64,000 nucleotides of DNA from Prorocentrum cordatum (Eukaryota; Sar; Dinophyceae; Prorocentrales; Prorocentraceae): NCBI GenBank assembly GCA_963575745.1, contig CAUYUJ010014207.1, positions 102,001 to 166,000 of the forward strand. The letters are read 5' to 3'. The position numbers and the translations under genes were made by a program. Each line of letters begins with the position of its first letter. Position 1 is the first letter of the stretch. The notes below the pieces were generated by a model. That model was not told the DNA's origin. It worked only from the letters and a program-made list of their open reading frames with translations, and did no database searches. Shown in pieces: positions 1 to 64,000 of the stretch.

Positions 1-595
1 CTCGGATTACCAACATGAAGCGCGGGACCCATAGGGAGGGGGCTCCCGCCTGAGACTTCCTCACAATTCACCCACAGACGAAGCTCCCGCTTGATACTTC
101 CCCCAAATTCAAACCTGAGGAGCCCAAAAATGACGACAGGTACACGTTTCGGATGACCCGCTCGGATTACCAACATGAAGTGCGGGACCCATACGAAAGG
201 GGCTCCCGCCTGAGTTTCCTCACAACTCACTCACAGACGAGGCTCCCGCTTAATATTTCCCCCAAATTCAAGCGCGAGGAGCCCAATAGTGACGACAGTT
301 ACACGTTTCGGATGACCCGCTCGGATTACCAACATGTAGTGCGGGACCCATAGGGAGCGGGCTCCCGCCTGCGATTTCCTCACAATTCACCCACAGACGA
401 AGCTCCCGCTTGAAACTTCCCCCAAAGTCAAACCCGACGAGCCCAAAAGTGACGAAAGTTAAACGTTTCGCATGACCCGCTCGGATTACCAACATGAAGC
501 GCGGGACCCATAGGGAGGGGGCTCCTGCCTGAGACTTCCTCACAATTCACTCACAGACGAAGCTCCCGCTTGAGACTTCATCCATATTCAAGCTA
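1..595. repeat. 160-bp satellite, about 3.7 copies
   Basis: The phrase CTCGGATTACCAACATG recurs at 1, 161, 320 and 480, giving a period of 159-160 bp. Units differ by scattered substitutions. The array runs off the left edge and breaks down near 595. Short open frames over it are by-products of the repeat. Confidence 0.95.
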
Positions 596-1035
596 GGGGG
601 TGAGTGATGACGAAGTGATGAGTGTGTGAGTGAGTGAGTGCGTGAGTGAATGAATGAGTGGTTGAGTGAGTGAGTGAGTGAGTGAGTGAGTGAGTGAGTG
701 AGTGGGTGATGATGATGATTACGATGATAATGGTGATGACGAGTGAGTAGGTGATCGAGTAATGATGATGGTGACGATGGTGCGGATAAAACGATGCTGA
801 TGATGAGTGGTCATGCTGATTGATGATGGTGATGAAGATGACGATGATGAGTGTGATAATGATGATGGTTGATCGAATGATGATGTTGTTAATGATGAGG
901 ATGATAACGGTGTGAGTGCGAACGACTGTGATGATTATGATGATGGTGACGATGATGAGGATGATGATGAATAGCGACAATGAATGGTGATGATGATGAT
1001 GATGACAATGATGATGGTGAGTGAAGGAGAGGGGT
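596..1035. repeat. TGAG and GAT-rich simple repeats
   Basis: A (TGAG)n run at about 660-705 passes into irregular GATGAT/GATGGTGAC repeats up to about 1020. No coding signal is seen. Confidence 0.9.
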
Positions 1036-1054
1036 GGGAGGTGAGGTGAAGTGA

Positions 1055-1425
1055 AGTTCCTGCGCGAGGTGTCCAGAGAAAACAAGAACCCCTGTTAGGA
1101 CGTGGGGAAAAAAAGGGCACAGAGGGGGTGTGGGAGGACTGCGCGGGGTGTCCAGAGAAAACAAGAACCCCACTTAGGATGTGGAGAACAAAAACCCCAC
1201 TTTTGGATGTGGGGAAATAAGAGAGAGAGAGAGAGGGGGGGGGGGGAGGACTGCGCGGGGTGTCCAGAGAAACGAGAACCCCACTTAGGATGTGGGGAAC
1301 AAGAACCCCACTGTTGGATGTGGGGAAAAAACAGAGAGAGGGAGAGAGAGAGAGGGGGTGTGGGAGGACTGCGCGGGGTGTCCAGAGAAAACAAGAACCC
1401 CACTTAGGATGTGGGGAAAAAACAA
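1055..1425. repeat. Tandem repeat, unit about 80-120 bp, 4 copies
   Basis: Copies start near 1062, 1139, 1249 and 1369 with GCGCGGGGTGTCCAGAGAAA, followed by one or two CCCCACTTAGGATGTGGGG blocks and a GA-rich spacer. Length differences lie in the GA spacer. Confidence 0.9.
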
Positions 1426-1795
1426 AACAAACTCAACTGTTTCTCTCCAACATGTCGTCGAGTTGCGAGAAGTGCGGGAAGAATGGGGCGGAATGAACAT
1501 CGCTTGAGTAACCCTAAACGGATGGTCGCGTCCTACCCATTAACAAAAACAATACACAGTCAACGATTTCCTCGACACGTGAACTGTTTTGTCGTCGACG
1601 CTGCGAAAAGTGTAGCACGAATGGGACGCGGCGCACATCGCGCGCGGACGCCTGGCCAACCTTACGCGGGACCCCCCGTCCTACCTGTCAAAAAAACACC
1701 GCAGCATCGTCGCGGTTCTTGCCAACATGTATTTTCTTCTCGTCGGCGCTGCGAATCGCGTAGCGGGAATGGGACGCCCCGAGAATTCCCAAGAC
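1426..1795 (+). repeat. Dispersed 5' module, copy 1 (upstream of LINE A)
   Basis: About 370 bp closely matching 5094-5465 in sequence and order. It contains internal sub-repeats built on GTCGGCGCTGCGAA and GGGAATGGGACGC, with ACATCGCGCGCGGACGCC between. It ends at the CCT tract that precedes the LINE A frame. It may be the 5' end of a mobile unit or a segment duplicated with it. Confidence 0.85.
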
Positions 1796-2067
1796 GCAGT
1801 CTCCTGTTCCCCCTCAGTTTCTCCCTCCCTCTTTCCCTCCCCTCCTCCTCCTCATCCTCCTCTTTTTCCTCCTCCTCCTCCTCCTCCTCCTCCTCCTCCT
1901 CCTCCTCCTCCTCCTCCTCCTCCTCCTCCCTCCTCCTCCTCCTCCTCCTCCCTCCTCCCTCCTCCTCCTACCTCCTCCTCGTCCTCCTCCCTCCTCCTCC
2001 TCCTCCTCCTCCTCCTCCTCCTCCTCCTCCTCCTCCTCCTCCTCCTCCTCCTCCTCCTCCTTTCCAG
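1796..2067 (+). repeat. CCT tract ending in a splice-acceptor-like TTTCCAG
   Basis: Almost pure CCT triplets on the + strand, ending TTTCCAG at 2061-2067, directly before the LINE A frame. The tract resembles an expanded polypyrimidine tract. Poly-Pro and poly-Ser frames across it are artefacts. Confidence 0.9.
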
Positions 2068-4440
2068 TGGATAGGGGCAGTGGCCAAGTATGCAGGTGTA
2101 GTGTTTAATGCTGTGGTGGCCTTCGCCAGGTATACCCGCCCGCTCGGCTTCTTGCTCCAGGCTTCGAAGTCGGGGTACCTGGCGTCGTCGACGGAGGCGG
2201 CCAAGGCCGTCAAGGCCCGAGCGTACAGGCTCAGGCTACAGCAGTTTCAGACGGCCAGGAACCTAGGTCACGACACGTTTGCTGGCGGCATCCCCCGCAG
2301 AGCCCTCGAAAGAAAAAGGTTGGGTACTGTGTTGGGGCGCCGGGGGCGGCTTCGGGCCCTCAGGAAGGCCTGGGGTCTCAAGGTGAGGACTCTGTGGCGC
2401 ACCGGTGTTATGCCGTCAGGTAGTCATGGAGCGGGGGTGGTAGGCCTCACGGACTCCACCCTCATGAAGTTGAGGTCGTTTGCAGGCGAGTTGGTAGGAG
2501 CTAGGCGAGGCCTCGCGTCGCTCACTGCGTATACTTGCACGCAGAGAGACAGGTTTTATGATCCCACCTTCGACGCCACCTGCCCTCTGGTTGTCAGATA
2601 TGCGTGCTGGCTGTGGGATGGTCGGACCTCCCTCTCTCGCCTCCGGACTGCGGTCGTGGCCATCCGTGATCGGTTGGGTCAGCAGGGGTCTTGGAGGCAG
2701 TGTTTCGGTCCCATCTCTGCTGCGCTTCTCACGCTTCGTCGCATCGGCTGGGAGTTAGAGGCCCCTCACCTCCTCCTCTCGGACCGTGGCGAGCACATCT
2801 CTCTGTATGACTGCGCTCCCAGCGAAGTTCGGAGCCTCGTTCGAGACGGGGTTGAGCGTTGGCTTTGGCGTAGGGTCCCCTTCCACTGGCCAGAGGCGAC
2901 GGGATCCGAGTTTTGTTGGGCTCGAGCGATGCGCCTGTCCCTCCTGGCTCTCCCAGCGGGTGCCCGTCAAGGTTCGATGCGCGCCCTGTGGTCTGGAGGG
3001 TTGTGGCCGCCTGCTCGCAAATTCGACGCGGGCCTGGCTCCGTCAGCTCAGTGCACCTTCTGTGGAGCGGAGCGAGGGTCGATGGGCCACCAGTTTTTCG
3101 ATTGTTCCAGTGCCTTCGCCTCGGGCGAGGATTCGGGGGATGGCATGGGCTTCCCTGAGGACGTTTGGCAGCACAGGCAGGCCTTGCGGGAGAAAGGGAG
3201 GAGTCTGGGGTCGGCCGATTGGGATGTCGTGTCGTCGCTCTACGGGGGTCCCTCCCTCCCTATCCAGTTGCCTCCTCCCCCAGCTCGGCCGCCTGTGCTC
3301 ACCTGGGGACTCGCGGAAGGTCCTTGGGGCAGGTTTCGGTTCACGGACGGGTCTGGGCTCCATAGCTCGGTGCCCGAGGCCACTAGATGCGGCTGGAGCG
3401 TGGTTGAGATTTCTGACGATGGATGGCCATTGAGGGCCAGATTTGGCGGTCTCCCAGGGCGTTTTCAATCGGTCCCCAGGAGCGAGAGGTGGGCGGGGCT
3501 AGATGCCATCGCCCTCGGCCCCTCGGGAGGCCTGCCACCTGTCATAATTAGCGACCACCTTTCGTTTGTCAATGAAGGGCGAGGCTGGGACCCCAACCTT
3601 GAGTGCGGTACCTCAGCCCACGCGTCGATTTGGCGCAAAATCTTCCTTGTCTGCTCCCAGCACGCTCTGCGTCCTGAGTTCCACTGGACTCCTGCACACT
3701 TGTCGCTCCAGGGGTTAATCGATCAGGATGCGGGCGCTGGTGATATATGGCGTTTCATGGGTAATGCTTGGGCCGATTTCTTTGCCAAGCTCGGAGCCCA
3801 GGACATCGCTGTTGCGGATGTGGCGGTTGCGTCGCTCCAGGCCGCCATAAGCGATTGCAAATTGTCGTGCCAGTTTCTCTCACGAGCCGTCCAGATAATC
3901 TGTGCTCGTCCCGAGGTCTCCCAGGCGCCTGCTGCTCCAGTGCCGGCTCGGGCCCCAGGGCCCCGTGCGCCCCAGCTGGTGTTAGTGGCTCATGACACCG
4001 TGCCCCTGGCTCCTGGGTCCTCGGCGGTTCAGTGCAGGCTCTGTCTGGCCGTTGCTCGGACCCCAGCCAGTTGCAAATCGTTGCTGAAACCAGGGGCGCG
4101 GTGCGAGCCTGGCCCAATGCTGCGCCAGCTAGCGGCTGCTACCGAGCGGCTGGGCTGGCGGCAGCACGTCTCCGGGGAGGGGGAGGCTGCCCTTGCCGCT
4201 GCTGCTGCCGCTATGGAGGCGGAGGCGGGGGGATACTTGTTCGAGTGCGACGGGCACAGGATCCACCGTGCAGGGCCTTTCCTGTACTGTGGCCGCTGTG
4301 GGGCCCGAGTGGCTTTGGGGTCTCCCAAGTTGGAGGCCCTTGGAGCCCCGTGCCCGCCGGCACCCCCGAACCCAGCCCGTCGGCGAGCCAGGGGTTGGCT
4401 TGCCGAGGGCAAACATCCAGCGTCAGGCGTTCCTTTCTGA
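2068..4440 (+). CDS. LINE copy A: reverse-transcriptase thumb region plus RNase H and C-terminal zinc finger
   Basis: An open frame of 790 codons follows the AG at 2066-2067. No start codon is needed if this is an exon or a 5'-truncated copy. Residues about 50-75 (TARNLG) match the segment just after the reverse-transcriptase palm of dinoflagellate non-LTR retrotransposons. A CCHC knuckle begins at residues 329/332 (CTFC...H...C). The RNase H domain has D427 (TDGSG), E473, D496 (ISDH) and D570 (NAWAD), with HWTPAH near 539, so the catalytic tetrad looks complete. A C-terminal CxxC is at 741/744 (FLYCGRCGAR). The endonuclease and the polymerase palm are absent, so the copy cannot act alone. 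The frame is strikingly intact next to LINE B and C, which suggests a recent insertion or retained function. The stop is TGA at 4438-4440. Confidence 0.85.
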   Translation, partial: WIGAVAKYAGVVFNAVVAFARYTRPLGFLLQASKSGYLASSTEAAKAVKARAYRLRLQQFQTARNLGHDTFAGGIPRRALERKRLGTVLGRRGRLRALRKAWGLKVRTLWRTGVMPSGSHGAGVVGLTDSTLMKLRSFAGELVGARRGLASLTAYTCTQRDRFYDPTFDATCPLVVRYACWLWDGRTSLSRLRTAVVAIRDRLGQQGSWRQCFGPISAALLTLRRIGWELEAPHLLLSDRGEHISLYDCAPSEVRSLVRDGVERWLWRRVPFHWPEATGSEFCWARAMRLSLLALPAGARQGSMRALWSGGLWPPARKFDAGLAPSAQCTFCGAERGSMGHQFFDCSSAFASGEDSGDGMGFPEDVWQHRQALREKGRSLGSADWDVVSSLYGGPSLPIQLPPPPARPPVLTWGLAEGPWGRFRFTDGSGLHSSVPEATRCGWSVVEISDDGWPLRARFGGLPGRFQSVPRSERWAGLDAIALGPSGGLPPVIISDHLSFVNEGRGWDPNLECGTSAHASIWRKIFLVCSQHALRPEFHWTPAHLSLQGLIDQDAGAGDIWRFMGNAWADFFAKLGAQDIAVADVAVASLQAAISDCKLSCQFLSRAVQIICARPEVSQAPAAPVPARAPGPRAPQLVLVAHDTVPLAPGSSAVQCRLCLAVARTPASCKSLLKPGARCEPGPMLRQLAAATERLGWRQHVSGEGEAALAAAAAAMEAEAGGYLFECDGHRIHRAGPFLYCGRCGARVALGSPKLEALGAPCPPAPPNPARRRARGWLAEGKHPASGVPF

Positions 4441-4655
4441 CTTGTGATGCGGGGGGGAGGCCTGTCGGGTGCCGCCCAGTTCGCCTGAGCTGGGTTGGTG
4501 CCGTCAAAACATCGATGGCCTCCCTCCGCACCGTGTAGCAATTATCGGTCGAATGCTTCCGGCCTGGAGTGCTGGTGATTTATCACGCTCCCCCGTTTCA
4601 TTTTATATAGTCGCCGTCGCGTTCCCGGATGCTTCGACGTTCTATGCTGCGTCCT
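4441..4655. other. LINE A 3' flank, no gene seen
   Basis: Short unique stretch after the LINE A stop. It may include a 3' UTR. No poly-A or poly-T tail is visible. Confidence 0.4.
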
Positions 4656-5055
4656 GCGTCCTCCTCCTCTACCTCCTCCTCTACCTCCTCCTCCTCCTCC
4701 TCCTCCTCCCCCTCCTCCTCCTCCTCCTCTCACTCCTCCTCCTCCATCCTCCTCCTCCTCCTCCTCCTCCTCCTCCTCCCCTCCTCCTTCCTCCTCCTCC
4801 TCCTCCTCCTCCTCCTTCTCCTACCTCCTCCTCCACCTCCTCCTCCTCCTCCTCCTCCTCCTCCTCTCCTGGTAAGGAATGGAGGGAGGGGGTATGTCAG
4901 ATATGAAGCTAACGCACCTAGCTTGTGCCCCTACCCCTCTCTCCCCCCCCCCTCACCCCCCCCCCCCCCCTCACCATCACCTCTCCCCCTCTCACCACCA
5001 CCACCCCTTTTTCATCCTTACTTCCCATCATGAAACAACCCCACATCCCCACCTA
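4656..5055 (+). repeat. CCT tract and C-rich simple repeat
   Basis: CCT triplets dominate to about 4867. After a short unique stretch (4868-4935), C runs with CCT and CAC follow to about 5055. Confidence 0.9.
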
Positions 5056-5093
5056 GCCGGCCGATAACAACCCTGCCGTTCAAACTGCCAAAA

Positions 5094-5560
5094 AGAACAA
5101 CACAAACTCGACTGCTTCTTCGCCAACATGACGTCGAGTTGCGGAAAATACAACAGGAATGGGACGGAATGAACATCGCTCGGGTAACCCTAAGCTGACG
5201 GTCGCGCCCTACCCATCATAAACAAAAATACACAGTAAACGTCTTTCTCGTCAACATGATTGTTCGTGTCGTCGGCGCTGCGAAAGGTGTAGCAGGAACG
5301 GGACGCGGCGCACATCGCGCGCGGACGCCTGGCCAACCCTACGCGGGACCCCCCGTCCGACCTGCCAAAAAGCACAGCAACGTCGACGTCTTTTTTGCCA
5401 AAATGTACTTTCTCCTCGTCGGCGCTGCGAATCGCGCAGCGGGAATGGGACGCGGCGCGCATCGCGCGGGGGCGCCTGCCCGTCAACATGGACTTTCTTG
5501 TCGTCGACGCTGCGGCCCGTCGGGTTGAGGAGTCGGGCGGGCGGCAAGTCAGCATGCCTC
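5094..5560 (+). repeat. Dispersed 5' module, copy 2 (upstream of LINE B)
   Basis: Matches 1426-1785 with point differences and small indels. It continues with an extra sub-repeat (GTCGTCGACGCTGCGGCC near 5498). As in copy 1, a CCT tract and then LINE coding sequence follow downstream. Confidence 0.85.
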
Positions 5561-5794
5561 AAGCAAGCGCGGTTCAAGCAAGTGCCTCGGGAGACCCCCA
5601 AGAGGTCGAAAAAAAGGCGTCCAGGAGGTCCTGGGGGGGCAACACAAATATTGATTTTCACTTTGTTGTTCGAAGGATCTTGAGGTTAGCACCTACTTGG
5701 GTTGGCAATGTTCCAGCCTGGAAGAAATATCCAAGAGGCCCTCAGGCGCATACCAGAGAGATCCCAGGACGCCCGGCGAACGCCCAAGAGGCAT
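5561..5794. other. Unique spacer between 5' module and CCT tract
   Basis: No gene recognised. Its end (CTCTTCCCCCTCAGTTTCTCC at about 5801) resembles the sequence before the CCT tract at 1802, so the two modules share this junction. Confidence 0.5.
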
Positions 5795-6104
5795 GCTCCT
5801 CTTCCCCCTCAGTTTCTCCTTCCCTCCCTCTCTCCCTCCCCTCCTCCTCCTCCTCCTCCAGCCTCCTCTCTCCTCTCCTCCCCTCCTCCTCCCCTCCTCC
5901 CTCCTCCTCCTCGCTCCTCCTCCTCCTGCTCCTCCTCCTCCTGCTCCTCCTCCTCCTCCTCCTCCATTCCTCCCTCCTCCATTCCTCCCTCCTCCATTCC
6001 TCCTCCTCCATTCCTCCTGCTCCTCCTCCTCTTCCTCCTCCTCCTCCTCCTCCCCTTCCTCCTCCCCTTCCTCCTCCTCCTTCTCCTCCTTCTCCTCCTT
6101 ACGG
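5795..6104 (+). repeat. CCT tract upstream of LINE B
   Basis: Irregular CCT triplets with ATT interruptions end at about 6100. The first LINE B residues follow at once, as for LINE A. Confidence 0.9.
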
Positions 6105-6114
6105 GCAAGGGTGG

Positions 6115-6700
6115 CACGTCTGGTGGAGTCGCCGTGTTGGCTCCATCTCGGGTCCTGGTATCCGATCCGCCCAAGCCTATCACGGGGAATGTGGTCCCAG
6201 GGCGCGTTGTGGCTGCCAAGCTGCATTGGGGCCGACCTTGAGGTATCGTGATGCTGAATGCGTATCTGGAAGTTGTTATCGGGCTGAAGGGTGCGAACGT
6301 TGAGACCCTGGAGGCCATTGTTTCGGTGCTGCAGATGATCAACGTGCTCGGCATCAGTCGGTTGGTAGGTGGTGATTGGGATACTGATGCTCCTGAGTTG
6401 GACAATTGGATTCACGCAGTACGAGGTGTTCGTGTTGCCAGCAGGCAGAGACTTCTTCTATGTCGCCGAGCACATGATCCCTCATGGTGGTGTGCTGTGT
6501 GATATCGAGGATGTACATGTTTTTCCGCATCGTCATGTGTCCTTGCCCGTCGCTGCCGTCCCACGGAGCATGTGCTGTGGTGTTCCTGGTGGGCCCGGGG
6601 TCTTTCCTGTGGAACTGAAGGTCGGCGTGGCAGAGACCCCCTTTGTGCGTGAGTGGGGGCAGGTCAGCTGAGGCATCTCTGCTTCTGCGACTGCCGATGA
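6115..6700 (+). pseudogene. LINE B endonuclease (exonuclease-endonuclease-phosphatase fold) remnant
   Basis: The frame near 6248-6420 reads VYL/AYLEV...GANVETL followed by LVGGDWDTDAPELD. This matches the GGDWN block of AP-type retrotransposon endonucleases, with Asn replaced by Asp. A frame change near 6400 continues with a segment like the domain's C-terminal strand region (YVAEHMI, then HRHV). This endonuclease normally nicks target DNA to prime reverse transcription. Here it is broken by frameshifts and cannot be functional. Confidence 0.75.
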
Positions 6701-7019
6701 GCTCGATGTCTGTTGGAATGCTGTTATCTTGTGTGTGGAAGCTGAAATTTGGGACAGGAGCGACATCCTTGAGCGCCACGCCCTCATGCTGCTGCACTGT
6801 TAGCGCTGGGCCTGCTCAGTATGAGTGGAGCGATGCGAAGCAGCCCAGCCCCAGCAAGCCCACGAAGCTCGCGGCATGAAAGGTTGCCTCTCGTTCACAC
6901 GTTCGACAAGCTAGAGTTCGTATGGCCCACATTGCTTCTACACTGGACTTTGATGGCAACAGCGTGAAGGTGACAACCTTTCCAAGCATCTGTACTTCTC
7001 CCTTGGGTCCGCACGTCGA

Positions 7020-7805
7020 ATGCGAAAGTGTGAGTGGATGTTGCAGTTGGTTTCTGTGAGAGCCTGCGGCTTCTCGAATGACCTGGTGACGGGGCTTATT
7101 TTGCATGATTTCGACACGGTTATGCAGGACATGGTCGACGAGGCCCAGCAGCAAGTCAATGAGTGTGTGTGTGTGTGCGTGTCGAATGTCGAGTGGAATG
7201 TGTGGGCCGAGAAAGCGTTTGAATCGGGTGCTCGTGTTGCCCATCGGTTTCCACGGCTGAAGGAGTTGCAAGAGATACTTGCAGATACCAACAGACCCCA
7301 GCCGTTCCAGCGTGCCGGTGACTGTTTGAATGGTTGGAACACTATTTCGTCTATTCACGGTTGTTCTGCAGTCAAGCTACCAATTGGTTCAAAGGATTGG
7401 CAACTGCTACCTCCCATCATTGGCGCTGACGTTTCGATGGTGGCAAGGAGTTTCTCGGCCAAGACTGCGCTTGGACAGATGTCGCTGAAACCCGGCTCCC
7501 TCGAGGCGGTGTTCGAAATCGGCCTCGACGTGCTGGCGGAGTTGTTCATGAGGTGTGAAGCCTTGCTCAAATGGCCTCGTGACCGCATCCAGACCCGCCT
7601 GGTCCGCTTGGGGAAACTCTTAGGCGGGCACAGGCTGATCGCATTGCTCAACTCTGATCAGGTTGCGGGGCCGTCTGCGTCGGCCAGTTCCGCAGGAATG
7701 GGACCTTTCCCATCGCCATCGGGCCTTTTGGGGGAACGCCCCTGCGAGGAGCTCCTCAGACGCCGATCACAACGTGTCGGCGGGGTCGGCAGTTGCTGTG
7801 GGTGA
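7020..7805 (+). pseudogene. LINE B linker and N-terminal reverse transcriptase remnant
   Basis: A frame of about 261 codons holds VWAEKAFESGARVAHRF, typical of the segment between endonuclease and polymerase in dinoflagellate LINEs. It then has an N-terminal polymerase block (PPIIGADV...ARSFSAKT, LAELFMRCEALLKWP) and LLGGHRLIALL, which corresponds to the GGRRPI block. The lysine-rich KPDGG before it is altered. A small (GT)n run (about 7163-7178) lies inside. The frame ends at the TGA at 7803-7805. Confidence 0.75.
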
Positions 7806-7849
7806 ATATTAGTTTAGCGTGTTCCTCGAAATATGTAAATGCTATGAGT

Positions 7850-8170
7850 GCATCATTTCAGGCCGCCTGCTGACCGAGGCCCAGATGCTAGGGTATCCCG
7901 TGAGCATGGTGTGGATGTTGTTGTGCTCGTGACGCTTATCTCGCTTGGTCCAGGCGTTTGGTTCGGTTTCGCGTTATGCGATTTCAAACCAAGGGGCCCC
8001 AGCGGGCTGCGCCCATGCAAACACTATGATGCACTTTCTGTTGCACAGAGTGGTGCCCAAGATGTGCCGCATCTCTCGGACCGCACAGCGGGTCCTCATG
8101 GGCGACTCTTGCTTCAAGTGGGTCGGGAAGAGACTCGCCGAATGCAATGTGCTCTTGACTGCGGTGCGAT
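7850..8170 (+). pseudogene. LINE B reverse transcriptase palm remnant
   Basis: After a frame break, 7945-8172 reads QGAPAGCAHANTMMHFLL. This matches polymerase motif B (normally AGCSFA or AGCSHA). The metal-binding DD block expected just downstream is not identifiable, so the catalytic centre appears lost. Confidence 0.65.
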
Positions 8171-8199
8171 AATGTTACGAGCAAGTTTGTGACCTGGAC

Positions 8200-8884
8200 C
8201 TGATATCGCAGGCCTTGAGGAGTGGGTTTGCGGCTACTGCCGCGAAAGCGTCGTCGAGAATGTCGTTGTCTGATCGCGCCCTGAAGGTGCGTAGCCACAT
8301 CCACATGCGGAGTTCAGGGCATGAGGTTTGTTGTTTCAGGTCGGCCCGACAGAATGATGGAGCGGACCAGGCTAAACAAGATGTCGTGTCGGCGAGGCAA
8401 GATCGCTGCCCTGAGGCGCGGTGCGCCGGGGAAGGTTCACGCGCTCTGGAGGGCGGGCTTTATTCCTGCTGCTGGCCACGGGGCGGGGATTAGTGCGCTG
8501 TCGGGCCCGACGGTGATGAAGTTGCAGTCTATTCCGGGGACTTTAGTGGGCGCGAAGCGGACTAGATCCCTGACATCTTGGTTCGCTACACAGACTGGCT
8601 CCCTGTATGACCCCATTTGGGATGCCACCGCCTCCCTAATTCAAAGATGTGCAAGGCTGCTGTGGGACGCCGGGTTGGCGAGGGCCTGGGCGGCCATGCA
8701 AGACAAGCTTGCTGTGCGGGCCACGTGGAACGATTCCCGAGGCCCGATCGGTGATGTGCTTTTTATCGCTTCGCCGTGTCAATTGGGATATGGTCGCAGC
8801 TCGCGTCGTTGTCACAGATGAAGGCGTGGCCCTTGACCTTCTGCAGTCGGCGCCGCATGGCATTCATATTGAGCTGCGTGCTGG
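8200..8884 (+). pseudogene. LINE B thumb-region remnant
   Basis: The frame at 8321-8760 aligns residue by residue with LINE A (ALWRAGFIPAAGHGAGISAL against TLWRTGVMPSGSHGAGVVGL, and later SLYDPIWDAT against RFYDPTFDAT). A frameshift near 8760 leads into a frame matching LINE A's APHLLLSD region. The match then stops abruptly at the ACACAGACACA repeat. Confidence 0.8.
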
Positions 8885-9035
8885 TATCCAGAGGTTCAGG
8901 AGGGAACACACACAGACACAAAGTGATCTTCGAATCCTGGAACAATGTGAAGATATGGGAAGTGGGGGCGAAGGCGAAAACCGAGGAAATATGGGGAATC
9001 CTCCTCCTCCTCCTCCTCCTCCTCCTCCTCAGAGG
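8885..9035 (+). mobile_element. ACACAGACACA element, copy 1, with CCT end
   Basis: Starts TCAGGAGGGAACACACACAG, continues with GAACAATGTGAAGATATGGG and AAGTGGGGGCGAAGGCGAAA, and ends at a short CCT tract. It matches four other copies (39235, 39930, 59968, 63097). It interrupts the coding similarity of LINE B, so it is an insertion. Confidence 0.75.
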
Positions 9036-9163
9036 TTGCAGGCTCGCAGAGTGATTGCCGATCTCCCCGTCGATGCCAATGCTAAGCCATGGCTTCGCTG
9101 CGCTCGCAGTGCTGTCCTTCGGGTTCGTGCGCACGCGAGGCGAGGGGCCCTCCGCTGCCTGAT

Positions 9164-9314
9164 TTGAAGTCGGGCGTGTCCCTCTAAGGGATATTCGAAC
9201 AGAGCTAAGCATTGTATGGGGACGATTGTTTGGCTGATCATTTCTGATATTTTGTTTTTTATGTTTCATTTGTTGCCCAACATTCCCCTGTAGGGGGACA
9301 GGCCCGACCCAAGC
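9164..9314 (+). mobile_element. Introner-like element, copy 1 (inside LINE B)
   Basis: Begins TTGAAGTCGGGCGTGTCCC and ends GGGGGACAGGCCCGACCCAA. It separates two parts that are contiguous in LINE A (GSMRALW and GGLWPP), so LINE A serves as an empty site. Flanking octamers GCCTGATT and GCCTAGTG agree at 5 of 8 positions. Confidence 0.85.
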
Positions 9315-10620
9315 CTAGTGGGAGGAGCCATGTGGCCACCCACCCGCAAGTCTGCTGCCGGCTACGCCGACAACGATCGGTTCCAGCTTTGCTTGCAGGA
9401 TGCTCCTGGGTCGCTCGGCCAACATATATACGACTGTGAGTCTGTTTTGGAGCATCTGAGGTCTCGGGACCAAGTTCCCGAGGGCACCCTGGAGCGCAGG
9501 TCGAAACTTGGGGACCAGGGGGGGTTCGAGGATGGCGTCCAGGTCGGTGATTATGATGAGGTCCTTTATGTGCTCCCGCCTGTTCCGTGCCAGGCGAACC
9601 CCGTTTTTCCGAGTCGCTCCCTGTGCACTCCTGGGGGGCGACCGAAGTGCGTTGGGAGGGGCCTGGCGGAATCTAGTCCTGGACCGGCGGTGTCTAGTCC
9701 TGAACCGTGTAGGTGTGGATGGGCCGCGGTGGGGCTGGCCCCCAGTGGGCGCCCAGTGTCTGCGGCGCCCCCCTTGGTGGGCACCAGCCGGTGCCTCGGG
9801 CCGATCGGCATGCTATCTACCAGGCGCTTCGTGTTGGCCCCTTGGATGCTCGGATTGCTTCGGATGGCCCCTATGTTGTGATTCGTGGGTTTTTCAGCTG
9901 GCCGCGAGTGAGGCCAAGCATACGTGTGTCTGGCGAATGGCGTTCGCTCTCGACAACTGTGTTAGGCTCCACCCCAGTTTCAAGTGGCCCCCCTCCCACC
10001 GCGCATGGGACGAGGTTCTTGATCTCGAAGCTTCGGAGGTAACTGAGTGTCGCTGCAATTAGTGGTCTGATTTTTTCGCCCGCCTTGGGTCAGAGTCCCA
10101 TGCGGTCGCGAACGCTCCTGTTGAGCATGAGGCTGTCTGTATGAAGTCTACGCGTCTGACCTTCGATTTCCTGGCCAGGTTCTCGCAATCGATCGCCGCG
10201 TTGGCTCAAGAGTCCTCGATCTCGCCCGGCCCTGCTACGGGCGCCGTTTCCAGGAAGGTTGCCAAGGACCCCCTGGCCCTGACGTAGCACACGTTGTTCC
10301 AGTTTCCCAGTCGTGGTGAGTGGCGCTGCAGTGTATGTGACTTGTATGCCGTCACGCCCGCCTCCCACGCCCAACCCATAACGGGCAACAGGAAGGTTTG
10401 CGGGTCGTCCACATACCAGCGTTGGCAGGCCCGTGCTGTTCTCGCGGGCAGGGGTGAGGATCCCGTCCCGCTTTCGACCAGGGGGGGCGTCCCTTGCCAT
10501 GAATGCTGCGGACGAGGTCCTGGGGCCAATGTCTGAGGCCAGAGTCGCCCCCCGCCTCCATGTTGCAAGACAGGTGCAGGACCCTGGGGCACCAAATGGA
10601 GCAGCCTGGGCTTGTCCTGT
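9315..10620 (+). pseudogene. LINE B knuckle, RNase H and C-terminal zinc-finger remnant
   Basis: 9318 onward reads GGAMWPPTRKSAAGYA and GQHIYDC, matching LINE A's GGLWPPARKFDAG and GHQFFDC, but the first cysteine of the CxxC is lost. Later frames carry pieces of RNase H (WSDFFARLG at about 10063 matches NAWADFFAKLG) and EWRCSVC at about 10319, matching the C-terminal CxxC region. Several stops interrupt it, including TAG at 10060. The remnant fades before 10620. Confidence 0.75.
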
Positions 10621-10689
10621 TTTGCCCCCCCCCCCCCCTGCGCTTCGCACACGTCTCTCCCTGGAGGTCATCTGCGGGGCTTCAGTGCG

Positions 10690-10800
10690 AAGTGTAGCGG
10701 TCGGTCCGAGCACCCCTCTACCACCTACCAAGAGTAGTCTACCCAGAGTAGTCAGTCACCCCTCTACCAAGAGCACCCCACTACCAAGAGTAGCAAGGCC
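10690..10800. repeat. CTACCAAGAGTAG minisatellite
   Basis: Short imperfect repeats of CTACC(A)AGAGTAG or CACC occur at 10717-10795. No gene. Confidence 0.8.
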
Positions 10801-10984
10801 CTGGATTCTTTTTAAGTTGTGGAGGGGGGCCCTGTCGGTCTGAGGCCAGGCTCAGCGACACTTGCGCTGTTGGGCCTAAAACTGATGGGCCCCCTCCTTA
10901 CTGCCGTACCCATTGTTTGATGCAATATACTTGACGGCTGATTCGGTCCCTCGTAGCCGGGCGGTTGCGATTCGTTCCCGCTTT

Positions 10985-11135
10985 GATTGTTTGCTCGCTC
11001 GTCCTTCTCCTCCTCCTCCTCCTCGTCCTCGTCCTCGTCCTCATCCTTCTCCTCCTCCTTCTCATCCGCCTCCTCTTCCTCTCCCATCCCCCTCCTCATC
11101 CTCCTCCTTCTTCTCCTCCTCCTCCTCCTCCTCTC
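10985..11135 (+). repeat. CCT tract ending CTCTCCAG
   Basis: CCT/CTC/GTC triplets on the + strand end in an acceptor-like AG at about 11138. The following 250 bp are an open frame (GAAAVMATTGPTVP...) without recognisable similarity. Confidence 0.85.
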
Positions 11136-11138
11136 CAG

Positions 11139-11395
11139 GGGCTGCAGCTGTAATGGCGACGACTGGGCCAACGGTGCCGACGACGCTGACAACGCCGACG
11201 ACAACGTGCCAAGGACGCGACAATAGCGCCGTCGACGTCTGCGTTGCGGAGGTTCTTGGGCATTTCTGGAGGCCCTCGTCGCCGCGGCTGGACGCGGGTC
11301 GAACACCTGTCCCAGAACGTCCAGGGACCAATTCTGACAGCATTCTTGGTCCGACGCAGGGCGCGGTGGCGGGGGCATCGAAGGGAGGACGACGA
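11139..11395 (+). other. Open stretch after acceptor-like AG, no recognised gene
   Basis: The frame from the CTCTCCAG junction stays open to about 11404, with Thr-rich then Pro-rich residues. It could be an exon, but nothing in the protein is recognisable. Confidence 0.2.
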
Positions 11396-11645
11396 CGAGG
11401 ATGAAAAAAGAAGGAGGATGGAGGAAAAGGAACGCGGAGGAGGATGATGAGGAGGAGTGGAGCGGAGGAGGAAACAGGAGGAGGAGGAGGAGGAGGAGGA
11501 GGAGAAGGAGGAGGGAGGAGGAGGAGAAGGAGGGAGGAGGAGGAGGAGGGAGGAGGAGGAGGAGGAATGGAGCGGAGGAGGGAGGACGGGGAGGGAAGGA
11601 GAGAAGAGGGGGAAGCGCCCGGAAGGAGGAGCGATGAGGAAGGAT
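11396..11645. repeat. GGA tract
   Basis: GGA/GAA triplets. Arg/Glu-rich frames on the + strand and Pro/Ser-rich frames on the - strand are artefacts. Confidence 0.9.
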
Positions 11646-11739
11646 CACATGCCTCGCACGCATGGGAAAAACAATCTAGAGTCAGCATCGCCGTGTTCGA
11701 TCTTTCGGGGAATTTCTGGGCCGCTGGGCCATCAAGCAC

Positions 11740-12030
11740 TGTCCACTGACAAACGTATGGCCCCAGAGAAGGAGCCAGATGTCTGAGGTCCTTAGCTGCC
11801 TCGATACGCCCGTTACGATGCGCAACACTCACCGTGCTCAAAACGTCCGTGTCGATACGTTGCGTGCAGGCTCGTGCGTGTTGGCTCGTTGTCTCGCCAC
11901 GGACTACGTTTTCAGGTTACGAATTGAGCTCCGTGTCAACACGCTACGTGTTGCGTGTTGCGTATCGGTGCAGCTCAGACTGTTCGCTGACAAACGCACG
12001 GCCCCAGAGAAGGCGGCCAGAGGTCGGAGG
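11740..12030. repeat. Direct repeat pair, spacing 240 bp
   Basis: A 40-bp phrase starting CTGACAAACG and containing GGCCCCAGAGAAGG occurs at about 11743 and 11983. The sequence between has CGATACGTTGCGTG-like sub-repeats. No gene recognised from 11646 to 12188. Confidence 0.7.
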
Positions 12031-12188
12031 TCGGACGGTCCGGACGTGTCTGGGCACCCCGGATCCAGAGCAGAGTACTTCGGCGTGGTGTACCCTCCCG
12101 GGGCATCCTGGAGGCCTCTCGCCCCCACGGAACTCGGCTCGCCTCGGAACATCTCGATTCCAACCGCATTTGCTGGCGAGAGCGAGGG

Positions 12189-12350
12189 TTAAGTCGGGCA
12201 TGTCCCTCTCCAGGGCGAATATTTGGAAATAGTCGGCAACAGTACGGGGACGATGTTTGCAGTATTTGTTTGAATCTGTTGGGGTCATTGATTTTTGTAC
12301 GTTTAGCATTTCGCCTAAAATCCGCTGTGGGGGGACAGGCTTGACCCAAG
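12189..12350 (+). mobile_element. Introner-like element, copy 2
   Basis: TTAAGTCGGGCATGTCCC at the left, GACAGGCTTGACCCAA at the right, with the internal GTACGGGGACGATGTTTGC block. Flanks AGCGAGGG and GACTAGGG match at 5 of 8 positions. Confidence 0.85.
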
Positions 12351-12579
12351 ACTAGGGGCCAGATTCCCGACGCCGTGTCTTGTTCGATCCCAGCGTTTTA
12401 TCCTCGACCTCAGCTTCGGGAGGCATGTTTCGGGCTCGGGAGTTGCGATGCTTTACTTGAGACTCGAGCCAAGTCTCCAGGTAAGGGGCCTTAATGTCTA
12501 GGGATCCCACATTAAGAAAAACAAGACGTCGGAGGTCGAAGTTGGGGGCTTGGGGGCGAGCGGAAGGACGATGGCCCCG

Positions 12580-12800
12580 CTTCCTTCCTCCTCCACCACG
12601 CCTCCCTCTCAATCCCTCCTCCATCTTCCAGCCCTTCCTTGTTTCCTTCCTCCTCCTCCCTGTCCTCCTTTTCCCCTTCCTCGTCGCCGACTTCCTCCTG
12701 CTCGTTGCCCTGCTTGTCGTCGTCGTCGCCCTCTCCTTCTCCTTCTCCTCCTTCTCCTTCTCCCTGGCCCGTCCCCCCCTCCTCCCACTCCTTCCTCTCC
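12580..12800 (+). repeat. Pyrimidine-rich tract
   Basis: CCTCC/TTCCTC and CTTCTC repeats end at TCCGTAGC. The frames over it are low complexity. Confidence 0.8.
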
Positions 12801-12819
12801 TCCGTAGCACTGACTCAAG
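12801..12819 (+). other. Possible degraded spliced-leader relic
   Basis: TCCGTAGCACTGACTCAAG begins and ends like the dinoflagellate spliced leader but lacks about 3-4 middle bases. It follows a pyrimidine tract, like the better relic at 40193. Weak on its own. Confidence 0.3.
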
Positions 12820-13600
12820 CACAAGCGATCCGAGGCATGCCCATAGCCCCGTTGCCATCCCTTTCTGGCGCTTGGGGCGGTTCTTCGTCGTCACACCCCA
12901 GCGCCGCAGCGAGGCGTGCTTGTGTACACCTCAACTTCAAGCCGTGTGTTGCGTCAATGGGGGTTTGCGAAGAGCTTGGCGAACGTGAAAGGTAAGGCAG
13001 CTATTTTATTGCCGCGAGCCTTTCATTGTACGCATCGCGTTCCTGGTTTCGTTCGCGACTCGCATGCGGGGTCTCATCACGTTCCTCGCCATCTTGTGTA
13101 TGTAATGGTTCGTCTCGGTTTGCGGGGTCCATGGGGGGAGAAGCTGTCACGCAGCCCGAGCGTATTGTTTCAGCATGCTGCTAGGATGTCGTGGGTCAAA
13201 CATCGTTTGTTCGGCGGGTGTGCTGCGTTTTCTGTAGGTCTATACGGGCTCCGCGTGCGACATGGTGGAGTTGCGGTCGGTGTGCTCAGTCGCGGCAGCT
13301 TTGGTCCAGCAGTCCCTTCACGGGTTTTCATTTGGTGATGGCATGCGTCGTGCATGGGTTCCCTTATTGATACCAAGGCGCCCTTATCGCGAGCGTATGT
13401 TTGTGTCTCTCCGCCTCGCCGGATTACCGAGCATGCAGTAGTGGTGAAGATTTGTTGTGCAATTCGTACCTACCGAGGAACCTGCGTCATTTGCAAGCTT
13501 GGTGAAGGATACATGTGAACTTCTACTACAGTGGTGTTTGTTCACGTGGTGGTCAGTGGTTGTTGTTTCGAACGGCTGATCTGTCGTATGATCATGCTCA
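12820..13600. other. No gene recognised
   Basis: Mostly unique sequence. A + frame from 12916 to 13338 is open but has no motif I recognise and no codon bias that separates it from background. Confidence 0.4.
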
Positions 13601-13604
13601 CGTA

Positions 13605-14560
13605 TGCCCCTCCACCTCCTCCTCCTCCTCCTCCTCCTCCTCCTGATTCCTCCCTCCATCCCTCCCTGGGTCTTCCTCCCCTGGCCCGAAGTTGCGAACA
13701 CGAACCATCTCGAACCTCGTCGTCGGCGTCGTCTTCGTCCGGCCTCCTCATCGTCGCCCTCCGCCCTCATCATCCTCAGCCTCCCCGCCGTTGTCCTCCC
13801 CATCCCCCTCATCGTCGTCCTCCACCCCCCAGCGTCGTCGTCCTCCTCGTCCTCGAACCTCGCCATCCTCGTCCTCGAATCGTCGGCGGGCCTCGTGCCG
13901 GTGAGCACGGGCCTGCCGCAGGCCCCGTGCCCCCCTGGCCCCGCCGCGGACCCCTTGCCCGAGGCACGCAGGTGCCTCTCCCTTCCGCCTGGCAGCGGTG
14001 AGGTGGTCCTGGCCTTCGGGCTCCACTGTCATTGGTGCTGGGGGGTGGGCGTTGGTGCTCGGGTGCCTCACGCCCGTCTGACTCTGGATCCTGCTGCCCC
14101 TCGGCTTCCGCTCGCTCGCCTCGTCCTCGGACCTCGGACCTCGGACATCGTCGGCGTCCTCCTCCGCCCTCCTCGGCTCCCCTGCCCGAGCCGGCCCCCA
14201 GGCGAGCCCCAGGCCGCTGGCCCGCACGGCGACCAGTGCCTCTCGGCCCGCTCCCCGGGCCGCCGGCGATCGGAGGAGAGGGGGGAGGGGGCAGCAGGAG
14301 GGAGGAGGGGGAGGAGGAGATTGAGGATCGGGGGCGAGGAAGGAGCAGGAAGGAGAAGCGAGATGAAGGGAGGAGGAGGAAGATCACGGAGGAGTGAGAG
14401 GAAGACGAGGGGAAGAGGAGGTGACGAGGAGGAAGAGGAGGAGGGGGAGGGGTAGGAGAGGAGGGAGAGGAGGAGGTGGAGGAGGAGGAGGAGGACGACG
14501 AGGAGGAGGAGGAGGACGAGGACGAGAGGAGGAGGAGGGGGAGGAAGCCCCCCCCTAAGA
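13605..14560. repeat. CCT run, GC-rich block and GGA tract
   Basis: CCT run at 13608-13645. A GC-rich stretch at 13646-14265 has CGTCCTC repeats and open frames on both strands. GGA/GAGGAC repeats fill 14270-14555. No recognisable protein. Confidence 0.7.
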
Positions 14561-14594
14561 TGCACTTCGCTGCCGTGCGCAGGCAGCACGCCCA

Positions 14595-15060
14595 TCACCC
14601 CGATCTCGTCGTCGTCGCCGCCGCCATCGTCTACGTCGATTCATGGTGATTCGAGCTTCTATATAGGCTCGAGGTTCAAGGTTCGAGGACAGGTTTGGCC
14701 CAGTGTGGGTCTCCTGGGGCGCCGTCGTGGCCGCGGCTGGATCCGCTTCAAGATTCGGGCTAGAACGCGCCCCAGGAGGGGTTGGAGAAATTTTGTCGCC
14801 GTCGCCCGTCGTCATCCGTCGTCCTCGCCCTCGTCGGTGCCCCGGCAGTTCAGGTCACCGATGCCATGCCCATCGCTCCGGCCTCGCCGCCGAGGCTGGC
14901 GTCGCCGCCGTCGCTGCCGTCGTCCACGCTGTCCTCGCGGTCGCAGTCGCCGTTGCCGCCGTCGTCGTCGCTGTCGCCGTTGGCGTCCTTGTCCTGGCCG
15001 CCACCCAGGTCGCCGACGGCATGCCCATCACTCCGATCTGCGGCATGACCAGCCCGTCCG
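14595..15060. repeat. GTC/CGC triplet-rich stretch
   Basis: Irregular CGTC/GCCGTC triplets. Open frames on both strands (Val/Ala on +, Asp/Gly on -) follow from the triplets. Confidence 0.7.
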
Positions 15061-15132
15061 GCGGCGCCTCCACAGAGGAGGGGGCCACCCTGCTGGAGGT
15101 AGGGAGGGGTGGCTTTACTGGAGGGCGGTATT

Positions 15133-15289
15133 TTGAGTCGGGCAGGTCCCCCTACAGGCGGAATATTCAAAGTAGTCCGAAAATAGTTTGGGGACGACGT
15201 GTTGACAATGTTCGGCCACCTGTGAATATGTTTTGATTACGTTTCGTGTTTCCCAAATCCGCCTGCACGAAGACGTGCCCGACCTAATG
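15133..15289 (+). mobile_element. Introner-like element, copy 3, between a duplicated flank
   Basis: Starts TTGAGTCGGGCAGGTCCCCC and ends GACGTGCCCGACCTAA. The 30 bp to the left (TAGGGAGGGGTGGCTTTACT) recur just to its right (TAGGGAGGGGTGGTTTCACT at 15292), so flank and element are arranged like a tandem duplication. Confidence 0.85.
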
Positions 15290-15447
15290 TTAGGGAGGGG
15301 TGGTTTCACTGGAAGGCGGAAGGCTTCTGTGGAGCTTCCTTGGAGGTTTCCGCGTCCAGCCCCATCCCCGTCTCGAAGAAGCCCCGTGCTTGTTCTCAGA
15401 AGGCCTTCCCCTCGCCGCGACCCCTACTGGAGCGCCGCCACTGGGGA

Positions 15448-15490
15448 GGAGCACGAGGAGGAGGAGGAGGAGGAGGAGGAGGAGGAGGAT
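15448..15490. repeat. Short GGA run
   Basis: About 13 GGA triplets in unique sequence. Confidence 0.9.
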
Positions 15491-16235
15491 ATCTTGCCTG
15501 TTGTTGTCCCTCCTCAACATCGGTGGCAGGCATTGTTATTTCGTATCTATTGGGCACTCTGCTTTTCCTTTTTCTGTGTAAAAAAACTGATCCGCACGAG
15601 CCTGCCGCCTACCTTGCGCACACCACCGAGTGAAGCTGGCATTTGTATGGCATCAATTGCCACCCGAACGCTCCGTGCTCTAGCATGAAGTCCGATCATA
15701 ATCAAGAAGGAGGAGCTTATCGTGTTTGGTGTCAACGACTACTGGCTCGTCGGGAGCCTTCTGGCGGGACCGTTGTCCCGAAGGGCCGCTGGGAGTACGG
15801 ATGCTGGCCCAAAGCCCAATTGGATGGAGGCAGAAGTTTGCTTGTCGCATGTCGGCTCGTGTGGTGCTCCGGCGCGTGGACTGCAATCGTCCACACGTGT
15901 CTCGCCAACGCGTTGGTTTATCAAAGTGCGTCGGACCAAAATCTATATATATCCCCCCTTTCCCCCAAGTTCGAAGTAGACGGGTTTGGGCGGTAGGCCA
16001 AAGGCCAGGGACAAGATGTGGACACGTCAACATAGGGTTGGGGGGCGAGGGGTGCGAAGCAAGGGCATTTCGCAGTTGTGTTTTGGTTATCATGTTGCAT
16101 CGCTCACCGCCTTGGGTGTGGACACTTTTTGTCTGGGCACCGTCCCGATTTGCCTGGCGACCTTATCATTCGCACAGCGGTCGAGGCCGAGCGGGATGAA
16201 GTTTTGTGGTCGTGCTCCCTCCTGCGCGAAGATGA
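15491..16235. other. No gene recognised
   Basis: Unique sequence of moderate GC. Overlapping open frames on both strands have no recognised motif. Confidence 0.4.
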
Positions 16236-16237
16236 TT

Positions 16238-16385
16238 GACAGAGGAAGGAGGGAGGAGGAACGCGGGGGATCTTGCTCCCTGCTTGGGAAAAAAGGGAGG
16301 AAGGAGGGAGGAGGAGCGCGGAGGATGGTCCGATGCTCACTTGGCGGGAGGAAGGAGGGAGGAGGAGCGCGGGGAATGTTGCGTT
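16238..16385. repeat. Tandem repeat, unit about 45-60 bp, 3 copies
   Basis: GGAAGGAGGGAGGAGGAGCG recurs at about 16244, 16299 and 16351, each followed by CGG(GGG)A and a variable end. Confidence 0.85.
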
Positions 16386-16397
16386 TTTGTCTGGGAA

Positions 16398-16619
<222 letters not shown>

Positions 16620-16756
16620 ATCTCAGGGGCGGCCGTCGCCACGTCCAGATGCGCCTCGACATCTTGGGCAGGAGGTGCGCCGCGGGAGGTCCCAGGGCTG
16701 CGTACGGTCGGGCCGAGGCGTGGGATCGAGGCCGGTTCGGGGAGGGCTCCCCAGTG

Positions 16757-16921
16757 TTAGCTCGGGCCTGTCCCCCTGCAGGGGGATCTTTGGACGACAA
16801 GTTCACAACACCCCAAACATATGCAGAAGATGCCCACGAATAGTCAGAACATAGTCCCCAGACTAGTTTGTTGACTGTTTTTGGCTATCCCCCCTGTAGG
16901 GGGGACGGGCCCGACACTTCG
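16757..16921 (+). mobile_element. Introner-like element, copy 4
   Basis: Starts TTAGCTCGGGCCTGTCCCCC and ends GGGGGGACGGGCCCGACACT. The interior is rearranged relative to other copies (extra TTCACAACACCCC block). It lies at the edge of a family-H repeat. Confidence 0.75.
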
Positions 16922-16984
16922 CCCTGGTGCTCTTCGTGCTGGTCCGGGCAGGCCTTGCCTTGCAGGTCGGAGGTCGTCGCCCGC

Positions 16985-17260
16985 AGGTGCGTGGGGCACC
17001 GGGGGGGGGGGGGCGGGGGGCGGTCGGGCCGAGGTGGAAGGTCGAGGCCGGTGCGGCGGAGGGTTGCCGAATGTGCATTGTTGGATGCTCCTGGTGCATC
17101 CCGGGAGGGGGTGCCCTCGAGCGATCTCGTGGTTCGAGGCGTTGTGGTCGGCGGAGGGTCTCATGGTCGTGGAGGCTGTTGTTCTTTCAGTGGTGGGCGA
17201 TCAATGGAGGTGGGGGGGAGAGAGGTGCACTTCTCGGGCCTTCAGGGGCCCTGAAGGGCC
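16985..17260 (+). repeat. Dispersed repeat family H, copy 1
   Basis: Shares GGTCGGAGGTCGTCGCCC, CGGTCGGGCCGAGG, TTGTTGGATG...GTGCATCC and GGTCTCATGG, in that order, with 19765-20100. 39556-39830 matches parts. A GGGTACCCTC-like phrase recurs within it. Confidence 0.7.
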
Positions 17261-17780
17261 CCTTTTCTACAGTCCTCGCTGCCCCCTCACTTAACGCTCT
17301 CCCACTACGCGCCCCCCAAGGGATGAGGCGGAGGACGGCGGGGGGTTGGGGGAGGCCCCGGGGAATATCAGGTGCAGTACAGGCGCCATCAGACAGGAGA
17401 CCGGGCTGCCAGCGGAGAGTCACCCCAGGGGGGCTCCTCATCATGGCTCCGGTGTCGGCGAGGCTCCCTCGGGACGCCCGCCTGGTGGCAGGATGCGCTT
17501 CCCGTGCGTGTTCCACGGCGCCGGGAGGTCAGAGCCCCGCGCGCGTGCAGGAGCGCGCGGGCGTTGGGTCGGGAGCCGGAAGGTGGGAGGGGGTCGGGCT
17601 CGGCGCTGCCGCAGTCTGCGCCCCGTTCGGGAAGGCGAGGGAGGAGGGAGGGAGCATGCAGCATGCAGGGGGATGGAGGGTGGAGGACGACGGCAGGCAG
17701 GAGTGACGAAGGACGACGACGACGGGCAGGGGGTGCGCAGGAGGATCGAGGTGCAGAAAGGGAAAAGGTAGCAGGAGGGT
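17261..17780. other. No gene recognised
   Basis: GC-rich unique sequence, open in several frames on both strands. Nothing recognisable. Confidence 0.35.
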
Positions 17781-17839
17781 GGATGAGGACGACGACAGCG
17801 ACTGCGTTCTCGTCGACGACGAGCACGACGAGCTCTCGG

Positions 17840-20516
17840 CATCGGGGCCAGGAGGAGCTCGCCAAGCTGCGTTACCGCATAGAGTGCCTGGAGAGGAGGC
17901 TGCACCAGCCCGACGCGGAGTCATTCGGGAGGGGGGTCGTTGTCGTCCTCCTCACGCTGTTTATCTGAATTACCCTTCCTCCCCCACCTCCTCCTTTCTG
18001 CACCTTTTTCCTCCTGCTTTACCCCCCTCTTCTTCCTCCTATCCCACTTCCGACCTTTCCCTCGCCCTCACACCTTCCCACCTCGCTCTCTGCACTCCCT
18101 TTTCCCCTCATCCGTCTCCGCCTCCTCTCTCCCTCCACCTTCGCCTCCCCGCTCCCCTCCACCTGCTCCGCCTCCCGGTGCCAATCCCAGACAGTGCCCA
18201 AGGCTGAGATCACCGCCTTTGACCTGGCAGTGAGAGGTTCAACAGGAGCGCTGGTTTTCGCGACAGCTCGTGACGAGGCCAGCAGGGTTTCGTGGTCGCA
18301 GCTTTACCAACATTCCGGAGGTAAGCAGTCGGCGCTGCGAAGTCTCATTGGCTAGCACGTGCATGAGCAGCGACGACTGCCGGTTGAAGACAGATTGATG
18401 AAAGTACTGCCACACGTAGAGGCGGAGGAGGCATGTGCTAGAGACTTGCACAGATGCATGGTCCACGGCTCTACAATTGTTGACCATATGGCAGGTGAAG
18501 TGGCGAATGCCGCACGAGTCAGCGAGGTCGAACGACATCGAGCGGCGATAGTGGATCGTGAGGCTTCGCTGGTGCGGCGGCTGCTACTATTCAGTCGGGC
18601 ATGCCCCTTTACAGGAGGAGTACAGAAGGAGTGCCCAACCATAGTGAAAGCATAGACTGGTGACACAGTTTCGACTATGCTTGATTTTCTGTTTTTGCAG
18701 AGTTTTGTTATTTTATGTTTCTTCCAAAGTCTGCCCGTAGAAGGACATGCCCGGCGTAAGTGAAGCGGAGAGCGCCGCACGAGTTAGCGAGGTCGAACGA
18801 CATGGAGCGGCGATAGTGGAGCGTGAGGCTTCGCTGAAGCGGCAGCTGCTATTATTAAGTCGGGCATGCCCTTCTACAGGAGGAATGTTCACAAATAGTC
18901 AAACAATTGTCTTGGGGCGACGTTTCGACTATTTTTGGTTATGTTCGAGCACCTGTTGATTTTATGCTTCTTCCAAAATCCGCCTGCCGAAGGACATGCC
19001 CGACCTAAGTGAAGCGGCGAGCGCCGCACGAGTCGGCGAGGTCGAACGACATGGAGCGGCGATGGTGGAACGTGAGACTTCGCTGGTGAGGCGGCTGCTG
19101 CTCTTGAGTCGGGCATGCCCCTTTACTCGAGGAGCACAGGAGGAACATACAAGCGTAGCCAACACATAGTCTGGGGACGATGTTTCGATTCTTTCTGGCT
19201 ATGTTTGAGCACCTGATGATTTGTGTGTATGCTTCTTCCAGCATTCGCCCGTAGAAGGAGATGCCCGAACTTAGTGAAGCGGCGAGCACCGCAGGAGCCA
19301 GCGAGGTCGAACGACATGGGGCGGCGATGGTGGAGCGTGAGGCTTCGCCGGTGCGGCGGCTGCTACTATGAAGTCGGGCATGCCCCCCGACAGGCAGAAT
19401 GCAGGGGGAATGTCCAAACGTACAGGCGGCCCGGACGAGTAGGTCGACCCTGCCAGATCAAGGGCACCCTCGTGTCCTGTCTCTGGCGACCCATGCCTCC
19501 TGCATTTCTGTGGCAGCGTGGCCCTCGGAAGGGTCTTGTGTCCTCTCGAGTGTCCTCTCCAATCAAGTCCGACTGTAGTCAGAACATCAGAGGGGGAGGA
19601 GGAGGACGAGGCGGAGGAGGAGGAAGAAGGAGGAGGACAGCAGGAGGAATGCAGCGCGCGATGCTTCGCTGGTGCGGCGGCTGCTGCCGCGAGTGGCGCG
19701 CCTGCTTTGCGCAGCCCCTGGGTCTCCTTTCAGCGCCCTTCTCTGTCGCCTTGGGAAGGGCTTGCGGGCCGGAGGTCGTCGCCCGACGACGGCGTCGCCT
19801 CTCTCAAGCAGCAGGTTCGCGTGGCACAGGAGGGGCTGGGGTACGGTCGGACCGAGGTAGTAGGTCGAGGTCGGTTCCGGAAGGGTACCCTCCTATTCTT
19901 CGTGTTTGTTGGATGTTCATGTGCATCCTGGAGGAGGGTACCCTCAGTGCTCTTATGGTCGGCGAATGGTCTCATGCTCTTGGAGGATGTGTTGTCTGTT
20001 CTTGGTCCAGCCGTGGAGGAAGGCGCATGGTGGAGATGGGCTCAGTGCTCGAGATCGGTTCTGCGCCCTTCGTTTGCATTGAAGGGGTCTCGCGGATGCT
20101 GTAAGTCTTCTGCGGAACTTGACATCCGACCTCGGTGTATGGCCGGGACCTGGTTCTGTGTTATGCGTTCTTGATGTCGGTGGGACTTGTCGGGTAACGC
20201 CCGCCAAGTTCGGAAAGCGGCCAGGTGCCCAGTTTCCTGGGATCCTGGTGTCTATATCTCGGTGGCAGTTTCCGGCTGGATCCGGCGGGCGATGGGGCTC
20301 CCAGAGCAGAGGGTAGAGGATTCCGCGCGAATCTGACAGCAGTAGTGAGAGAGAGAGTGGAAATTGGCAGTATGTGTAGTAGGTATCAGGTCGGGTCGAA
20401 AGGGAATAGATGTTATAGGTGCAGAGCAGGAGTATTGCGGAGAGCGTGGCAAGCAGACCGTAGATGATTGAATGTTGCGTGGCTTGTTCCTCTAATTCTT
20501 CCTGTCAGTCTAGTTA

Positions 20517-20562
<46 letters not shown>

Positions 20563-20824
20563 TCTTTCTTCTCTCTCACTCTCTCTCTCTCTGTCTCACT
20601 GTATCTCTCTCTCTCTTCTCCTTCTCTGTCTCACTCTCTGAGGTGAGTATGGATATGAACGTAGAGGTAGAAGGTGGATCGTAGAGGTTGCAGAGTAGAG
20701 ATCAAATTGCACGTCGACTGATGTTGTTTCATGCCGTCCCGTGTGTCAGCGGGAGGCCCAGCTTAAGGAGGCCCTTGACGAGCTGCGGGATGCCAAGAGC
20801 CAATTGGGAGCGTTGTCCCAGCTA
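17840..20824 (+). CDS. Putative multi-exon coiled-coil protein with introner-separated 33-codon repeats
   Basis: Exons are inferred, not proven. Exon a (about 17845-17930) encodes EELAKLRYRIECLERRL. Exon b (18191-18320) follows a pyrimidine tract and CAG, and ends GGAG before GTAAGCAG. Exon c starts at 18495 after GCAG; its frame continues exon b's phase exactly and encodes ARVSEVERHRAAIVDREASL. Related units follow at 18761, 19010 and 19275, each after an introner-like element. Joining units at the shared AGT gives an uninterrupted 33-residue repeat (SEA.SAARVSEVERHG..., then EREASL.R.LLL). Unit 4 ends in TGA, so the array may be decayed there. A later exon (20750-20824) encodes REAQLKEALDELRDAKSQL before a good GTGAGG donor. 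The composition suggests a coiled coil; the function is unknown. A non-coding tandem array is the main alternative. Confidence 0.45.
18590..18760 (+). mobile_element. Introner-like element, copy 5
   Basis: TTCAGTCGGGCATGCCCC at the left and GACATGCCCGGCGTAA at the right, between repeat units 1 and 2. A TTTGTTATTTTATGTTTCTT block lies near the 3' end. Confidence 0.85.
18855..19009 (+). mobile_element. Introner-like element, copy 6
   Basis: TTAAGTCGGGCATGCCCTTC at the left and GGACATGCCCGACCTAAG at the right, between units 2 and 3. The best-preserved member of this array. Confidence 0.9.
19104..19274 (+). mobile_element. Introner-like element, copy 7
   Basis: TTGAGTCGGGCATGCCCC at the left and GAGATGCCCGAACTTAG at the right, between units 3 and 4. 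Confidence 0.85.
19369..19445 (+). mobile_element. Introner-like element, copy 8, 5' end only
   Basis: TGAAGTCGGGCATGCCCC after unit 4. Similarity ends within about 75 bp and no 3' terminus is found. Truncated. Confidence 0.7.
19590..19640. repeat. Short GGA tract
   Basis: GGAGGAGGACGAGG-type triplets. Confidence 0.85.
19765..20100 (+). repeat. Dispersed repeat family H, copy 2
   Basis: GGAGGTCGTCGCCC, GGTACGGTCGGACCGAGG, GGGTACCCTC (twice), TTGTTGGATGTTCATGTGCA and GGTCTCATG occur in the same order as in copy 1. Confidence 0.75.
20101..20517. other. No gene recognised
   Basis: Unique, mixed composition. If the coiled-coil gene is real, this is intron. Confidence 0.35.
20518..20642 (+). 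repeat. (CT)n microsatellite
   Basis: CT dinucleotides with TTCGTC interruptions. Confidence 0.95.
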
Positions 20825-21120
20825 GTGAGGCTCCTCGGCGCCTTACAATATGCAGCATCGTGTTACGTGGTGAAAACAATTATTGTATCGTGTTTCTGCG
20901 TCGTGTCCTGCATGAGCCCTTGGCTGTGTCAGTAATGTTGGAGTTGTGGGCTTTCGTCGCTATCGCTTTTGACGCAGTCGTACGTTACTCCGTACGCTGT
21001 TTTCGGCCTCCCTCATGTAACGTGTGTTACTTGACTATCTTTTTGAAGGTGCCCGATCGAGATGACAGGATAGTAACCATATTCGGAGCACAGTCTGCTC
21101 AGTCTCTCGCTCCTCACCAT
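20825..21120. other. No gene recognised
   Basis: AT-richer than its surroundings. Starts with the GTGAGG donor proposed for the coiled-coil gene, so it may be intron. Confidence 0.3.
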
Positions 21121-21545
21121 CCTCCCCATCATCTTCCCACCAGTGAGTATCCTCTTCCGCCACCTCCTCCTTCCCCGCCACATCATCTCCTCCTGCTCCT
21201 GCTAACGCACCCCCATGTTTCCTTTCTTCATTGTCATCATCATCCTCCTTCTTGTCCTTCCCCCTTACCCCCACCGCCTCCTCCTGCTCCTCCTCCTTGA
21301 TCTCCTCTTCCTGCCCAGTCCCCTCTCCCCGTCCTCTCCCTCACTCCTGCCCCCATCCTCAGGATATTCCTCATCCACCTGCCTTCCCCACCATGCTCCT
21401 CGTCTTTCTCCCCATCGTGCTCCTCTTCCCCCCCCTCCTCGTCCTCCTTCTTCTCCTTCTCCTTATCCCTCTCTTCATCATCACCGTCCGTGTCCAGAAA
21501 TGTTATTCTCATTCTCAGCATCATTATCCTCTCTCTGTCTCTCCC
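21121..21545 (+). repeat. Pyrimidine-rich simple repeat
   Basis: CCTCCT, CATCATC and CTTCTC mixtures on the + strand. Confidence 0.85.
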
Positions 21546-21599
21546 TCGCCCCGCTCTTGCTGACAGACTTGTGGGATGGCCACGCATGCACAAACGATT

Positions 21600-21870
21600 G
21601 TGCGGCGGGTATTCACAATGGGCTTCCTATGGGGCTTTCCGTGGAGCTCCCTATGCGGCCACGATCCTCGTGAAGGGTGTGCCGAATTCTTGAGGTGCCG
21701 CCATGCGAACGCAGCCGTTGGGGCTCCCGATGGGGCCACGATCCTCCTGAGGAGTGTGTCGACATGGGTGCGGGCTCGCCATGCGAACTCAGCCGCTGGG
21801 GTCTTCGGTGGAGCTCCCTATGGGGCCATGAAGCGCGTGAGGGGTGCGCCGACATGGGGGCGGGTGAGCG
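21600..21870. repeat. Tandem repeat, unit about 76-90 bp, 3 copies
   Basis: Units contain CCATGCGAAC, CAGCCG(T/C)TGGGG and TATGGGGCCA. The frames translate as a repetitive RHANAAVGAP-like peptide with no known relative. Confidence 0.8.
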
Positions 21871-22384
21871 GGGGGGGGCAGAGGCAAGGAGTGGAGCAAG
21901 TGAGGGGAAGGGGCGGGGGGGGCAGCGGGAGGGAACCAGACGCGGGGCGTTGTCCCTTCAAAGTGAGAACTCAACACCACATGATGCTTGAGTGAACACC
22001 TGATGCTTCTTTAAAGTGTTGTTTTGTCGCGTTTCGACAGCCACTAGTTCGGTTTCAGGTCTGAATCGTGCTCCAGGCGCATGTTAGATTAAAGCGGCGA
22101 GTGCCACCGCGTGTTGAGATGATAATGAGGATGCTAGACGAAATGAGTAATATTGTTTTCCTATGGTTCCAAGAAGTGCCCTCGGGCCAAAACCTGCAAG
22201 AGTGTTGCCGTCAACTTATGGTTCGTTGTATGGTTGTATGTTGGAACGACTGCAGAACGACGGTGTTCGATCTGATTTCGTAAGGTTCTCGCGCGTGTCG
22301 ATTGTTTGATGTGTTGCACAAGGTTGTTTGGAAGTGCACCTGGTGTATATATATACAGTGCCCTGATGATGTTATGTGGCAGAG
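21871..22384. other. No gene recognised
   Basis: Unique sequence, AT-richer after about 21980. Nothing recognised. Confidence 0.35.
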
Positions 22385-22668
22385 ATCAGGGGATGGAGAC
22401 CGGCTTGCTGGGATGGTGTGGTTTCATACGGACATCGAGCAGTGGGACGAATTCGCATGTACATATATACACACATCCAATACGCATGCACATGTGCAAA
22501 TTGCAGTACTGCAGTACTGAAGTGTGGGTGGGTAAGTTTGGGTTCGGAATGGAGTGGACCCAGCCATCTTTCCAAAGGAGAATGTGCCCGCTTGCCTCTC
22601 GCGTGACCACCTCGGCAGCTCAAATGTTCGAGCAAGTCTCCCACCCACCCACCCGCAACTTGATGGCA
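22385..22668 (+). repeat. Dispersed repeat family E, copy 1
   Basis: Begins near ACCGGCTTGCTGGGATGGT and ends GAGCAAGTCTCCCACCCACC, then ACCCGCAACTTG. Both ends match 32868-33130 and 34233-34465. The middle is diverged and holds (CA)n. Confidence 0.65.
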
Positions 22669-22729
22669 GAATTCCGCGGGCGCAACGACGCGAGCGCCCC
22701 TTTCATGCAGATCCTTGACTCGGGCGGGC

Positions 22730-23095
22730 GAGTCATGATGATGATGAAGATGGTGGTGGTGATGGGGATGATGCTGATTTTTGATGGTGGCGGCGGTGGT
22801 GGTGGCGATGATGACGGGAGCGGCGACGACGACGATTACAATGACGATGGTAAGTTTGGTGACGGCATCGGGGGGTACTGACGGCGATGATGATGAGGAT
22901 GATGATGACGACAGGGGTGGCAATGGTGACGATGATGATTGTGATGATGATGACGGTGCTGGTGTTGTTGGTGATGACGATGATGGTGTGATGCTGGTGG
23001 TCGTGATGATGATGCTGATGATGCTGATGATATTGATGAGGAGGAGGAGGAAGAGGATATAGATGATGAGGAAGAGGAGGAGGAGGAGCAGAAAA
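22730..23095. repeat. GAT/GGT triplet repeat passing into GGA
   Basis: GATGATG and GGTGATGAC triplets, then GAGGAGGAG from about 23035. Confidence 0.95.
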
Positions 23096-23978
23096 AAAGG
23101 ACCCTGAGGATGGTTTTGGTGCTGGCGACGCTGGCGATGATGGCCCTTCCCCTCTACCCCGCCATTTCCATTGTCCCCCCCGTTCCCCTTCCTTTACCTG
23201 ACCGCTCTTCCCCCTCTCACCTCGCTTCACCCTCCTCCTTATGACCCCCACCCGCCCTCACCGTCCTCTCTGCCCCCCTCTCCCCTCGTTCCCCCTCGCC
23301 CTTCTCTGCACTTGTTGATTCTGAGTAGTACTAGTATCCTTGTCGCCCACGCCCTGTGCGATCGAGACCCTGCCTCTCCCGTACGGCTCTTTTGCACACG
23401 GGATCCCCACCATTGTGTTGCAGATGTGGTGTTGCTCCATTGATTTCGGGGGAGCGTAAGACCCGGGTTTGCCAGGACTCGGGTTCGCCATCGTTTTTTG
23501 ACGACCGCGACTCGGATTTTGACGAGGAGGAGTTTCGTGGGATGTCTGCAGCGGGAGGCCTCGTCAAAATGCAGGCTCGGCCTCGTCTTTTTATTGACGG
23601 CCTCGTCGGGGATTGCCGAGTCCCCTGTACCCGGGTCTTACGCCCCCCTGACAATTACGTTTCTGGCATTTCGACAGGGTGCTCCCGCTGCAGCGTTGGC
23701 CTCGTTCCAGGATCGGCGCCCTGCCGTGTTGTTCAAACAGGGCGCCCTCGGCCCGGCGCGCACCACTCTCCTGGCTCTGGTCTCTTCTGGTCGTTGTCGC
23801 CCCTCCTTTCCCCCCCATCCACCTTCCCTTGGTCCTCCAGCTGCGATCCTCCTGCTCCTGCTCGTCGTCCACTCCTCGTCCTTACAAATACCTCCTCCCC
23901 GACGCACCCTGAGGCCAGTCGGCAGGGCGTCTCGCCTGAATCTCCCTTATCATTTAAAAGCTTACATCACACCTTCAC
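23096..23978. other. Pyrimidine-rich then unique sequence, no gene recognised
   Basis: CCCTC/CCTTCC repeats to about 23330. After that come open frames with no motif. GGGGGAGCGTAAGAC near 23448 resembles 49454. Confidence 0.4.
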
Positions 23979-24620
23979 AAAAGGAGGGCGACCCGCGTCC
24001 GAAATATGGCTCTCGTCCTAGCGCCGGGCACATTCATTAAACACACAATAGCTACGCGGATTGAGGGCGGCCCGTTTTTTAAATGTGATTCTCGCCTTAG
24101 CGCCGCGCACATTTGTTTACAACACTGCCAGAATTTCACGGATTGAGTGCGGACCGTCTTCAAATGTGGTTCTCGTTTTAGCGCCGCGCTTTGTCGTTTA
24201 AAAGAGTTGCAGGACTTTCAAAGACTCGCATGGCTTACGTCCCAGAAGTGGTATTTGGGAGAATTGTCGGATTGTCAGGGCGCAACAGATACGCTGGGTC
24301 TTCGTTTTGAAGTCCCAGGTCTGGTGTTCTGGCACGATGCAGGGTCGTCAAGACGCAACAGTAAGTTTGATTCGTGGCGGTGGAGTCCCAAGCACGGCCA
24401 GGATTCTCACACGGTTTCCTCCCAACGGGGCACTTCCTTCAGTGGAAATGAATCCTTGTGGGGGTTTATGAAGGGGGAGCTTGGAGGGACGTTGTATTGC
24501 AACATCGTCGGTGGGCCTTTGGTTTACATTGGTCCTTCTCCTCCTCGTCCTCCTCCCTGATCTTCCTCTTCCTCCCGCTCATCCCCCTGCTGTGGGTCAT
24601 CCGCCACCTCCTCCCCCTCC
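23979..24620 (+). repeat. Dispersed repeat family I, copy 1
   Basis: Three tandem units of about 80 bp (CAAATGTGGTTCTCG..TTAGCGCCGCGCACATTTG) are followed by TTGAAGTCCCAGGTCTGGTG, TTCTGGCACGATGCAGG and a CCTCC tract. 59850-60780 shares these parts in the same order. Confidence 0.8.
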
Positions 24621-25155
24621 ACTGCACGCAGGTCCCTCTTCTCACCACCTACCAAACCACCCCAACCCAACCCGAAGGCCTCCATTTGCCCTCCATTTCC
24701 AGTGGGGGGGGGGTCGGGGAACATCGAAAAAACGCATGTGGAACCCATACCCCCCCCAACCCGAAATTCGGGTCTTCGGGTTGGGTTGGGGTGGCCTGGT
24801 AGGTAGTCATCTTCTGCCTGTGTATCATCACAGGGCAGGGGGCCCCTTTGCGGGATCGAGGTCCGCTGGGTCCCCCGTCGGCGGCTGGAGAGCTACACAT
24901 TGTTCATTCATAGAAGTCTTCGAAGGTTCTTTGATTTTTTTTGGGGGGGGGGCAAGCTCCTTTCATTTCGGATTGTTCTATCCTGGGCCTCCTCCCGGCC
25001 ACCGAGGGGGCCAGGAACAATCAGAAACGAGCACAGTTAGAAATGAGCACGACTAGCACTGAACGACGCGCATCCGCGCCATGGGACAGATGGCGCGCGC
25101 GCGCTAAGCTTTGCCCGCCCCCCCCCCCGTCCCTGCCCCCCCCCAGCCGAGCCTT
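24621..25155. other. No gene recognised
   Basis: Contains two inverted stretches, ACCACCCCAACCCAACCCGA (24656) and TCGGGTTGGGTTGGGG (24776), so 24645-24812 could fold back. No coding signal. Confidence 0.4.
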
Positions 25156-25625
25156 AGTCGGGCCTGTCCCTCTACAGCAGGAATCATCCCAAATAGCAAA
25201 AAAAAAATAGCACGGGGGACGATACTTCCAGTATGTTTGATTATTTGTTGAAGCATTTGTTTGAAACTTGTAGATTTGTCGTCGAAGATCCCCCTGCAGG
25301 GCTTTTTTAAGTTTGTGGATGTATGTTTTGAAGATGGTAGATTTTCCGTCCAAGCTCTCCCTATAGGTTTTTTGTGCTTTACATGTTTGGTGTATTGTAG
25401 ATGTTTCGTCCAAGATCCCCTTGCAGGGCTTTCGATTTTGTTGATGTAATCTTCGAATATTGTAGATTTGTCGTCCAAAATCCCCCTGTCGGGCTTTTTG
25501 ATTTTTGTTTGATGTATCTTTTGGGTCTTGTAGATTTGCCGTCCCCCTGCAGGGCTTTTGCTTTTGTGTGGTGTCTCCTTTTGAATCTTGTAGGTTTTTC
25601 CTCCAGCATCCCCCTGTACAGTCGG
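25156..25625 (+). mobile_element. Introner-like element, copy 9, with tandemly amplified 3' end
   Basis: TTAGTCGGGCCTGTCCCTCT at 25156 starts a normal 5' half. The 3'-end block (TTGTAGATTTGTCGTCCAAG, ATCCCCCTGCAGGGC) is then repeated about six times at 58-70 bp spacing from 25268. No clean final terminus is present. Confidence 0.8.
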
Positions 25626-25839
25626 GGCCCTGAAGAAGGACCCCTTTTCGTTGGGAAGGGGCTCCGCGTGCCTTAAGTGTTCCGCAGCTTGCCTCGGGCC
25701 TTCCTTCTGTTTCCGATCGGACATCGAAGCTTCACTGATGGAACGAAAGGGGCCTCGTTCCTTAGTTAGGGTTCCGTAGGTCAACGCCCCGACTGTAAGG
25801 GGCACAGGCCCCACCTACTCCAAATCCCTTATTCATCGA

Positions 25840-26012
25840 CCCCCCCCTGAAAAACCGGACCCCCCTCCAAATGCGACCTAATATTCCGGACCCCCTCTTC
25901 GATGGGGCGCCTTAGTAAACCAGACCCCCTCAGCTCCAATCCAAAGAAAGCGACCTAATAAACCGGACCCCCTTAATGACCAAAAAGGCGCCTTAAAAAA
26001 CCGGACCCGGGG
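25840..26012. repeat. Imperfect tandem repeat with AAACCGGACCCCC
   Basis: AACCGGACCCCC-like phrases at about 25852, 25892, 25918, 25960 and 25999, separated by CGACCTAATA or GCGCCTTA. Confidence 0.8.
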
Positions 26013-26034
26013 GACGATTAATAGGGATTTGGAA

Positions 26035-26450
26035 TACGCCGAGCCCGCGCCGCCCGAGGCTCGGGCACGGCGGCGGCGCCGCCGGCGCGGCCCCGGCGGC
26101 GGCCGCAGGCGCACCCCGCCCGCGCGGCCGCCCCTGCCGCCGCCGCCGCCGCGGCCGCCGCCGGCGCGCCCGGTGGGCGGCTCCAGTCGCACTGCCCCCT
26201 CCGAGCCGAGCCCCCCCCCCCCTCCCTCGCCTCGCCCTCCTCCTGCTCCTCCTCCTCCTCCGGCCTCCTCCTCTGGCCTCCTCCCCTGGCCTCCTCCTCC
26301 TCCTCCTCCTCCGCCTCCTCCTCCTCCTCCTCCTCCTCCTCCTCCCCCCCTCCTCCTCTCCTCTGGCTTCTCCTCCTCCTCTCCTCCTCCTCCTCCTCCT
26401 CCTCCTCCTCCTCACCCCTCCCCTCAATCCCTCCCCGCCTTGCCTCCTCG
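26035..26450 (+). repeat. GC-rich block and CCT tract
   Basis: GCCGCC/GGCGGC block to about 26215, then CCT triplets to about 26430. Frames are low complexity. Confidence 0.85.
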
Positions 26451-26689
26451 CCGCGTCCCAGGGCTGGACCAAAACGGTATTTTTTGCCATTTCGTGGGCC
26501 GTTTTCGTCTCGACTTCGTTTTGCGGTATAGAGGTGAACCCGAGACAACAAAAAGCGAGAAAAAAGGAAAACGAGACGAAAACGAAAAACACCGTTCAGG
26601 GTCAGCCCTGCCTGCTCCCTCCCTCGCCTCGCCTCGCCCCCCCCCTCCCCTCGCTTCGGATGCAACTCCTGGTAGGTCAAGTTCTGGTT

Positions 26690-26830
26690 TCGCCCTGGTC
26701 CGAAATCCCGCTTCATCCGGCTGAATCCCGCTTAGTCCCGCTTGATCTGGCTGAATCCCGTCTAATCCCGCTGAATCCGGCTTAATCCCGCTTGATCCGA
26801 GGCCCACTCTGGCGCAACAGCCCCCCAAAC
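26690..26830. repeat. AATCCCGCTT minisatellite
   Basis: About ten short imperfect repeats of TGAATCCCGCTTAATCC type. Confidence 0.85.
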
Positions 26831-27199
26831 GGGGTTAATCCTTTTTAATCCGTCCGACGAAAACCTCCTAACCCCATCCCTCCCTTCCCTACCTCCCTCC
26901 CTCGCCTCGCCCCTCCCTCCCCAGAAAATAGAAGAAAAGATTGGAAGACTTTTTTGGGGTGTATTTATTTGTGTGTCCCAGGGCTCCTTTACATATGTTC
27001 GCTTCGAGTCGGCGGTTCCAGGATTCAGGCGATCGCAAGCACGGATTAGAAGGGGCGTGGATTAGCGACGGGTCCCGCTTCCGTGGGGAAGCGCGGAGTT
27101 CCGCCCGCCGAGCGAGGCGGCGCCGGCCGCATTTTGGGGAGGGCACCTCCCCCGATCCATGTTTGCGCGCCCCCGAAGGATGGGGCCCCGGGGAATTGG
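26831..27199. other. No gene recognised
   Basis: GGGGTGTATTTATTTGTGTG at 26956 resembles the 3' end of the ACACAGACACA element at 60091, so an end fragment may be present. Otherwise unique. Confidence 0.35.
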
Positions 27200-27200
27200 G

Positions 27201-27357
27201 TCAAGTCTGGCATGTCCCTCTGCAGGAGGAAGATTCCAAAAATAGTCAAAAGTATCGTCTGGGGACGCTGTGTTGACTAGTTTGATTCAGTTGACAAGTA
27301 GTTGCTGGCTATTGTGTCTACCAGAGAATCTGCCTGTAGGGGACATGCCCGACCTGA
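27201..27357 (+). mobile_element. Introner-like element, copy 10
   Basis: TCAAGTCTGGCATGTCCCTC to GGGGACATGCCCGACCTGA. Flanks GAATTGGG and GGATGGGG match at 6 of 8 positions. Confidence 0.85.
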
Positions 27358-27700
27358 GGATGGGGCCGTGTGGGCAGGCGACGGGTCCCAAGCTGAGCCC
27401 TCCATGTCTGAGGCCGCTCGGCCTTTGGGTTCCCCCCCGTGCGGGGCCCCATCTCTGAGCCGGCGGTCGAGCCTGGAGGATCGAGGTCCGAGGCGCGCGA
27501 AGGGCCTGTGGAGCCTTCGGCGCTGGCGGGCTTGCAGGCCAGGGCCCGTGGCGCCGCTCCGCTTTAACGGCGCTGTCGGAGAAGGCCTACGGATCTCAAT
27601 CGTCTTCCTCCCCATGAGTTTCGTACCTTCTGCTGTTGCTGCTGCGAACCCTAATGAATACAGAAGGACAGTATGGCGATGCCGGTCAAAGCACACAAGT
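27358..27700. other. No gene recognised
   Basis: GC-rich unique sequence with several open frames and no recognised protein. Confidence 0.35.
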
Positions 27701-27704
27701 CCGA

Positions 27705-28060
27705 CAGAGGAGGTGGAGGAGTATGAGGAGGAGGAGTAGGAGGAGGAGGAGGAGGAGGAAGAGTGAGGAGGAGGAGAAGGAGGAGGAGGAGGAGGAGGAG
27801 GAGGAGGAGGGGAAAGCTCACGACATTTCCGGCCGGTCTTGAATCAACGCGTCTGCCCCTGTTCTTGCCTCTGGTGGGCCTCTGGAGGCGCCCAGGACCC
27901 ACCAGAGGCCCACCAGAGGCCAAGAACAGGGCAAACGCGTTGATTCAAGACCGGCCGGAAATGTCGTGAGCCTTCCCCTCCCTTCTCCTCCTCCCTCCTC
28001 CCTCCTCCTCCTCCTCCTCCTCCTCCTCCTCCTCCTCCTCCTCCTCCTCCTCCCCCCTCC
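27705..28060. repeat. Large palindrome: GGA tract, 70-bp arm, loop, 70-bp arm, CCT tract
   Basis: Arms 27816-27885 and 27902-27971 are inverted copies with about 95 percent identity (GCTCACGACATTTCCGGCCG at the outer end) around a 16-bp centre. Outside them the GGA tract (27705-27815) and CCT tract (27975-28055) are also complementary. Confidence 0.97.
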
Positions 28061-28640
28061 TCGATCATTAAGGGTCGAGCGCGGAACCTCACAGGAGGAG
28101 CAGCAGCAGCAGCAGCGGTTGGGGCCCCTCGCGCAGGAGGCCCGCCCCCGAGCTCCCGCACCTCGTCTTCGGCCTCGGGAGCCGTGGCCCCCCCCCCCCC
28201 CCCGACGACTCCCTCGCGGCTGCTTGCCGCCGCAGGGCATTTCGCGGCGCGGCCCGGCAGCGACGGCACGGCGGCACGGCGGCACGAGCGGAGGCGGCCA
28301 GTGCGCCGCCCCTTCGCCGGGCCGAGGGCCTGACCCGCGCGGGCCGGCCCGGCGCCGGCGGCAGACTGCCTGCGCAGGCTGCGCAGGGGCCGCCGCCGGA
28401 GCGGACCGAACGGCACGGCGCCGCTCGGGGGCGGCGGCACGGCCGCGGCCTGCGGGGCCGGGGGCGCAGAGGGCTATAGTGAGCCCTGGAAGCGACGGGG
28501 CCGTTTTTTTATCGGTGCCGTTTTGCCGTTTGTGTTGCCGGTTCCGACGCCGTTTTTTTACCGGTTCCGTTCTGCTGTTCTTTCACGGGCTCCCGCTCCG
28601 GTCCCAATCTTGGGGGCCGTTTTTGTTGCCGTTTCCGGTC
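28061..28640. other. GC-rich stretch, no gene recognised
   Basis: CAG run near 28100 and GCGGCACGG repeats near 28265. From 28500, repeated GCCGTTTTTTT/GCCGTTTCC phrases. Confidence 0.4.
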
Positions 28641-28955
28641 GCCGTTTTTTAACCGCTTCCATTTTCAAGGGACATTTTTTTGTCGCGAACCGGTGAAAAA
28701 ACGGCCCTGCTGTTTCTGGGGCTCACTGGGCTCCAACCTACATTAGCCTTGATCACCTGAAAGAATTTCGACCGCCAGAGAAGGTACCGAAACTCGCGGG
28801 TTTTCACGTGTCGGGCCCTGGGAGACACTCGCCCGACACTGTCTCGACACTGTTTCGACACTTTTTTTGCCGTTTCCTTGTCAGGCCTTTTTTTGAAGTC
28901 CCCCTTGAAAATGGAAACGGTTAAGAAACAGCCCTGCCGTTTCTGGGGCCGGCCT
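28641..28955. repeat. Inverted repeat enclosing a family-B copy
   Basis: AACCGCTTCCATTTTCAAGG (28652) is inverted at 28900-28925 (CCTTGAAAATGGAAACGGTT). Between them, 28727-28870 matches the E1 intron at 55228-55415 (GCTCCAACCTA, TTAGCCTTGA, GACACTGTCTCGACACT). Confidence 0.85.
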
Positions 28956-29142
28956 GCTGCCGGCCCGGTTCCCGAAAGGCCCTGCTCCCGCTGGCGGCCC
29001 CGGCGCGAGCGCCGCGGGGGCCAGGGCGGGACCCTCGGCTGCGCGGCGCCGGCGGGCGTTTGCGGCCAGCTCTTGGCGGACCGCCGCGCGGGCAGGCTGA
29101 GCTCCCCGGGGGCCAGGGGCGCCGACGCGGTCCTGCTTGGGT
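28956..29142. other. GC-rich, no gene recognised
   Basis: Short GC-rich unique sequence. Confidence 0.3.
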
Positions 29143-29300
29143 GGAGTCGGGCCTGTCCCTCTACAGAAGCAGTAATAAAAAAAGAAATGTCAAAACATAT
29201 GGGGACGATATCCATGTGTTTGCGCATTTGTGGCGCGTTTCTGTTTAGTGCTGGTAATTTTCCGCCCAAGTCCCCCTCTACGGGGACGGGCCCGACCTGA
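29143..29300 (+). mobile_element. Introner-like element, copy 11
   Basis: GGAGTCGGGCCTGTCCCTCT to GGGGACGGGCCCGACCTGAG. No matching flanks found. Confidence 0.85.
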
Positions 29301-29617
29301 GCGCTGCGGCCGAGGAGGCGGTCGGCAGCGTCTTCCCTGGCCCTCGCCGGGAGGGTCACGCAACCTCCCCTTTCCCCCAGTTCCCAGGGCCCCCCCCCCT
29401 CCGCAGGCCGTGCAGCACTTGTCCCAGGTCATATGTCACACTACTTTGTGTGTGGGCGGGCTGGGGGTACAGACAAGGTGCTGATGTCGGTGCAACGCTG
29501 CGCCAGATGAGAAAGTGTACGCGTGTGGGTATGCCATGCCATGAAGAAGCTGGAGCGGGACGTAATGGAGGATGACGATTAATAAATGACCGGGGGTCGT
29601 GTTCACGCGGCGGCGCC
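29301..29617. other. No gene recognised
   Basis: Unique sequence. A direct repeat of GGATGACGATTA occurs at 29569 and 29620. Confidence 0.35.
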
Positions 29618-29771
29618 CGGGATGACGATTAGAAAAACCGGCCGCGGGCTGGAAAACTATGTATTTTTTTTTGTTTGTTTCAATCGTTCTCCTCCAGTCA
29701 GAAACTTTTCCAGAAATATCAAAACTTTTTTAAAATCGTTCTCCCCCATTTCTTTACTAATCGTCATCCCG
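29618..29771. mobile_element. Small inverted-repeat element, 154 bp
   Basis: A perfect 15-bp terminal inverted repeat (CGGGATGACGATTAG at 29618, its complement ending at 29771) encloses an AT-rich interior with two CGATT(G/T)-TTTT blocks. Only one copy seen. Confidence 0.6.
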
Positions 29772-30196
29772 CGTGACTCAGCTTCAGTGCAGGAGTCCCT
29801 GCGCAAGGAGGAGCAGGGGCGCCCGGATGCGGTGGCGTCGTCCATACAGGTGCTGCAGGCGCTCCCCGGAAGAGCTGGCGCGCGGGCCGCGCGGGAGGAG
29901 ATCCCGCTGAGCTGGGCCCGCGCCCCTCCCTCCCTCCACCCTGCCTCCGTGCTGTGCCTCCGTCCCTCCGCCCTCGCCTCCCTCTCTCGCTCCTCGCTGC
30001 CTGCCCCCCCCTGCCCCCGTATTGCTGGCCCCTTGTCGCCCTCATTCTGGCCAGCTTTGGCTGCTGCTGCGTCGCGCGAGTTCTGCTTCGATCTTGCTCA
30101 GCCGGCGCGCGCGCGCGCGCCCGCGCGACTCGGCCATTGGCGTGGCTGGGCCCGCGAACGCTCAAAACTGTTTGAATGCGGTTTGCGCGTGTATGT
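29772..30196. other. No gene recognised
   Basis: GC-rich. A frame encoding QESLRKEEQGRPDAVAS (about 29790) looks coding-like but lacks a known relative. A GC dinucleotide run at about 30108-30126. Confidence 0.3.
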
Positions 30197-30340
30197 TTAA
30201 GTCGGGCATGCCCTTTTACAGGAATATTCAATGCTATTCAACATACATAAAATGGGGACGACTTTTTGACCATTTTTGGGCATGTGGTGATTCTTGCTAG
30301 TCTTTCAAAATGCGCCTGTAGGAGGACATGCCCGACCTAA
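30197..30340 (+). mobile_element. Introner-like element, copy 12, with target duplication
   Basis: TTAAGTCGGGCATGCCCTTT to GGACATGCCCGACCTAA. Flanks GTGTATGT (30189-30196) and GTGTTTGT (30341-30348) match at 7 of 8 positions. Confidence 0.92.
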
Positions 30341-30444
30341 GTGTTTGTGTGGCTGTCCCGGAGGCAGAAGACGGTCTGCAGACGCCGACACAAGTGAAAT
30401 CCGTCAGGCTCGATAGAGACGAGTCGTTGGAGCTCTGGATCCTT

Positions 30445-31045
30445 GCTCTCCACGCCTCCTCTTCTCCTTCTCCCACCAATTACCTCCCCGTCGTCCTCCT
30501 TTCATCCCTCCCACCTTCCTCCTTCCATCCTCCCTCCCTCCATCCCGTCTTGTCTCCTCGGCAGTTCTCCTTTACCCCCTCCTCCTCTCCCCCCGTGCGC
30601 ACTTCCTCGCACAGGGGCAGGGGGGGAGGAAACAAAAGGATCAGGATGAGGAGATGTCCTATGGTTTCCGGAAAGTTTCTGCCACCCCCTCCTCCTCCGC
30701 CTCCTCCCCCTCCTCCCTTTTTCTCCTCCCCATGCTCCCCCATCCTCCTCCTCCTCCTCCTCCTCCTCCTCCTTCTCCTCCTCCTCCTCCTCCTAACCTC
30801 CTCCTCCTCACCCTCTTCACCCTCCTCCTCCTCCTCCTCCTCCTCCTAACCTCCTCCTCCTCCTACCCTCCTCCTCCTCCTTACCCTCCTCCTCCTCCTC
30901 CTCCGCCTCCTCCTCCTCCGCCTCCTCCTCCTCCTCACCCTCACCCTCACCCTCCTCCTCTTTCTCCTCCTCCTCCTCCTCCTTCTCCTCCTCCTCCTCC
31001 TCCTCCTCCTCCTTCTCTTCCTCCTCCTCCTCCTCCCTCCGGTTT
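30445..31045 (+). repeat. Pyrimidine-rich and CCT tracts
   Basis: Irregular CTCC to 30600, a 60-bp purine interlude, then CCT triplets from about 30690 to 31040. Confidence 0.95.
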
Positions 31046-31133
31046 CCCGGCGCGCCCAGCCCGAAGGCGCCAGCGGCGCCGCCGTGGCGGCGGCGCTGGC
31101 CCCACCTCCGAGCGCGGCAGGCCGCCGAGGGGG

Positions 31134-31350
31134 GAGGAGGAGCGGACACCGATGGCGAGGTTGGAGATCAAAGACGGGGATCAGGGCACGTCTGAGGGGG
31201 GGTCCTCTCCTTGCTGCCCGATTGCCACAGTCATTCCGCTGAGGGAGGAAGAGGAGCGGACACCCATGGCGAGGTCGGAGATCAGAGACGGGGACCAGGG
31301 CACGTCCAAGGGGGGTCCTCTCCTTGCTGCTCGGTTGCCACAGTCCTTCG
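31134..31350. repeat. Tandem duplication, unit about 114 bp, 2 copies
   Basis: GAGGAGCGGACACC(G/C)ATGGC...GGGGGTCCTCTCCTTGCTGC at 31134 and 31250. A third partial copy is not evident. Confidence 0.9.
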
Positions 31351-31476
31351 GCTGCTCGTCGCTCGTATCCTTGCAGCTCGGCGCTGTGGGGCAGCCCGCG
31401 GGCGCGCGGGCCGGCGGGCCTCGGCCGGCGGACTTGACGCCGCGAGCACCCGCTCACGCGGCTTGCCCGAGCAGAG

Positions 31477-31672
31477 ATCGGGCCGGACGAAAGGGGGGGA
31501 TTGGGAAAGGGGGGGTTACGAAATTTGCTGCATGCAGCTGGCTTCGGCCCCACCGAGGGGTCCATTCCTCGATACATGGCCGCCTCCGGCGCCGGGAGGC
31601 GCCGGGAAAATCAGCTACGTGAGCTGATTCTCACCCCCCCCTTTTGCTATCCCCCCCTTTCGCCCGACCCGA
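31477..31672. repeat. Foldback repeat, arms about 45 bp
   Basis: Left arm CGGGCCGGACGAAAGGGGGG...GGGGGGTTACGA is the approximate complement of 31625-31672 (TCTCACCCCCCCC...CTTTCGCCCGACC). Confidence 0.8.
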
Positions 31673-31985
31673 AGAGAGCGGGGTGCTCTCATAGGAGACT
31701 TCCGTGGTCCATGGGGCCCAGGCCTCCAGGTGCAGTCAGCCTTGGTAGCAAGGATGAGCGCCTTTCCAAGTTTACCCTTGCATCCTCCCTCTTCGGCCCA
31801 CCCCCGGCCACCTTTGCTGGCCGCGCACCGCTCGAAGGGTGTCGACGTCGCCTCCCAAGGCCCTTGCATCCTTACCGCGCATCCTTCTCATGCGGCTTCT
31901 GCTGTAGACGGCGGGGGGGCCCAAACGGTGTTAGGGGAACAAACCAGCACACAAATATTAAAACTTTGAGGTCCGCGCGGGTTCC
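31673..31985. other. No gene recognised
   Basis: CCTTGCATCCTTACCGCGCA near 31861 resembles the end of family-H copy 3 (39780), so a fragment may be present. Confidence 0.35.
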
Positions 31986-32867
31986 TCGCGTCGTCGCTGG
32001 GGCCCCTGGCGGCGCCTCCGGTGCCACCTCTGCTGGGCACCTCCCAGCTGGCACTTCACTGCGAGTCTGCGACTTGGACGGGCGCGGTATCATGGCAACG
32101 TCGACGACGTTAGACACGATGATGAAAGTAGCGATGCTGATGACGATGTTGACAACGACGAAGGCGCGGCCAGTGCGGGCGCCGATGCTTATCACGCGGA
32201 CGGCGATGACGACGTCCTCGCGTCGGTGATGAAGGTTTTAAAAAGAGTTCGACATGCGCGCGCGGCCGACGCGCGAGAGTGGCCCGCGTGGTAGACTTTG
32301 ACACGGATCCTGCCCCCCCCAGCACGCGTGCAAGGGCGTACTCATGATGTCGGCATGCTGCGCGAGAGGCCCGTTTGGCAACATTCCATGAACATGTTGA
32401 GAAATCGAGCAAGAGGCGGCACCATTTGTTTTTGGTATGGCTTCGGGACACTCGATTTTGAAACCGCTGCGAAACCGAAGGTTGTTGACGGATTCCAGCA
32501 TGCGCGCGCGACGACGCGCGCGTGTGCACGTTGCTTTCATTTTTTGCAAAGGGTTCTCGCGACGGCACGCGCGCAATGGCGTTCGAACGATTTCGACACG
32601 CCCGCGCGCGAAGCCCGTCTGGTAGCTCTCTATAGAAATTTAACCAATGTTTTGCTTAAGAACTTGAATGGGTGCGCGCGCAAGTTTTGTTTGAAGATCC
32701 TTGTTGCGAAATCATGTGGTCTAATCTGTGTTTGTTTGGGTACTCGATCATGAATTCCCTGCGGAACCAAATGTTTCTTGAAATATTTCGGCATGCGGGC
32801 GCGACGACGCTCGCGTGTATTTTTGATTCACGAATACACTCGCGTAGTCGGTTTGTTTGCACAGGAT

Positions 32868-33130
32868 TACGGGGGGGCGGTACTGGTCGGGCTGGGATGT
32901 TACGAGTTCGTTCTTAGGATGGACGATGAGGCAGGAGCACATGCAAATTGCAATACGAAAAGGGGAACCGACAAGCCAGGGGGGTCAGAGCATATTTTTC
33001 GCCTCTGTTACAAACGGGGAATCTACGCGGTGCGTCCTATGTAATGCAGTCCACTGCTGAACTTGAAGTCGTCATCTCCACTGCTCGCGCAAACATCCCA
33101 CCCACCCACCCGCAACTTGGTTTGCAAAAC
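32868..33130 (+). repeat. Dispersed repeat family E, copy 2
   Basis: GGTCGGGCTGGGATGTTACG ... TTAGGATGGACG ... CTGCTCGCGCAAACATCCCA, then CCCGCAACTTGGTTTGC. Confidence 0.8.
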
Positions 33131-33637
33131 CTGTTAAGACCGACTACGACGACAACGACTAGGACGACTAGGACGACACCGACGACGTCTCCGACGACTT
33201 CGACGACGACAACGACGCCGACGCCGACGACGACGAAGACGACGACGACGACGCCAACGAAGGCGACGACGAGGGAGGAGGAAGGACGACGACGGCGACA
33301 ACGACGACAACGACGACAACGACGAGGGAGGAGGGAGGACGGCGACGACGCGAACGACGACGAAGGAGGAAAGACGGCGACGCCGACAACGACAACGACG
33401 AGGGAGGAGGGAAGACGACGACGACGACAACGACGACGACGACGGCGACGAAATAGGAGGGACGACGAGACGCCGACGACCGACGACGACGACGATGTGG
33501 GAGGTGGAGGAGGAAGGACGAGCACGACGACAACGACGACGGAAACGACCACAACGCCAAAGAGGACGACGACGACGAACACGAGAAAAGACAGAGGACG
33601 ACGTAGGCGACGACGACGACGACGCGGGAGGAGGGAG

Positions 33638-33671
<34 letters not shown>

Positions 33672-33685
33672 CAAGAGCGCGCGCG
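33131..33685. repeat. ACG/GAC triplet tract
   Basis: About 550 bp of ACGACG/CGACGA with short GGAGGAGG inserts. The Thr/Arg/Asp and Val/Arg/Ser frames are artefacts. Confidence 0.97.
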
Positions 33686-34232
33686 CGCACGCTTCTGTTG
33701 AAAATCTGTGTTGCGAAACTTTTGGTTTTTGTAGGTTTTTTGGACGGACGCACGATTTTGAAATCCTTCCGAAACCGATGGGTTTTGAAGGTTTTCGGCA
33801 TACGCCCGCGACGACGCGCGCGTCTGCACTTCGTCGTGTCTTTTGCCGAGGATTCTCGCGACGGCACACGCGCAAGGGCGTTCGACAGATTTTGACATGC
33901 GCGCGCGCGAAGCCCGTTTGGTAGCATTTTGTGGAATTCTTGAAAAACCTATGTTTGTGTCTTGTTGTTTTATTGAAATAATCGCAAGAGCTCGCGCTGA
34001 AACTGTTTTAGCAAAGCAATGTTGCGAAACCATGTGTTTTTGTATGTTTTTGTTTTTGAAACTCGATTGCGAAATCCTTCCGGCACCGAAGGTTGTTGAA
34101 GGATTTCGGCATGCGCGCGCGACGACGCGCGCGTGTGCACTTCGTCACGTTTTTTTGCCAGGGGTTCGCGAACATGTGCTTTGTTAGAACAAAAAATGTC
34201 ACCGCATAGTGTTTTTTTCGAGGGAACCTCAG

Positions 34233-34465
34233 GGGGGGGAACCCGGCCTGGCTGGGATAGTACGATTTCATGTTTAGGATGGACGGGTGTGCAGAATATA
34301 TATGAAATTCGATTATCCCAGGGAGGGCCGATAAGTCCGGGGGGGGGGGGTAGAGTCTATTCTTTGTCTAGAAAGGAGAATTGACTACCTTGCGCCGCGC
34401 TTGATCACCTCCACTGCTCGCGCAATCGTCCCACCCACCCTCCCGCAACTTGGTTTGCAAAACCC
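34233..34465 (+). repeat. Dispersed repeat family E, copy 3
   Basis: CCTGGCTGGGATAGTACGA ... TTTAGGATGGACG ... CTGCTCGCGCAATCGTCCCA, then CCCGCAACTTGGTTTGC. A fourth, 5' part lies at about 36012-36175 (AATACCGGCTCGCCCGTGAT to GAGAACCTACGCG). Confidence 0.8.
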
Positions 34466-36175
34466 ATGCGGAGGCGAATGCGATGAGTGCTTGACGTTTG
34501 CTGGTCCTTTTGTGCGGCAGCACCGTCCCAAACACGCGCGCGCCAAGGCCAAGTAGTTTGGCGCGACCGAGGCGGCCGCGGTGGTTCTGACCGCGGGGCA
34601 CATCCCAGCGGGCGAGTCGGCGACTTGGGCGCGCGCGGTATCATGGCAACGTCGACTACGGTAGACAGGCGAGAAGTTTTTGGAACGAGTTTCGGCATGC
34701 GCGCGCGGCCCAGGCGCGAGAGTGGCCCGCGCGGTATTCCTTACACGGGCCGTGCCCTCCCAGCGCGCGCGCAAGGGCGCGCGAATGATGTCGGCATGCG
34801 GTGCCGCAGGCCCGCTTGGCAGAATGCCATGATCATGTTGAGAAACCGATGGCTTATCGTAAACACTCGCACGAGCGCGAGCGCATGCTGCTTGAAAGCT
34901 GATGTTGCGGAACCGTGTGTTAACAACAAAGAAGCTATGTTTGGGGGCGTTTGGTTTTGAAACCGCCGCGAAACCGAACGTTGTTGACGGATTTCGGCCT
35001 GCGTGCGCGACGACGCGCGCGCGTGTTCTTCGTTTTGTTTGTTGCAGCGAATTCGCGACAGCACGCGCGCAAAGGGCGTTCGGACGATTTCGACATGCGC
35101 GCGCGAAGCCCGTCCGGTTGAACAGCACATGGTTTTTTTAACAAGAAGTCACAAGGGCGCGCGCGCACGTTTTTTTGAAGATCTGCGTTGCGAGACCTTT
35201 CGCTTTTATATGTGTTTGGACACTCGATTTCGAAATCTCTATGACACCGAAGGTTTTGGACGGATTGTGGCACGCGCGGGCGACCACGCGTGCGCGTGCC
35301 AAAAGCGAACGACTTGCGCGCGAGGCCGACGCGCGATATTGGCGCGCATGGTATTATTTGAAACGGACCACGCCCCACCACCACCCCCTTAGCACGCGCG
35401 CAAGGGCGTGATAATGATCATAATAGAATTCGATGATGATGTTGGAACGACATACGATGTTTTCAATATTTCGTCAGAGTGCGAATGCACGCCTTTTTTC
35501 CAAGCTGATGTTACGAAACCGATGCTTACATTTATACACATATATGTATATACATATCTATAGATGTTGTTGAATACTGGGTTTGCTGTCGTTTCGAATC
35601 CGAAGGTTGTGGGCGGATTTCGGAATGTGGGCGCGACAACACGCGCGCTTTTTTTTGCAGCGAATTCTCGCCGCAGCACGCGCGCAAGGGCGTTCGAACG
35701 ATTTTGACATGCGCGCGCGGAGTTTTTTTTGTTTCTCTTGTTTTTTCCTGGTAGCGTGTTATGAACATATTGGGAAAACAAAGCGACGGCTTTCCTAACA
35801 ATCCCCAAAAGCGCGCAAGGAATCAACACATTTGTTGCGAAACCCAATGTTGCTATATGTTGTTTGGGAACTCGACCCTTCATTTGTTTTTACGAAGCTG
35901 GAAGTTCCTGAAGGATCTCAGCATGTGCGCGCGACGACGCGCGCGTGCGGACTTCATTGTTTGTTGCAAAGGGTTTTTGGCAACTGATGCGTTTTGATGA
36001 ACGAGTGCGCTTCGAGTGGCGCGGGGGGGCGAATACCGGCTCGCCCGTGATGGTATGAGCCCATACAGAAAATGAGCAAGGACGCGGAATCATACGTAAA
36101 TCACAGCATTCGGGACCGATTTGATAACCCCGGGGGGGGAGAGAGACTGCGATTTTGTTTTCTCAGAAGAGAACC

Positions 36176-36352
36176 TACGCGACGGCGACGGCGGCGACGG
36201 GCGGCACCGCCCGCAAAAACTGCCCTTCGCCCCGACTGGCGGCAACGGCGACGGCGGCACCGCTAGCAAAAGCCGCCGCTCGCCCCGAACGGCGGCGACG
36301 GCGACGGCGGCGACAGGCGGCACCGCTCGCAAAAACCGCCACCTCACCCCGA
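36176..36352. repeat. Tandem repeat with GCGACGGCGACGGCGGC, 3 units
   Basis: Units of about 60-75 bp with GGCACCGC(C/T)(C/A)GCAAAAAC and CGCCCCGA. Confidence 0.85.
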
Positions 36353-36825
36353 GATGGTTAAGCCAAATATGAAACCCGAAGTGCAAACACTGTTTGGGGA
36401 ATGTGTTTCAAAATGCCCCCACCGCAACCTCGGGGGAGGCAAAGAGGGGGGTGATGACTAGGGGGGGGGATATCATGGCGGCGGCCATGATATTTCCCCA
36501 GATTTCATGTCGTCCCTTCTTCTTTCATTACGTCCCTCGCCCCCCCGCTGGGCCGCGCACGTGCCGCCGATCATGATTTCCGCGCCCCCCTCTTGGACAC
36601 CCCCCTCGTGTCCGCTCCCGATGACTATCTGGAGCCCTCTGGGCACACGCCCCGCGGCGCGCGCGCGCCCGCGCGCCCCGCGACACACGCGCCGCGGCGT
36701 CGGGCATGGCGCGCGCCCGCGGCGCCCCGCTGCCCGGGCTGCCGCGGCCGCGCGGCCGGCGCGTGGCGCCGCTTCGCGCGGCGGCCGAGGGCCTGGCTGC
36801 CGTGGAGCACTTCCGGGCGCGCGGG
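36353..36825. other. GC-rich, no gene recognised
   Basis: A CGCGGCGCGCG-rich block at 36650-36790 has open frames on both strands. No recognised protein. Confidence 0.35.
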
Positions 36826-36829
36826 CACC

Positions 36830-37080
36830 TGGAGGCGTCGGGGCTCCAGAAACGGGGGTCAATGCAAACGGGGGTCAGCCAGAGCGCCGGATCTTGCAGG
36901 ATCATGCGGGGCCTGAGTCGCACTTTCCCGGGTCTGGGTGCAGGATCCCGCAGGATCTTGCAGGATCCTTCGCATTGGCCCGGGCAGGATTTTGCAGGAT
37001 TCTGGAAGGCCTGACTGACCTGGGTCTGGATTGACCCGGGTCAGGAGATCCCCGAAGGTGGGGCCCTTTTCGAGTCGTCC
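36830..37080 (+). repeat. Dispersed repeat family G, copy 1
   Basis: GCAAACGGGGGTCAGCCAGA, GCGCCGGATCTTGCAGGATC and GCCTGACTGACC...GACCCGGGTCAG occur in the same order as at 49685-49860. Confidence 0.85.
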
Positions 37081-37090
37081 GAGATTCGAC

Positions 37091-37248
37091 TTCAGTCGGG
37101 CGTGCCCCTCTGCAGGAGGAGTATTCAGAGATAGTCAAACGTGGTTTGGGGACGACCTCTTGACCATCTTGAGGTATTGTTGCATATGTTTTGCCTGTGT
37201 TTGAGCTTCCTCTCACAGTCCGCCCGTGGGACGACATGCTCGACCCAA
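37091..37248 (+). mobile_element. Introner-like element, copy 13
   Basis: TTCAGTCGGGCGTGCCCC to GACATGCTCGACCCAA. Flanks GATTCGAC and GACTCGAT match at 6 of 8 positions. Confidence 0.88.
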
Positions 37249-37890
37249 GACTCGATTCGCCATGGGAGAAGCGGGTCCTGAGGGAAATGGGTCCCGAGCT
37301 GTTTTTGCTGTTTTGCGGCTTCCAGGGGCCCTCCACGGGCCTTGGGGCCGTCAGAGAACGGCTCAAGAAGCAGATCTCGTCCTGGGTGGGAAGGCCCCAG
37401 GGTCCAGGACCTGTTTCCATGCCAATCGATTCCTTTCGTTTTCGATCGATGTTCCGATATCGATCCGGTTTGGTCTCGGATTCCGATGTGGATTTTTCCA
37501 TTTTGCGGCCGAGACATTACCAGCCTGCCGATTTCAGCCGATTGATGTTTCCCGACTTGTTTGCCGGTGTCCGCCGATCCGATTCTCGGGGGTGGACAGG
37601 CCTCCTACCCTGACACGTCGATTAGCGAATTGGCAGTTTTCTGTTCGCGAGAGGGCGTCGTTGCCGTCATTTTTGCGGGTCCAGGTCCGTCGGTTTCGGT
37701 CCTGGGCCGTTTTCATTGAAGGGAGGTTTACTACAGGGAGGTTTGTCCACCGCCAATGTTCATTCCGATCACCGATCCGATTGTCAAATTCGCTTGCGGG
37801 TTTTCCTGTGAAGGCGGGGCTCGACCCCCTGCTGCGCACGCGCGGGACCCTGGTGCCGAAGGTTCGGTGGGATCGAAGAACACGGAATGG
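37249..37890. other. No gene recognised
   Basis: Unique. CGATTCCGATC/TTTCGATC phrases occur near 37430-37580. Open frames lack motifs. Confidence 0.35.
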
Positions 37891-37898
37891 CCTTTACA

Positions 37899-38052
37899 TT
37901 AAGTCGGGCCTGTCCCTTTACAGGGGAAATAATCAAAAATACTTTTAAAAAAGTTGCGTGTTTTTTTGTATTTTTGATCATTTTTGATTATTTTTCGAGT
38001 AAATTTTATTTTTCGTCGAAAATCCCCCTGTAGGGGGACAGACCCGAATTAA
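37899..38052 (+). mobile_element. Introner-like element, copy 14, with target duplication
   Basis: TTAAGTCGGGCCTGTCCC to GGGGACAGACCCGAATTAA. Flanks CCTTTACA (37891-37898) and CCTTAACA (38053-38060) match at 7 of 8 positions. AT-rich interior. Confidence 0.92.
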
Positions 38053-38069
38053 CCTTAACATAACTTCTC

Positions 38070-38205
38070 GGAGCTCCACGCGGATTTCTCGGATTGGCGT
38101 TGGGCCCCCCCTGGCGGTGCCTCCGGCGCCGGTCCTTGCGCGCTCCGCGCGCCAGGGAGCGTTCTTGTTCAGCGCGGATCCGAGAAATCCGCGCGGATCT
38201 GCGCA
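38070..38205 (+). repeat. Foldback element family F, copy 1
   Basis: CACGCGGATTTCTCGGATTG at the left is the approximate complement of GGATCCGAGAAATCCGCGCG at the right. The middle holds GGCGTTGGGCCCCCCCTGGC and GCGCGCTCCGCGCGCCAGGG. Confidence 0.85.
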
Positions 38206-38535
38206 AAGTATGTTCAGGTTGTTTCTCGCTCCTGTAGAGAAACCGATGCCGCTGCTCGTCCTGGAGAGGGCCCCCGCTGCCACGGCTTCATTGTTTTCAA
38301 TGCTCTGGCCACGGAGGTGTCTGTGGGGTAGCGGTATCGGAAACTTGTTTCGATTGGCAAGCGTAAACAGTACCTTTCGCCAGAGTGACCTTTGATGCGG
38401 GCCCAATGAAGTCCCCCAGTCGCCGAACGCGAAGCGGTAGCAGCGACTTGCGCGCCCAGGTTTGTCCACCCCGCGCTCCCTATAAGGGTCACTCTTGCGT
38501 GTAGCCGTTTCGAAGAAGAGAGTGCATCCATTGTT
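38206..38535. other. No gene recognised
   Basis: Unique sequence between two family-F copies. Confidence 0.35.
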
Positions 38536-38539
38536 CGGT

Positions 38540-38668
38540 TGAAGCTCCGCGCGGTTTTCCTGCGTCGGCGCGGGACACCACGCGCGGAGCGCGCCAAGGG
38601 TGGCGCCGGAGGCGCCGCCAGGAGGGGGCCCAGCGCGGATCTAGGAGATCCACGCGGAGCTAAGGTTT
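38540..38668 (-). repeat. Foldback element family F, copy 2, opposite orientation
   Basis: Read on the - strand it gives AGCTCCGCGTGGATCTCCTA ... GCGCTGGGCCCCCTCCTGGC, matching copy 1. The only family-F copy seen in this orientation. Confidence 0.8.
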
Positions 38669-39058
38669 ATGTTTAGGCATTTCTGCGTGTTCCTTTGAGA
38701 GCAGTGCCAGTACTTTCCCAGGCATGCGACGTTCCGATGTTTTTCTCTACGGGGCTCCGGGACGTCCCGACCCTTTCCCCAGGACCGGTTCCTCGTCCCG
38801 AGCATTCGACGATTCCGCCCATTAGAAAAACATGGTCCGCCGTGATTGTGCCACGATGCCACCCTTGCGGCGTCTGAGCCCTTGCGGCTGCCGAGCTCAC
38901 GATCGAGCCCATTCGACTGCCGAACAGGCTGAATGTCTTCGACCCAGTCGGAATTGAGCCCGTTCCGCTGCCCATTCGTTCGGTGGCAAATCATGGGAGC
39001 CTGGTGTACCCTCTCAATTCCGTCCTTAACGTCGATTCGCGTCTGGAAGTCGATGAGG
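38669..39058. other. No gene recognised
   Basis: Unique sequence without a coding signal. Confidence 0.35.
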
Positions 39059-39122
39059 TAGCGCCGATTTAGCGTACATTTAGCGTCGATTAGTGTCGAG
39101 CTAGCGTCGATTAGCGTCGGTT
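39059..39122. repeat. TAGCGTCGATTAG minisatellite
   Basis: Five or six short imperfect repeats of TTAGCGTCGA. Confidence 0.85.
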
Positions 39123-39234
39123 CTCAAGAGCCGACAAGATGGTATGGGATGCTCCCATCAGCTGCCACCAAACACTCGGCGGCCGAATGGGGTCAAACGC
39201 GGAACGGGCTCAGAAGGGAGCCCTGGGGCAGCAC

Positions 39235-39388
39235 GTCTCAGGAGGGACAAGAACACAGACACACCTCTTTCGAGTCGTAGGAACATATCGAATATCTTGG
39301 AAGTGGGTGGGAAGGCGGACATCCACTAAATATGGAAAAAGCATGTTGCATCCTGGGATTTGTGTGTTCTTCCTGGGCCCCTTCAGTG
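39235..39388 (+). mobile_element. ACACAGACACA element, copy 2
   Basis: TCAGGAGGGACAAGAACACAG ... TTGGAAGTGGGTGGGAAGGC ... TTCCTGGGCCCCTTCA. Same order as at 59968-60131. Confidence 0.75.
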
Positions 39389-39424
39389 GAAGAACAGCCA
39401 ACGGCATCGACATAAACTTTTGGC

Positions 39425-39555
39425 AGTCCACACGGATTTCTTGTATTTGCGCTGGGCCCCCCTGGCTGCGCTTCCAACGCCGCCCCCGGCACACTCCGCG
39501 CGCCAGGCAGGGGGGTCCGGCGCAGATCCGAGAAACCAGCGCGGACCGTCGATGC
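39425..39555 (+). repeat. Foldback element family F, copy 3
   Basis: TCCACACGGATTTCTTGTAT ... GCGCTGGGCCCCCCTGGC ... GCGCAGATCCGAGAAACCAG. Confidence 0.82.
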
Positions 39556-39830
39556 TCACGGTCGGACCCAGGTATACGGTCGAGGTCGGCTCGGGGAGGT
39601 TACCCTGATGTTATTAGTGTTTGGTTGATGTCGCGTTGCATCCAACAAACACAGCCCGCGCAGGGCGCGCTCCGGCGCATGCTGCTTCTGACCCCTCTGG
39701 ATGTTATGTTGCATCCTGTGGGAAGGTACCCTCGAATGTTCTTCAGTTTGGCCGGCGGAGGGTGTCATACAGTCGACCTTGCATCCTCATCGCGCATCCT
39801 TATTCTACGGGTTGGTTGTAGTCCTGAAGA
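39556..39830 (+). repeat. Dispersed repeat family H, copy 3
   Basis: CACGGTCGGACCCAGGTATA, GGTCGAGGTCGGCTCGGGGA, GGTACCCTCGAATGTTCTTC and GGCGGAGGGTGTCAT match copies 1 and 2 in order. Confidence 0.7.
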
Positions 39831-39892
39831 ATGTTGTTGTGTCTTATGCCCGACTGTCAGCCGTTTTTCTTCCCATGTTCCATGTCTGAGCT

Positions 39893-39925
39893 CTCGCCTC
39901 CCCGATGGAGGCCTGGTGGGACGCC
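39893..39925 (+). repeat. 33-bp direct repeat, left copy (flank of LINE C)
   Basis: CTCGCCTCCCCGATGGAGGC then CTGGTGGGACGCC. The same 33 bp with two mismatches is at 47699-47731, so the pair brackets LINE C. Confidence 0.85.
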
Positions 39926-39929
39926 ACGC

Positions 39930-40115
39930 CACAGAGGTAAGGAGGAGGAGGAGGAGGAGGGAAACACGCACACAGACACAAACACTCGCCGACCCCCATG
40001 AGAAATAAGGGACATCTGGGAAGTGAGGGGGGAAATGTAATCTACATCCAGATGTGAAACATGTGTGGGCCATCATTGGACTTGTGCCCATCCGTTTGTG
40101 CCTCCCTGGGCCCCG
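39930..40115 (+). mobile_element. ACACAGACACA element, copy 3
   Basis: A GGA run then AACACGCACACAGACACA ... ATCTGGGAAGTGAGGGGGGA ... CTCCCTGGGCCCCG. The most diverged 3' half of the family. Confidence 0.7.
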
Positions 40116-40126
40116 TCCCTGCCGTG

Positions 40127-40192
40127 GTTTCCCTGCTCCTCCTCCGCCTCCTCGTCCTCCTCCTCGTCCTCCGCCTCCTCCTCCGCCTCGCC
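40127..40192 (+). repeat. CCT/CCG pyrimidine tract before LINE C
   Basis: CCTCCTCCGCCTCCTCGTCC-type triplets run straight into the spliced-leader relic. Confidence 0.85.
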
Positions 40193-40229
40193 TCCGTAGC
40201 TATGTTGGCTCACGCCAGTTTGGCTCAAG
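40193..40229 (+). other. Two tandem spliced-leader relics at the 5' end of LINE C
   Basis: 40193-40214 (TCCGTAGCTATG then TTGGCTCACG) matches the 22-nt dinoflagellate spliced leader at 19 of 22 positions. 40215-40229 (CCAGTTTGGCTCAAG) matches its last 15 nt at 14 positions. A leader followed by a 5'-shortened second leader is the pattern expected when a trans-spliced mRNA is reverse transcribed, inserted, expressed and trans-spliced again. Confidence 0.9.
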
Positions 40230-41088
40230 TGCAAGGCCCGCTTTCGTTTCAGACAACCGCGGTCGAGTTACGCGCCGCTGGGGCCAAGAGTGTTCCTGGG
40301 GGAGGGCCCTCTCACGCGCTGCAGTGGTCTATGAGTGGCCATGGCCGCGATGGCAAGGCGAGAGGGGGGAGCAGGCCCAGGGCCCTTGGCCCGAGCAGGC
40401 GGGCGGACTACCACACGTGTGCGGGGTGTGGATATGGACGGACCTTCGCTTCGAAGGAAGAGTGCTACAAGTGTGGGCGCGTGCTGGGCCCGGGGGTCAC
40501 AGGCCCTTGGCGTGACGTCGGCGGCCAAGCAGGGGCGGCGTGGCGGGCCCAGCCGGCCGACGTCCGCAAGCCCCCAGGGGCCCGCACCCGCAGTGTCAGC
40601 CTGGCCCTCTCGGGCGGCTCCGTGGCGTGGCCAGGGAAGCCAGGGGCCCAGGAGCTACTGGCGCAGCTGGCCAATGCCGTGGACCCCGAGCGTCGATCGA
40701 GCAGCTCGAGGCGAAGCTCGTGCCAGCAGCCCCGCCCCCTCTGCCCAGGGCCAGGCTGCTCGAGGAGGAGGCAGCAGAGGCCAGCATCCGCTTGCGTCGC
40801 GCGGGGTCGAGGCCACGAGGGCGAAGGCTGGCTTCAGCGCGGCGAAGGCGCAGACCCAGCCAGCCTCACCCAAGGCAGGTATCGACCTTCTCGGCTTTTG
40901 GCAAGGGGGAAGTGCCCGAACTCTACGACGGCGACGCATCCAACATGCGGGAACCCGACATCGAGACCAGCGAGAGGGAGCCCCACGAGCGGCTCAAGGT
41001 GCAGCTTCAGGAGCAGCTGCGCTCGGCCGCCCAGTCGCCATCCGGGCCTGGGGCGCTGGAGCTCGAGCGCAAGTGGCAGGAGGTCTAG
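40230..41088 (+). pseudogene. LINE C ORF1-like remnant: zinc finger and coiled-coil segment
   Basis: ADYHTCAGCGYGRTFASKEE followed by CYKCGR (about 40402-40480) is a two-CxxC zinc ribbon or RanBP2-type finger, as found at the start of dinoflagellate LINE proteins. A frame change follows. 40680-40800 then reads SIEQLEAKL...ARLLEEEAAEASIRLR, which fits a short coiled coil. The last frame ends at the TAG at 41086-41088 (RKWQEV). Such N-terminal parts usually bind nucleic acid; here the frameshifts rule out a functional product. Confidence 0.65.
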
Positions 41089-42835
41089 GCCACGCGCGGC
41101 CGCCTCGCCACGAAGCGCAGGAGCCAGTCACCAGCAGCGCGTGATGGACGAGCACCTTCCGCTGGCGAGCCGTCGGGAGGCGCTGCCTGCGGCCCGGCCA
41201 GTGCCCGTCGTCGAGCCTGGCACGGCACCACCCGCGATGCGGGATGGGCAAGCGGCTGATGCTGGGCCTGGCGCTGCTACCTCCAGTGCCCCTGAGTGCG
41301 TCCGCAGGCCAGGAGGCGCAGCCGAGCGGGTCTCACCAGCCAAGGGCGGAGACGACGACGCCCCCGACGCAACGGCCGCCGAGCGCACCCGTCGGGAGGC
41401 CGTCGGCAGAGCCTTGGCAGACACGGCCGTCCGTGCAGGAGCGGGGGCCTGACGGCCCATCGGGACCATCCGGCGCGACGGCGACTGACACCAACCATGC
41501 CGAGCAGAGCAGCCGTCGCGAGCGCGGCGGGCGCGCCGTGCGCAGAGGCTGGCGCAAGGCCATGCGCTCGCGCCTAGCGCCTGCACCAAGCTCCGCAGCG
41601 GCTACCGCAGCGCCGCGGGCGGCAGCTGAGCGGTCGGTAGCCTTCGGCGAGCTCTGCATCGACGAAGAGTCTGCCTGCGCGGATGGCCCTGACGCGGCGA
41701 CTGGCCACGGCGAGACTAAAACTGCCGCCGCCCCTGGCCCCTCGCCCAAGGCCCCCCGCCCACGCGATGCCCGCGCGTCGGAGGGGGGGCGCGCGGGTTG
41801 CAGCATGGGATGGGAGGGCGGCGGCGCGCGTGCGATCCAGATGGCGACCGCGTCCACTGCGAGGTCAGGGCGGCCCGAAGGTGACCCGCGCGCCCGATGC
41901 GCGCGGGGGCGGCTCATCCAGGTTGGGCGAAGACCATGGCGCACTGGAGAGTCGCGCGACATACCGTCACAGCGCTCGTGGATCGGACCTGAAGCTGGAT
42001 CGAGTCGATTGGGGCGGCGAAGAACACGGCGCATTGAAGGGCCGCGGGTCTACCACCGCAGCGCCCGTTTCGGAGTTGCTGCTGGTTCGGGAGGGCGGCG
42101 AGCACCTCGCGGCCCCCATGCCGGGCGCCGACGCGGACGGGGACTGCGACCCGATCGAGGTGAAGGCTGCTGGGCCGCAAAGACCCGAGGATGCCCCGAG
42201 AGCAGAACACTTCACGCTCAGCGTCGATACGCGGCACTGGATAAAGTCCCGAGGAAGCCCCCGCGGAAGGAGACGGGCTCAGGCGCGCGGACACCCCGCG
42301 AGAGGCGCGGCATGGAGGCGGCACCTTCGTCGGGAGTGGTGCGCGCGGATTCGAGAGCTGGGCCCCCCCGCTCGGCGTCGACCGCGGCCTTTTCGAGCCT
42401 GGGGCTGCCCGGAGTCTTTTGCGGAGGCACCGGCTCCCCGTCAGCGCCAACGCGGAGTCGCTGAAGCGCACGCGGGCGAACCTCGACACGAGCGGGGCGG
42501 GCGCGGTCAATGGCCCGCGTGGGGGCGCGACAGCGACGGCGGCTATCTTGCCAGACTCGGCTGCTACCTCACCGCACGCGCTACGGGCGGTGGTCCAGGA
42601 GGCGCCCGATGAGTGTCCGCAGTCGAAGCAGGACCTCGCAGCTGCCGCCCTTCCTTGCCCCTCACCCCAGGCCCCCCGCCCGCGCGCCACCAGCTTCGAC
42701 AAGCGGGCGCGCGGGGCGCATCGCGGGGCCGCCGAGGGGGGGCCGGGGGCCCGCGACGGCAGGGAAGGCGGCGCAGGCGCGACCCAGAAGGCCACGACGA
42801 CAACCGCTGCGGCCAAGAGAAGGCGACGCGTAGAG
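41089..42835 (+). pseudogene. LINE C linker, low-complexity coding remnant
   Basis: Ala/Pro/Arg/Gly-rich frames on both strands without recognisable domains. The position between the coiled coil and the endonuclease, and a repeated phrase (CCCCTGGCCCCTCGCCCAAG at 41733, CCCTTCCTTGCCCCTCACCC at 42648), suggest a linker with an internal duplication. Confidence 0.45.
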
Positions 42836-43640
42836 CGAGGTTGTCAGGTCCTGGCGGTCAACGCGACGAGCTGGCCCAGCATGCTCACGCAGCTCGAGGA
42901 ACAAAGGATCCCCCAGGGCCCTGCCGCTGCTCTGAGCCAAGAACACCACTTGGACGAGATCCGCGTGGATAGTGCGATGAAGACGGCCCACCGTCTGGCG
43001 CGCGGAGGCGCCGCGGGCGGCGTTGGCTCACTTGCCAGGCACTGGGTAGTTGTGCGGCGCCGTGGGTTTCAGCGCGATTAGGTCCACGCCCCACTCTCGT
43101 CGCGCCGCGGTTTTTGGCTGACCGACCTCGGGCCCAAGGAGGGGCTGCTGCCGGCGTCGGCCTACCTCCGCACTTTTGAGGAGCTGGGCGACGTCAACTT
43201 GGACCAGCTGTTCGGCGTCGGCGCTGTCCTGCGCGCGGCGGGTCGACCCTGCGCCGCTGGCGGCGGCTGGCAGATGCCCCCGTCGACGCTTGGACACTTG
43301 CACTGGCCGCAGGCAGCGAGGGGGGGGGCCAGGCACCGTCGGGGACGGAGGCCGCCTGCGTCGCCAGCACGAGCGCTAGGGCCATCGATTCCTTCGTCGC
43401 CAGCCGCCGCACGGCAGGCAGGGAGGTCCAGATCATCGGCGACCTCTCTGTCGCCGCGCACAAGAGAGTGGTCCATGACCTTGGCGTCGGCTCCATGCCG
43501 TGCGAGGCGATGGCAATGCGCGTGGCCGAGCCGTTCCCTATCGACATTGCGATTGGCCCCCAACGCCTGCCACCTGACTTCGACCTGCTGCTTGAGGGGG
43601 GCCAGGGTGCCCAGGCTCGTCGAATAGCGAGCACACGGCG
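42836..43640 (+). pseudogene. LINE C endonuclease remnant
   Basis: CQVLAVNATSWPSMLTQLEE and LSQEHHLDE (42840-42960) match the N-terminal strands and the QEH catalytic block of retrotransposon AP endonucleases. After the stop at 43081, another frame gives AGGGWQMPPSTL (about 43258) where GGDWNM is expected, so catalytic Asp and Asn are lost. EAACVASTSARAIDSFVAS (about 43348) and VVHDLGVG match the later strands, ending at PQRLPPDFD (about 43565). Confidence 0.75.
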
Positions 43641-44379
43641 TAGCGACGGCGACGACAGGAGGGTGCTGGACGGCAACTGCCAGTCCTTGTTCCGAATGTA
43701 CGAGGACGAGTTGGTGGGCCACATCGGACTGCGCGGAGAAGGAGAAAAGCACCGTGGCCGCGAGCGCGGGGCCAAGCATGTTATCGCCACGCTGGACATG
43801 CACAAGCGGCGCCAGGGCCATGCAGTTCAGTGGCGCGCCCAGCCGCCTTCGACAGCCACTGGCGATGGCTGGCCGATCGGGTCCGCGAGTGGCGCCATTG
43901 CCGAGCGTGCCCCGCAGGCGTCGCCGCCCTCGCGCGGCCGCGCGCGCCCCGGGCCAGGCTCGCAAGGCTCAGTCAAGCGACCAACGCCGCATCGAGGCCC
44001 GAGACGTGGGCCCTGCGCCAGGCTGCTGCTCGACGCCTCAACGCGGGCAGCGATGGCGAGCTGGATGGGCCGGGGGGGGCCTCACCAAGTGTGCCCGATA
44101 TGGTTGAGACAAGGCAGCTTTCAGACGGTGCCGAAACTGGATTGTTTGGTCGAGACTCGGCGAGCCATGATGCTATGGGCAGGCTTTCCAGTGACTGACG
44201 CAGGACGCCGCGTCGTCGGCCACCTCGCCCGCGGTGACTCCAGGCAAGGTGCAGCAGCGACGAGGCCAAGGCAGCCGCCGAGCCTTGGCGCCAGCTGTAG
44301 TCCAAGGGCCCAGGTCGGGACATCGATTGGCAGGACGACGCTTTCGACGGCGTCACAGTTGAGCTGCCCACGGTCGAGG

Positions 44380-45348
44380 AGGTTCGGAGAGCGTCGCGCG
44401 CCTTCTCGGGGAATCACGGGCCTCGGCTGCGACGCGGTGCATCCGAGGCACTTCGCGCGGCTCAGCGACCAAGCCGTCATGGCGCTCACCTGCATATGAG
44501 ACGGCATGCCGGCGATGGGGCGCTTGCCAGTGGCGATCGCCCTCATTCGTGAGGCCCTGCCGCCGAAGCCTGATGGGGGCCGCCGCACGATTGGGGCATC
44601 TCCTGTGACGATGCAGCCGCCGACCCGTTTTTTTTTTCAGACATGGCGAGGGCGGCAGATGGGCCGACGCCCATCGACGCGACCATGTGCATGGAGTGGA
44701 CTGCCAGGGCAGGAACTGCGAGGCCCGCGTATGGAAACAGGCTGGGCAAGCGGAGTACGCCTCAGCATGCCGCTTGAGAGCGGGGCTCCGATCTTGCTCT
44801 GCCTCACCAAGGCCTACGGGTAAGTTCGCTGGCGCTTGCTCGTGGTCAAGGCTCGGGCCCTGGATCCGGGCCCATGATTGCAACATGCTGCTGCGGATGA
44901 TGGTCGGCTTCTGCAGCTTGCCAAGGGTCATGGCGCTCGAAGGCCTGATCGTGAGGGCGTTTAGCGTGTGGAACGGTGTCGTAGCTGGCTGCTCGTTCAC
45001 TGACTTGATACTGGGGTTTTTCCGGATGCCGATCCTGGGCCGCATGGCGGACATGCCGAACCTCGACCTCGGCAGTGTCGTGGACGACACCCAGCTGTAG
45101 TTCATGGGGCGCGATGGGCGAGTGGTCGGCACGCTCGCCAAGGCCTACGCGACGGTGCGCGCAGGGCCCTTCGCGGACCACCTGGTGCTGAACGATGCCA
45201 ACCGTCACTCGGCGGCGGTGGCGCTGAGTCGGCGCTGCCCGTCGCTGCAGGGGCGGGAGGCCCGCTCGACTCGCAACCTCGGATGCGTTTTGCTGTGCGT
45301 CAAGCGGCTCGGCAGGGCCGCCCGGCGGAAGAGGCTCGGACGCGCGTA
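44380..45348 (+). pseudogene. LINE C reverse transcriptase remnant
   Basis: GLGCDAVHPRHFARLSDQAV (44418) and PPKPDGGRRTIG (44560-44595) are the first polymerase blocks. A frame change leads to ATMCMEWTARAGTARPAYGN. NGVVAGCSFTDLI (about 44970) is motif B. SVVDDTQL (about 45073) is the metal-binding block, with Val where Tyr or Phe is usual. Both Asp remain. STRNLG (45269) matches TARNLG of LINE A. Stops at 44499 and 45100 and frame changes make it non-functional. Confidence 0.8.
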
Positions 45349-45589
45349 GAAGCGACGCGCGAGGTGCCGGGATCTCCGCCGCGCCCGAGGAAAATGTAAG
45401 CAGTTAGTTTCTATGGGAAATGGTGCCTGTGGGGACATGGGGGGCTTCGGTGACGGGCGGGCTTGGGGACAGGCGACCCATCTGCGTCGAGCTGTCCGAG
45501 CGGCCTCATTCGCGCCCGCAGCTCGCCGGCCTTTCGCGCTCGGCCTAGCGCTCTTGAAAGGAGACCGTGCCGCAGTAGACCCAGCGTAG

Positions 45590-46585
45590 ACCGTCGGGCC
45601 CATTTTCATGTTGGGTCCCGTTGGTGCCCAGTCCTTTGGGTAGGCTTTCCCCTCAGCGAGGCTGATGAGTGCTTCGCCCGAGCTGGTCGTTGGCCAAGGG
45701 CCCCGTCGCCGCTGCCCTTGAATTCTGCCCTCAGTTCGGTTGGTCGCTGGGGCCTGGCATCTCTAGCTTGAAGACGGCTCGAGGTGAGGTCCTCTATTTA
45801 AGTGTAGTGCGCCCCCGTACGGTCCAGAAAATCGCCATGCAGAGAGTTTGTGATTGGCTCCTGCGTCCGGCGCGCGCTGTAAGTCACCACCGTTCCCCGC
45901 TTTCCCACCCACCGATCATCGCCCCCATCCAGCACTTGTGCTCAATCAAGCCTTCGGCAGCGACAACTGGACCGCTCTCCACCAGGCCACGGCGGCCACG
46001 GCGCGTTGTCTAGCGGCTAACGGGTATTGGGACACTGTTCGAAGTTCCGTGCTGGCCTCGTCGGAAGCCCCTGGTGTTGGGGGGCGTTGTCCTGGGACGT
46101 GGGTTTTCCCCCGGGACTACTTGCTGCCTGCCTCCTGGAAGGCAGGTGTCCGCGATAGGAGCGAGTGGGCGCTGTGGGGTCACGGACTACTGCCAGACCC
46201 TGTCGCTCGGTGCTTGTCCCCATTTCCGGAGCTCCAGGCCAGTTGGGAGGTCAGACCTCTGGAGGCCACCTGGAGGGAGAGGCTTTTGGCGACGGGTCTT
46301 GCGGGTCCATCCTGGCTTGTGAGCCTCGCCTGACGCGGGCAGGTTGGTCCGTGGTCCAAATTTCTGGTGGCGGCCTCGATGTCGCGGCCGCCCTGCGTGG
46401 GCCCCTCCCTGGGCTCCTCCAGGATTCCGGGGTGGCCGAACTGTTCGATTTGCTGATGTACGTCTCCCACGTTCCCTTTGTACCTTTGTCCTGCGACTGC
46501 GACTGGGTCGCCGCCAGTCTCAGCAAAGGCCGCGGGGTCACTGTAGACAGTATGTGCACGTGCGCTCAGTGATGGAAGCGGGCGC
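45590..46585 (+). pseudogene. LINE C thumb and RNase H remnant
   Basis: GPIFMLGPVGAQSFG (45597) matches the thumb region (GVMPSGSHGAGVVG in LINE A). EWALWGHGLLP (about 46165) corresponds to the RALWSGGLWPP block. FGDGSCGS (about 46287) is the first RNase H block, AELFDLL the Glu block (about 46438) and SCDCDW the next Asp. The frame runs to the TGA at about 46571. Frame changes near 46230-46290 break it. Confidence 0.7.
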
Positions 46586-47280
46586 GGGAGCGGGAGGGCG
46601 ACTTTGGGAGGGGGAAGAGACTAAGGTACAAGGTCACGCGCATGTGCGTGATGACGACCGCTCGCGGATGACGCCAGATACCACACGTTCGGCAATAATT
46701 AGGCTGACAGGTTTGCGAAGGTCGGCGCAGCGAGGCACCCCCAGGATCAGGTCGCAAGCGACCGTGTCCGTCGCACCGCCGGCCTCTCAACTGCAGGCCC
46801 GTCCACCAGCGCTGCTTCGCCCCGTGCGCCTGCGGCCCAAGGCCGACGACGGCCGCCGCCGAGGCTCAATGCCGACGAGGAGGCCCCTGCTGGTGCGCAG
46901 CGCTGCTGTACAGTTCGCGGGCACCTGCTGCGCTGCGGCAGGTGCCCGCGCGCGGCCACGGCGGCGCCGAGACGCTGCGGCAGGCCGCGTGCCGTCCTGC
47001 AGCAGGCCGCCGCCTCGGGAGCGCTGGGCCTCTCGCCTTCTGCGGTTCGTGCGGAGCCCGCTCGTGTGATCATACCCAGCTTTTCGCGGCCGACTGCCGA
47101 GGACACTGCCCCCGCGGGTCGACGGCGCGCGGGCGCCTTGACCGCCTGTGGGAAGCACACCGCCCACGCACTGGGGCGGCGCTGCCGCTGGGTTCGAGGC
47201 CCGTCGCCCCGACTGCGTTCGGTGCCTTCGCCCTGGACGCCAAACTCGGGGACCTCGAGGTTCTCCCCGACTGGTGAGGT
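46586..47280 (+). pseudogene. LINE C C-terminal zinc-finger remnant
   Basis: GPLAFCGSCGARS (about 47023) resembles LINE A's GPFLYCGRCGARV. RLDRLWEAHRP follows, like the terminal helix in this family. An inverted repeat, GGGCACCTGCTGCGC (46919) against GCGGCAGGTGCCC (46936), sits just upstream. Confidence 0.65.
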
Positions 47281-47429
47281 GGTCGCAGGCCGAGTCGCCC
47301 ACTTGGGCGGAGAGGCTCCCGCCCGCTAGGTGAACGCCGCTCGGCGGCGGTGCCCGCGGGTATTGATGCTTCGCGAGGCCCACCGCCACTGTCGTGTACC
47401 GTCGGGCCACACCCTGGTAAAAACTCGTC

Positions 47430-47692
47430 CGCCTCGCCCTCCTCCCCCTTCTCTTCTCCTCTTCTTGTGGGTCCTCCTTTTCCTCGTCCTCCTCCTCCTC
47501 CTTCTCCTCCTCCTTCTCCTCCTCCTCCTCTTCCTCCTCCTCCTCCTCCGCCTCCTCCTCCGCCCCCTCCTCCTCCATATCCTCCTTTTCCTCCTCCTCC
47601 TCCTCCGCCTCCTCCTCCTCCGCCGCCTCCTCCTCCGCCTCCTCCTCCGCCTCCTCCTCCTCCTCCTCCTCCTCCTCCTCCTCCTCCTCCTT
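47430..47692 (+). repeat. CCT tract
   Basis: CCTCCT with CTTCTC and CCGCCT interruptions, downstream of LINE C. Confidence 0.95.
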
Positions 47693-47698
47693 GGGGCC

Positions 47699-47731
47699 CT
47701 CGCCTCCCCGAAGGTGGCCTGGTGGGACGCC
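47699..47731 (+). repeat. 33-bp direct repeat, right copy
   Basis: CTCGCCTCCCCGAAGGTGGC then CTGGTGGGACGCC. Partner of 39893-39925. Confidence 0.85.
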
Positions 47732-47869
47732 GCACCGAGCGAGCCGGGGGGCGCGAGCTCGAGTACGGGGCGGCCGGCGCTGGGCGCGGAGGGAGGCGGC
47801 CGCGCCGGCGCGGCCAGGTGCCTCGAGGGGTGTTCGGTGATTCCAGGATTCGAGCCTCCTTCCGACCTC

Positions 47870-48845
47870 CCGATCCTCCTCCACCTTCTCCTCTTCCTCC
47901 TCCTTCTCCTCGTTCTCATCCTGGTCCTTCTCCTTTTCCTCCATTTCCTCCTGACCTCCTGCTCCTGCTCCTCCTCCTCCTCCTCCTCCTCATCCTCTTC
48001 CTCCTCCTCCCCTTCCGCCTCCTCTCCTCCTCCTTCTCCTCCCCGTCCGCCTCCGCCTCCTCCTCCTCCTCCTCCACCTCCTCCTGCTCCTCCTTCTCCA
48101 CCTCCTCCTTCTCCTCCTCCTCCTCCTCGCCCGCCCGCTGGCTCATCCGAGGGGGTGCAGGGCCTGAGGTAGGCAAGGACGGAGGTCTTCCCCTACGTTC
48201 GTCTCTTTCTTCTCCCTCCCCTCCTCCTCCTCCTCCCTCCTCCTTCTCCTCCTTTTCCTCCTCCTCCTCCGTTTTGACATTGGCCATGCTGCAATCGAGG
48301 CTTGCATTGTTCTAGCCCCCTCCTCCTCTCCTCCTTCCTCCTCCTCCTTCTCCTCCTCCTTTTCCTCCTCCTCCTCCTCCTCCTCCTCCTGCTCCTGCTC
48401 CTGCTCTTCCTCTTCCCTCCTCCTCCTCCTCCTCCCTTCTCCTCCTCCCCTCCTCCTCCTCCTCCTCCTCCTCCTCCTCGCACGGCCCTCCTCCACCCTT
48501 CTCGTCCTCGTCCTGCTCCTCCTCCTCCTCCTCCTCCTCCTCCTCCTCCTCTTCCTCCTCGTTATTGTCCTCCTCCTCCTCTTCTCTTCCTCCTCTTCTC
48601 CCCTCCTCCTCCTCTCCTCCTCCTCCTCCTCCCTCTCCTCGTCCTCTCGCCTGCTCCTTCTCCTCCTCCTTCTCCTCCTCGTTCTCCTCCTCTCCTCCTC
48701 CTCGTTCTCCTCTCCTCTTCTCCTCCACCTCCTCCTCCTCCTCCTCCTCTCTTCCTTCTCCTCTCCTCCTCCTTCTCCTCCTCCTCCTCCTGCTCTGTTC
48801 TGCCTCCTCCTTCTTCTTCTCCTCCTCCTCCTCTTCTCGTCCTTC
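47870..48845 (+). repeat. Long CCT tract with short interruptions
   Basis: Pyrimidine triplets with a unique island at about 48130-48210 and another at 48270-48315. All long frames here are low complexity. Confidence 0.97.
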
Positions 48846-48899
<54 letters not shown>

Positions 48900-49008
48900 G
48901 CATCAGCATCAGCATCATCATCATCATCATCAGCATCATCATCAGCATCAGCATCAGCATCATCATCATCATCATCATCAGCATCATCATCATCAGCATC
49001 AGCATCAG

Positions 49009-49049
<41 letters not shown>

Positions 49050-49092
49050 GCATCATCATCATCAGCATCATCATCATCATCATCATCATCCC
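48846..49092. repeat. CAT repeat with regular CAG interruptions
   Basis: (ATC)n in which CAG replaces CAT in blocks (CAGCATCAGCATCAGCATCA), repeated several times, which suggests segmental slippage. Confidence 0.98.
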
Positions 49093-49233
49093 CCTCCACC
49101 TCCTACTTCTCCTCCGCCTCTTTCTCCTCTTGGTCCTCATGTGCCACTGGGGTTTGCTTGACTGTAAGAAGCGCCAATCCACCCTCAGCCTACACGCCAA
49201 TCCCACCTCCCCCCCTAACGCTGTCTCCTCCCA
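49093..49233. other. No gene recognised
   Basis: Short unique stretch. Confidence 0.3.
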
Positions 49234-49419
49234 GTTGGGGTCGGAGTAGACGGGGTCGAAGGATCGCGCCGTATCGACCATGCATCGTCGATGCGGCTCG
49301 ATGTGGAGACCGTTTCTTTCCACGCCGACGTCGCCGATACATCACCGACGCCGCTGATGCTTCGCCGATGCATCGCCGATGCGGCACGATCCTTCGACCT
49401 CATCTGCTCGGACCCCATC
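49234..49419. mobile_element. Foldback element with about 60-bp arms
   Basis: GTTGGGGTCGGAGTAGACGG then GGTCGAAGGATCGCGCCG at the left. The right end is its near complement (CGGCACGATCCTTCGACC, TCATCTGCTCGGACCCCATC). The arms are about 80 percent identical, with CGATGCATCG-type inner repeats. Confidence 0.85.
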
Positions 49420-49684
49420 TAGGAGGCCTCTAAAGATAGGGTCCTGAGGGATGGGGGAGCGTAAGACTCGAGTATGCACTGAGGGGCACGGTAACGTCAC
49501 AGGACCCGACGGGATTCAACCTTGTTGAACGATCGACGCGGTGTAGAACCTTTGCGCGTGCCGACGCCGCACAAACCTACCGTGAGGCTCGAGTAGGCTG
49601 GAACTCGGGTTTGCCGGCGTTTTCTGACGGGTCCGTGCTGAACTTTGGCGGTCCAGTTTTCTTGGCATGTGTTCAAATCGGGAG
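49420..49684. other. No gene recognised
   Basis: Unique sequence with a GTAAGACTCGAGTATG phrase similar to 23455. Confidence 0.3.
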
Positions 49685-49862
49685 CCTTGGGACGGGGGTC
49701 ATGCAAACGGGGGTCAGTCAGAGCGCCGGATTTTGCAGGATCCTGCGGAGGCAGGTCTGCACTTACCCGGGCTAGCGCGCAGGATCTTGCAGGCCTGACT
49801 GACCCCTGTCTGCATTGATCCGGGTCAGAGCGTCCCCGACCAAAGTTGGGGCCCTGAGGGAT
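49685..49862 (+). repeat. Dispersed repeat family G, copy 2
   Basis: GCAAACGGGGGTCAGTCAGA, GCGCCGGATTTTGCAGGATC, GCCTGACTGACC and GATCCGGGTCAG in the same order as 36855-37050, but shorter in the middle. Confidence 0.85.
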
Positions 49863-50004
49863 GGGGTCCTCAGGACGAGGTCCCCAGGAGGTCCCCGAGG
49901 AGGCCCAAGGAGGGGGAGCTCGTACACACACTCAGAGCCATCCGCCCCAAGAGGACCCCCGGGAGCGCCAACGGGTCCCCAAGAGGCCAACCAGCAGTCC
50001 CAGG

Positions 50005-51215
50005 AGAGGAGGAGGACGCAGCAGGAGGGGGACGAGGAGGAGGAGGAGGAGGAGGAGGAGGAGGAGGAGGAGGACGAGGATGAGGAGGAGGGAGAGGGAG
50101 GAGGAGGAGGAGAGGGAGGGAGGAGGAGGAGAAGGAGGAGGAGGAGGAGGAGGAGGAGGAGGACGCAGCAGGAGGTGGAGAGGGGGAGGAAGAGGAGGGG
50201 AGGAAGGAGGGGTCGAGGGAGTCGGGCGGGGGAGGACGAAGCGAGCGACAGCCGGAAGGACAAGGGAGGAGGCGGAGGGCCGTGCGAGGAGGAGGAGGAG
50301 GAGGAGGAGGAGAGGAGGAGGAGGGCCAGGGCGAGGACGAGGAGGAGGTTGTTGGTGGAGGAGGAAGGGAGAAGGAGGAGGAGGAGGAGGGGACGCAGCA
50401 GGAGGCGGGAGGAGGGGAGAAGAGGGCGAGGAAGGAGGGGGTCGAGAGTTTGGTCGCTCGAGCGAGCGACGAGGCCGGAAGGGCAAGGGAGGAGGCGGGA
50501 GGGCCGTGGAGGAGGAGGGGAGGAGGAGGAGGAGGGAGGAGGGCCAGGCGAGGACGAGGAGGAGGAGGTGGTGGTGGAGGAGGAGGAGGAGGAGAAGGAG
50601 GAGGAGGAGGAGGAAGGACGCAGCAGGAGGGGGAGAGGGGGAGGAAGAGGGCGAGGAAGGAGGGTCGAGGGAGTCGGGAGGGCGAGCGAGCGACGAGCCG
50701 GAAGGACAAGGGAAGGAGGCGGGAGGGGCCGTTGGGAGGAGGAGGAGGAGGAGGAGTGAGGAGGAGGGCAGGCGAGGACGAGGAGGAGGTTGTGGTGGAA
50801 GGAGGAGGAGAAGGAGGCGGAGAGAGGAGACGAGCAGGAGGGGGAGAGGGGGATGAAGAGGGGCGAGGAAGGAGGGTCGGGGAGTTGGGAGCGCGAGCGA
50901 GCGACGCCGGGCCGAAGGGCAAGGGAGGAGGCGGGAGGGCCGTGCGAGGAGGAGGAGGAGGAGGAGGAGGAGGAGGAGGAGGAGGGCCAGGCGAGGACGA
51001 GGAGGAGGAGGTGGTGGTGGAGGAGGAGGAGGAGGAGAAGGAGGAGGAGGAGGAGGAGGACGCAGCAGGAGGGGGAGAGGGGGAGGAAGAGGGCGAGGAA
51101 GGAGGGTCGAGGGAGTCGGGAGGGCGAGCGAGCGACGAGGCCGGAAGGACAAGGGAGGAGGCGGGAGGGCCGTGCGAGGAGGAGGAGGAGGAGGAGGAGG
51201 AGGAGGAGGGACGAC
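50005..51215. repeat. GGA satellite with a higher-order unit of about 225 bp
   Basis: Between GGA runs, a non-simple segment (GACGCAGCAGGAGG ... GAGGGTCGAGGGAGTCGGG ... GCGAGCGACGAGGCCGGAAG, then GGCGGGAGGGCCG) recurs near 50161, 50392, 50616, 50830 and 51058. Long frames on both strands are artefacts. Confidence 0.93.
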
Positions 51216-51910
51216 GGGAGGTGCAGCGGGCTCCAGCAACGACGGCGCGGGCCCCAGTTCCTGCGACTGCGCGGGCCGCACAGCCCTGAGGGCAACCCCT
51301 GTCGGTGATTCAAAGATGGCGTCCTGATGGGTGGGATCCTAACGACGAGGTGCCTCAAGCAATGTAAATCCACCCTTGCATCCCTTCCAATTCTCGGGTC
51401 CCGATCTCTCAGGGCCCCATCTTGGAACCGCCCAGGTGCGGCTGGCTGTTCGTGGGCTCGGAGCTGGAGCACGTTGGCCGCGACCAGCGAACAACACAGA
51501 GGAGGAAGAAGTACCCATGCCGCTCCCATTCTTCCGTTCTCACCTGTTTCGGCCTCGCGGGAGGCCCTCGTCGCCACGGCTGGGATCCCCTCCAAATCTT
51601 TGTCAGAGCGCTTCTTGGGGAAGCTCTGGGGGGTTGCGGTATTAGTACCTTCTCATACACCCATGGGGTGGACGGAAGGGACTATGGTATGGGCGCGGGT
51701 TGTCGGATGGGGACCCCCGCTCGAACGGGAGCCTCCAACGACAACCCACACGCATGCCCAGAGCCAGTCCGCCTCCCTCCAGCCCCCCTAGGGGTACGTC
51801 TGCGTTGATCGTTCGTCAGGCCGCGGCGCGTGGTGGCGGCGCGGGGAGCTGCTTGGCATGCAGGGGCGACGGCAGAAGTCGTGGAGCAAAACGTTGCACA
51901 GACAGGGACT
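51216..51910. other. No gene recognised
   Basis: Unique. I looked here for the missing N-terminal exons of the E1 gene and found none. Confidence 0.4.
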
Positions 51911-51914
51911 GTCG

Positions 51915-52035
51915 GAGCACCGCGCGGACGTCTTGGATCGGCGCTGGGCCATCCCTGGCAGCGCCGCTGGCGCGCTCCGCGCGACAGGGAGGGCGGTCCA
52001 GCGCAGATCCACAAAATCCGACCGGGCGGGCCTCT
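51915..52035 (+). repeat. Foldback element family F, copy 4
   Basis: CACCGCGCGGACGTCTTGGA ... GGCGCTGGGCCATCCCTGGC ... CCAGCGCAGATCCACAAAAT. Confidence 0.8.
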
Positions 52036-52047
52036 GAAAGTTTACCT

Positions 52048-52210
52048 TTAAGCCGTGCCTCTCCCTCTACAGGAGGAAAATTCAAAACTAGTCCAAAAAT
52101 AGTCTGGGGACTATTTCTTGAGTACTTTCGACCATTTGGGATGTTTTTTGCTTAAAATATGTTTTGTTTTTCGTCGACAATTTCCCTGTAGGGGGACACG
52201 CCAAACTTAA
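52048..52210 (+). mobile_element. Introner-like element, copy 15, with perfect target duplication
   Basis: TTAAGCCGTGCCTCTCCC to GGGGACACGCCAAACTTAA. Perfect 8-bp duplication GTTTACCT at 52040-52047 and 52211-52218. It lies upstream of the first visible E1 exon, probably in an intron. Confidence 0.95.
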
Positions 52211-52323
52211 GTTTACCTCTGTGTATTGTTTCGCTCCTCTGAGAGGGGTACCTGAGGGGGGGAGAGGGCATGGTAATTAGGGCGCACTGGCCCGCATCCA
52301 TCGCCGCACGGGGTGGCTCATTC

Positions 52324-52395
52324 ACCCTCCTCCTCCTCCTCCTCCTCCTCCTCCTCCTCCTCCTCCTCCTCCTCCTCCTCCTCCTCCTCATCCTC
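52324..52395 (+). repeat. CCT tract
   Basis: About 22 CCT triplets upstream of the first visible E1 exon. Confidence 0.95.
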
Positions 52396-52427
52396 CTCAT
52401 CCTCAACATGAACGTTATGGCGCTCCG

Positions 52428-52530
52428 CGCCGGTTCCTTGGTTCCGCGTTGGGCCCCCCCGGCGGTGCCTCCAGCGCCGCCCCTGGCGCGCTCCAGCGCA
52501 GATCCAAGAAATCCACACGGGGCGCCAACA
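52428..52530 (+). repeat. Foldback element family F, copy 5
   Basis: GCGTTGGGCCCCCCCGGCGG and GCGCAGATCCAAGAAATCCA mark the copy. Its 5' arm is diverged. Confidence 0.78.
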
Positions 52531-52666
52531 CATTATGTGCATGCCATTTTTCTTTTCTTCAATGTATCATGCTGCACCCGCTTTGCTCATGTTCCGGGTC
52601 GACGATGCGTCAGCGACACCATGTATCCCCGTGCTCCGTGCTGACCCCATGAACCCTGCCCCTCAG

Positions 52667-55600
52667 GCTTCCTGCGCGACACCTACTGCGGCAGCATCGG
52701 CTTCGAGGCCGGGCACCTGGTCTCCCACTCCGAGCGGCGGTGGTGGCAGCGCGCCGCCGAGCGGCGGCCGGCGCCTTGGCTGGACCCTCCCACGAGCCGG
52801 CGCCGGCAGATCATCCGGCTCCTGCTGCGCGCCTCGCTCTTCACGGAGTTCCTGAACATGAAGTTCCCCACGAGCAAGTTCTTCGGGCTCCACGGCATCG
52901 AGGCCCTGATCCCCGGCCTCTACCGGCTCTGCCGCCGCTCCGCAGGCCACGGCGTCGAGAGCGTGGAGCTGGGCCTCGCGCACCGGGGGCGCCTCAGCAT
53001 CCAGTCGAACCTGCTTGGCAAGCCGATGGGCCTCATCTGCGCGGAGATGCAGGAGAACCCCAGCGACTTCCACGTGGGCGATGTGAAGTACCACACGGGC
53101 TTCGCTGGCATCCTCCATGGTGCTGGCGTCGAGGAGGACCCCGATCAGCTCACGGTGCGGGTTCGCATCACGCCCAACCCGAGCCACCTGGAGGCGGTGG
53201 GGCCCGTGGTGGTCGGACGGGTCCGCTCCATGCAGGATGCCCTCGGCGGCGGCGAGCAGGCGCGGAAGAGGGTCGTGGGGGCCGTCGTCCACGGGGACGC
53301 GGCCCTCTCCGGGCTCGGCGTGCCCTTCGAGTGCATGAACCTGGCGGGGCTGGACGGCTACGAGACCGGTGGCACGATCCACGTCGTCCTGAACAACCAG
53401 GTCGGCTTCACCACCCCCCCGCACCAGGGGCGCTCCACGCGGCACCCGAGCGACATCGCCAAGGCCATGGACGTGCCGGTGCTGCACGTCAACGCGGATG
53501 ATGTCGAGGCGGTGGATTACGTCTTCAGCCTCGCCGCGGACTGGAGGGCGGAGTTCGGCCGAGACGTGGTTGTGGACTTGGTCGGATACCGACGCTATGG
53601 CCACAACGAGCAGGACCAGCCCGACGTCTACGCGCCGATGTCGTACGCTCGGGTTCGGGGGCATCCGATGGTGGACGAGCTGTACGGTGCGAAGCTCGTG
53701 CAGGCTGGTGCGGTGGGAGAGGAGGACATCGCTGAGATGAAGAGGGAGGTGCTGGGCGAGTTCGAGGCCCAGTATGCAGAGATGACTTGCCACCGTCAGA
53801 GCGGAGTCGAGTGGCTCCGCGACAACTACAGTGGCACCGTCACCCTTTGGGGCCGGAAAGACCCCTTCGAGGCACCTCGGCAGCCGACGGGCGTCCCTTT
53901 GGAGACCCTGCGCCGCATCACGACGGCGTGCACGACGCCCCCGCAAGGATTCTCTCTGCACCCGACTGTGGCGCAGATGCTCGAGAAGCGGCGGCGAATA
54001 GTCACCGAGGGGCCTGGCGTCAGGGTCGATTGGGCGACGGCGGAGATGCTGGCCTTTGCGACCATCCTGCTCTTCCGGGACGTGTGGGCAGGGAACAGCG
54101 GGACCGGACCCTGGCAAGTGGATCGGGACCGCTTCCTGGCGCACCTCAACATCCGGCTCTCGGGCCAGGACAGCGCGCGCGGCACGTTCAACCACCGCCA
54201 CGCCCTGATCCACGACATGCAGACGGGGGCCGAGTGGCGGCCCCTCGAAGCCATGGCGCCGGGGCAGCAGGCGCGCTTCTCGGTGTTCAACAGCCCGCTG
54301 AGCGAGATGGCCGTCGTGGCCTTCGAGTACGGCTACTCGGTGGAGGACGCCCGGACGCTGGTGTGCTGGGAGGCACAGTTCGGAGACTTCGCGAACAACG
54401 CGCAGGTGGCCATCGACCAGTTCATCGCCTCGGGCGAGGAGAAGTGGGGGCAGGGCTCCTCCCTTGTGCTGCTCCTACCGCACGGATACGACGGGCAGGG
54501 GCCCGATCACAGCTCGGCGCGCCTGGAGCGGTTCCTGCAACTGGTCAACGACGACCCGGACCACCTCCCCGGCACCTCGCCCAAGGATGTCCGAGACATC
54601 GAGCGGGCCTTCGACGTCCTGGACAAGACGTCGGCGGGCGTCATCTCGAAGGAGGAGGTGATGGACTACCTCTCCGAGCTCCAGAAGGCAGGGCCGCCAA
54701 CGATCCGATTCGATGCGATCCGATTCTCCGGCCGGGGCCGCGGCTACACCCCGGCTCGATGCAGGCTCGATCCGCAGGCATCGGCTGGGGCCAGCCGGAG
54801 CCGGGCGCGGCGTTCCGCTTCCGACCCGCTTCGGGGCGATTCGTGGGCGGTCCGATCCGCCTCCGGTCCGATCCGATGTCGCGACTCGATCCAGCTCGGG
54901 CCTGGAATCGCCGAGCGCGCCCCACATGCTGGCAGTGTGCCGGGCCTACTCGCAAACGTCAGGAAAGAAGCCGGGCCTTCCTCTAGATGTGCAAGAGGTC
55001 GGGAGTCACCCGCGGCGCATCCGGGCCATCTGCGAGTAGTTGACCCGCGAGTCGTGGGGCGCCCTTGTCCACGGGAGGCGAACCTGACGGAGGAGCGGAC
55101 GGCCGAGGAGGTCTGGGCGGAGGTCGCCTCCGAGCTGCACGGTGCGGACCACGAGCGCCGCGGGATCGACCGCGCGCAGTGGCGCCAGATCATGACGACG
55201 TGGATGCGGCGGCACGCCGAGGATTATAGTGCTCCAACCTACCTGAAACAAAACACAAACCAAGAACAGGAAAAAAATGCTCCAACCTAGCTTAGCCTTG
55301 ACCACCAAAAGGAAGTTCGAGCGCCAAAACAGTGCTGAAACTCGAGGGCTTTCACGCGTCGGGCCCCGGGAGACGCTCGCCCGACACTGTCTCGACACTC
55401 TTTCGACACTCTCTCGACGCTTTGCCGGATGCTCGAGCAGATTATTTCGGGGATGGGGTCCCGAAGCACGACGGGGGCAGCATAAGCCGAGGAGCAGACC
55501 AACCTCTTCGTGGTCAACGTCAGCACCCCGGCGCAGTACTTCCACTGCCTGCGCAGGCAGGCCCACATGCCCTACAGGACTCCGCGGGCGAAGCAGGGCG

Positions 55601-57891
55601 TACGACGCGGGCGGGCGGCGGGCACGTCCCTCTGCCGGGGGAGTGTTCAAGCAACAGGTGGGTTGCATGCTTCTGGAATGGAACAAGAGTTTTGGGGCGA
55701 TGCTTCGACTGTGTTTGACTCTGTTCGACTACCTTTCAGTCGGGCCTGTCCCTCTACAGGGGGGATATTCCCAAATAGTCAAAATATAGTCTGGGGCTTT
55801 GTTTGACATGTTTGGGCATCTTTTGAATATTTTGCGTGTTCTTTTTTCCCAACCCTCTTGCGTTGGGTTCACGTTTTGAATAGAGCACTGCTCGCGCCTT
55901 CCCACCCCCTCCCGTCCCTCTCTTCCCCCCTGCCTTTTACCTGGCTCGTCGCTGCGTTTCGAGGGCTGCTGGGGGCTGCGATCTGTGAAACTGTCGCCAC
56001 TTTCGAGGGCTGCTGGGGGGCCCAGCACAGTGGCACCCGCGGCGGATTCAAATGGGACCTCGCCATCCCTGGGGGGCTGCGATCTGTGAAACTGTCGCCA
56101 CTTTCGAGGGCTGCTGGGGGGCCCAGCACAGTGGGTACCCACGGCGGATTCAAATGGGACCTCGCCATCCCTGGGGGGCTGCGATCTGTGAAACTGTCGC
56201 CACTTTCGAGGCCTGCTGGGGGGCCCAGCACAGTGGGCACCCGCGGCGGATTCAAATGGGACCTCGCCATCCCTGGGGGGCTGCGATCTGTGAAACTGTC
56301 GCCACTTTCGAGGGCTGCTGGGGGGCCCAGCACCACGCCGGATTCAAATGGGACCTCGCCATCCCTGGGGGGCTGCGATCTGTGAAACTGTCGCCACTTT
56401 CGAGGCCTGCTGGGGGGCCCAGCACAGTGGGTACGGCGGATTGAAATGGGACCTCGCCATCCCTGGGGGGCTGCGATCTGTGAAACTGTCGCCCCTTTCG
56501 AGGCCTGCTGGGGGGCCCAGCACAGTGGGCACCCACGGCGGATTCAAATGGGACCTCGCCATCCCTGGGGGGCTGCGATCTGTGAAACTGTCGCCCTTTC
56601 GAGGCCTGCTGGGGGGCCCAGCACAGTGGGCACCCACGGCGGATTCAAATGGGACCTCGCCATCCCTGGGGGGCTGCGATCTGTGAAACTGTCGCCACTT
56701 TCGAGGCCTGCTGGGGGGCCCAGCACAGTGGGCTTCCCGCACGTCTTTCTCCTGCTCTTCGTTCCCGACTCCCCATGTCCTCTTCGAGCCTGTAGTTGTC
56801 GCCCCTCGTTCTTGTATGGTTCTCCTGCGCATCCTTCCATTGGCGCGTGTCCCAAGTAGCTTACATATCAAACAACGGATCCTGCAATTTGATTGTCCGT
56901 GCTATTTTCGGCCAACTCTTCGTTTCCCATGATACAAATGGGTTGGGTACGTCACAGGGTAATTCATTTGTCGTCCAAGATCCCCCTGTAGGGGGACAGG
57001 CCCGACCTAAGACTACCTATGTATTGGGCGTGTTCGATTTGTCGTCCACGACCTGCCTGTAGGAGGACACGCCCGACCTGAGCATCCGACTAACTTTCCC
57101 GCCGTCCAGGGACGCCTCCCCCCAAGGCGGCTGGAAAGGCTTGCACCCTGATGTTAAGTCGGGCCTGTCCCTCTACAGGAGGAATATTCAAGAATAGTCA
57201 AAAACTAGTATGAGGACTATTTTTGAGTATTTTTGACCATTGTGGAATATTTGTTTCGTATTTGCAATTTTTCGTCTAAATCCCCCTGTAGGGGGCCACG
57301 CCCGACTTACCCCTGATGTGCCACAGCAGGTGTATAATCGTTTCCAGCCGCCCTGGGGCAGGCGTCCCCGGCGGCAGGGAAGCACGTTCTGCGCAGTGCC
57401 CCGCCCGCCACAGGAAGCCCCTCGTGGTCATGGCGCCGAAGTACCTCCTCCACCACTCCAAGGCGACCTCGGCGCTCGAGGACTTTGGCCCGGGGCAGTT
57501 CTTCCGCCAGGTCATCGTGGACTACAACCCGCAGGCCTCCGAGTACGCGGGCCTCGGCGACAACACGCGGCACCTGGCCCTGCTCAGGAGCGGCGCCCCC
57601 GCCATGGAGAGGCCGGCGAACGTGCGCCGGCTGATCATCTGCAGCGGGCAGATGTATTACACCCTCTCGAACGCGCGGAGGGCGCGCAAGGTCAAGGACG
57701 TTGCCTTGATGCGGCTGGAGCAGATCGCGCCTTTTCCCCACGACAGGATCACGGAGGCCATATCGTTCTACCCCAGCGCCGAGGTAATGTGGTGCCAGGA
57801 GGAGCCGAAGAACATGGGTGCCTGGTTCTACGTGCGGCCGAGGCTCCAGACCGCTCTGCGCTTGTGCTCGGCCAGCTTCCGCAGGCACGTC
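52667..57891 (+). CDS. OGDH: 2-oxoglutarate dehydrogenase E1 component (partial, four exons)
   Basis: E1 is the thiamine-diphosphate enzyme that decarboxylates 2-oxoglutarate in the TCA cycle, normally mitochondrial. Exons: 52667-54687, 55078-55221, 55492-55577 and 57414-57891; phases agree at each junction. Exon 1 carries GLAHRGRLSIQSNLLGKP, GDVKYHTGF, NPSHLEAVGPVVVGRV, LNNQVGFTT (cofactor site), YRRYGHNEQDQP, GTFNHRHA, EAQFGDFANNAQVAIDQF and PDHSSARLERFLQL. Exons 1-2 add an EF-hand-like pair absent from the bacterial and animal E1 I compared from memory. Exon 3 has VSTPAQYFHCLRRQ. Exon 4 has KPLVVMAPKYLLHH and WCQEEPKNMGAW. The N-terminal third (with any mitochondrial targeting signal) and the last 35 or so residues (YxGRxxSA...) are not visible. 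Introns 2 and 3 start GA rather than GT. Intron 1 (54688-55077) would start GC and is a stop-free multiple of three, so it could also be retained. Confidence 0.93.
54580..55221 (+). other. EF-hand-like pair inserted in E1
   Basis: Exon 1 ends with IERAFDVLDKTSAGVISKEE (loop DKTSAGVISKEE, which has Gly at position 6 and Glu at 12 but weak ligands at 3 and 5). Exon 2 encodes AEEVWAEVASELHGADHERR then GIDRAQWRQIM, a second helix-loop-helix. The pair sits between ERFLQLVNDDPDHLPG and NLFVVNVSTPAQ, which in bacterial and animal E1 are joined by a short or unrelated segment. Confidence 0.6.
55222..55491 (+). other. E1 intron 2 made of dispersed repeat family B
   Basis: The exon-intron borders share GCCGAGGA (55216-55223 and 55486-55493), so the boundary is ambiguous within 8 bp and no shift gives GT-AG. 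The interior matches 28727-28870 (GCTCCAACCTA.., TTAGCCTTGA, GTCGGGCCC.GGGAGAC, CGACACTGTCTCGACACT). Confidence 0.75.
55955..56737. repeat. Minisatellite, unit about 102 bp, 8 copies
   Basis: GGGCTGCGATCTGTGAAACT starts units near 55973, 56074, 56176, 56278, 56369, 56466, 56569 and 56669. Spacings are 91-103 bp, and the short units lost part of the CCCACGGCGG segment. Frames are open on both strands because 102 is a multiple of three; no protein is implied. Confidence 0.95.
56738..56950. other. Unique stretch inside the enlarged introner-like element
   Basis: About 210 bp unrelated to other copies, between the minisatellite and the 3' end. It may be foreign DNA brought in with the minisatellite. 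Confidence 0.4.
57154..57310 (+). mobile_element. Introner-like element, copy 18, with perfect target duplication
   Basis: TTAAGTCGGGCCTGTCCC to GGGCCACGCCCGACTTAC. Perfect 8-bp duplication CCCTGATG at 57146-57153 and 57311-57318. In E1 intron 3, 100 bp before exon 4. Confidence 0.96.
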
Positions 57892-58566
57892 GAGGTGCGC
57901 GGTTGAACGGCTCAGCATCTGGACATCACAGAGCCTGGCCAGGGCCATCTTGCCCACTCCCGGCCTCGGCCAGAAGGGCGTATACACCAGGCCTGGGCCC
58001 AGGAGTGCCCTGGCAAGGCATGTGGTGGTGAGTATGTGTGCGTGTGTGAGTGAGGTTTACGTCTGGACTTGCTGGGTGGGGTCAGTGGGTGGGCCAGGAT
58101 GAGCTTAGACTCTGATCCCTCGAGACGAGGCCCTGGCGCGAGAGTCCTGCGGCCACGCAGAGTGCCCGAGCCATCCGCGAGTCCTTCGGCACCCGTTGCG
58201 TCGTCAATTTCGCAATGCTCCAGGTCTCCCTACGGTAGAGGGAAACGATGAACTTCGTGGACACTCCCCCTTCCCCCAAATTCAAAGCTGGCAAGCGCAG
58301 GGACGACTGCGGTCGAAGTGCAAACCACTCCGCCCACCGCCAGCATGGATTTCGGGGAGCGGGGTGCTGACAGATGAATGCGGCAGGAGTGCTCACAGAT
58401 TCCTTCCGAGGCCTGCACCTCATCCTTCGCACTCTGGTTTCGATGCGGCGCCGCCGCGCCGCGTGTCGCCTTCGGCACGCGGTGCTTGTCCGCGACAGGG
58501 GGTCGGATTGGGGGGCTGCCCGCGGGGTCGGCGCCCCCCGCCCCTCGCCGCTTCTCCTTGTTCACG
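57892..58566. other. Downstream of the last visible E1 exon
   Basis: The GTGCGCGGTTGA after GTCGAG gives either a donor or a stop three codons later. The C-terminal E1 residues are not found; a PSASPSAPVASS frame at about 58160 is only a faint match. TGTG repeats at about 58025-58055. Confidence 0.35.
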
Positions 58567-58717
58567 TTAAGTCGGGCCTGTCCCTTTACAGGAGGAGTAT
58601 TCGGGAATAGTGCACAACATAGTATGGGGAGGATTTGTGAGTATTTTTTTCTAGCATCTTGGGACTAAACACGCAACTCGCCCAACATCCCCCTGTAGGG
58701 GGGCACGCCCGACTCAG
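58567..58717 (+). mobile_element. Introner-like element, copy 19
   Basis: TTAAGTCGGGCCTGTCCC to GGGCACGCCCGACTCAG. Flanks TGTTCACG and TTTTCATG match at 6 of 8 positions. Confidence 0.88.
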
Positions 58718-59280
58718 TTTTCATGAGAGTCGAAGTCACGGGACGATGTTAGGGAGAGTTGCGTCGGTGTTTGGTGCAAGGGGCGTTTCGCGCTCCTGCC
58801 GGAGCGCGCCTCAGCCAAATGTCTGCGACGGCACGCATGCATCGGGACGGCGGCAGTAAGCTCACTGAGCTTATGACGAAACGCGGAGTGTGGATGTCTT
58901 GCCGTGCATCTTTCTTCGTGGGCACCGTGGCGCCCGAGCGGGCCTCTGGAGGCCCAAGCCCGGAAATGACGGGCCGCCCTTGGCCTCTTCGGGGCCCTGA
59001 AGGTGCGCGTCTTGCTCCCGCAAGTCGGGCCAGAGCCGGCAGTTTAGGGCGATTCCGGCGTCCCAGAAAGAGCTCTCGACGATATGCGGTTGTTGGGCCA
59101 CCACCCAGGAGCCCAGAACCTCTCACAACCACCCGCAAGCACCCGACAGCGTCCCAACGTATTTTTACGGACCCCGAAGCCTAGGCCGTAGCAGAGGTCT
59201 CAAAAGGTTCTTGCGATTGCGTTGGATTGGAGTTCCGCAGAGACCCTTGGGTTCGGCAGCACACCCTGAAGACCCTCCGA
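58718..59280. other. No gene recognised
   Basis: Open + frame at 58759-59184 without a motif. A GCGGGCCTCTGGAGGCCC palindrome lies near 58938. Confidence 0.3.
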
Positions 59281-59525
59281 CACCTTCCTTCTCATCCTTC
59301 TTCCCTCCGCATCCTCATACATTGACCTCCTCCTCACCGTTCATTCTCATCCCTCCTCCTTCCCCTCCTGTAGCCCCACCTCACGTCCTCATCACCATCA
59401 TCTTCCATATCCTCCTCCTCCTCCTCCTCTCATCCTCCTCCTCCTCCTCCTCCTCCTCCTCCTCCTCCTCCTCCTCCTCCTCCTCCTCCTCCTCCTCCTC
59501 CTCCTCCCCCTCCATTCCTTTCCCT
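59281..59525 (+). repeat. Pyrimidine-rich and CCT tract
   Basis: CCTCAT-type mixture, then pure CCT from about 59408 to 59508. Confidence 0.95.
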
Positions 59526-59675
59526 CATAAGTAACGCCCTAACGCACCGCTGGACGCGTCGGCGGAGCGGGCCGGGAGTTTCGCCAGAGACTTCCGTGCA
59601 CGATCTTGCAGCTTAGAAATTTCGCATCGGCTTCCGGGACGGAGGGCGGGTGGTGTTTCAACGTGTGGGGATGCG

Positions 59676-59852
59676 AAGGGGGAGGAGGAGGAGGGGCAAG
59701 GTGGATGAGAGAGGAGGAGGAGGAGGTGCACGAGGAGGATCGGTGGGAGGGGGGAGGGGGAGAAGGAGGAAGGGTAGGAGGAAGAGCATGAGGAGGGGAG
59801 GCGGAGGAGGAGGCGGAGGAGGAGCGGGGGAAGGAGGAATGATGGAGGGCGG
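59676..59852. repeat. GGA tract
   Basis: GGAGGAGG with GAAGG interruptions. Confidence 0.93.
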
Positions 59853-59967
59853 TTGATTTTCAGCATGTGGCTCTCGCCCTGGCGCCGCGCACATTCGCCT
59901 GGGAACCTTTGCAGCAGCTTCAGGGATGGAGGATGGGTGGTGCTGCAGAATTGGCTGTCGTCTTAAC

Positions 59968-60131
59968 TCAGGAGGGGGAAAAAAAAGCACACAGACACAA
60001 TGAATCGTCGATTCCCAGGAAAATGTGGAACATATGGGAAGTGGGGGGGAAGACAAAAACCCAGACAATATGGGAAAATAGTGCGACTCTCGTTATTTGT
60101 GTGTATTTATGTGTGTCCTTGGGCCCCTTGA
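59968..60131 (+). mobile_element. ACACAGACACA element, copy 4, with likely 5-bp target duplication
   Basis: TCAGGAGGGGGAAAAAAAAG ... CACACAGACACAATGAATCG ... CATATGGGAAGTGGGGGGGA ... CCTTGGGCCCCTTGA. TTAAC lies on each side (59963-59967 and 60132-60136) inside family I. Ends are weakly inverted (TCAGGAGGG, CCCCTTGA). Confidence 0.8.
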
Positions 60132-60310
60132 TTAACGCCGGCACATTTTTTCAACAACTTGCAGCGACTTTACGGATGGAGGGGGGGAGCGGGGTGTTCA
60201 AGCTGTGGCTCTCGCAGCAGCGCCGCGCACAGTCGCTGTGACAGCGTGCAGCTGTTCCACGGGTGGAGGCTGGGTAGTTTTCAAAATGTGGCTCTCGCTT
60301 TCGCCTCGCG

Positions 60311-60472
60311 TGAAGTCGCTCCTGTCCCTCTGCAGGGGGAATAGCCAAAAAAGAATCAACAAATAGTCTTGGGATCATTGTTTCAGTACTTTTTTGTCAT
60401 TTTGGGGGTACTTGTTGAGTTTTTTTTATTTTTCGTCGAAAATCACCCTGTAGGGGGACACGCCCGACTTAA
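60311..60472 (+). mobile_element. Introner-like element, copy 20, with perfect target duplication
   Basis: TGAAGTCGCTCCTGTCCCTC to GGGGACACGCCCGACTTAA. Perfect 8-bp duplication GCCTCGCG at 60303-60310 and 60473-60480. Family-I copy 1 near 24180-24200 is the matching empty site. Confidence 0.96.
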
Positions 60473-60780
60473 GCCTCGCGCTCATTTGTCTTACTAGTTC
60501 GCAGTATGTCCCAGGATTCGTAGTGTTGAAGTCCCAGGGATGGTGTTCTGGCACGATGTCGGATCGTCAAGTCTCATCAGTCACGCTGAAGCCCAAAGGA
60601 CTGTTCTGGCACGGACGAAGATACGCAGACGAGTGTCTTTCACTGGGGCACATCCCGCACTGAGCCTCGAATCTTGCAGGGACCTGTGAAACTTTGAGGC
60701 AGGGTTTACAGCAACATCGTTGGCGCGTCTTGGGTTCACACTCGTCCTCCCCTTCCTCATCAGCCTCCTCCCCTCCTGCC

Positions 60781-61099
60781 CTACCTTCTCTCCTTATCCC
60801 TCTCATCCTTCTTGTTTCCCCCCTCGAGCGCCCCGCTCCTTCCTTCATCTCCCTCTTCCCCCCTTCATCCTTCCTTTTCTACCCATTCCTCCCCCTGCTC
60901 CTCCCCTGGGGTCGCTCCCCCGTGGGCTGATCCGCGGTGTGAGGAGTTCTGTCTTCCGCCTTCGGACAGGAGCAGGAGGAGCAGGGGACACATTGTGGGG
61001 ATGCGAAGGGGGAGGCGGAGAAGGGGCAAGGCTGATGAGATGCGGAGGAGGATATGCACGAGGAGGATAAGAGGGAGGGGGGAGGGGGAGAATGAGGAA
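60781..61099. repeat. Pyrimidine tract then purine tract
   Basis: CCTTC/CTCCC to about 60915, unique sequence, then GGAGGCGGAG-type repeats at 61005-61090. ATGCGAAGGGGGAGG recurs from 59667. Confidence 0.75.
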
Positions 61100-61375
61100 G
61101 GGTAAGAGGTCGCGGCGGTGGCGGCGTCGGTCCCGTCCTCCTGGCTCGCCACGGTTCACAGGCACCTCAGCGACCTCGCGCTCCCCACGTATCCGATGTG
61201 GGCCGAGCGCGACCATGGCCTCATCCCAGCCTCCCAGCGGGGGAGCTCACCGCCGCACAGAGGAAGCGAAGCGTCGCGCGCTACCTGGACGTGGTCGTCC
61301 GGCCGACGCTGTTCGACAGGGAGATGGCAAGGCGGGAGCGGGAGGCGGTCCGCTACCCACAACGCGGCCCCCAGG
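61100..61375 (+). pseudogene. Possible exon of an unknown protein, interrupted by an 8-bp duplication
   Basis: One frame (from about 61123) reads WLATVHRHLSDLALPTYPMW then AERDHGLIPA. The next frame reads GELTAAQRKRSVARYLDVVV then RPTLFDREMARRERE. The switch falls at CATCCCAG/CCTCCCAG (61222-61229/61230-61237), a near-perfect 8-bp tandem duplication; without one copy the two frames would join. Composition is protein-like, but I recognise no family. It may be a host exon damaged by a short insertion or transposon footprint. No splice sites are convincing. Confidence 0.3.
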
Positions 61376-61920
61376 CGGCAGCAGCCATCGCGGCGGGAAC
61401 CACGGCCCCGCCATCCGCCATCCAGCCGCGGGCGCAGTTCCGGATCCAGGGGAGGCTCACCTCCAGGAGGGGCGCGGGGACCGCCAGAGGCGCCCGCTGC
61501 GGGATGGGCATGCTCCGCGACACGGGGTCCACCCCCCTGGAAAGCTGCCCGCAGGCGGAGGCTGCCGCGCGCGGCGCGGCCGCCGGCACCCCCCTAGGGG
61601 CGGGGCGCGCCCCCCGCGCGGTGCCGGCTGCCCTCGGGGCGGGCGACGGCGCAGAGGCAGGCCTGGCGGCTGCCGCGGCGCCGGGCGCGCGAGGCGCAGG
61701 CGGCGCCGGACCTGCGCGCAGCGGCGGCGGCGAAAGGCGGGGAGGAGCTGAGGTGCCCGCGGGCGGCCACCGGGTGCTCCGGCAGGCCCCGCCTGCGGCG
61801 CACTGCGGGGCCCCGCGGAGTCGGCCGGCAGGGAGTCGCGGGAGGGTGGCGCACGACATGTTTTGGGCAAGTCGCTGGGCCCGTCTGCCGGCCAGCGCCC
61901 GCCGGGGAGCGGCAACGCTC
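61376..61920. other. GC-rich stretch, no gene recognised
   Basis: The + frame continuing from 61198 stays open to 62097 but becomes Ala/Gly/Arg-rich. Other frames are open too, so no claim is made. Confidence 0.3.
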
Positions 61921-62140
61921 GATGAAGAAGAAGCAGGAGGAGGAGGAGGAGGAGGAGGAGGAGGAGGAGGAGGAGAGGCAAGGTGGAGGAGGAGAGAGGA
62001 GGAGGAAGGGCACGAGGAGGATGAGTGGGAGGGAGGGGGAGAGGGAGGAAGGGGAGGAGGAAAAGAGGAGGGGGAGGAGTGGGGGAAGGAGAAATGATGG
62101 AGTGATGCGGGGGGGGAGAGAGAGAGAAGGACGGGTAGAA
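61921..62140. repeat. GGA tract
   Basis: GGAGGAGGAA-type triplets up to the start of the RNase H frame. Confidence 0.95.
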
Positions 62141-62142
62141 AC

Positions 62143-62748
62143 AAAAGGTTCGCCACGCATCCGCTGGACCAGCTTCCGGATGGGCACGGCGACGACGCGC
62201 CCGTCGTGCAGTGGAACGTAGTGGCCAGAAGCATGTTGTTCACTACGGATTGCAAGCCTCTGGCCGGCGTGGTCAATGGAACCACCGCGCTGGCAGCGCC
62301 CTCCCTCGGATCCGTCTTCGCTCGAACGACCCAGAGCTTCTTCAACGTCATGGGGTATGGATGCAGGCCGGCACAAGATGCGGATGGCATGGTTTTGTGG
62401 CACAAAAGTGATTGGAATATCAGAGCAGATTATTTGATTAACCACACAATGCACGAAACAAGATTTTGGTATCAAGCATTTCTGGCAGAGTCTCTAGATC
62501 TGAACCAAGCCACTCTGATTCACAGCGACGGCGGCACTCGAGCAGGGTCTTGTTCGGCAGCCGCCTGGTGCGTGGAGGCTGTGACTCGCCGCGGTCCGAT
62601 GGAATGCACCCGCCTGCTTACGATAGCCGGCGCGCTCATCAGCGATCCAGTTTCTGCTTTTACAGCGGAGGCTCTCGGCTTAGAGGAAGCGGCACGGGCG
62701 ACGAGGGAACTCGCCAATCAGATAAGCAACTGGCCATCAGTACACTGA
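62143..62748 (+). CDS. RNase H-like protein, retroelement type
   Basis: One uninterrupted frame, from about 62143 to TGA at 62746-62748, of about 200 codons. It has no clear start codon, so an exon or truncated copy is likely. The first half (LFTTDCKPLAGVVNGTTAL, later SDWNIRADYLINHTMHE) resembles the C-terminal part of an RNase H fold. The second half starts a new unit with IHSDGGTRAGSCSAAAWC, where SDGG holds the first catalytic Asp, and continues FTAEALGLEEAARATRELAN, which holds the Glu. The later Asp residues of the second unit are missing before the stop. Tandem RNase H units of this kind occur in many dinoflagellate retroelement-derived genes. It differs from LINE A-C. An introner-like element begins 64 bp downstream. 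Confidence 0.65.
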   Translation, partial: KRFATHPLDQLPDGHGDDAPVVQWNVVARSMLFTTDCKPLAGVVNGTTALAAPSLGSVFARTTQSFFNVMGYGCRPAQDADGMVLWHKSDWNIRADYLINHTMHETRFWYQAFLAESLDLNQATLIHSDGGTRAGSCSAAAWCVEAVTRRGPMECTRLLTIAGALISDPVSAFTAEALGLEEAARATRELANQISNWPSVH

Positions 62749-62811
62749 TCTAGGCCCGGCGAAAGAAAGAAGAAAGCGAGAAGGACGAACGGAGGAGGTG
62801 GATGGGTAGAC

Positions 62812-62962
62812 TTAAGTCGGGCCTGTCCCTGTACAGGGGGGATAGTCAAACATAGCTTGCGGACTCTGTTTTGAGTCTTTGTTGGCCATCTTGGAGCATG
62901 TTCTGCTCATGTTTTTAATTTTTCGTCGGAAATCCCTTTCTAGGGGGGCAGGCCCGACTTCA
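62812..62962 (+). mobile_element. Introner-like element, copy 21, with target duplication
   Basis: TTAAGTCGGGCCTGTCCCTG to GGGGCAGGCCCGACTTCA. Flanks GGGTAGAC (62804-62811) and GGGTCGAC (62963-62970) match at 7 of 8 positions. Confidence 0.94.
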
Positions 62963-63096
62963 GGGTCGACGGAGCAGCAAAAAGGGAAAAGGGGGGGTGG
63001 GGGGAGGCGGGAGCAGGGGGGGAGACAGGCCGGGGGAGGAGGGCGAGGAGTGCCCCCCCGCTCCTGCGCCCGCTCCTGCCTCCGCGCCTCCCTCCT
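62963..63096. other. No gene recognised
   Basis: GGGGGAGG-rich spacer between two mobile copies. Confidence 0.4.
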
Positions 63097-63240
63097 CTCG
63101 GGAGGGGGACAAACACACAGACACAGTGAGTCGTCGATTTCCCCGAGGGTGTGGGAGAAGATGGGAAGTGGGGGGGAAGACAAAGAGCCAGAAACGATGG
63201 GAAGATATGGGGAATCCTTTTGTTTGTGTGTCCTGCTCCT
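63097..63240 (+). mobile_element. ACACAGACACA element, copy 5
   Basis: TCGGGAGGGGGACAAACACA ... GTGAGTCGTCGATTTCCCC ... GATGGGAAGTGGGGGGGAAG ... GGGGAATCCTTTTGTTTGTG. The best match to copy 4 and, at its 3' end, to copy 1. Confidence 0.8.
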
Positions 63241-63269
63241 GCTCCTGCTTCTGCACCTCCCTCCTCGTA

Positions 63270-63405
63270 TTAAGTCGGGCCTGTCCCTCTACAGGGGGGA
63301 GTCTGCGGACGATGTTTTGACTATTTTTGTCTATTTTGGGGGTATGTTTCGAATATGTTCAATGTGTTGCCCAAAATCCCCTGTGGGGGGACACGCCCGA
63401 CTTAA
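63270..63405 (+). mobile_element. Introner-like element, copy 22, with target duplication
   Basis: TTAAGTCGGGCCTGTCCCTC to GGGGACACGCCCGACTTAA. Flanks TCCTCGTA (63262-63269) and TCCTCGTC (63406-63413) match at 7 of 8 positions. At 136 bp the shortest full copy. Confidence 0.94.
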
Positions 63406-63539
63406 TCCTCGTCCCCCCGTCAGTCCCTTGTGATATCCTCCTGCAACTCCTGCTCCTGCTCCTCCTTTCCTTGGGCAAGCCGCCAGAGCGCCCGTGGCGT
63501 CTTACCGCTCGTCCTCGCGCACTCTTTCCCTTGCGTCCT

Positions 63540-63755
63540 CGTCCTCCGCCTCCTCCGCCTCCTCCGCCTCCATTTCTCCTCATCCTCATCATCCTCCGCG
63601 TCCTCCTCCTCCTTTTCCTCCTCCTACTCCTCCTCCTCCTCCTCCTCCTCCTCCTCCTCCTCCTCCTCCTCTTCCTCCTCCTCCTCCTCCTCCTCTTTCT
63701 CATCGTCACCATCATCACCATCATCCTCCTCATCATCACCATCATCACCACCATC

Positions 63756-63789
<34 letters not shown>

Positions 63790-63880
63790 TCATCACCACC
63801 ACCATCATCATCATCATCATCATCCTCATCAACACCACCATCAGCATCACCACCACCAGCAGCAGCAGCATCCTCATCCT
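63540..63880. repeat. CCT tract passing into CAT/CAC repeat
   Basis: CCT/CCG triplets to about 63695, then ATC/ACC triplets to about 63870. Confidence 0.97.
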
Positions 63881-63899
63881 CTTGTTCCTCCTCCTCTCC

Positions 63900-64000
63900 C
63901 TCCAGGGAGGAGGGGGGAGGAGGAGGGGGAGGAGGAGGGGAGGAGGAGGGGAGGAGGAGGGGGAGGAGGAGGGAGGAGGGAGGAGGAGGGGGGGAGGAGG
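63900..64000. repeat. GGA tract at the right edge
   Basis: GGAGGGGAGGAGG repeats running off the window. Confidence 0.95.

What the first reader, a model, noticed from the sequence alone, without database searches (positions are those of the whole stretch)
9164..63405. About 22 introner-like elements in 64 kb, all in one orientation
The sequence shows a family with shared inverted ends (TTAAGTCGGGC.../...GCCCGACTTAA) and a shared interior. Copies lie at 9164, 12189, 15133, 16757, 18590, 18855, 19104, 19369, 25156, 27201, 29143, 30197, 37091, 37899, 52048, 55613, 55735, 57154, 58567, 60311, 62812 and 63270. Four copies have perfect 8-bp flanking duplications and four more match at 7 of 8 positions, as expected for a DNA transposon. 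The interior is asymmetric, yet no copy is reversed. If orientation were random this would be very unlikely. It suggests that only copies whose transcript strand can be spliced survive, or that insertion follows transcription direction. Introners are established in dinoflagellates and other algae; whether this family is described is unknown to me.
Basis: partly seen in the sequence, partly recalled or inferred. Interest (0 to 1): 0.88.

Follow-up and report, generated by a model that had tools for sequence, protein, structure and literature searches.

The report
Mini-transposons in introns facing one way
This stretch of dinoflagellate DNA holds about two dozen copies of a short mobile element that sits inside gene introns and nearly always faces the same way as the genes; many unrelated short repeats nearby obey the same rule, which points to one shared pressure rather than a trick of this one element.

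Summary
The family is real. A profile gives 23 hits above 25 bits in the window, 22 on + and 1 on -. The claim that no copy is reversed is wrong: 16757-16915 is reversed. Copies are ~160-bp elements with inverted ends and 8-bp target duplications (31 copies, z 11.5). No transposase search was answered. Assembly size and largest scaffold fit Prorocentrum cordatum.

The element is on the coding strand in 15 of 15 copies at five genes, and on the strand of the nearest spliced-leader relic in 12 of 13 places within 50 kb.

It is not shown to create introns. In three introns with junctions supported by continuous protein alignment (8 copies) and one weaker case (1 copy), the splice sites lie outside it. 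A second family, B, does behave as an introner: three dynein introns are one B copy each.

The one-way orientation is not specific to this family. 37 of 53 other repeat families on the contig are fully coherent once blocks left and right of ~100 kb are read in opposite directions; base skew flips there too.

Best reading: non-autonomous DNA transposons colonising introns, antisense copies removed by selection.

The parts
9166..9312 (+). family A copy
   Evidence: nhmmer 97.2 bits
12189..12349 (+). family A copy
   Evidence: 100.0 bits
15133..15287 (+). family A copy
   Evidence: 116.8 bits
16757..16915 (-). family A copy, REVERSED
   Evidence: 112.8 bits on -; - 100.9 against + 56.2
18590..18759 (+). 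family A copy, first unit of a local tandem duplication
   Evidence: 93.9 bits; shared flanks
18855..19008 (+). family A copy, second unit of the tandem duplication
   Evidence: 127.4 bits
19104..19272 (+). family A copy, third unit of the tandem duplication
   Evidence: 109.6 bits
19370..19417 (.). terminal remnant, orientation not decided
   Evidence: 19.4 bits on -, 15.5 bits on +
25155..25301 (+). family A copy without right end
   Evidence: 82.9 bits, model 3-142; weak interior hits follow at 25381 (17.2) and 25435 (20.9)
27202..27356 (+). family A copy
   Evidence: 95.2 bits
29144..29299 (+). family A copy
   Evidence: 88.6 bits
30197..30340 (+). family A copy, 8-bp duplication 7 of 8
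   Evidence: 97.4 bits
37091..37248 (+). family A copy
   Evidence: 109.5 bits
37900..38051 (+). family A copy, duplication 7 of 8
   Evidence: 111.5 bits
52048..52210 (+). family A copy, duplication GTTTACCT 8 of 8
   Evidence: 118.4 bits
52668..54665 (+). 2-oxoglutarate dehydrogenase E1 exon (both ends approximate)
   Evidence: Pfam E1_dh 8.5e-40, Transket_pyr 2.7e-29; PDB 2xta, 2jgd
55498..55577 (+). OGDH exon reading TNLFVVNVSTPAQYFHCLRRQAHMPYR (approximate start)
   Evidence: sequence; aligned to human OGDH 7wgr, continuous with the next exon
55578..57413 (+). OGDH intron, GA...AG, holding five A copies or fragments
   Evidence: exon ..CCCTACAG then GAAGCCC..; junction continuous; A hits
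55619..55735 (+). partial A copy inside the OGDH intron
   Evidence: 30.6 bits
55736..55844 (+). A copy without right end, inside the OGDH intron
   Evidence: 70.2 bits
56944..57010 (+). right-end A fragment inside the OGDH intron
   Evidence: 43.3 bits
57018..57081 (+). right-end A fragment inside the OGDH intron
   Evidence: 33.9 bits
57154..57309 (+). A copy inside the OGDH intron, duplication CCCTGATG 8 of 8
   Evidence: 139.0 bits
57414..57907 (+). last OGDH exon, ends in a stop
   Evidence: translation; alignment to OGDH
58567..58715 (+). family A copy
   Evidence: 98.7 bits
60312..60472 (+). family A copy, duplication GCCTCGCG 8 of 8
   Evidence: 119.6 bits
62812..62961 (+). family A copy, duplication 7 of 8
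   Evidence: 102.7 bits
63270..63405 (+). family A copy, duplication 7 of 8
   Evidence: 103.8 bits
8892..9002 (+). family B fragment
   Evidence: 47.9 bits
26920..26991 (+). family B fragment
   Evidence: 31.3 bits
39235..39389 (+). family B copy
   Evidence: 58.6 bits
39953..40120 (+). family B copy, weak
   Evidence: 51.6 bits
59967..60131 (+). family B copy, duplication TTAAC
   Evidence: 119.4 bits
63097..63235 (+). family B copy
   Evidence: 74.9 bits

Best explanation
Family A is a family of short (~160 bp) non-autonomous cut-and-paste DNA transposons (MITEs) of a dinoflagellate, most likely Prorocentrum cordatum. A transposase encoded elsewhere would move it, duplicating an 8-bp target with a weak nnCTAGnn consensus. 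It has piled up in introns of genes arranged in same-strand blocks. Insertion itself should be nearly orientation-blind, because the target is near-palindromic; copies antisense to transcription are then lost by selection on the transcript, leaving about nine copies in block-sense direction to one against. Nearby unrelated element families pass the same filter, so the orientation reads out the transcription direction of the block, not a property of this family. Shown: the family, its ends, the duplications, the bias, the sense relation to five genes and to spliced-leader relics, location inside introns with outside splice sites in the cases tested, and coherence across many families on this contig. 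Inferred: the transposase in trans, selection as the cause, and what makes antisense copies harmful (disturbed splicing, or pairing of antisense RNA with the many sense copies).
For: 8-bp duplication: mean identity 0.694 against 0.366 shuffled, z 11.5, z of 2.0 or less at all other lengths 2-12; 6 of 31 exact. Target: T at position 4 in 25 of 31 left copies, C3, A5 and G6 in 16, 14 and 16. Oriented 17-mer 3801 forward, 3912 reverse, control 0/0. Bias 48 to 5 above 40 bits in 304 kb. Same-contig neighbours agree in 33 of 39 pairs among the first 100 listed places. Nearest spliced-leader relic on the same strand: 5 of 5 within 20 kb, 12 of 13 within 50 kb, 15 of 18 within 100 kb, 23 of 32 at any distance (52 of the 100 listed places given). 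Coding strand at five genes: OGDH 5 of 5, dynein 5 of 5, ATP synthase alpha 3 of 3, a PDE-like gene 1 of 1, a Cfr/RlmN-like gene on the - strand 1 of 1. Other families: 126 same to 26 opposite right of 110 kb, 8 to 31 across the switch; 37 of 53 families fully coherent, 16.3 expected by chance. T-A skew flips at the switch with repeats and known exons masked. Unrelated families A and B agree in 16 of 19 places within 100 kb.
Against: No antisense insertion was watched being lost, and an insertion bias is not excluded. Five of 53 copies above 40 bits in 304 kb are reversed; one of them and a weaker reversed fragment lie just past the last dynein exon that I identified, so they may be antisense inside that gene. 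The 11-mer set, which mixes element ends, agrees with relics less well: 10 of 15 within 20 kb, 15 of 24 within 50 kb, 29 of 40 within 100 kb; relics themselves agree with their neighbours in only 22 of 31 pairs within 100 kb. 16 of 53 other families are not fully coherent (among them 7 of 12, 4 of 6, 3 of 5), and the block boundary was chosen on the same data. Skew right of the switch is slightly negative in two of the 20-kb bins, 222-262 kb. No shared 3'-half pyrimidine bias (9 of 24 families), against one simple splice-signal cause; sense strands are T-rich in 18 of 24, but B is A-rich. No transposase was found; every family search did not complete.
Confidence: 0.62

Rival explanations
1. 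Family A is a true introner: it lands in exons, becomes an intron by using splice sites in or beside its duplications (for example CTAG|G), and copies inside larger introns are later nested insertions.
For: Family B in the same neighbourhood does this in three of three dynein introns that it makes up. The A target contains AG, and the left flank reads CTAG|G in 42 of the 100 places listed. Introners of great diversity in dinoflagellates are published (passages of PMC11453091).
Against: 0 of 8 A copies or fragments in three introns with supported junctions, and 0 of 1 in a weaker case, coincide with the splice sites. Few introns examined.
Confidence: 0.2
2. Insertion is biased: the integration complex meets transcribed DNA in a fixed polarity, so copies land sense-wise without selection.
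For: Coherence is found in many unrelated families, as a general insertion rule would give.
Against: Cut-and-paste integration into a near-palindromic target has no obvious polarity; families with different duplication lengths (8 bp; 5 bp) would need the same polarity.
Confidence: 0.2
3. Local duplication makes nearby repeats direct rather than inverted, without any link to transcription.
For: The 18590-19370 cluster is a tandem duplication; duplications of this kind could explain part of the coherence of the other families.
Against: Full-length A copies mostly have different 8-bp duplications and median pairwise identity 66%, so they are separate old insertions; other-family pairs were counted only when more than 5 kb apart; agreement with spliced-leader relics.
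Confidence: 0.05
4. Orientation follows replication direction rather than transcription.
For: Long blocks with one skew sign.
Against: Orientation agrees with the coding strand at five genes and with spliced-leader relics, but gene strand and replication direction may coincide.
Confidence: 0.08

Closest known systems
Introners (introner elements) of dinoflagellates and other algae
   Same: Short non-autonomous elements with inverted ends and target duplications, many copies, in introns; dinoflagellate host. Introns enriched in inverted-repeat introner elements are reported for P. cordatum (PMC10666404, passages seen).
   Different: Here A sits inside introns whose splice sites lie outside it; intron creation is not shown. 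PMC10666404 defines introner elements by 8-20 nt inverted and 3-5 nt direct repeats within 30 bases of intron ends, a definition that deep-lying copies would escape.
Introners of Aureococcus and Symbiodinium (PMC9860276, section 7 read)
   Same: Aureococcus: 8-bp duplication plus 4 bp of element added to the transcript. Symbiodinium: inverted ends, splice site co-opted from a 4-bp duplication.
   Different: No evidence that A carries or co-opts splice sites in the introns examined.
Family B of this report
   Same: Same genome, same orientation rule, similar size, same dynein gene.
   Different: 5-bp duplication; the intron is the element itself; both splice sites come from the duplication.
hAT-superfamily MITEs
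   Same: 8-bp duplication; central TA in the target (hAT features from recall).
   Different: Ends begin TTAAGTCGGGC, not the CAG-type ends recalled for hAT; no transposase tested.
Orientation bias of mammalian intronic transposons (PMC3517506, PMC5717806, PMC1794541; abstract openings seen in a search listing)
   Same: Bias of intronic elements relative to the gene strand, explained by selection or by insertion.
   Different: Those reports are of antisense bias in retroelements; here about 90% sense, in DNA transposons of more than one family.

Membership tests
MITE (non-autonomous TIR DNA transposon) | short, no coding capacity, inverted terminal repeats | tested here: met
   ~160 bp consensus whose reverse complement matches its own ends
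MITE (non-autonomous TIR DNA transposon) | target-site duplication of fixed length | tested here: met
   8 bp only, z 11.5
MITE (non-autonomous TIR DNA transposon) | high copy number | tested here: met
   oriented 17-mer at 7,713 places, control 0
MITE (non-autonomous TIR DNA transposon) | autonomous partner with the same ends | not tested
   PF05699 requested; none answered
Introner | copies lie in introns on the coding strand | tested here: met
   15 of 15 copies at five genes on the coding strand; 8 of them in three introns with supported junctions, 1 in a weaker one, the other 6 not placed exon by exon
Introner | element ends coincide with or supply the splice sites, so that insertion creates the intron | tested here: not met
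   0 of 8 copies in three introns, 0 of 1 in a weaker case; sample small
Introner (family B of this report) | element ends coincide with or supply the splice sites | tested here: met
   three introns of 168, 168 and 169 bp, AG|GA or AG|GC within the 5-bp duplication, open reading frame across each joint; predicted from DNA, no RNA seen
hAT superfamily | 8-bp target duplication | tested here: met
hAT superfamily | CAG/TAG-type terminal bases (from recall) | tested here: not met
   ends TTAAGTCGGGC...GCCCGACCTAA
hAT superfamily | hAT transposase in trans | not tested
   search not answered

The most novel reading that the evidence does not exclude
Strand locking: in long one-way transcription blocks, every abundant short transposon family, whatever its sequence, is forced onto one strand, because an antisense copy would make RNA complementary to thousands of sense copies already in the transcriptome (or an inverted pair within one transcript). 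The orientation that first becomes common wins, family by family, so repeats record the direction of transcription and its switch points across a 4-Gb genome even inside introns.
Probability: 0.3. Interest if true: 0.8.

Novelty: new variant of a known kind. Interest (0 to 1): 0.55.

Why it matters
If the strand rule holds genome-wide, dispersed repeats give a transcript-free map of transcription direction and strand-switch points in dinoflagellates, and separate two ideas often merged under 'introner': elements that create introns (family B) and elements that colonise existing ones (family A). It makes a question testable: do fresh insertions start orientation-blind and lose their antisense half, or insert one way?

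Tried and rejected
Rejected: 'no copy reversed' (16757 is reversed). Rejected: local duplication as the general cause for family A (different target duplications, low identity). Rejected as a general rule: a pyrimidine-rich 3' half on the sense strand; A has it, 15 of the 24 families tested do not (these 24 were those at least 75% coherent with two or more copies of 120 bp, plus A and B). A first masking script masked nearly everything because identity self-hits were included; it was redone. The first codon-usage script failed on N and was redone; it and its later form call few exons, so most of the window has no gene call. Control for that caller, sequence reversed without complementing: 17 real against 2 in the contig, 6 against 1 in the small loci. 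A motif hunt for the end of dynein failed. The weak RecA-like hit for L039 (E 0.0007) was not trusted and L039, which also agrees in strand, is left out of the gene count. The first form of this report called four introns equally secure; the check supports three junctions well and the fourth only weakly.

Not achieved: of the genome-search requests only five were answered. Kinase (PF00069), hAT (PF05699) and tubulin (PF00091) family requests did not complete, so there is no autonomous partner and no large gene-strand table. Place lists are capped at the first 100.


Full report
WHAT IS THERE. The window is positions 102001-166000 of contig C13358 in an assembly of 4,128,499,153 bases and 21,875 contigs. 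The largest contig seen has 3,562,531 bases. The published Prorocentrum cordatum CCMP1329 assembly has 4.15 Gb, maximum scaffold 3.56 Mb, 59.7% G+C and 22,724 scaffolds (PMC10666404, passages); the window has 61.3% G+C. I infer that this is that species; the scaffold counts differ and no record names it. A profile built from the listed copies and refined on 31 full-length copies gives 26 hits above 15 bits in the window, 24 on + and 2 on -; above 25 bits 22 and 1. The copy at 16757 is clearly reversed. In 304 kb of contig above 40 bits the count is 48 + to 5 - (two-sided binomial 7e-10; this treats copies as independent, which the tandem cluster at 18590 is not). No copy above 15 bits lies in C13358:2001-110000, of which about 10 kb reads N.

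ANATOMY. Each copy is about 160 bp, with inverted ends starting TTAAGTCGGGC and a T-rich second half. Among 31 full copies on 264 kb of the contig, flanking identity is significant at 8 bp only (0.694 against 0.366, z 11.5; 6 exact). One search fixed the ends by the best match to the terminal 11-mers. The target consensus is a weak nnCTAGnn (T4 in 25 of 31 left copies; C3, A5, G6 in 16, 14, 16). Copies are diverse: pairwise identity 51-84%, median 66%. Genome-wide, TTAAGTCGGGC occurs 24,900 and 25,291 times on the two strands against 303 and 321 for the pattern read backwards. The oriented 17-mer CTACAGGAGGAATATTC occurs 3,801 and 3,912 times against 0 and 0. Equal totals are expected, because contig strand is arbitrary.

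ORIENTATION AND GENES. Of the first 100 listed 17-mer places, 39 neighbouring pairs share a contig and 33 agree in orientation. The 3' end of the dinoflagellate spliced leader (motif from recall; taken as a relic marking the coding strand of retroposed genes, also from recall) occurs 14,996 times, control 0. I compared the 52 of the 100 listed 17-mer places that lie on contigs covered by the first 100 relics. The nearest relic is on the same strand in 12 of 13 places within 50 kb, 15 of 18 within 100 kb and 23 of 32 at any distance. The 11-mer set (88 of 100 places after dropping end pairs), which mixes left and right ends, gives 15 of 24, 29 of 40 and 51 of 71. At five genes all 15 copies are on the coding strand: OGDH 5, outer-arm dynein beta heavy chain 5, ATP synthase alpha 3, a PDE-like gene 1 (Pfam scores just under the cut-off) and a Cfr/RlmN-like gene 1 on the - strand. 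These lie on three contigs. Two of the dynein copies lie in an unresolved stretch of about 9.8 kb between exons.

NOT INTRON-MAKING WHERE TESTED. OGDH intron 55578-57413 starts GA and ends AG and holds five A copies or fragments; the joined exons align without a break at the junction to human OGDH (7wgr). Dynein intron C13358:287315-288225 starts GC, ends AG and leaves HPNAEI-NFRTAQ continuous; it holds two A copies that share one target site: TCTTAGGC, A, TCTTAGGT, A, TCTTGGGT. The ATP synthase alpha intron of about 260 bp starts GC, ends AG and holds an A copy flanked by CATTAACTTT on both sides; the joined exons align without a break (6tmh). In a fourth, weaker case (dynein, about 288.4-288.7 kb) the A copy appears, by eye, to lie inside a copy of another repeat family (F2); the downstream exon aligns only weakly and its junction is not placed. 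Thus 0 of 8 copies or fragments in three introns, and 0 of 1 in the weaker one, provide a splice site. GC and GA donors fit the species: 51.4% GC, 23.8% GA, 24.7% GT. On the other side, 42 of the 100 places listed read CTAG|G, so the target could serve as a splice junction elsewhere.

A TRUE INTRONER NEXT DOOR. Three dynein introns of 168, 168 and 169 bp are one copy each of another family, B: TCAGGAGGG...GCCCCTTCA with a 5-bp duplication (9 copies of 150 bp or more among 15 hits; 5 of 9 exact, 0 of 1,000 shuffles reaching the observed identity). The 5' GA or GC and the 3' AG both fall in the duplication, and joining leaves an open frame that continues the flanking exons. No RNA was seen, so splicing is inferred.

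THE RULE IS GENERAL ON THIS CONTIG. A tandem-masked self-comparison of 304 kb finds 53 further dispersed families, 174 copies. Pairs more than 5 kb apart are 126 same to 26 opposite right of 110 kb and 8 to 31 across 100-110 kb. The breakpoint was chosen on these data. With it, 37 of 53 families are fully coherent against 16.3 expected by chance, and 8 of the 11 with five or more copies; the other three are 7 of 12, 4 of 6 and 3 of 5. Two-copy families alone: 18 of 24 agree, p 0.023. In the six families aligned I read inverted ends by eye only; I did not test their duplications. With repeats and known exons masked (131,643 of 304,000 bases), T-A skew is -0.088 left and +0.062 right; 31 of 42 left 2-kb bins are negative and 53 of 79 right bins positive, p 4e-8. 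The two coding calls left of the switch are on - (one reverse-transcriptase-like below the Pfam cut-off). An earlier, smaller training set had called one + segment there, with no Pfam match. Genome-wide, B and the nearest A agree in 16 of 19 places within 100 kb, and B neighbours in 17 of 21 pairs. B against relics is too sparse: 4 of 6 within 100 kb, 5 of 9 at any distance.

MECHANISM. A near-palindromic target gives insertion no evident polarity, so loss of antisense copies is the simplest cause. Block-sense strands are T-rich in 18 of 24 families (p 0.002) but B is A-rich, and no common 3' pyrimidine bias exists. That argues against one splice signal and leaves room for a sequence-independent cost such as antisense RNA. 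This step is inference.

NOVELTY. Introners in dinoflagellates, and in P. cordatum, are in print. I found no description of this family or of a many-family strand rule in the listings of my eight paper searches or in the passages of the four papers that I opened. The library lacks most subscription papers; Roy et al. 2023 (Current Biology) is known to me here only through citations, so absence is weak evidence. The supplement of PMC10666404 was not readable here.

Noticed in passing
C13358:266999-267166, 285010-285177, 286161-286329 (L021, L022, L023): Family B: three dynein introns each made of one 163-164 bp element with a 5-bp duplication that supplies both splice sites.
   Followed up: yes
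C13358 about 100 kb (just left of the window): Apparent strand switch: repeat orientation and T-A skew both flip; family A is absent from the left side.
   Followed up: partly
window 56039-56798: Tandem array of about 102-bp units inside the same OGDH intron (D17).
   Followed up: no
L023 1300-1680 (C13358:287300-287680): Two A copies share one target site (three 8-bp near-repeats): a second insertion at the first one's duplication, or a tandem gain.
   Followed up: no
window 54600-54690: After the OGDH homology the frame continues into a weak EF-hand-like match (15.2 bits, below Pfam's cut-off of 25).
   Followed up: no
C13358:29491-29856 (L003), - strand: Reverse-transcriptase-like segment (PF00078, E 1.6e-4, below cut-off); observed only.
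   Followed up: no
C13358:291849-292188: Two reversed A fragments just past the last dynein exon identified; they may be antisense within that gene.
   Followed up: partly
C13358:10001-15000, 35001-40000, 181483-186482, 228983-233982: Four 5,000-base runs of N in the fetched DNA, plus two 100-base gaps.
   Followed up: no
one search list, genome-wide: The base after CTAG in the left target copy is G in 42 of 100 listed places, C 26, A 17, T 15.
   Followed up: no
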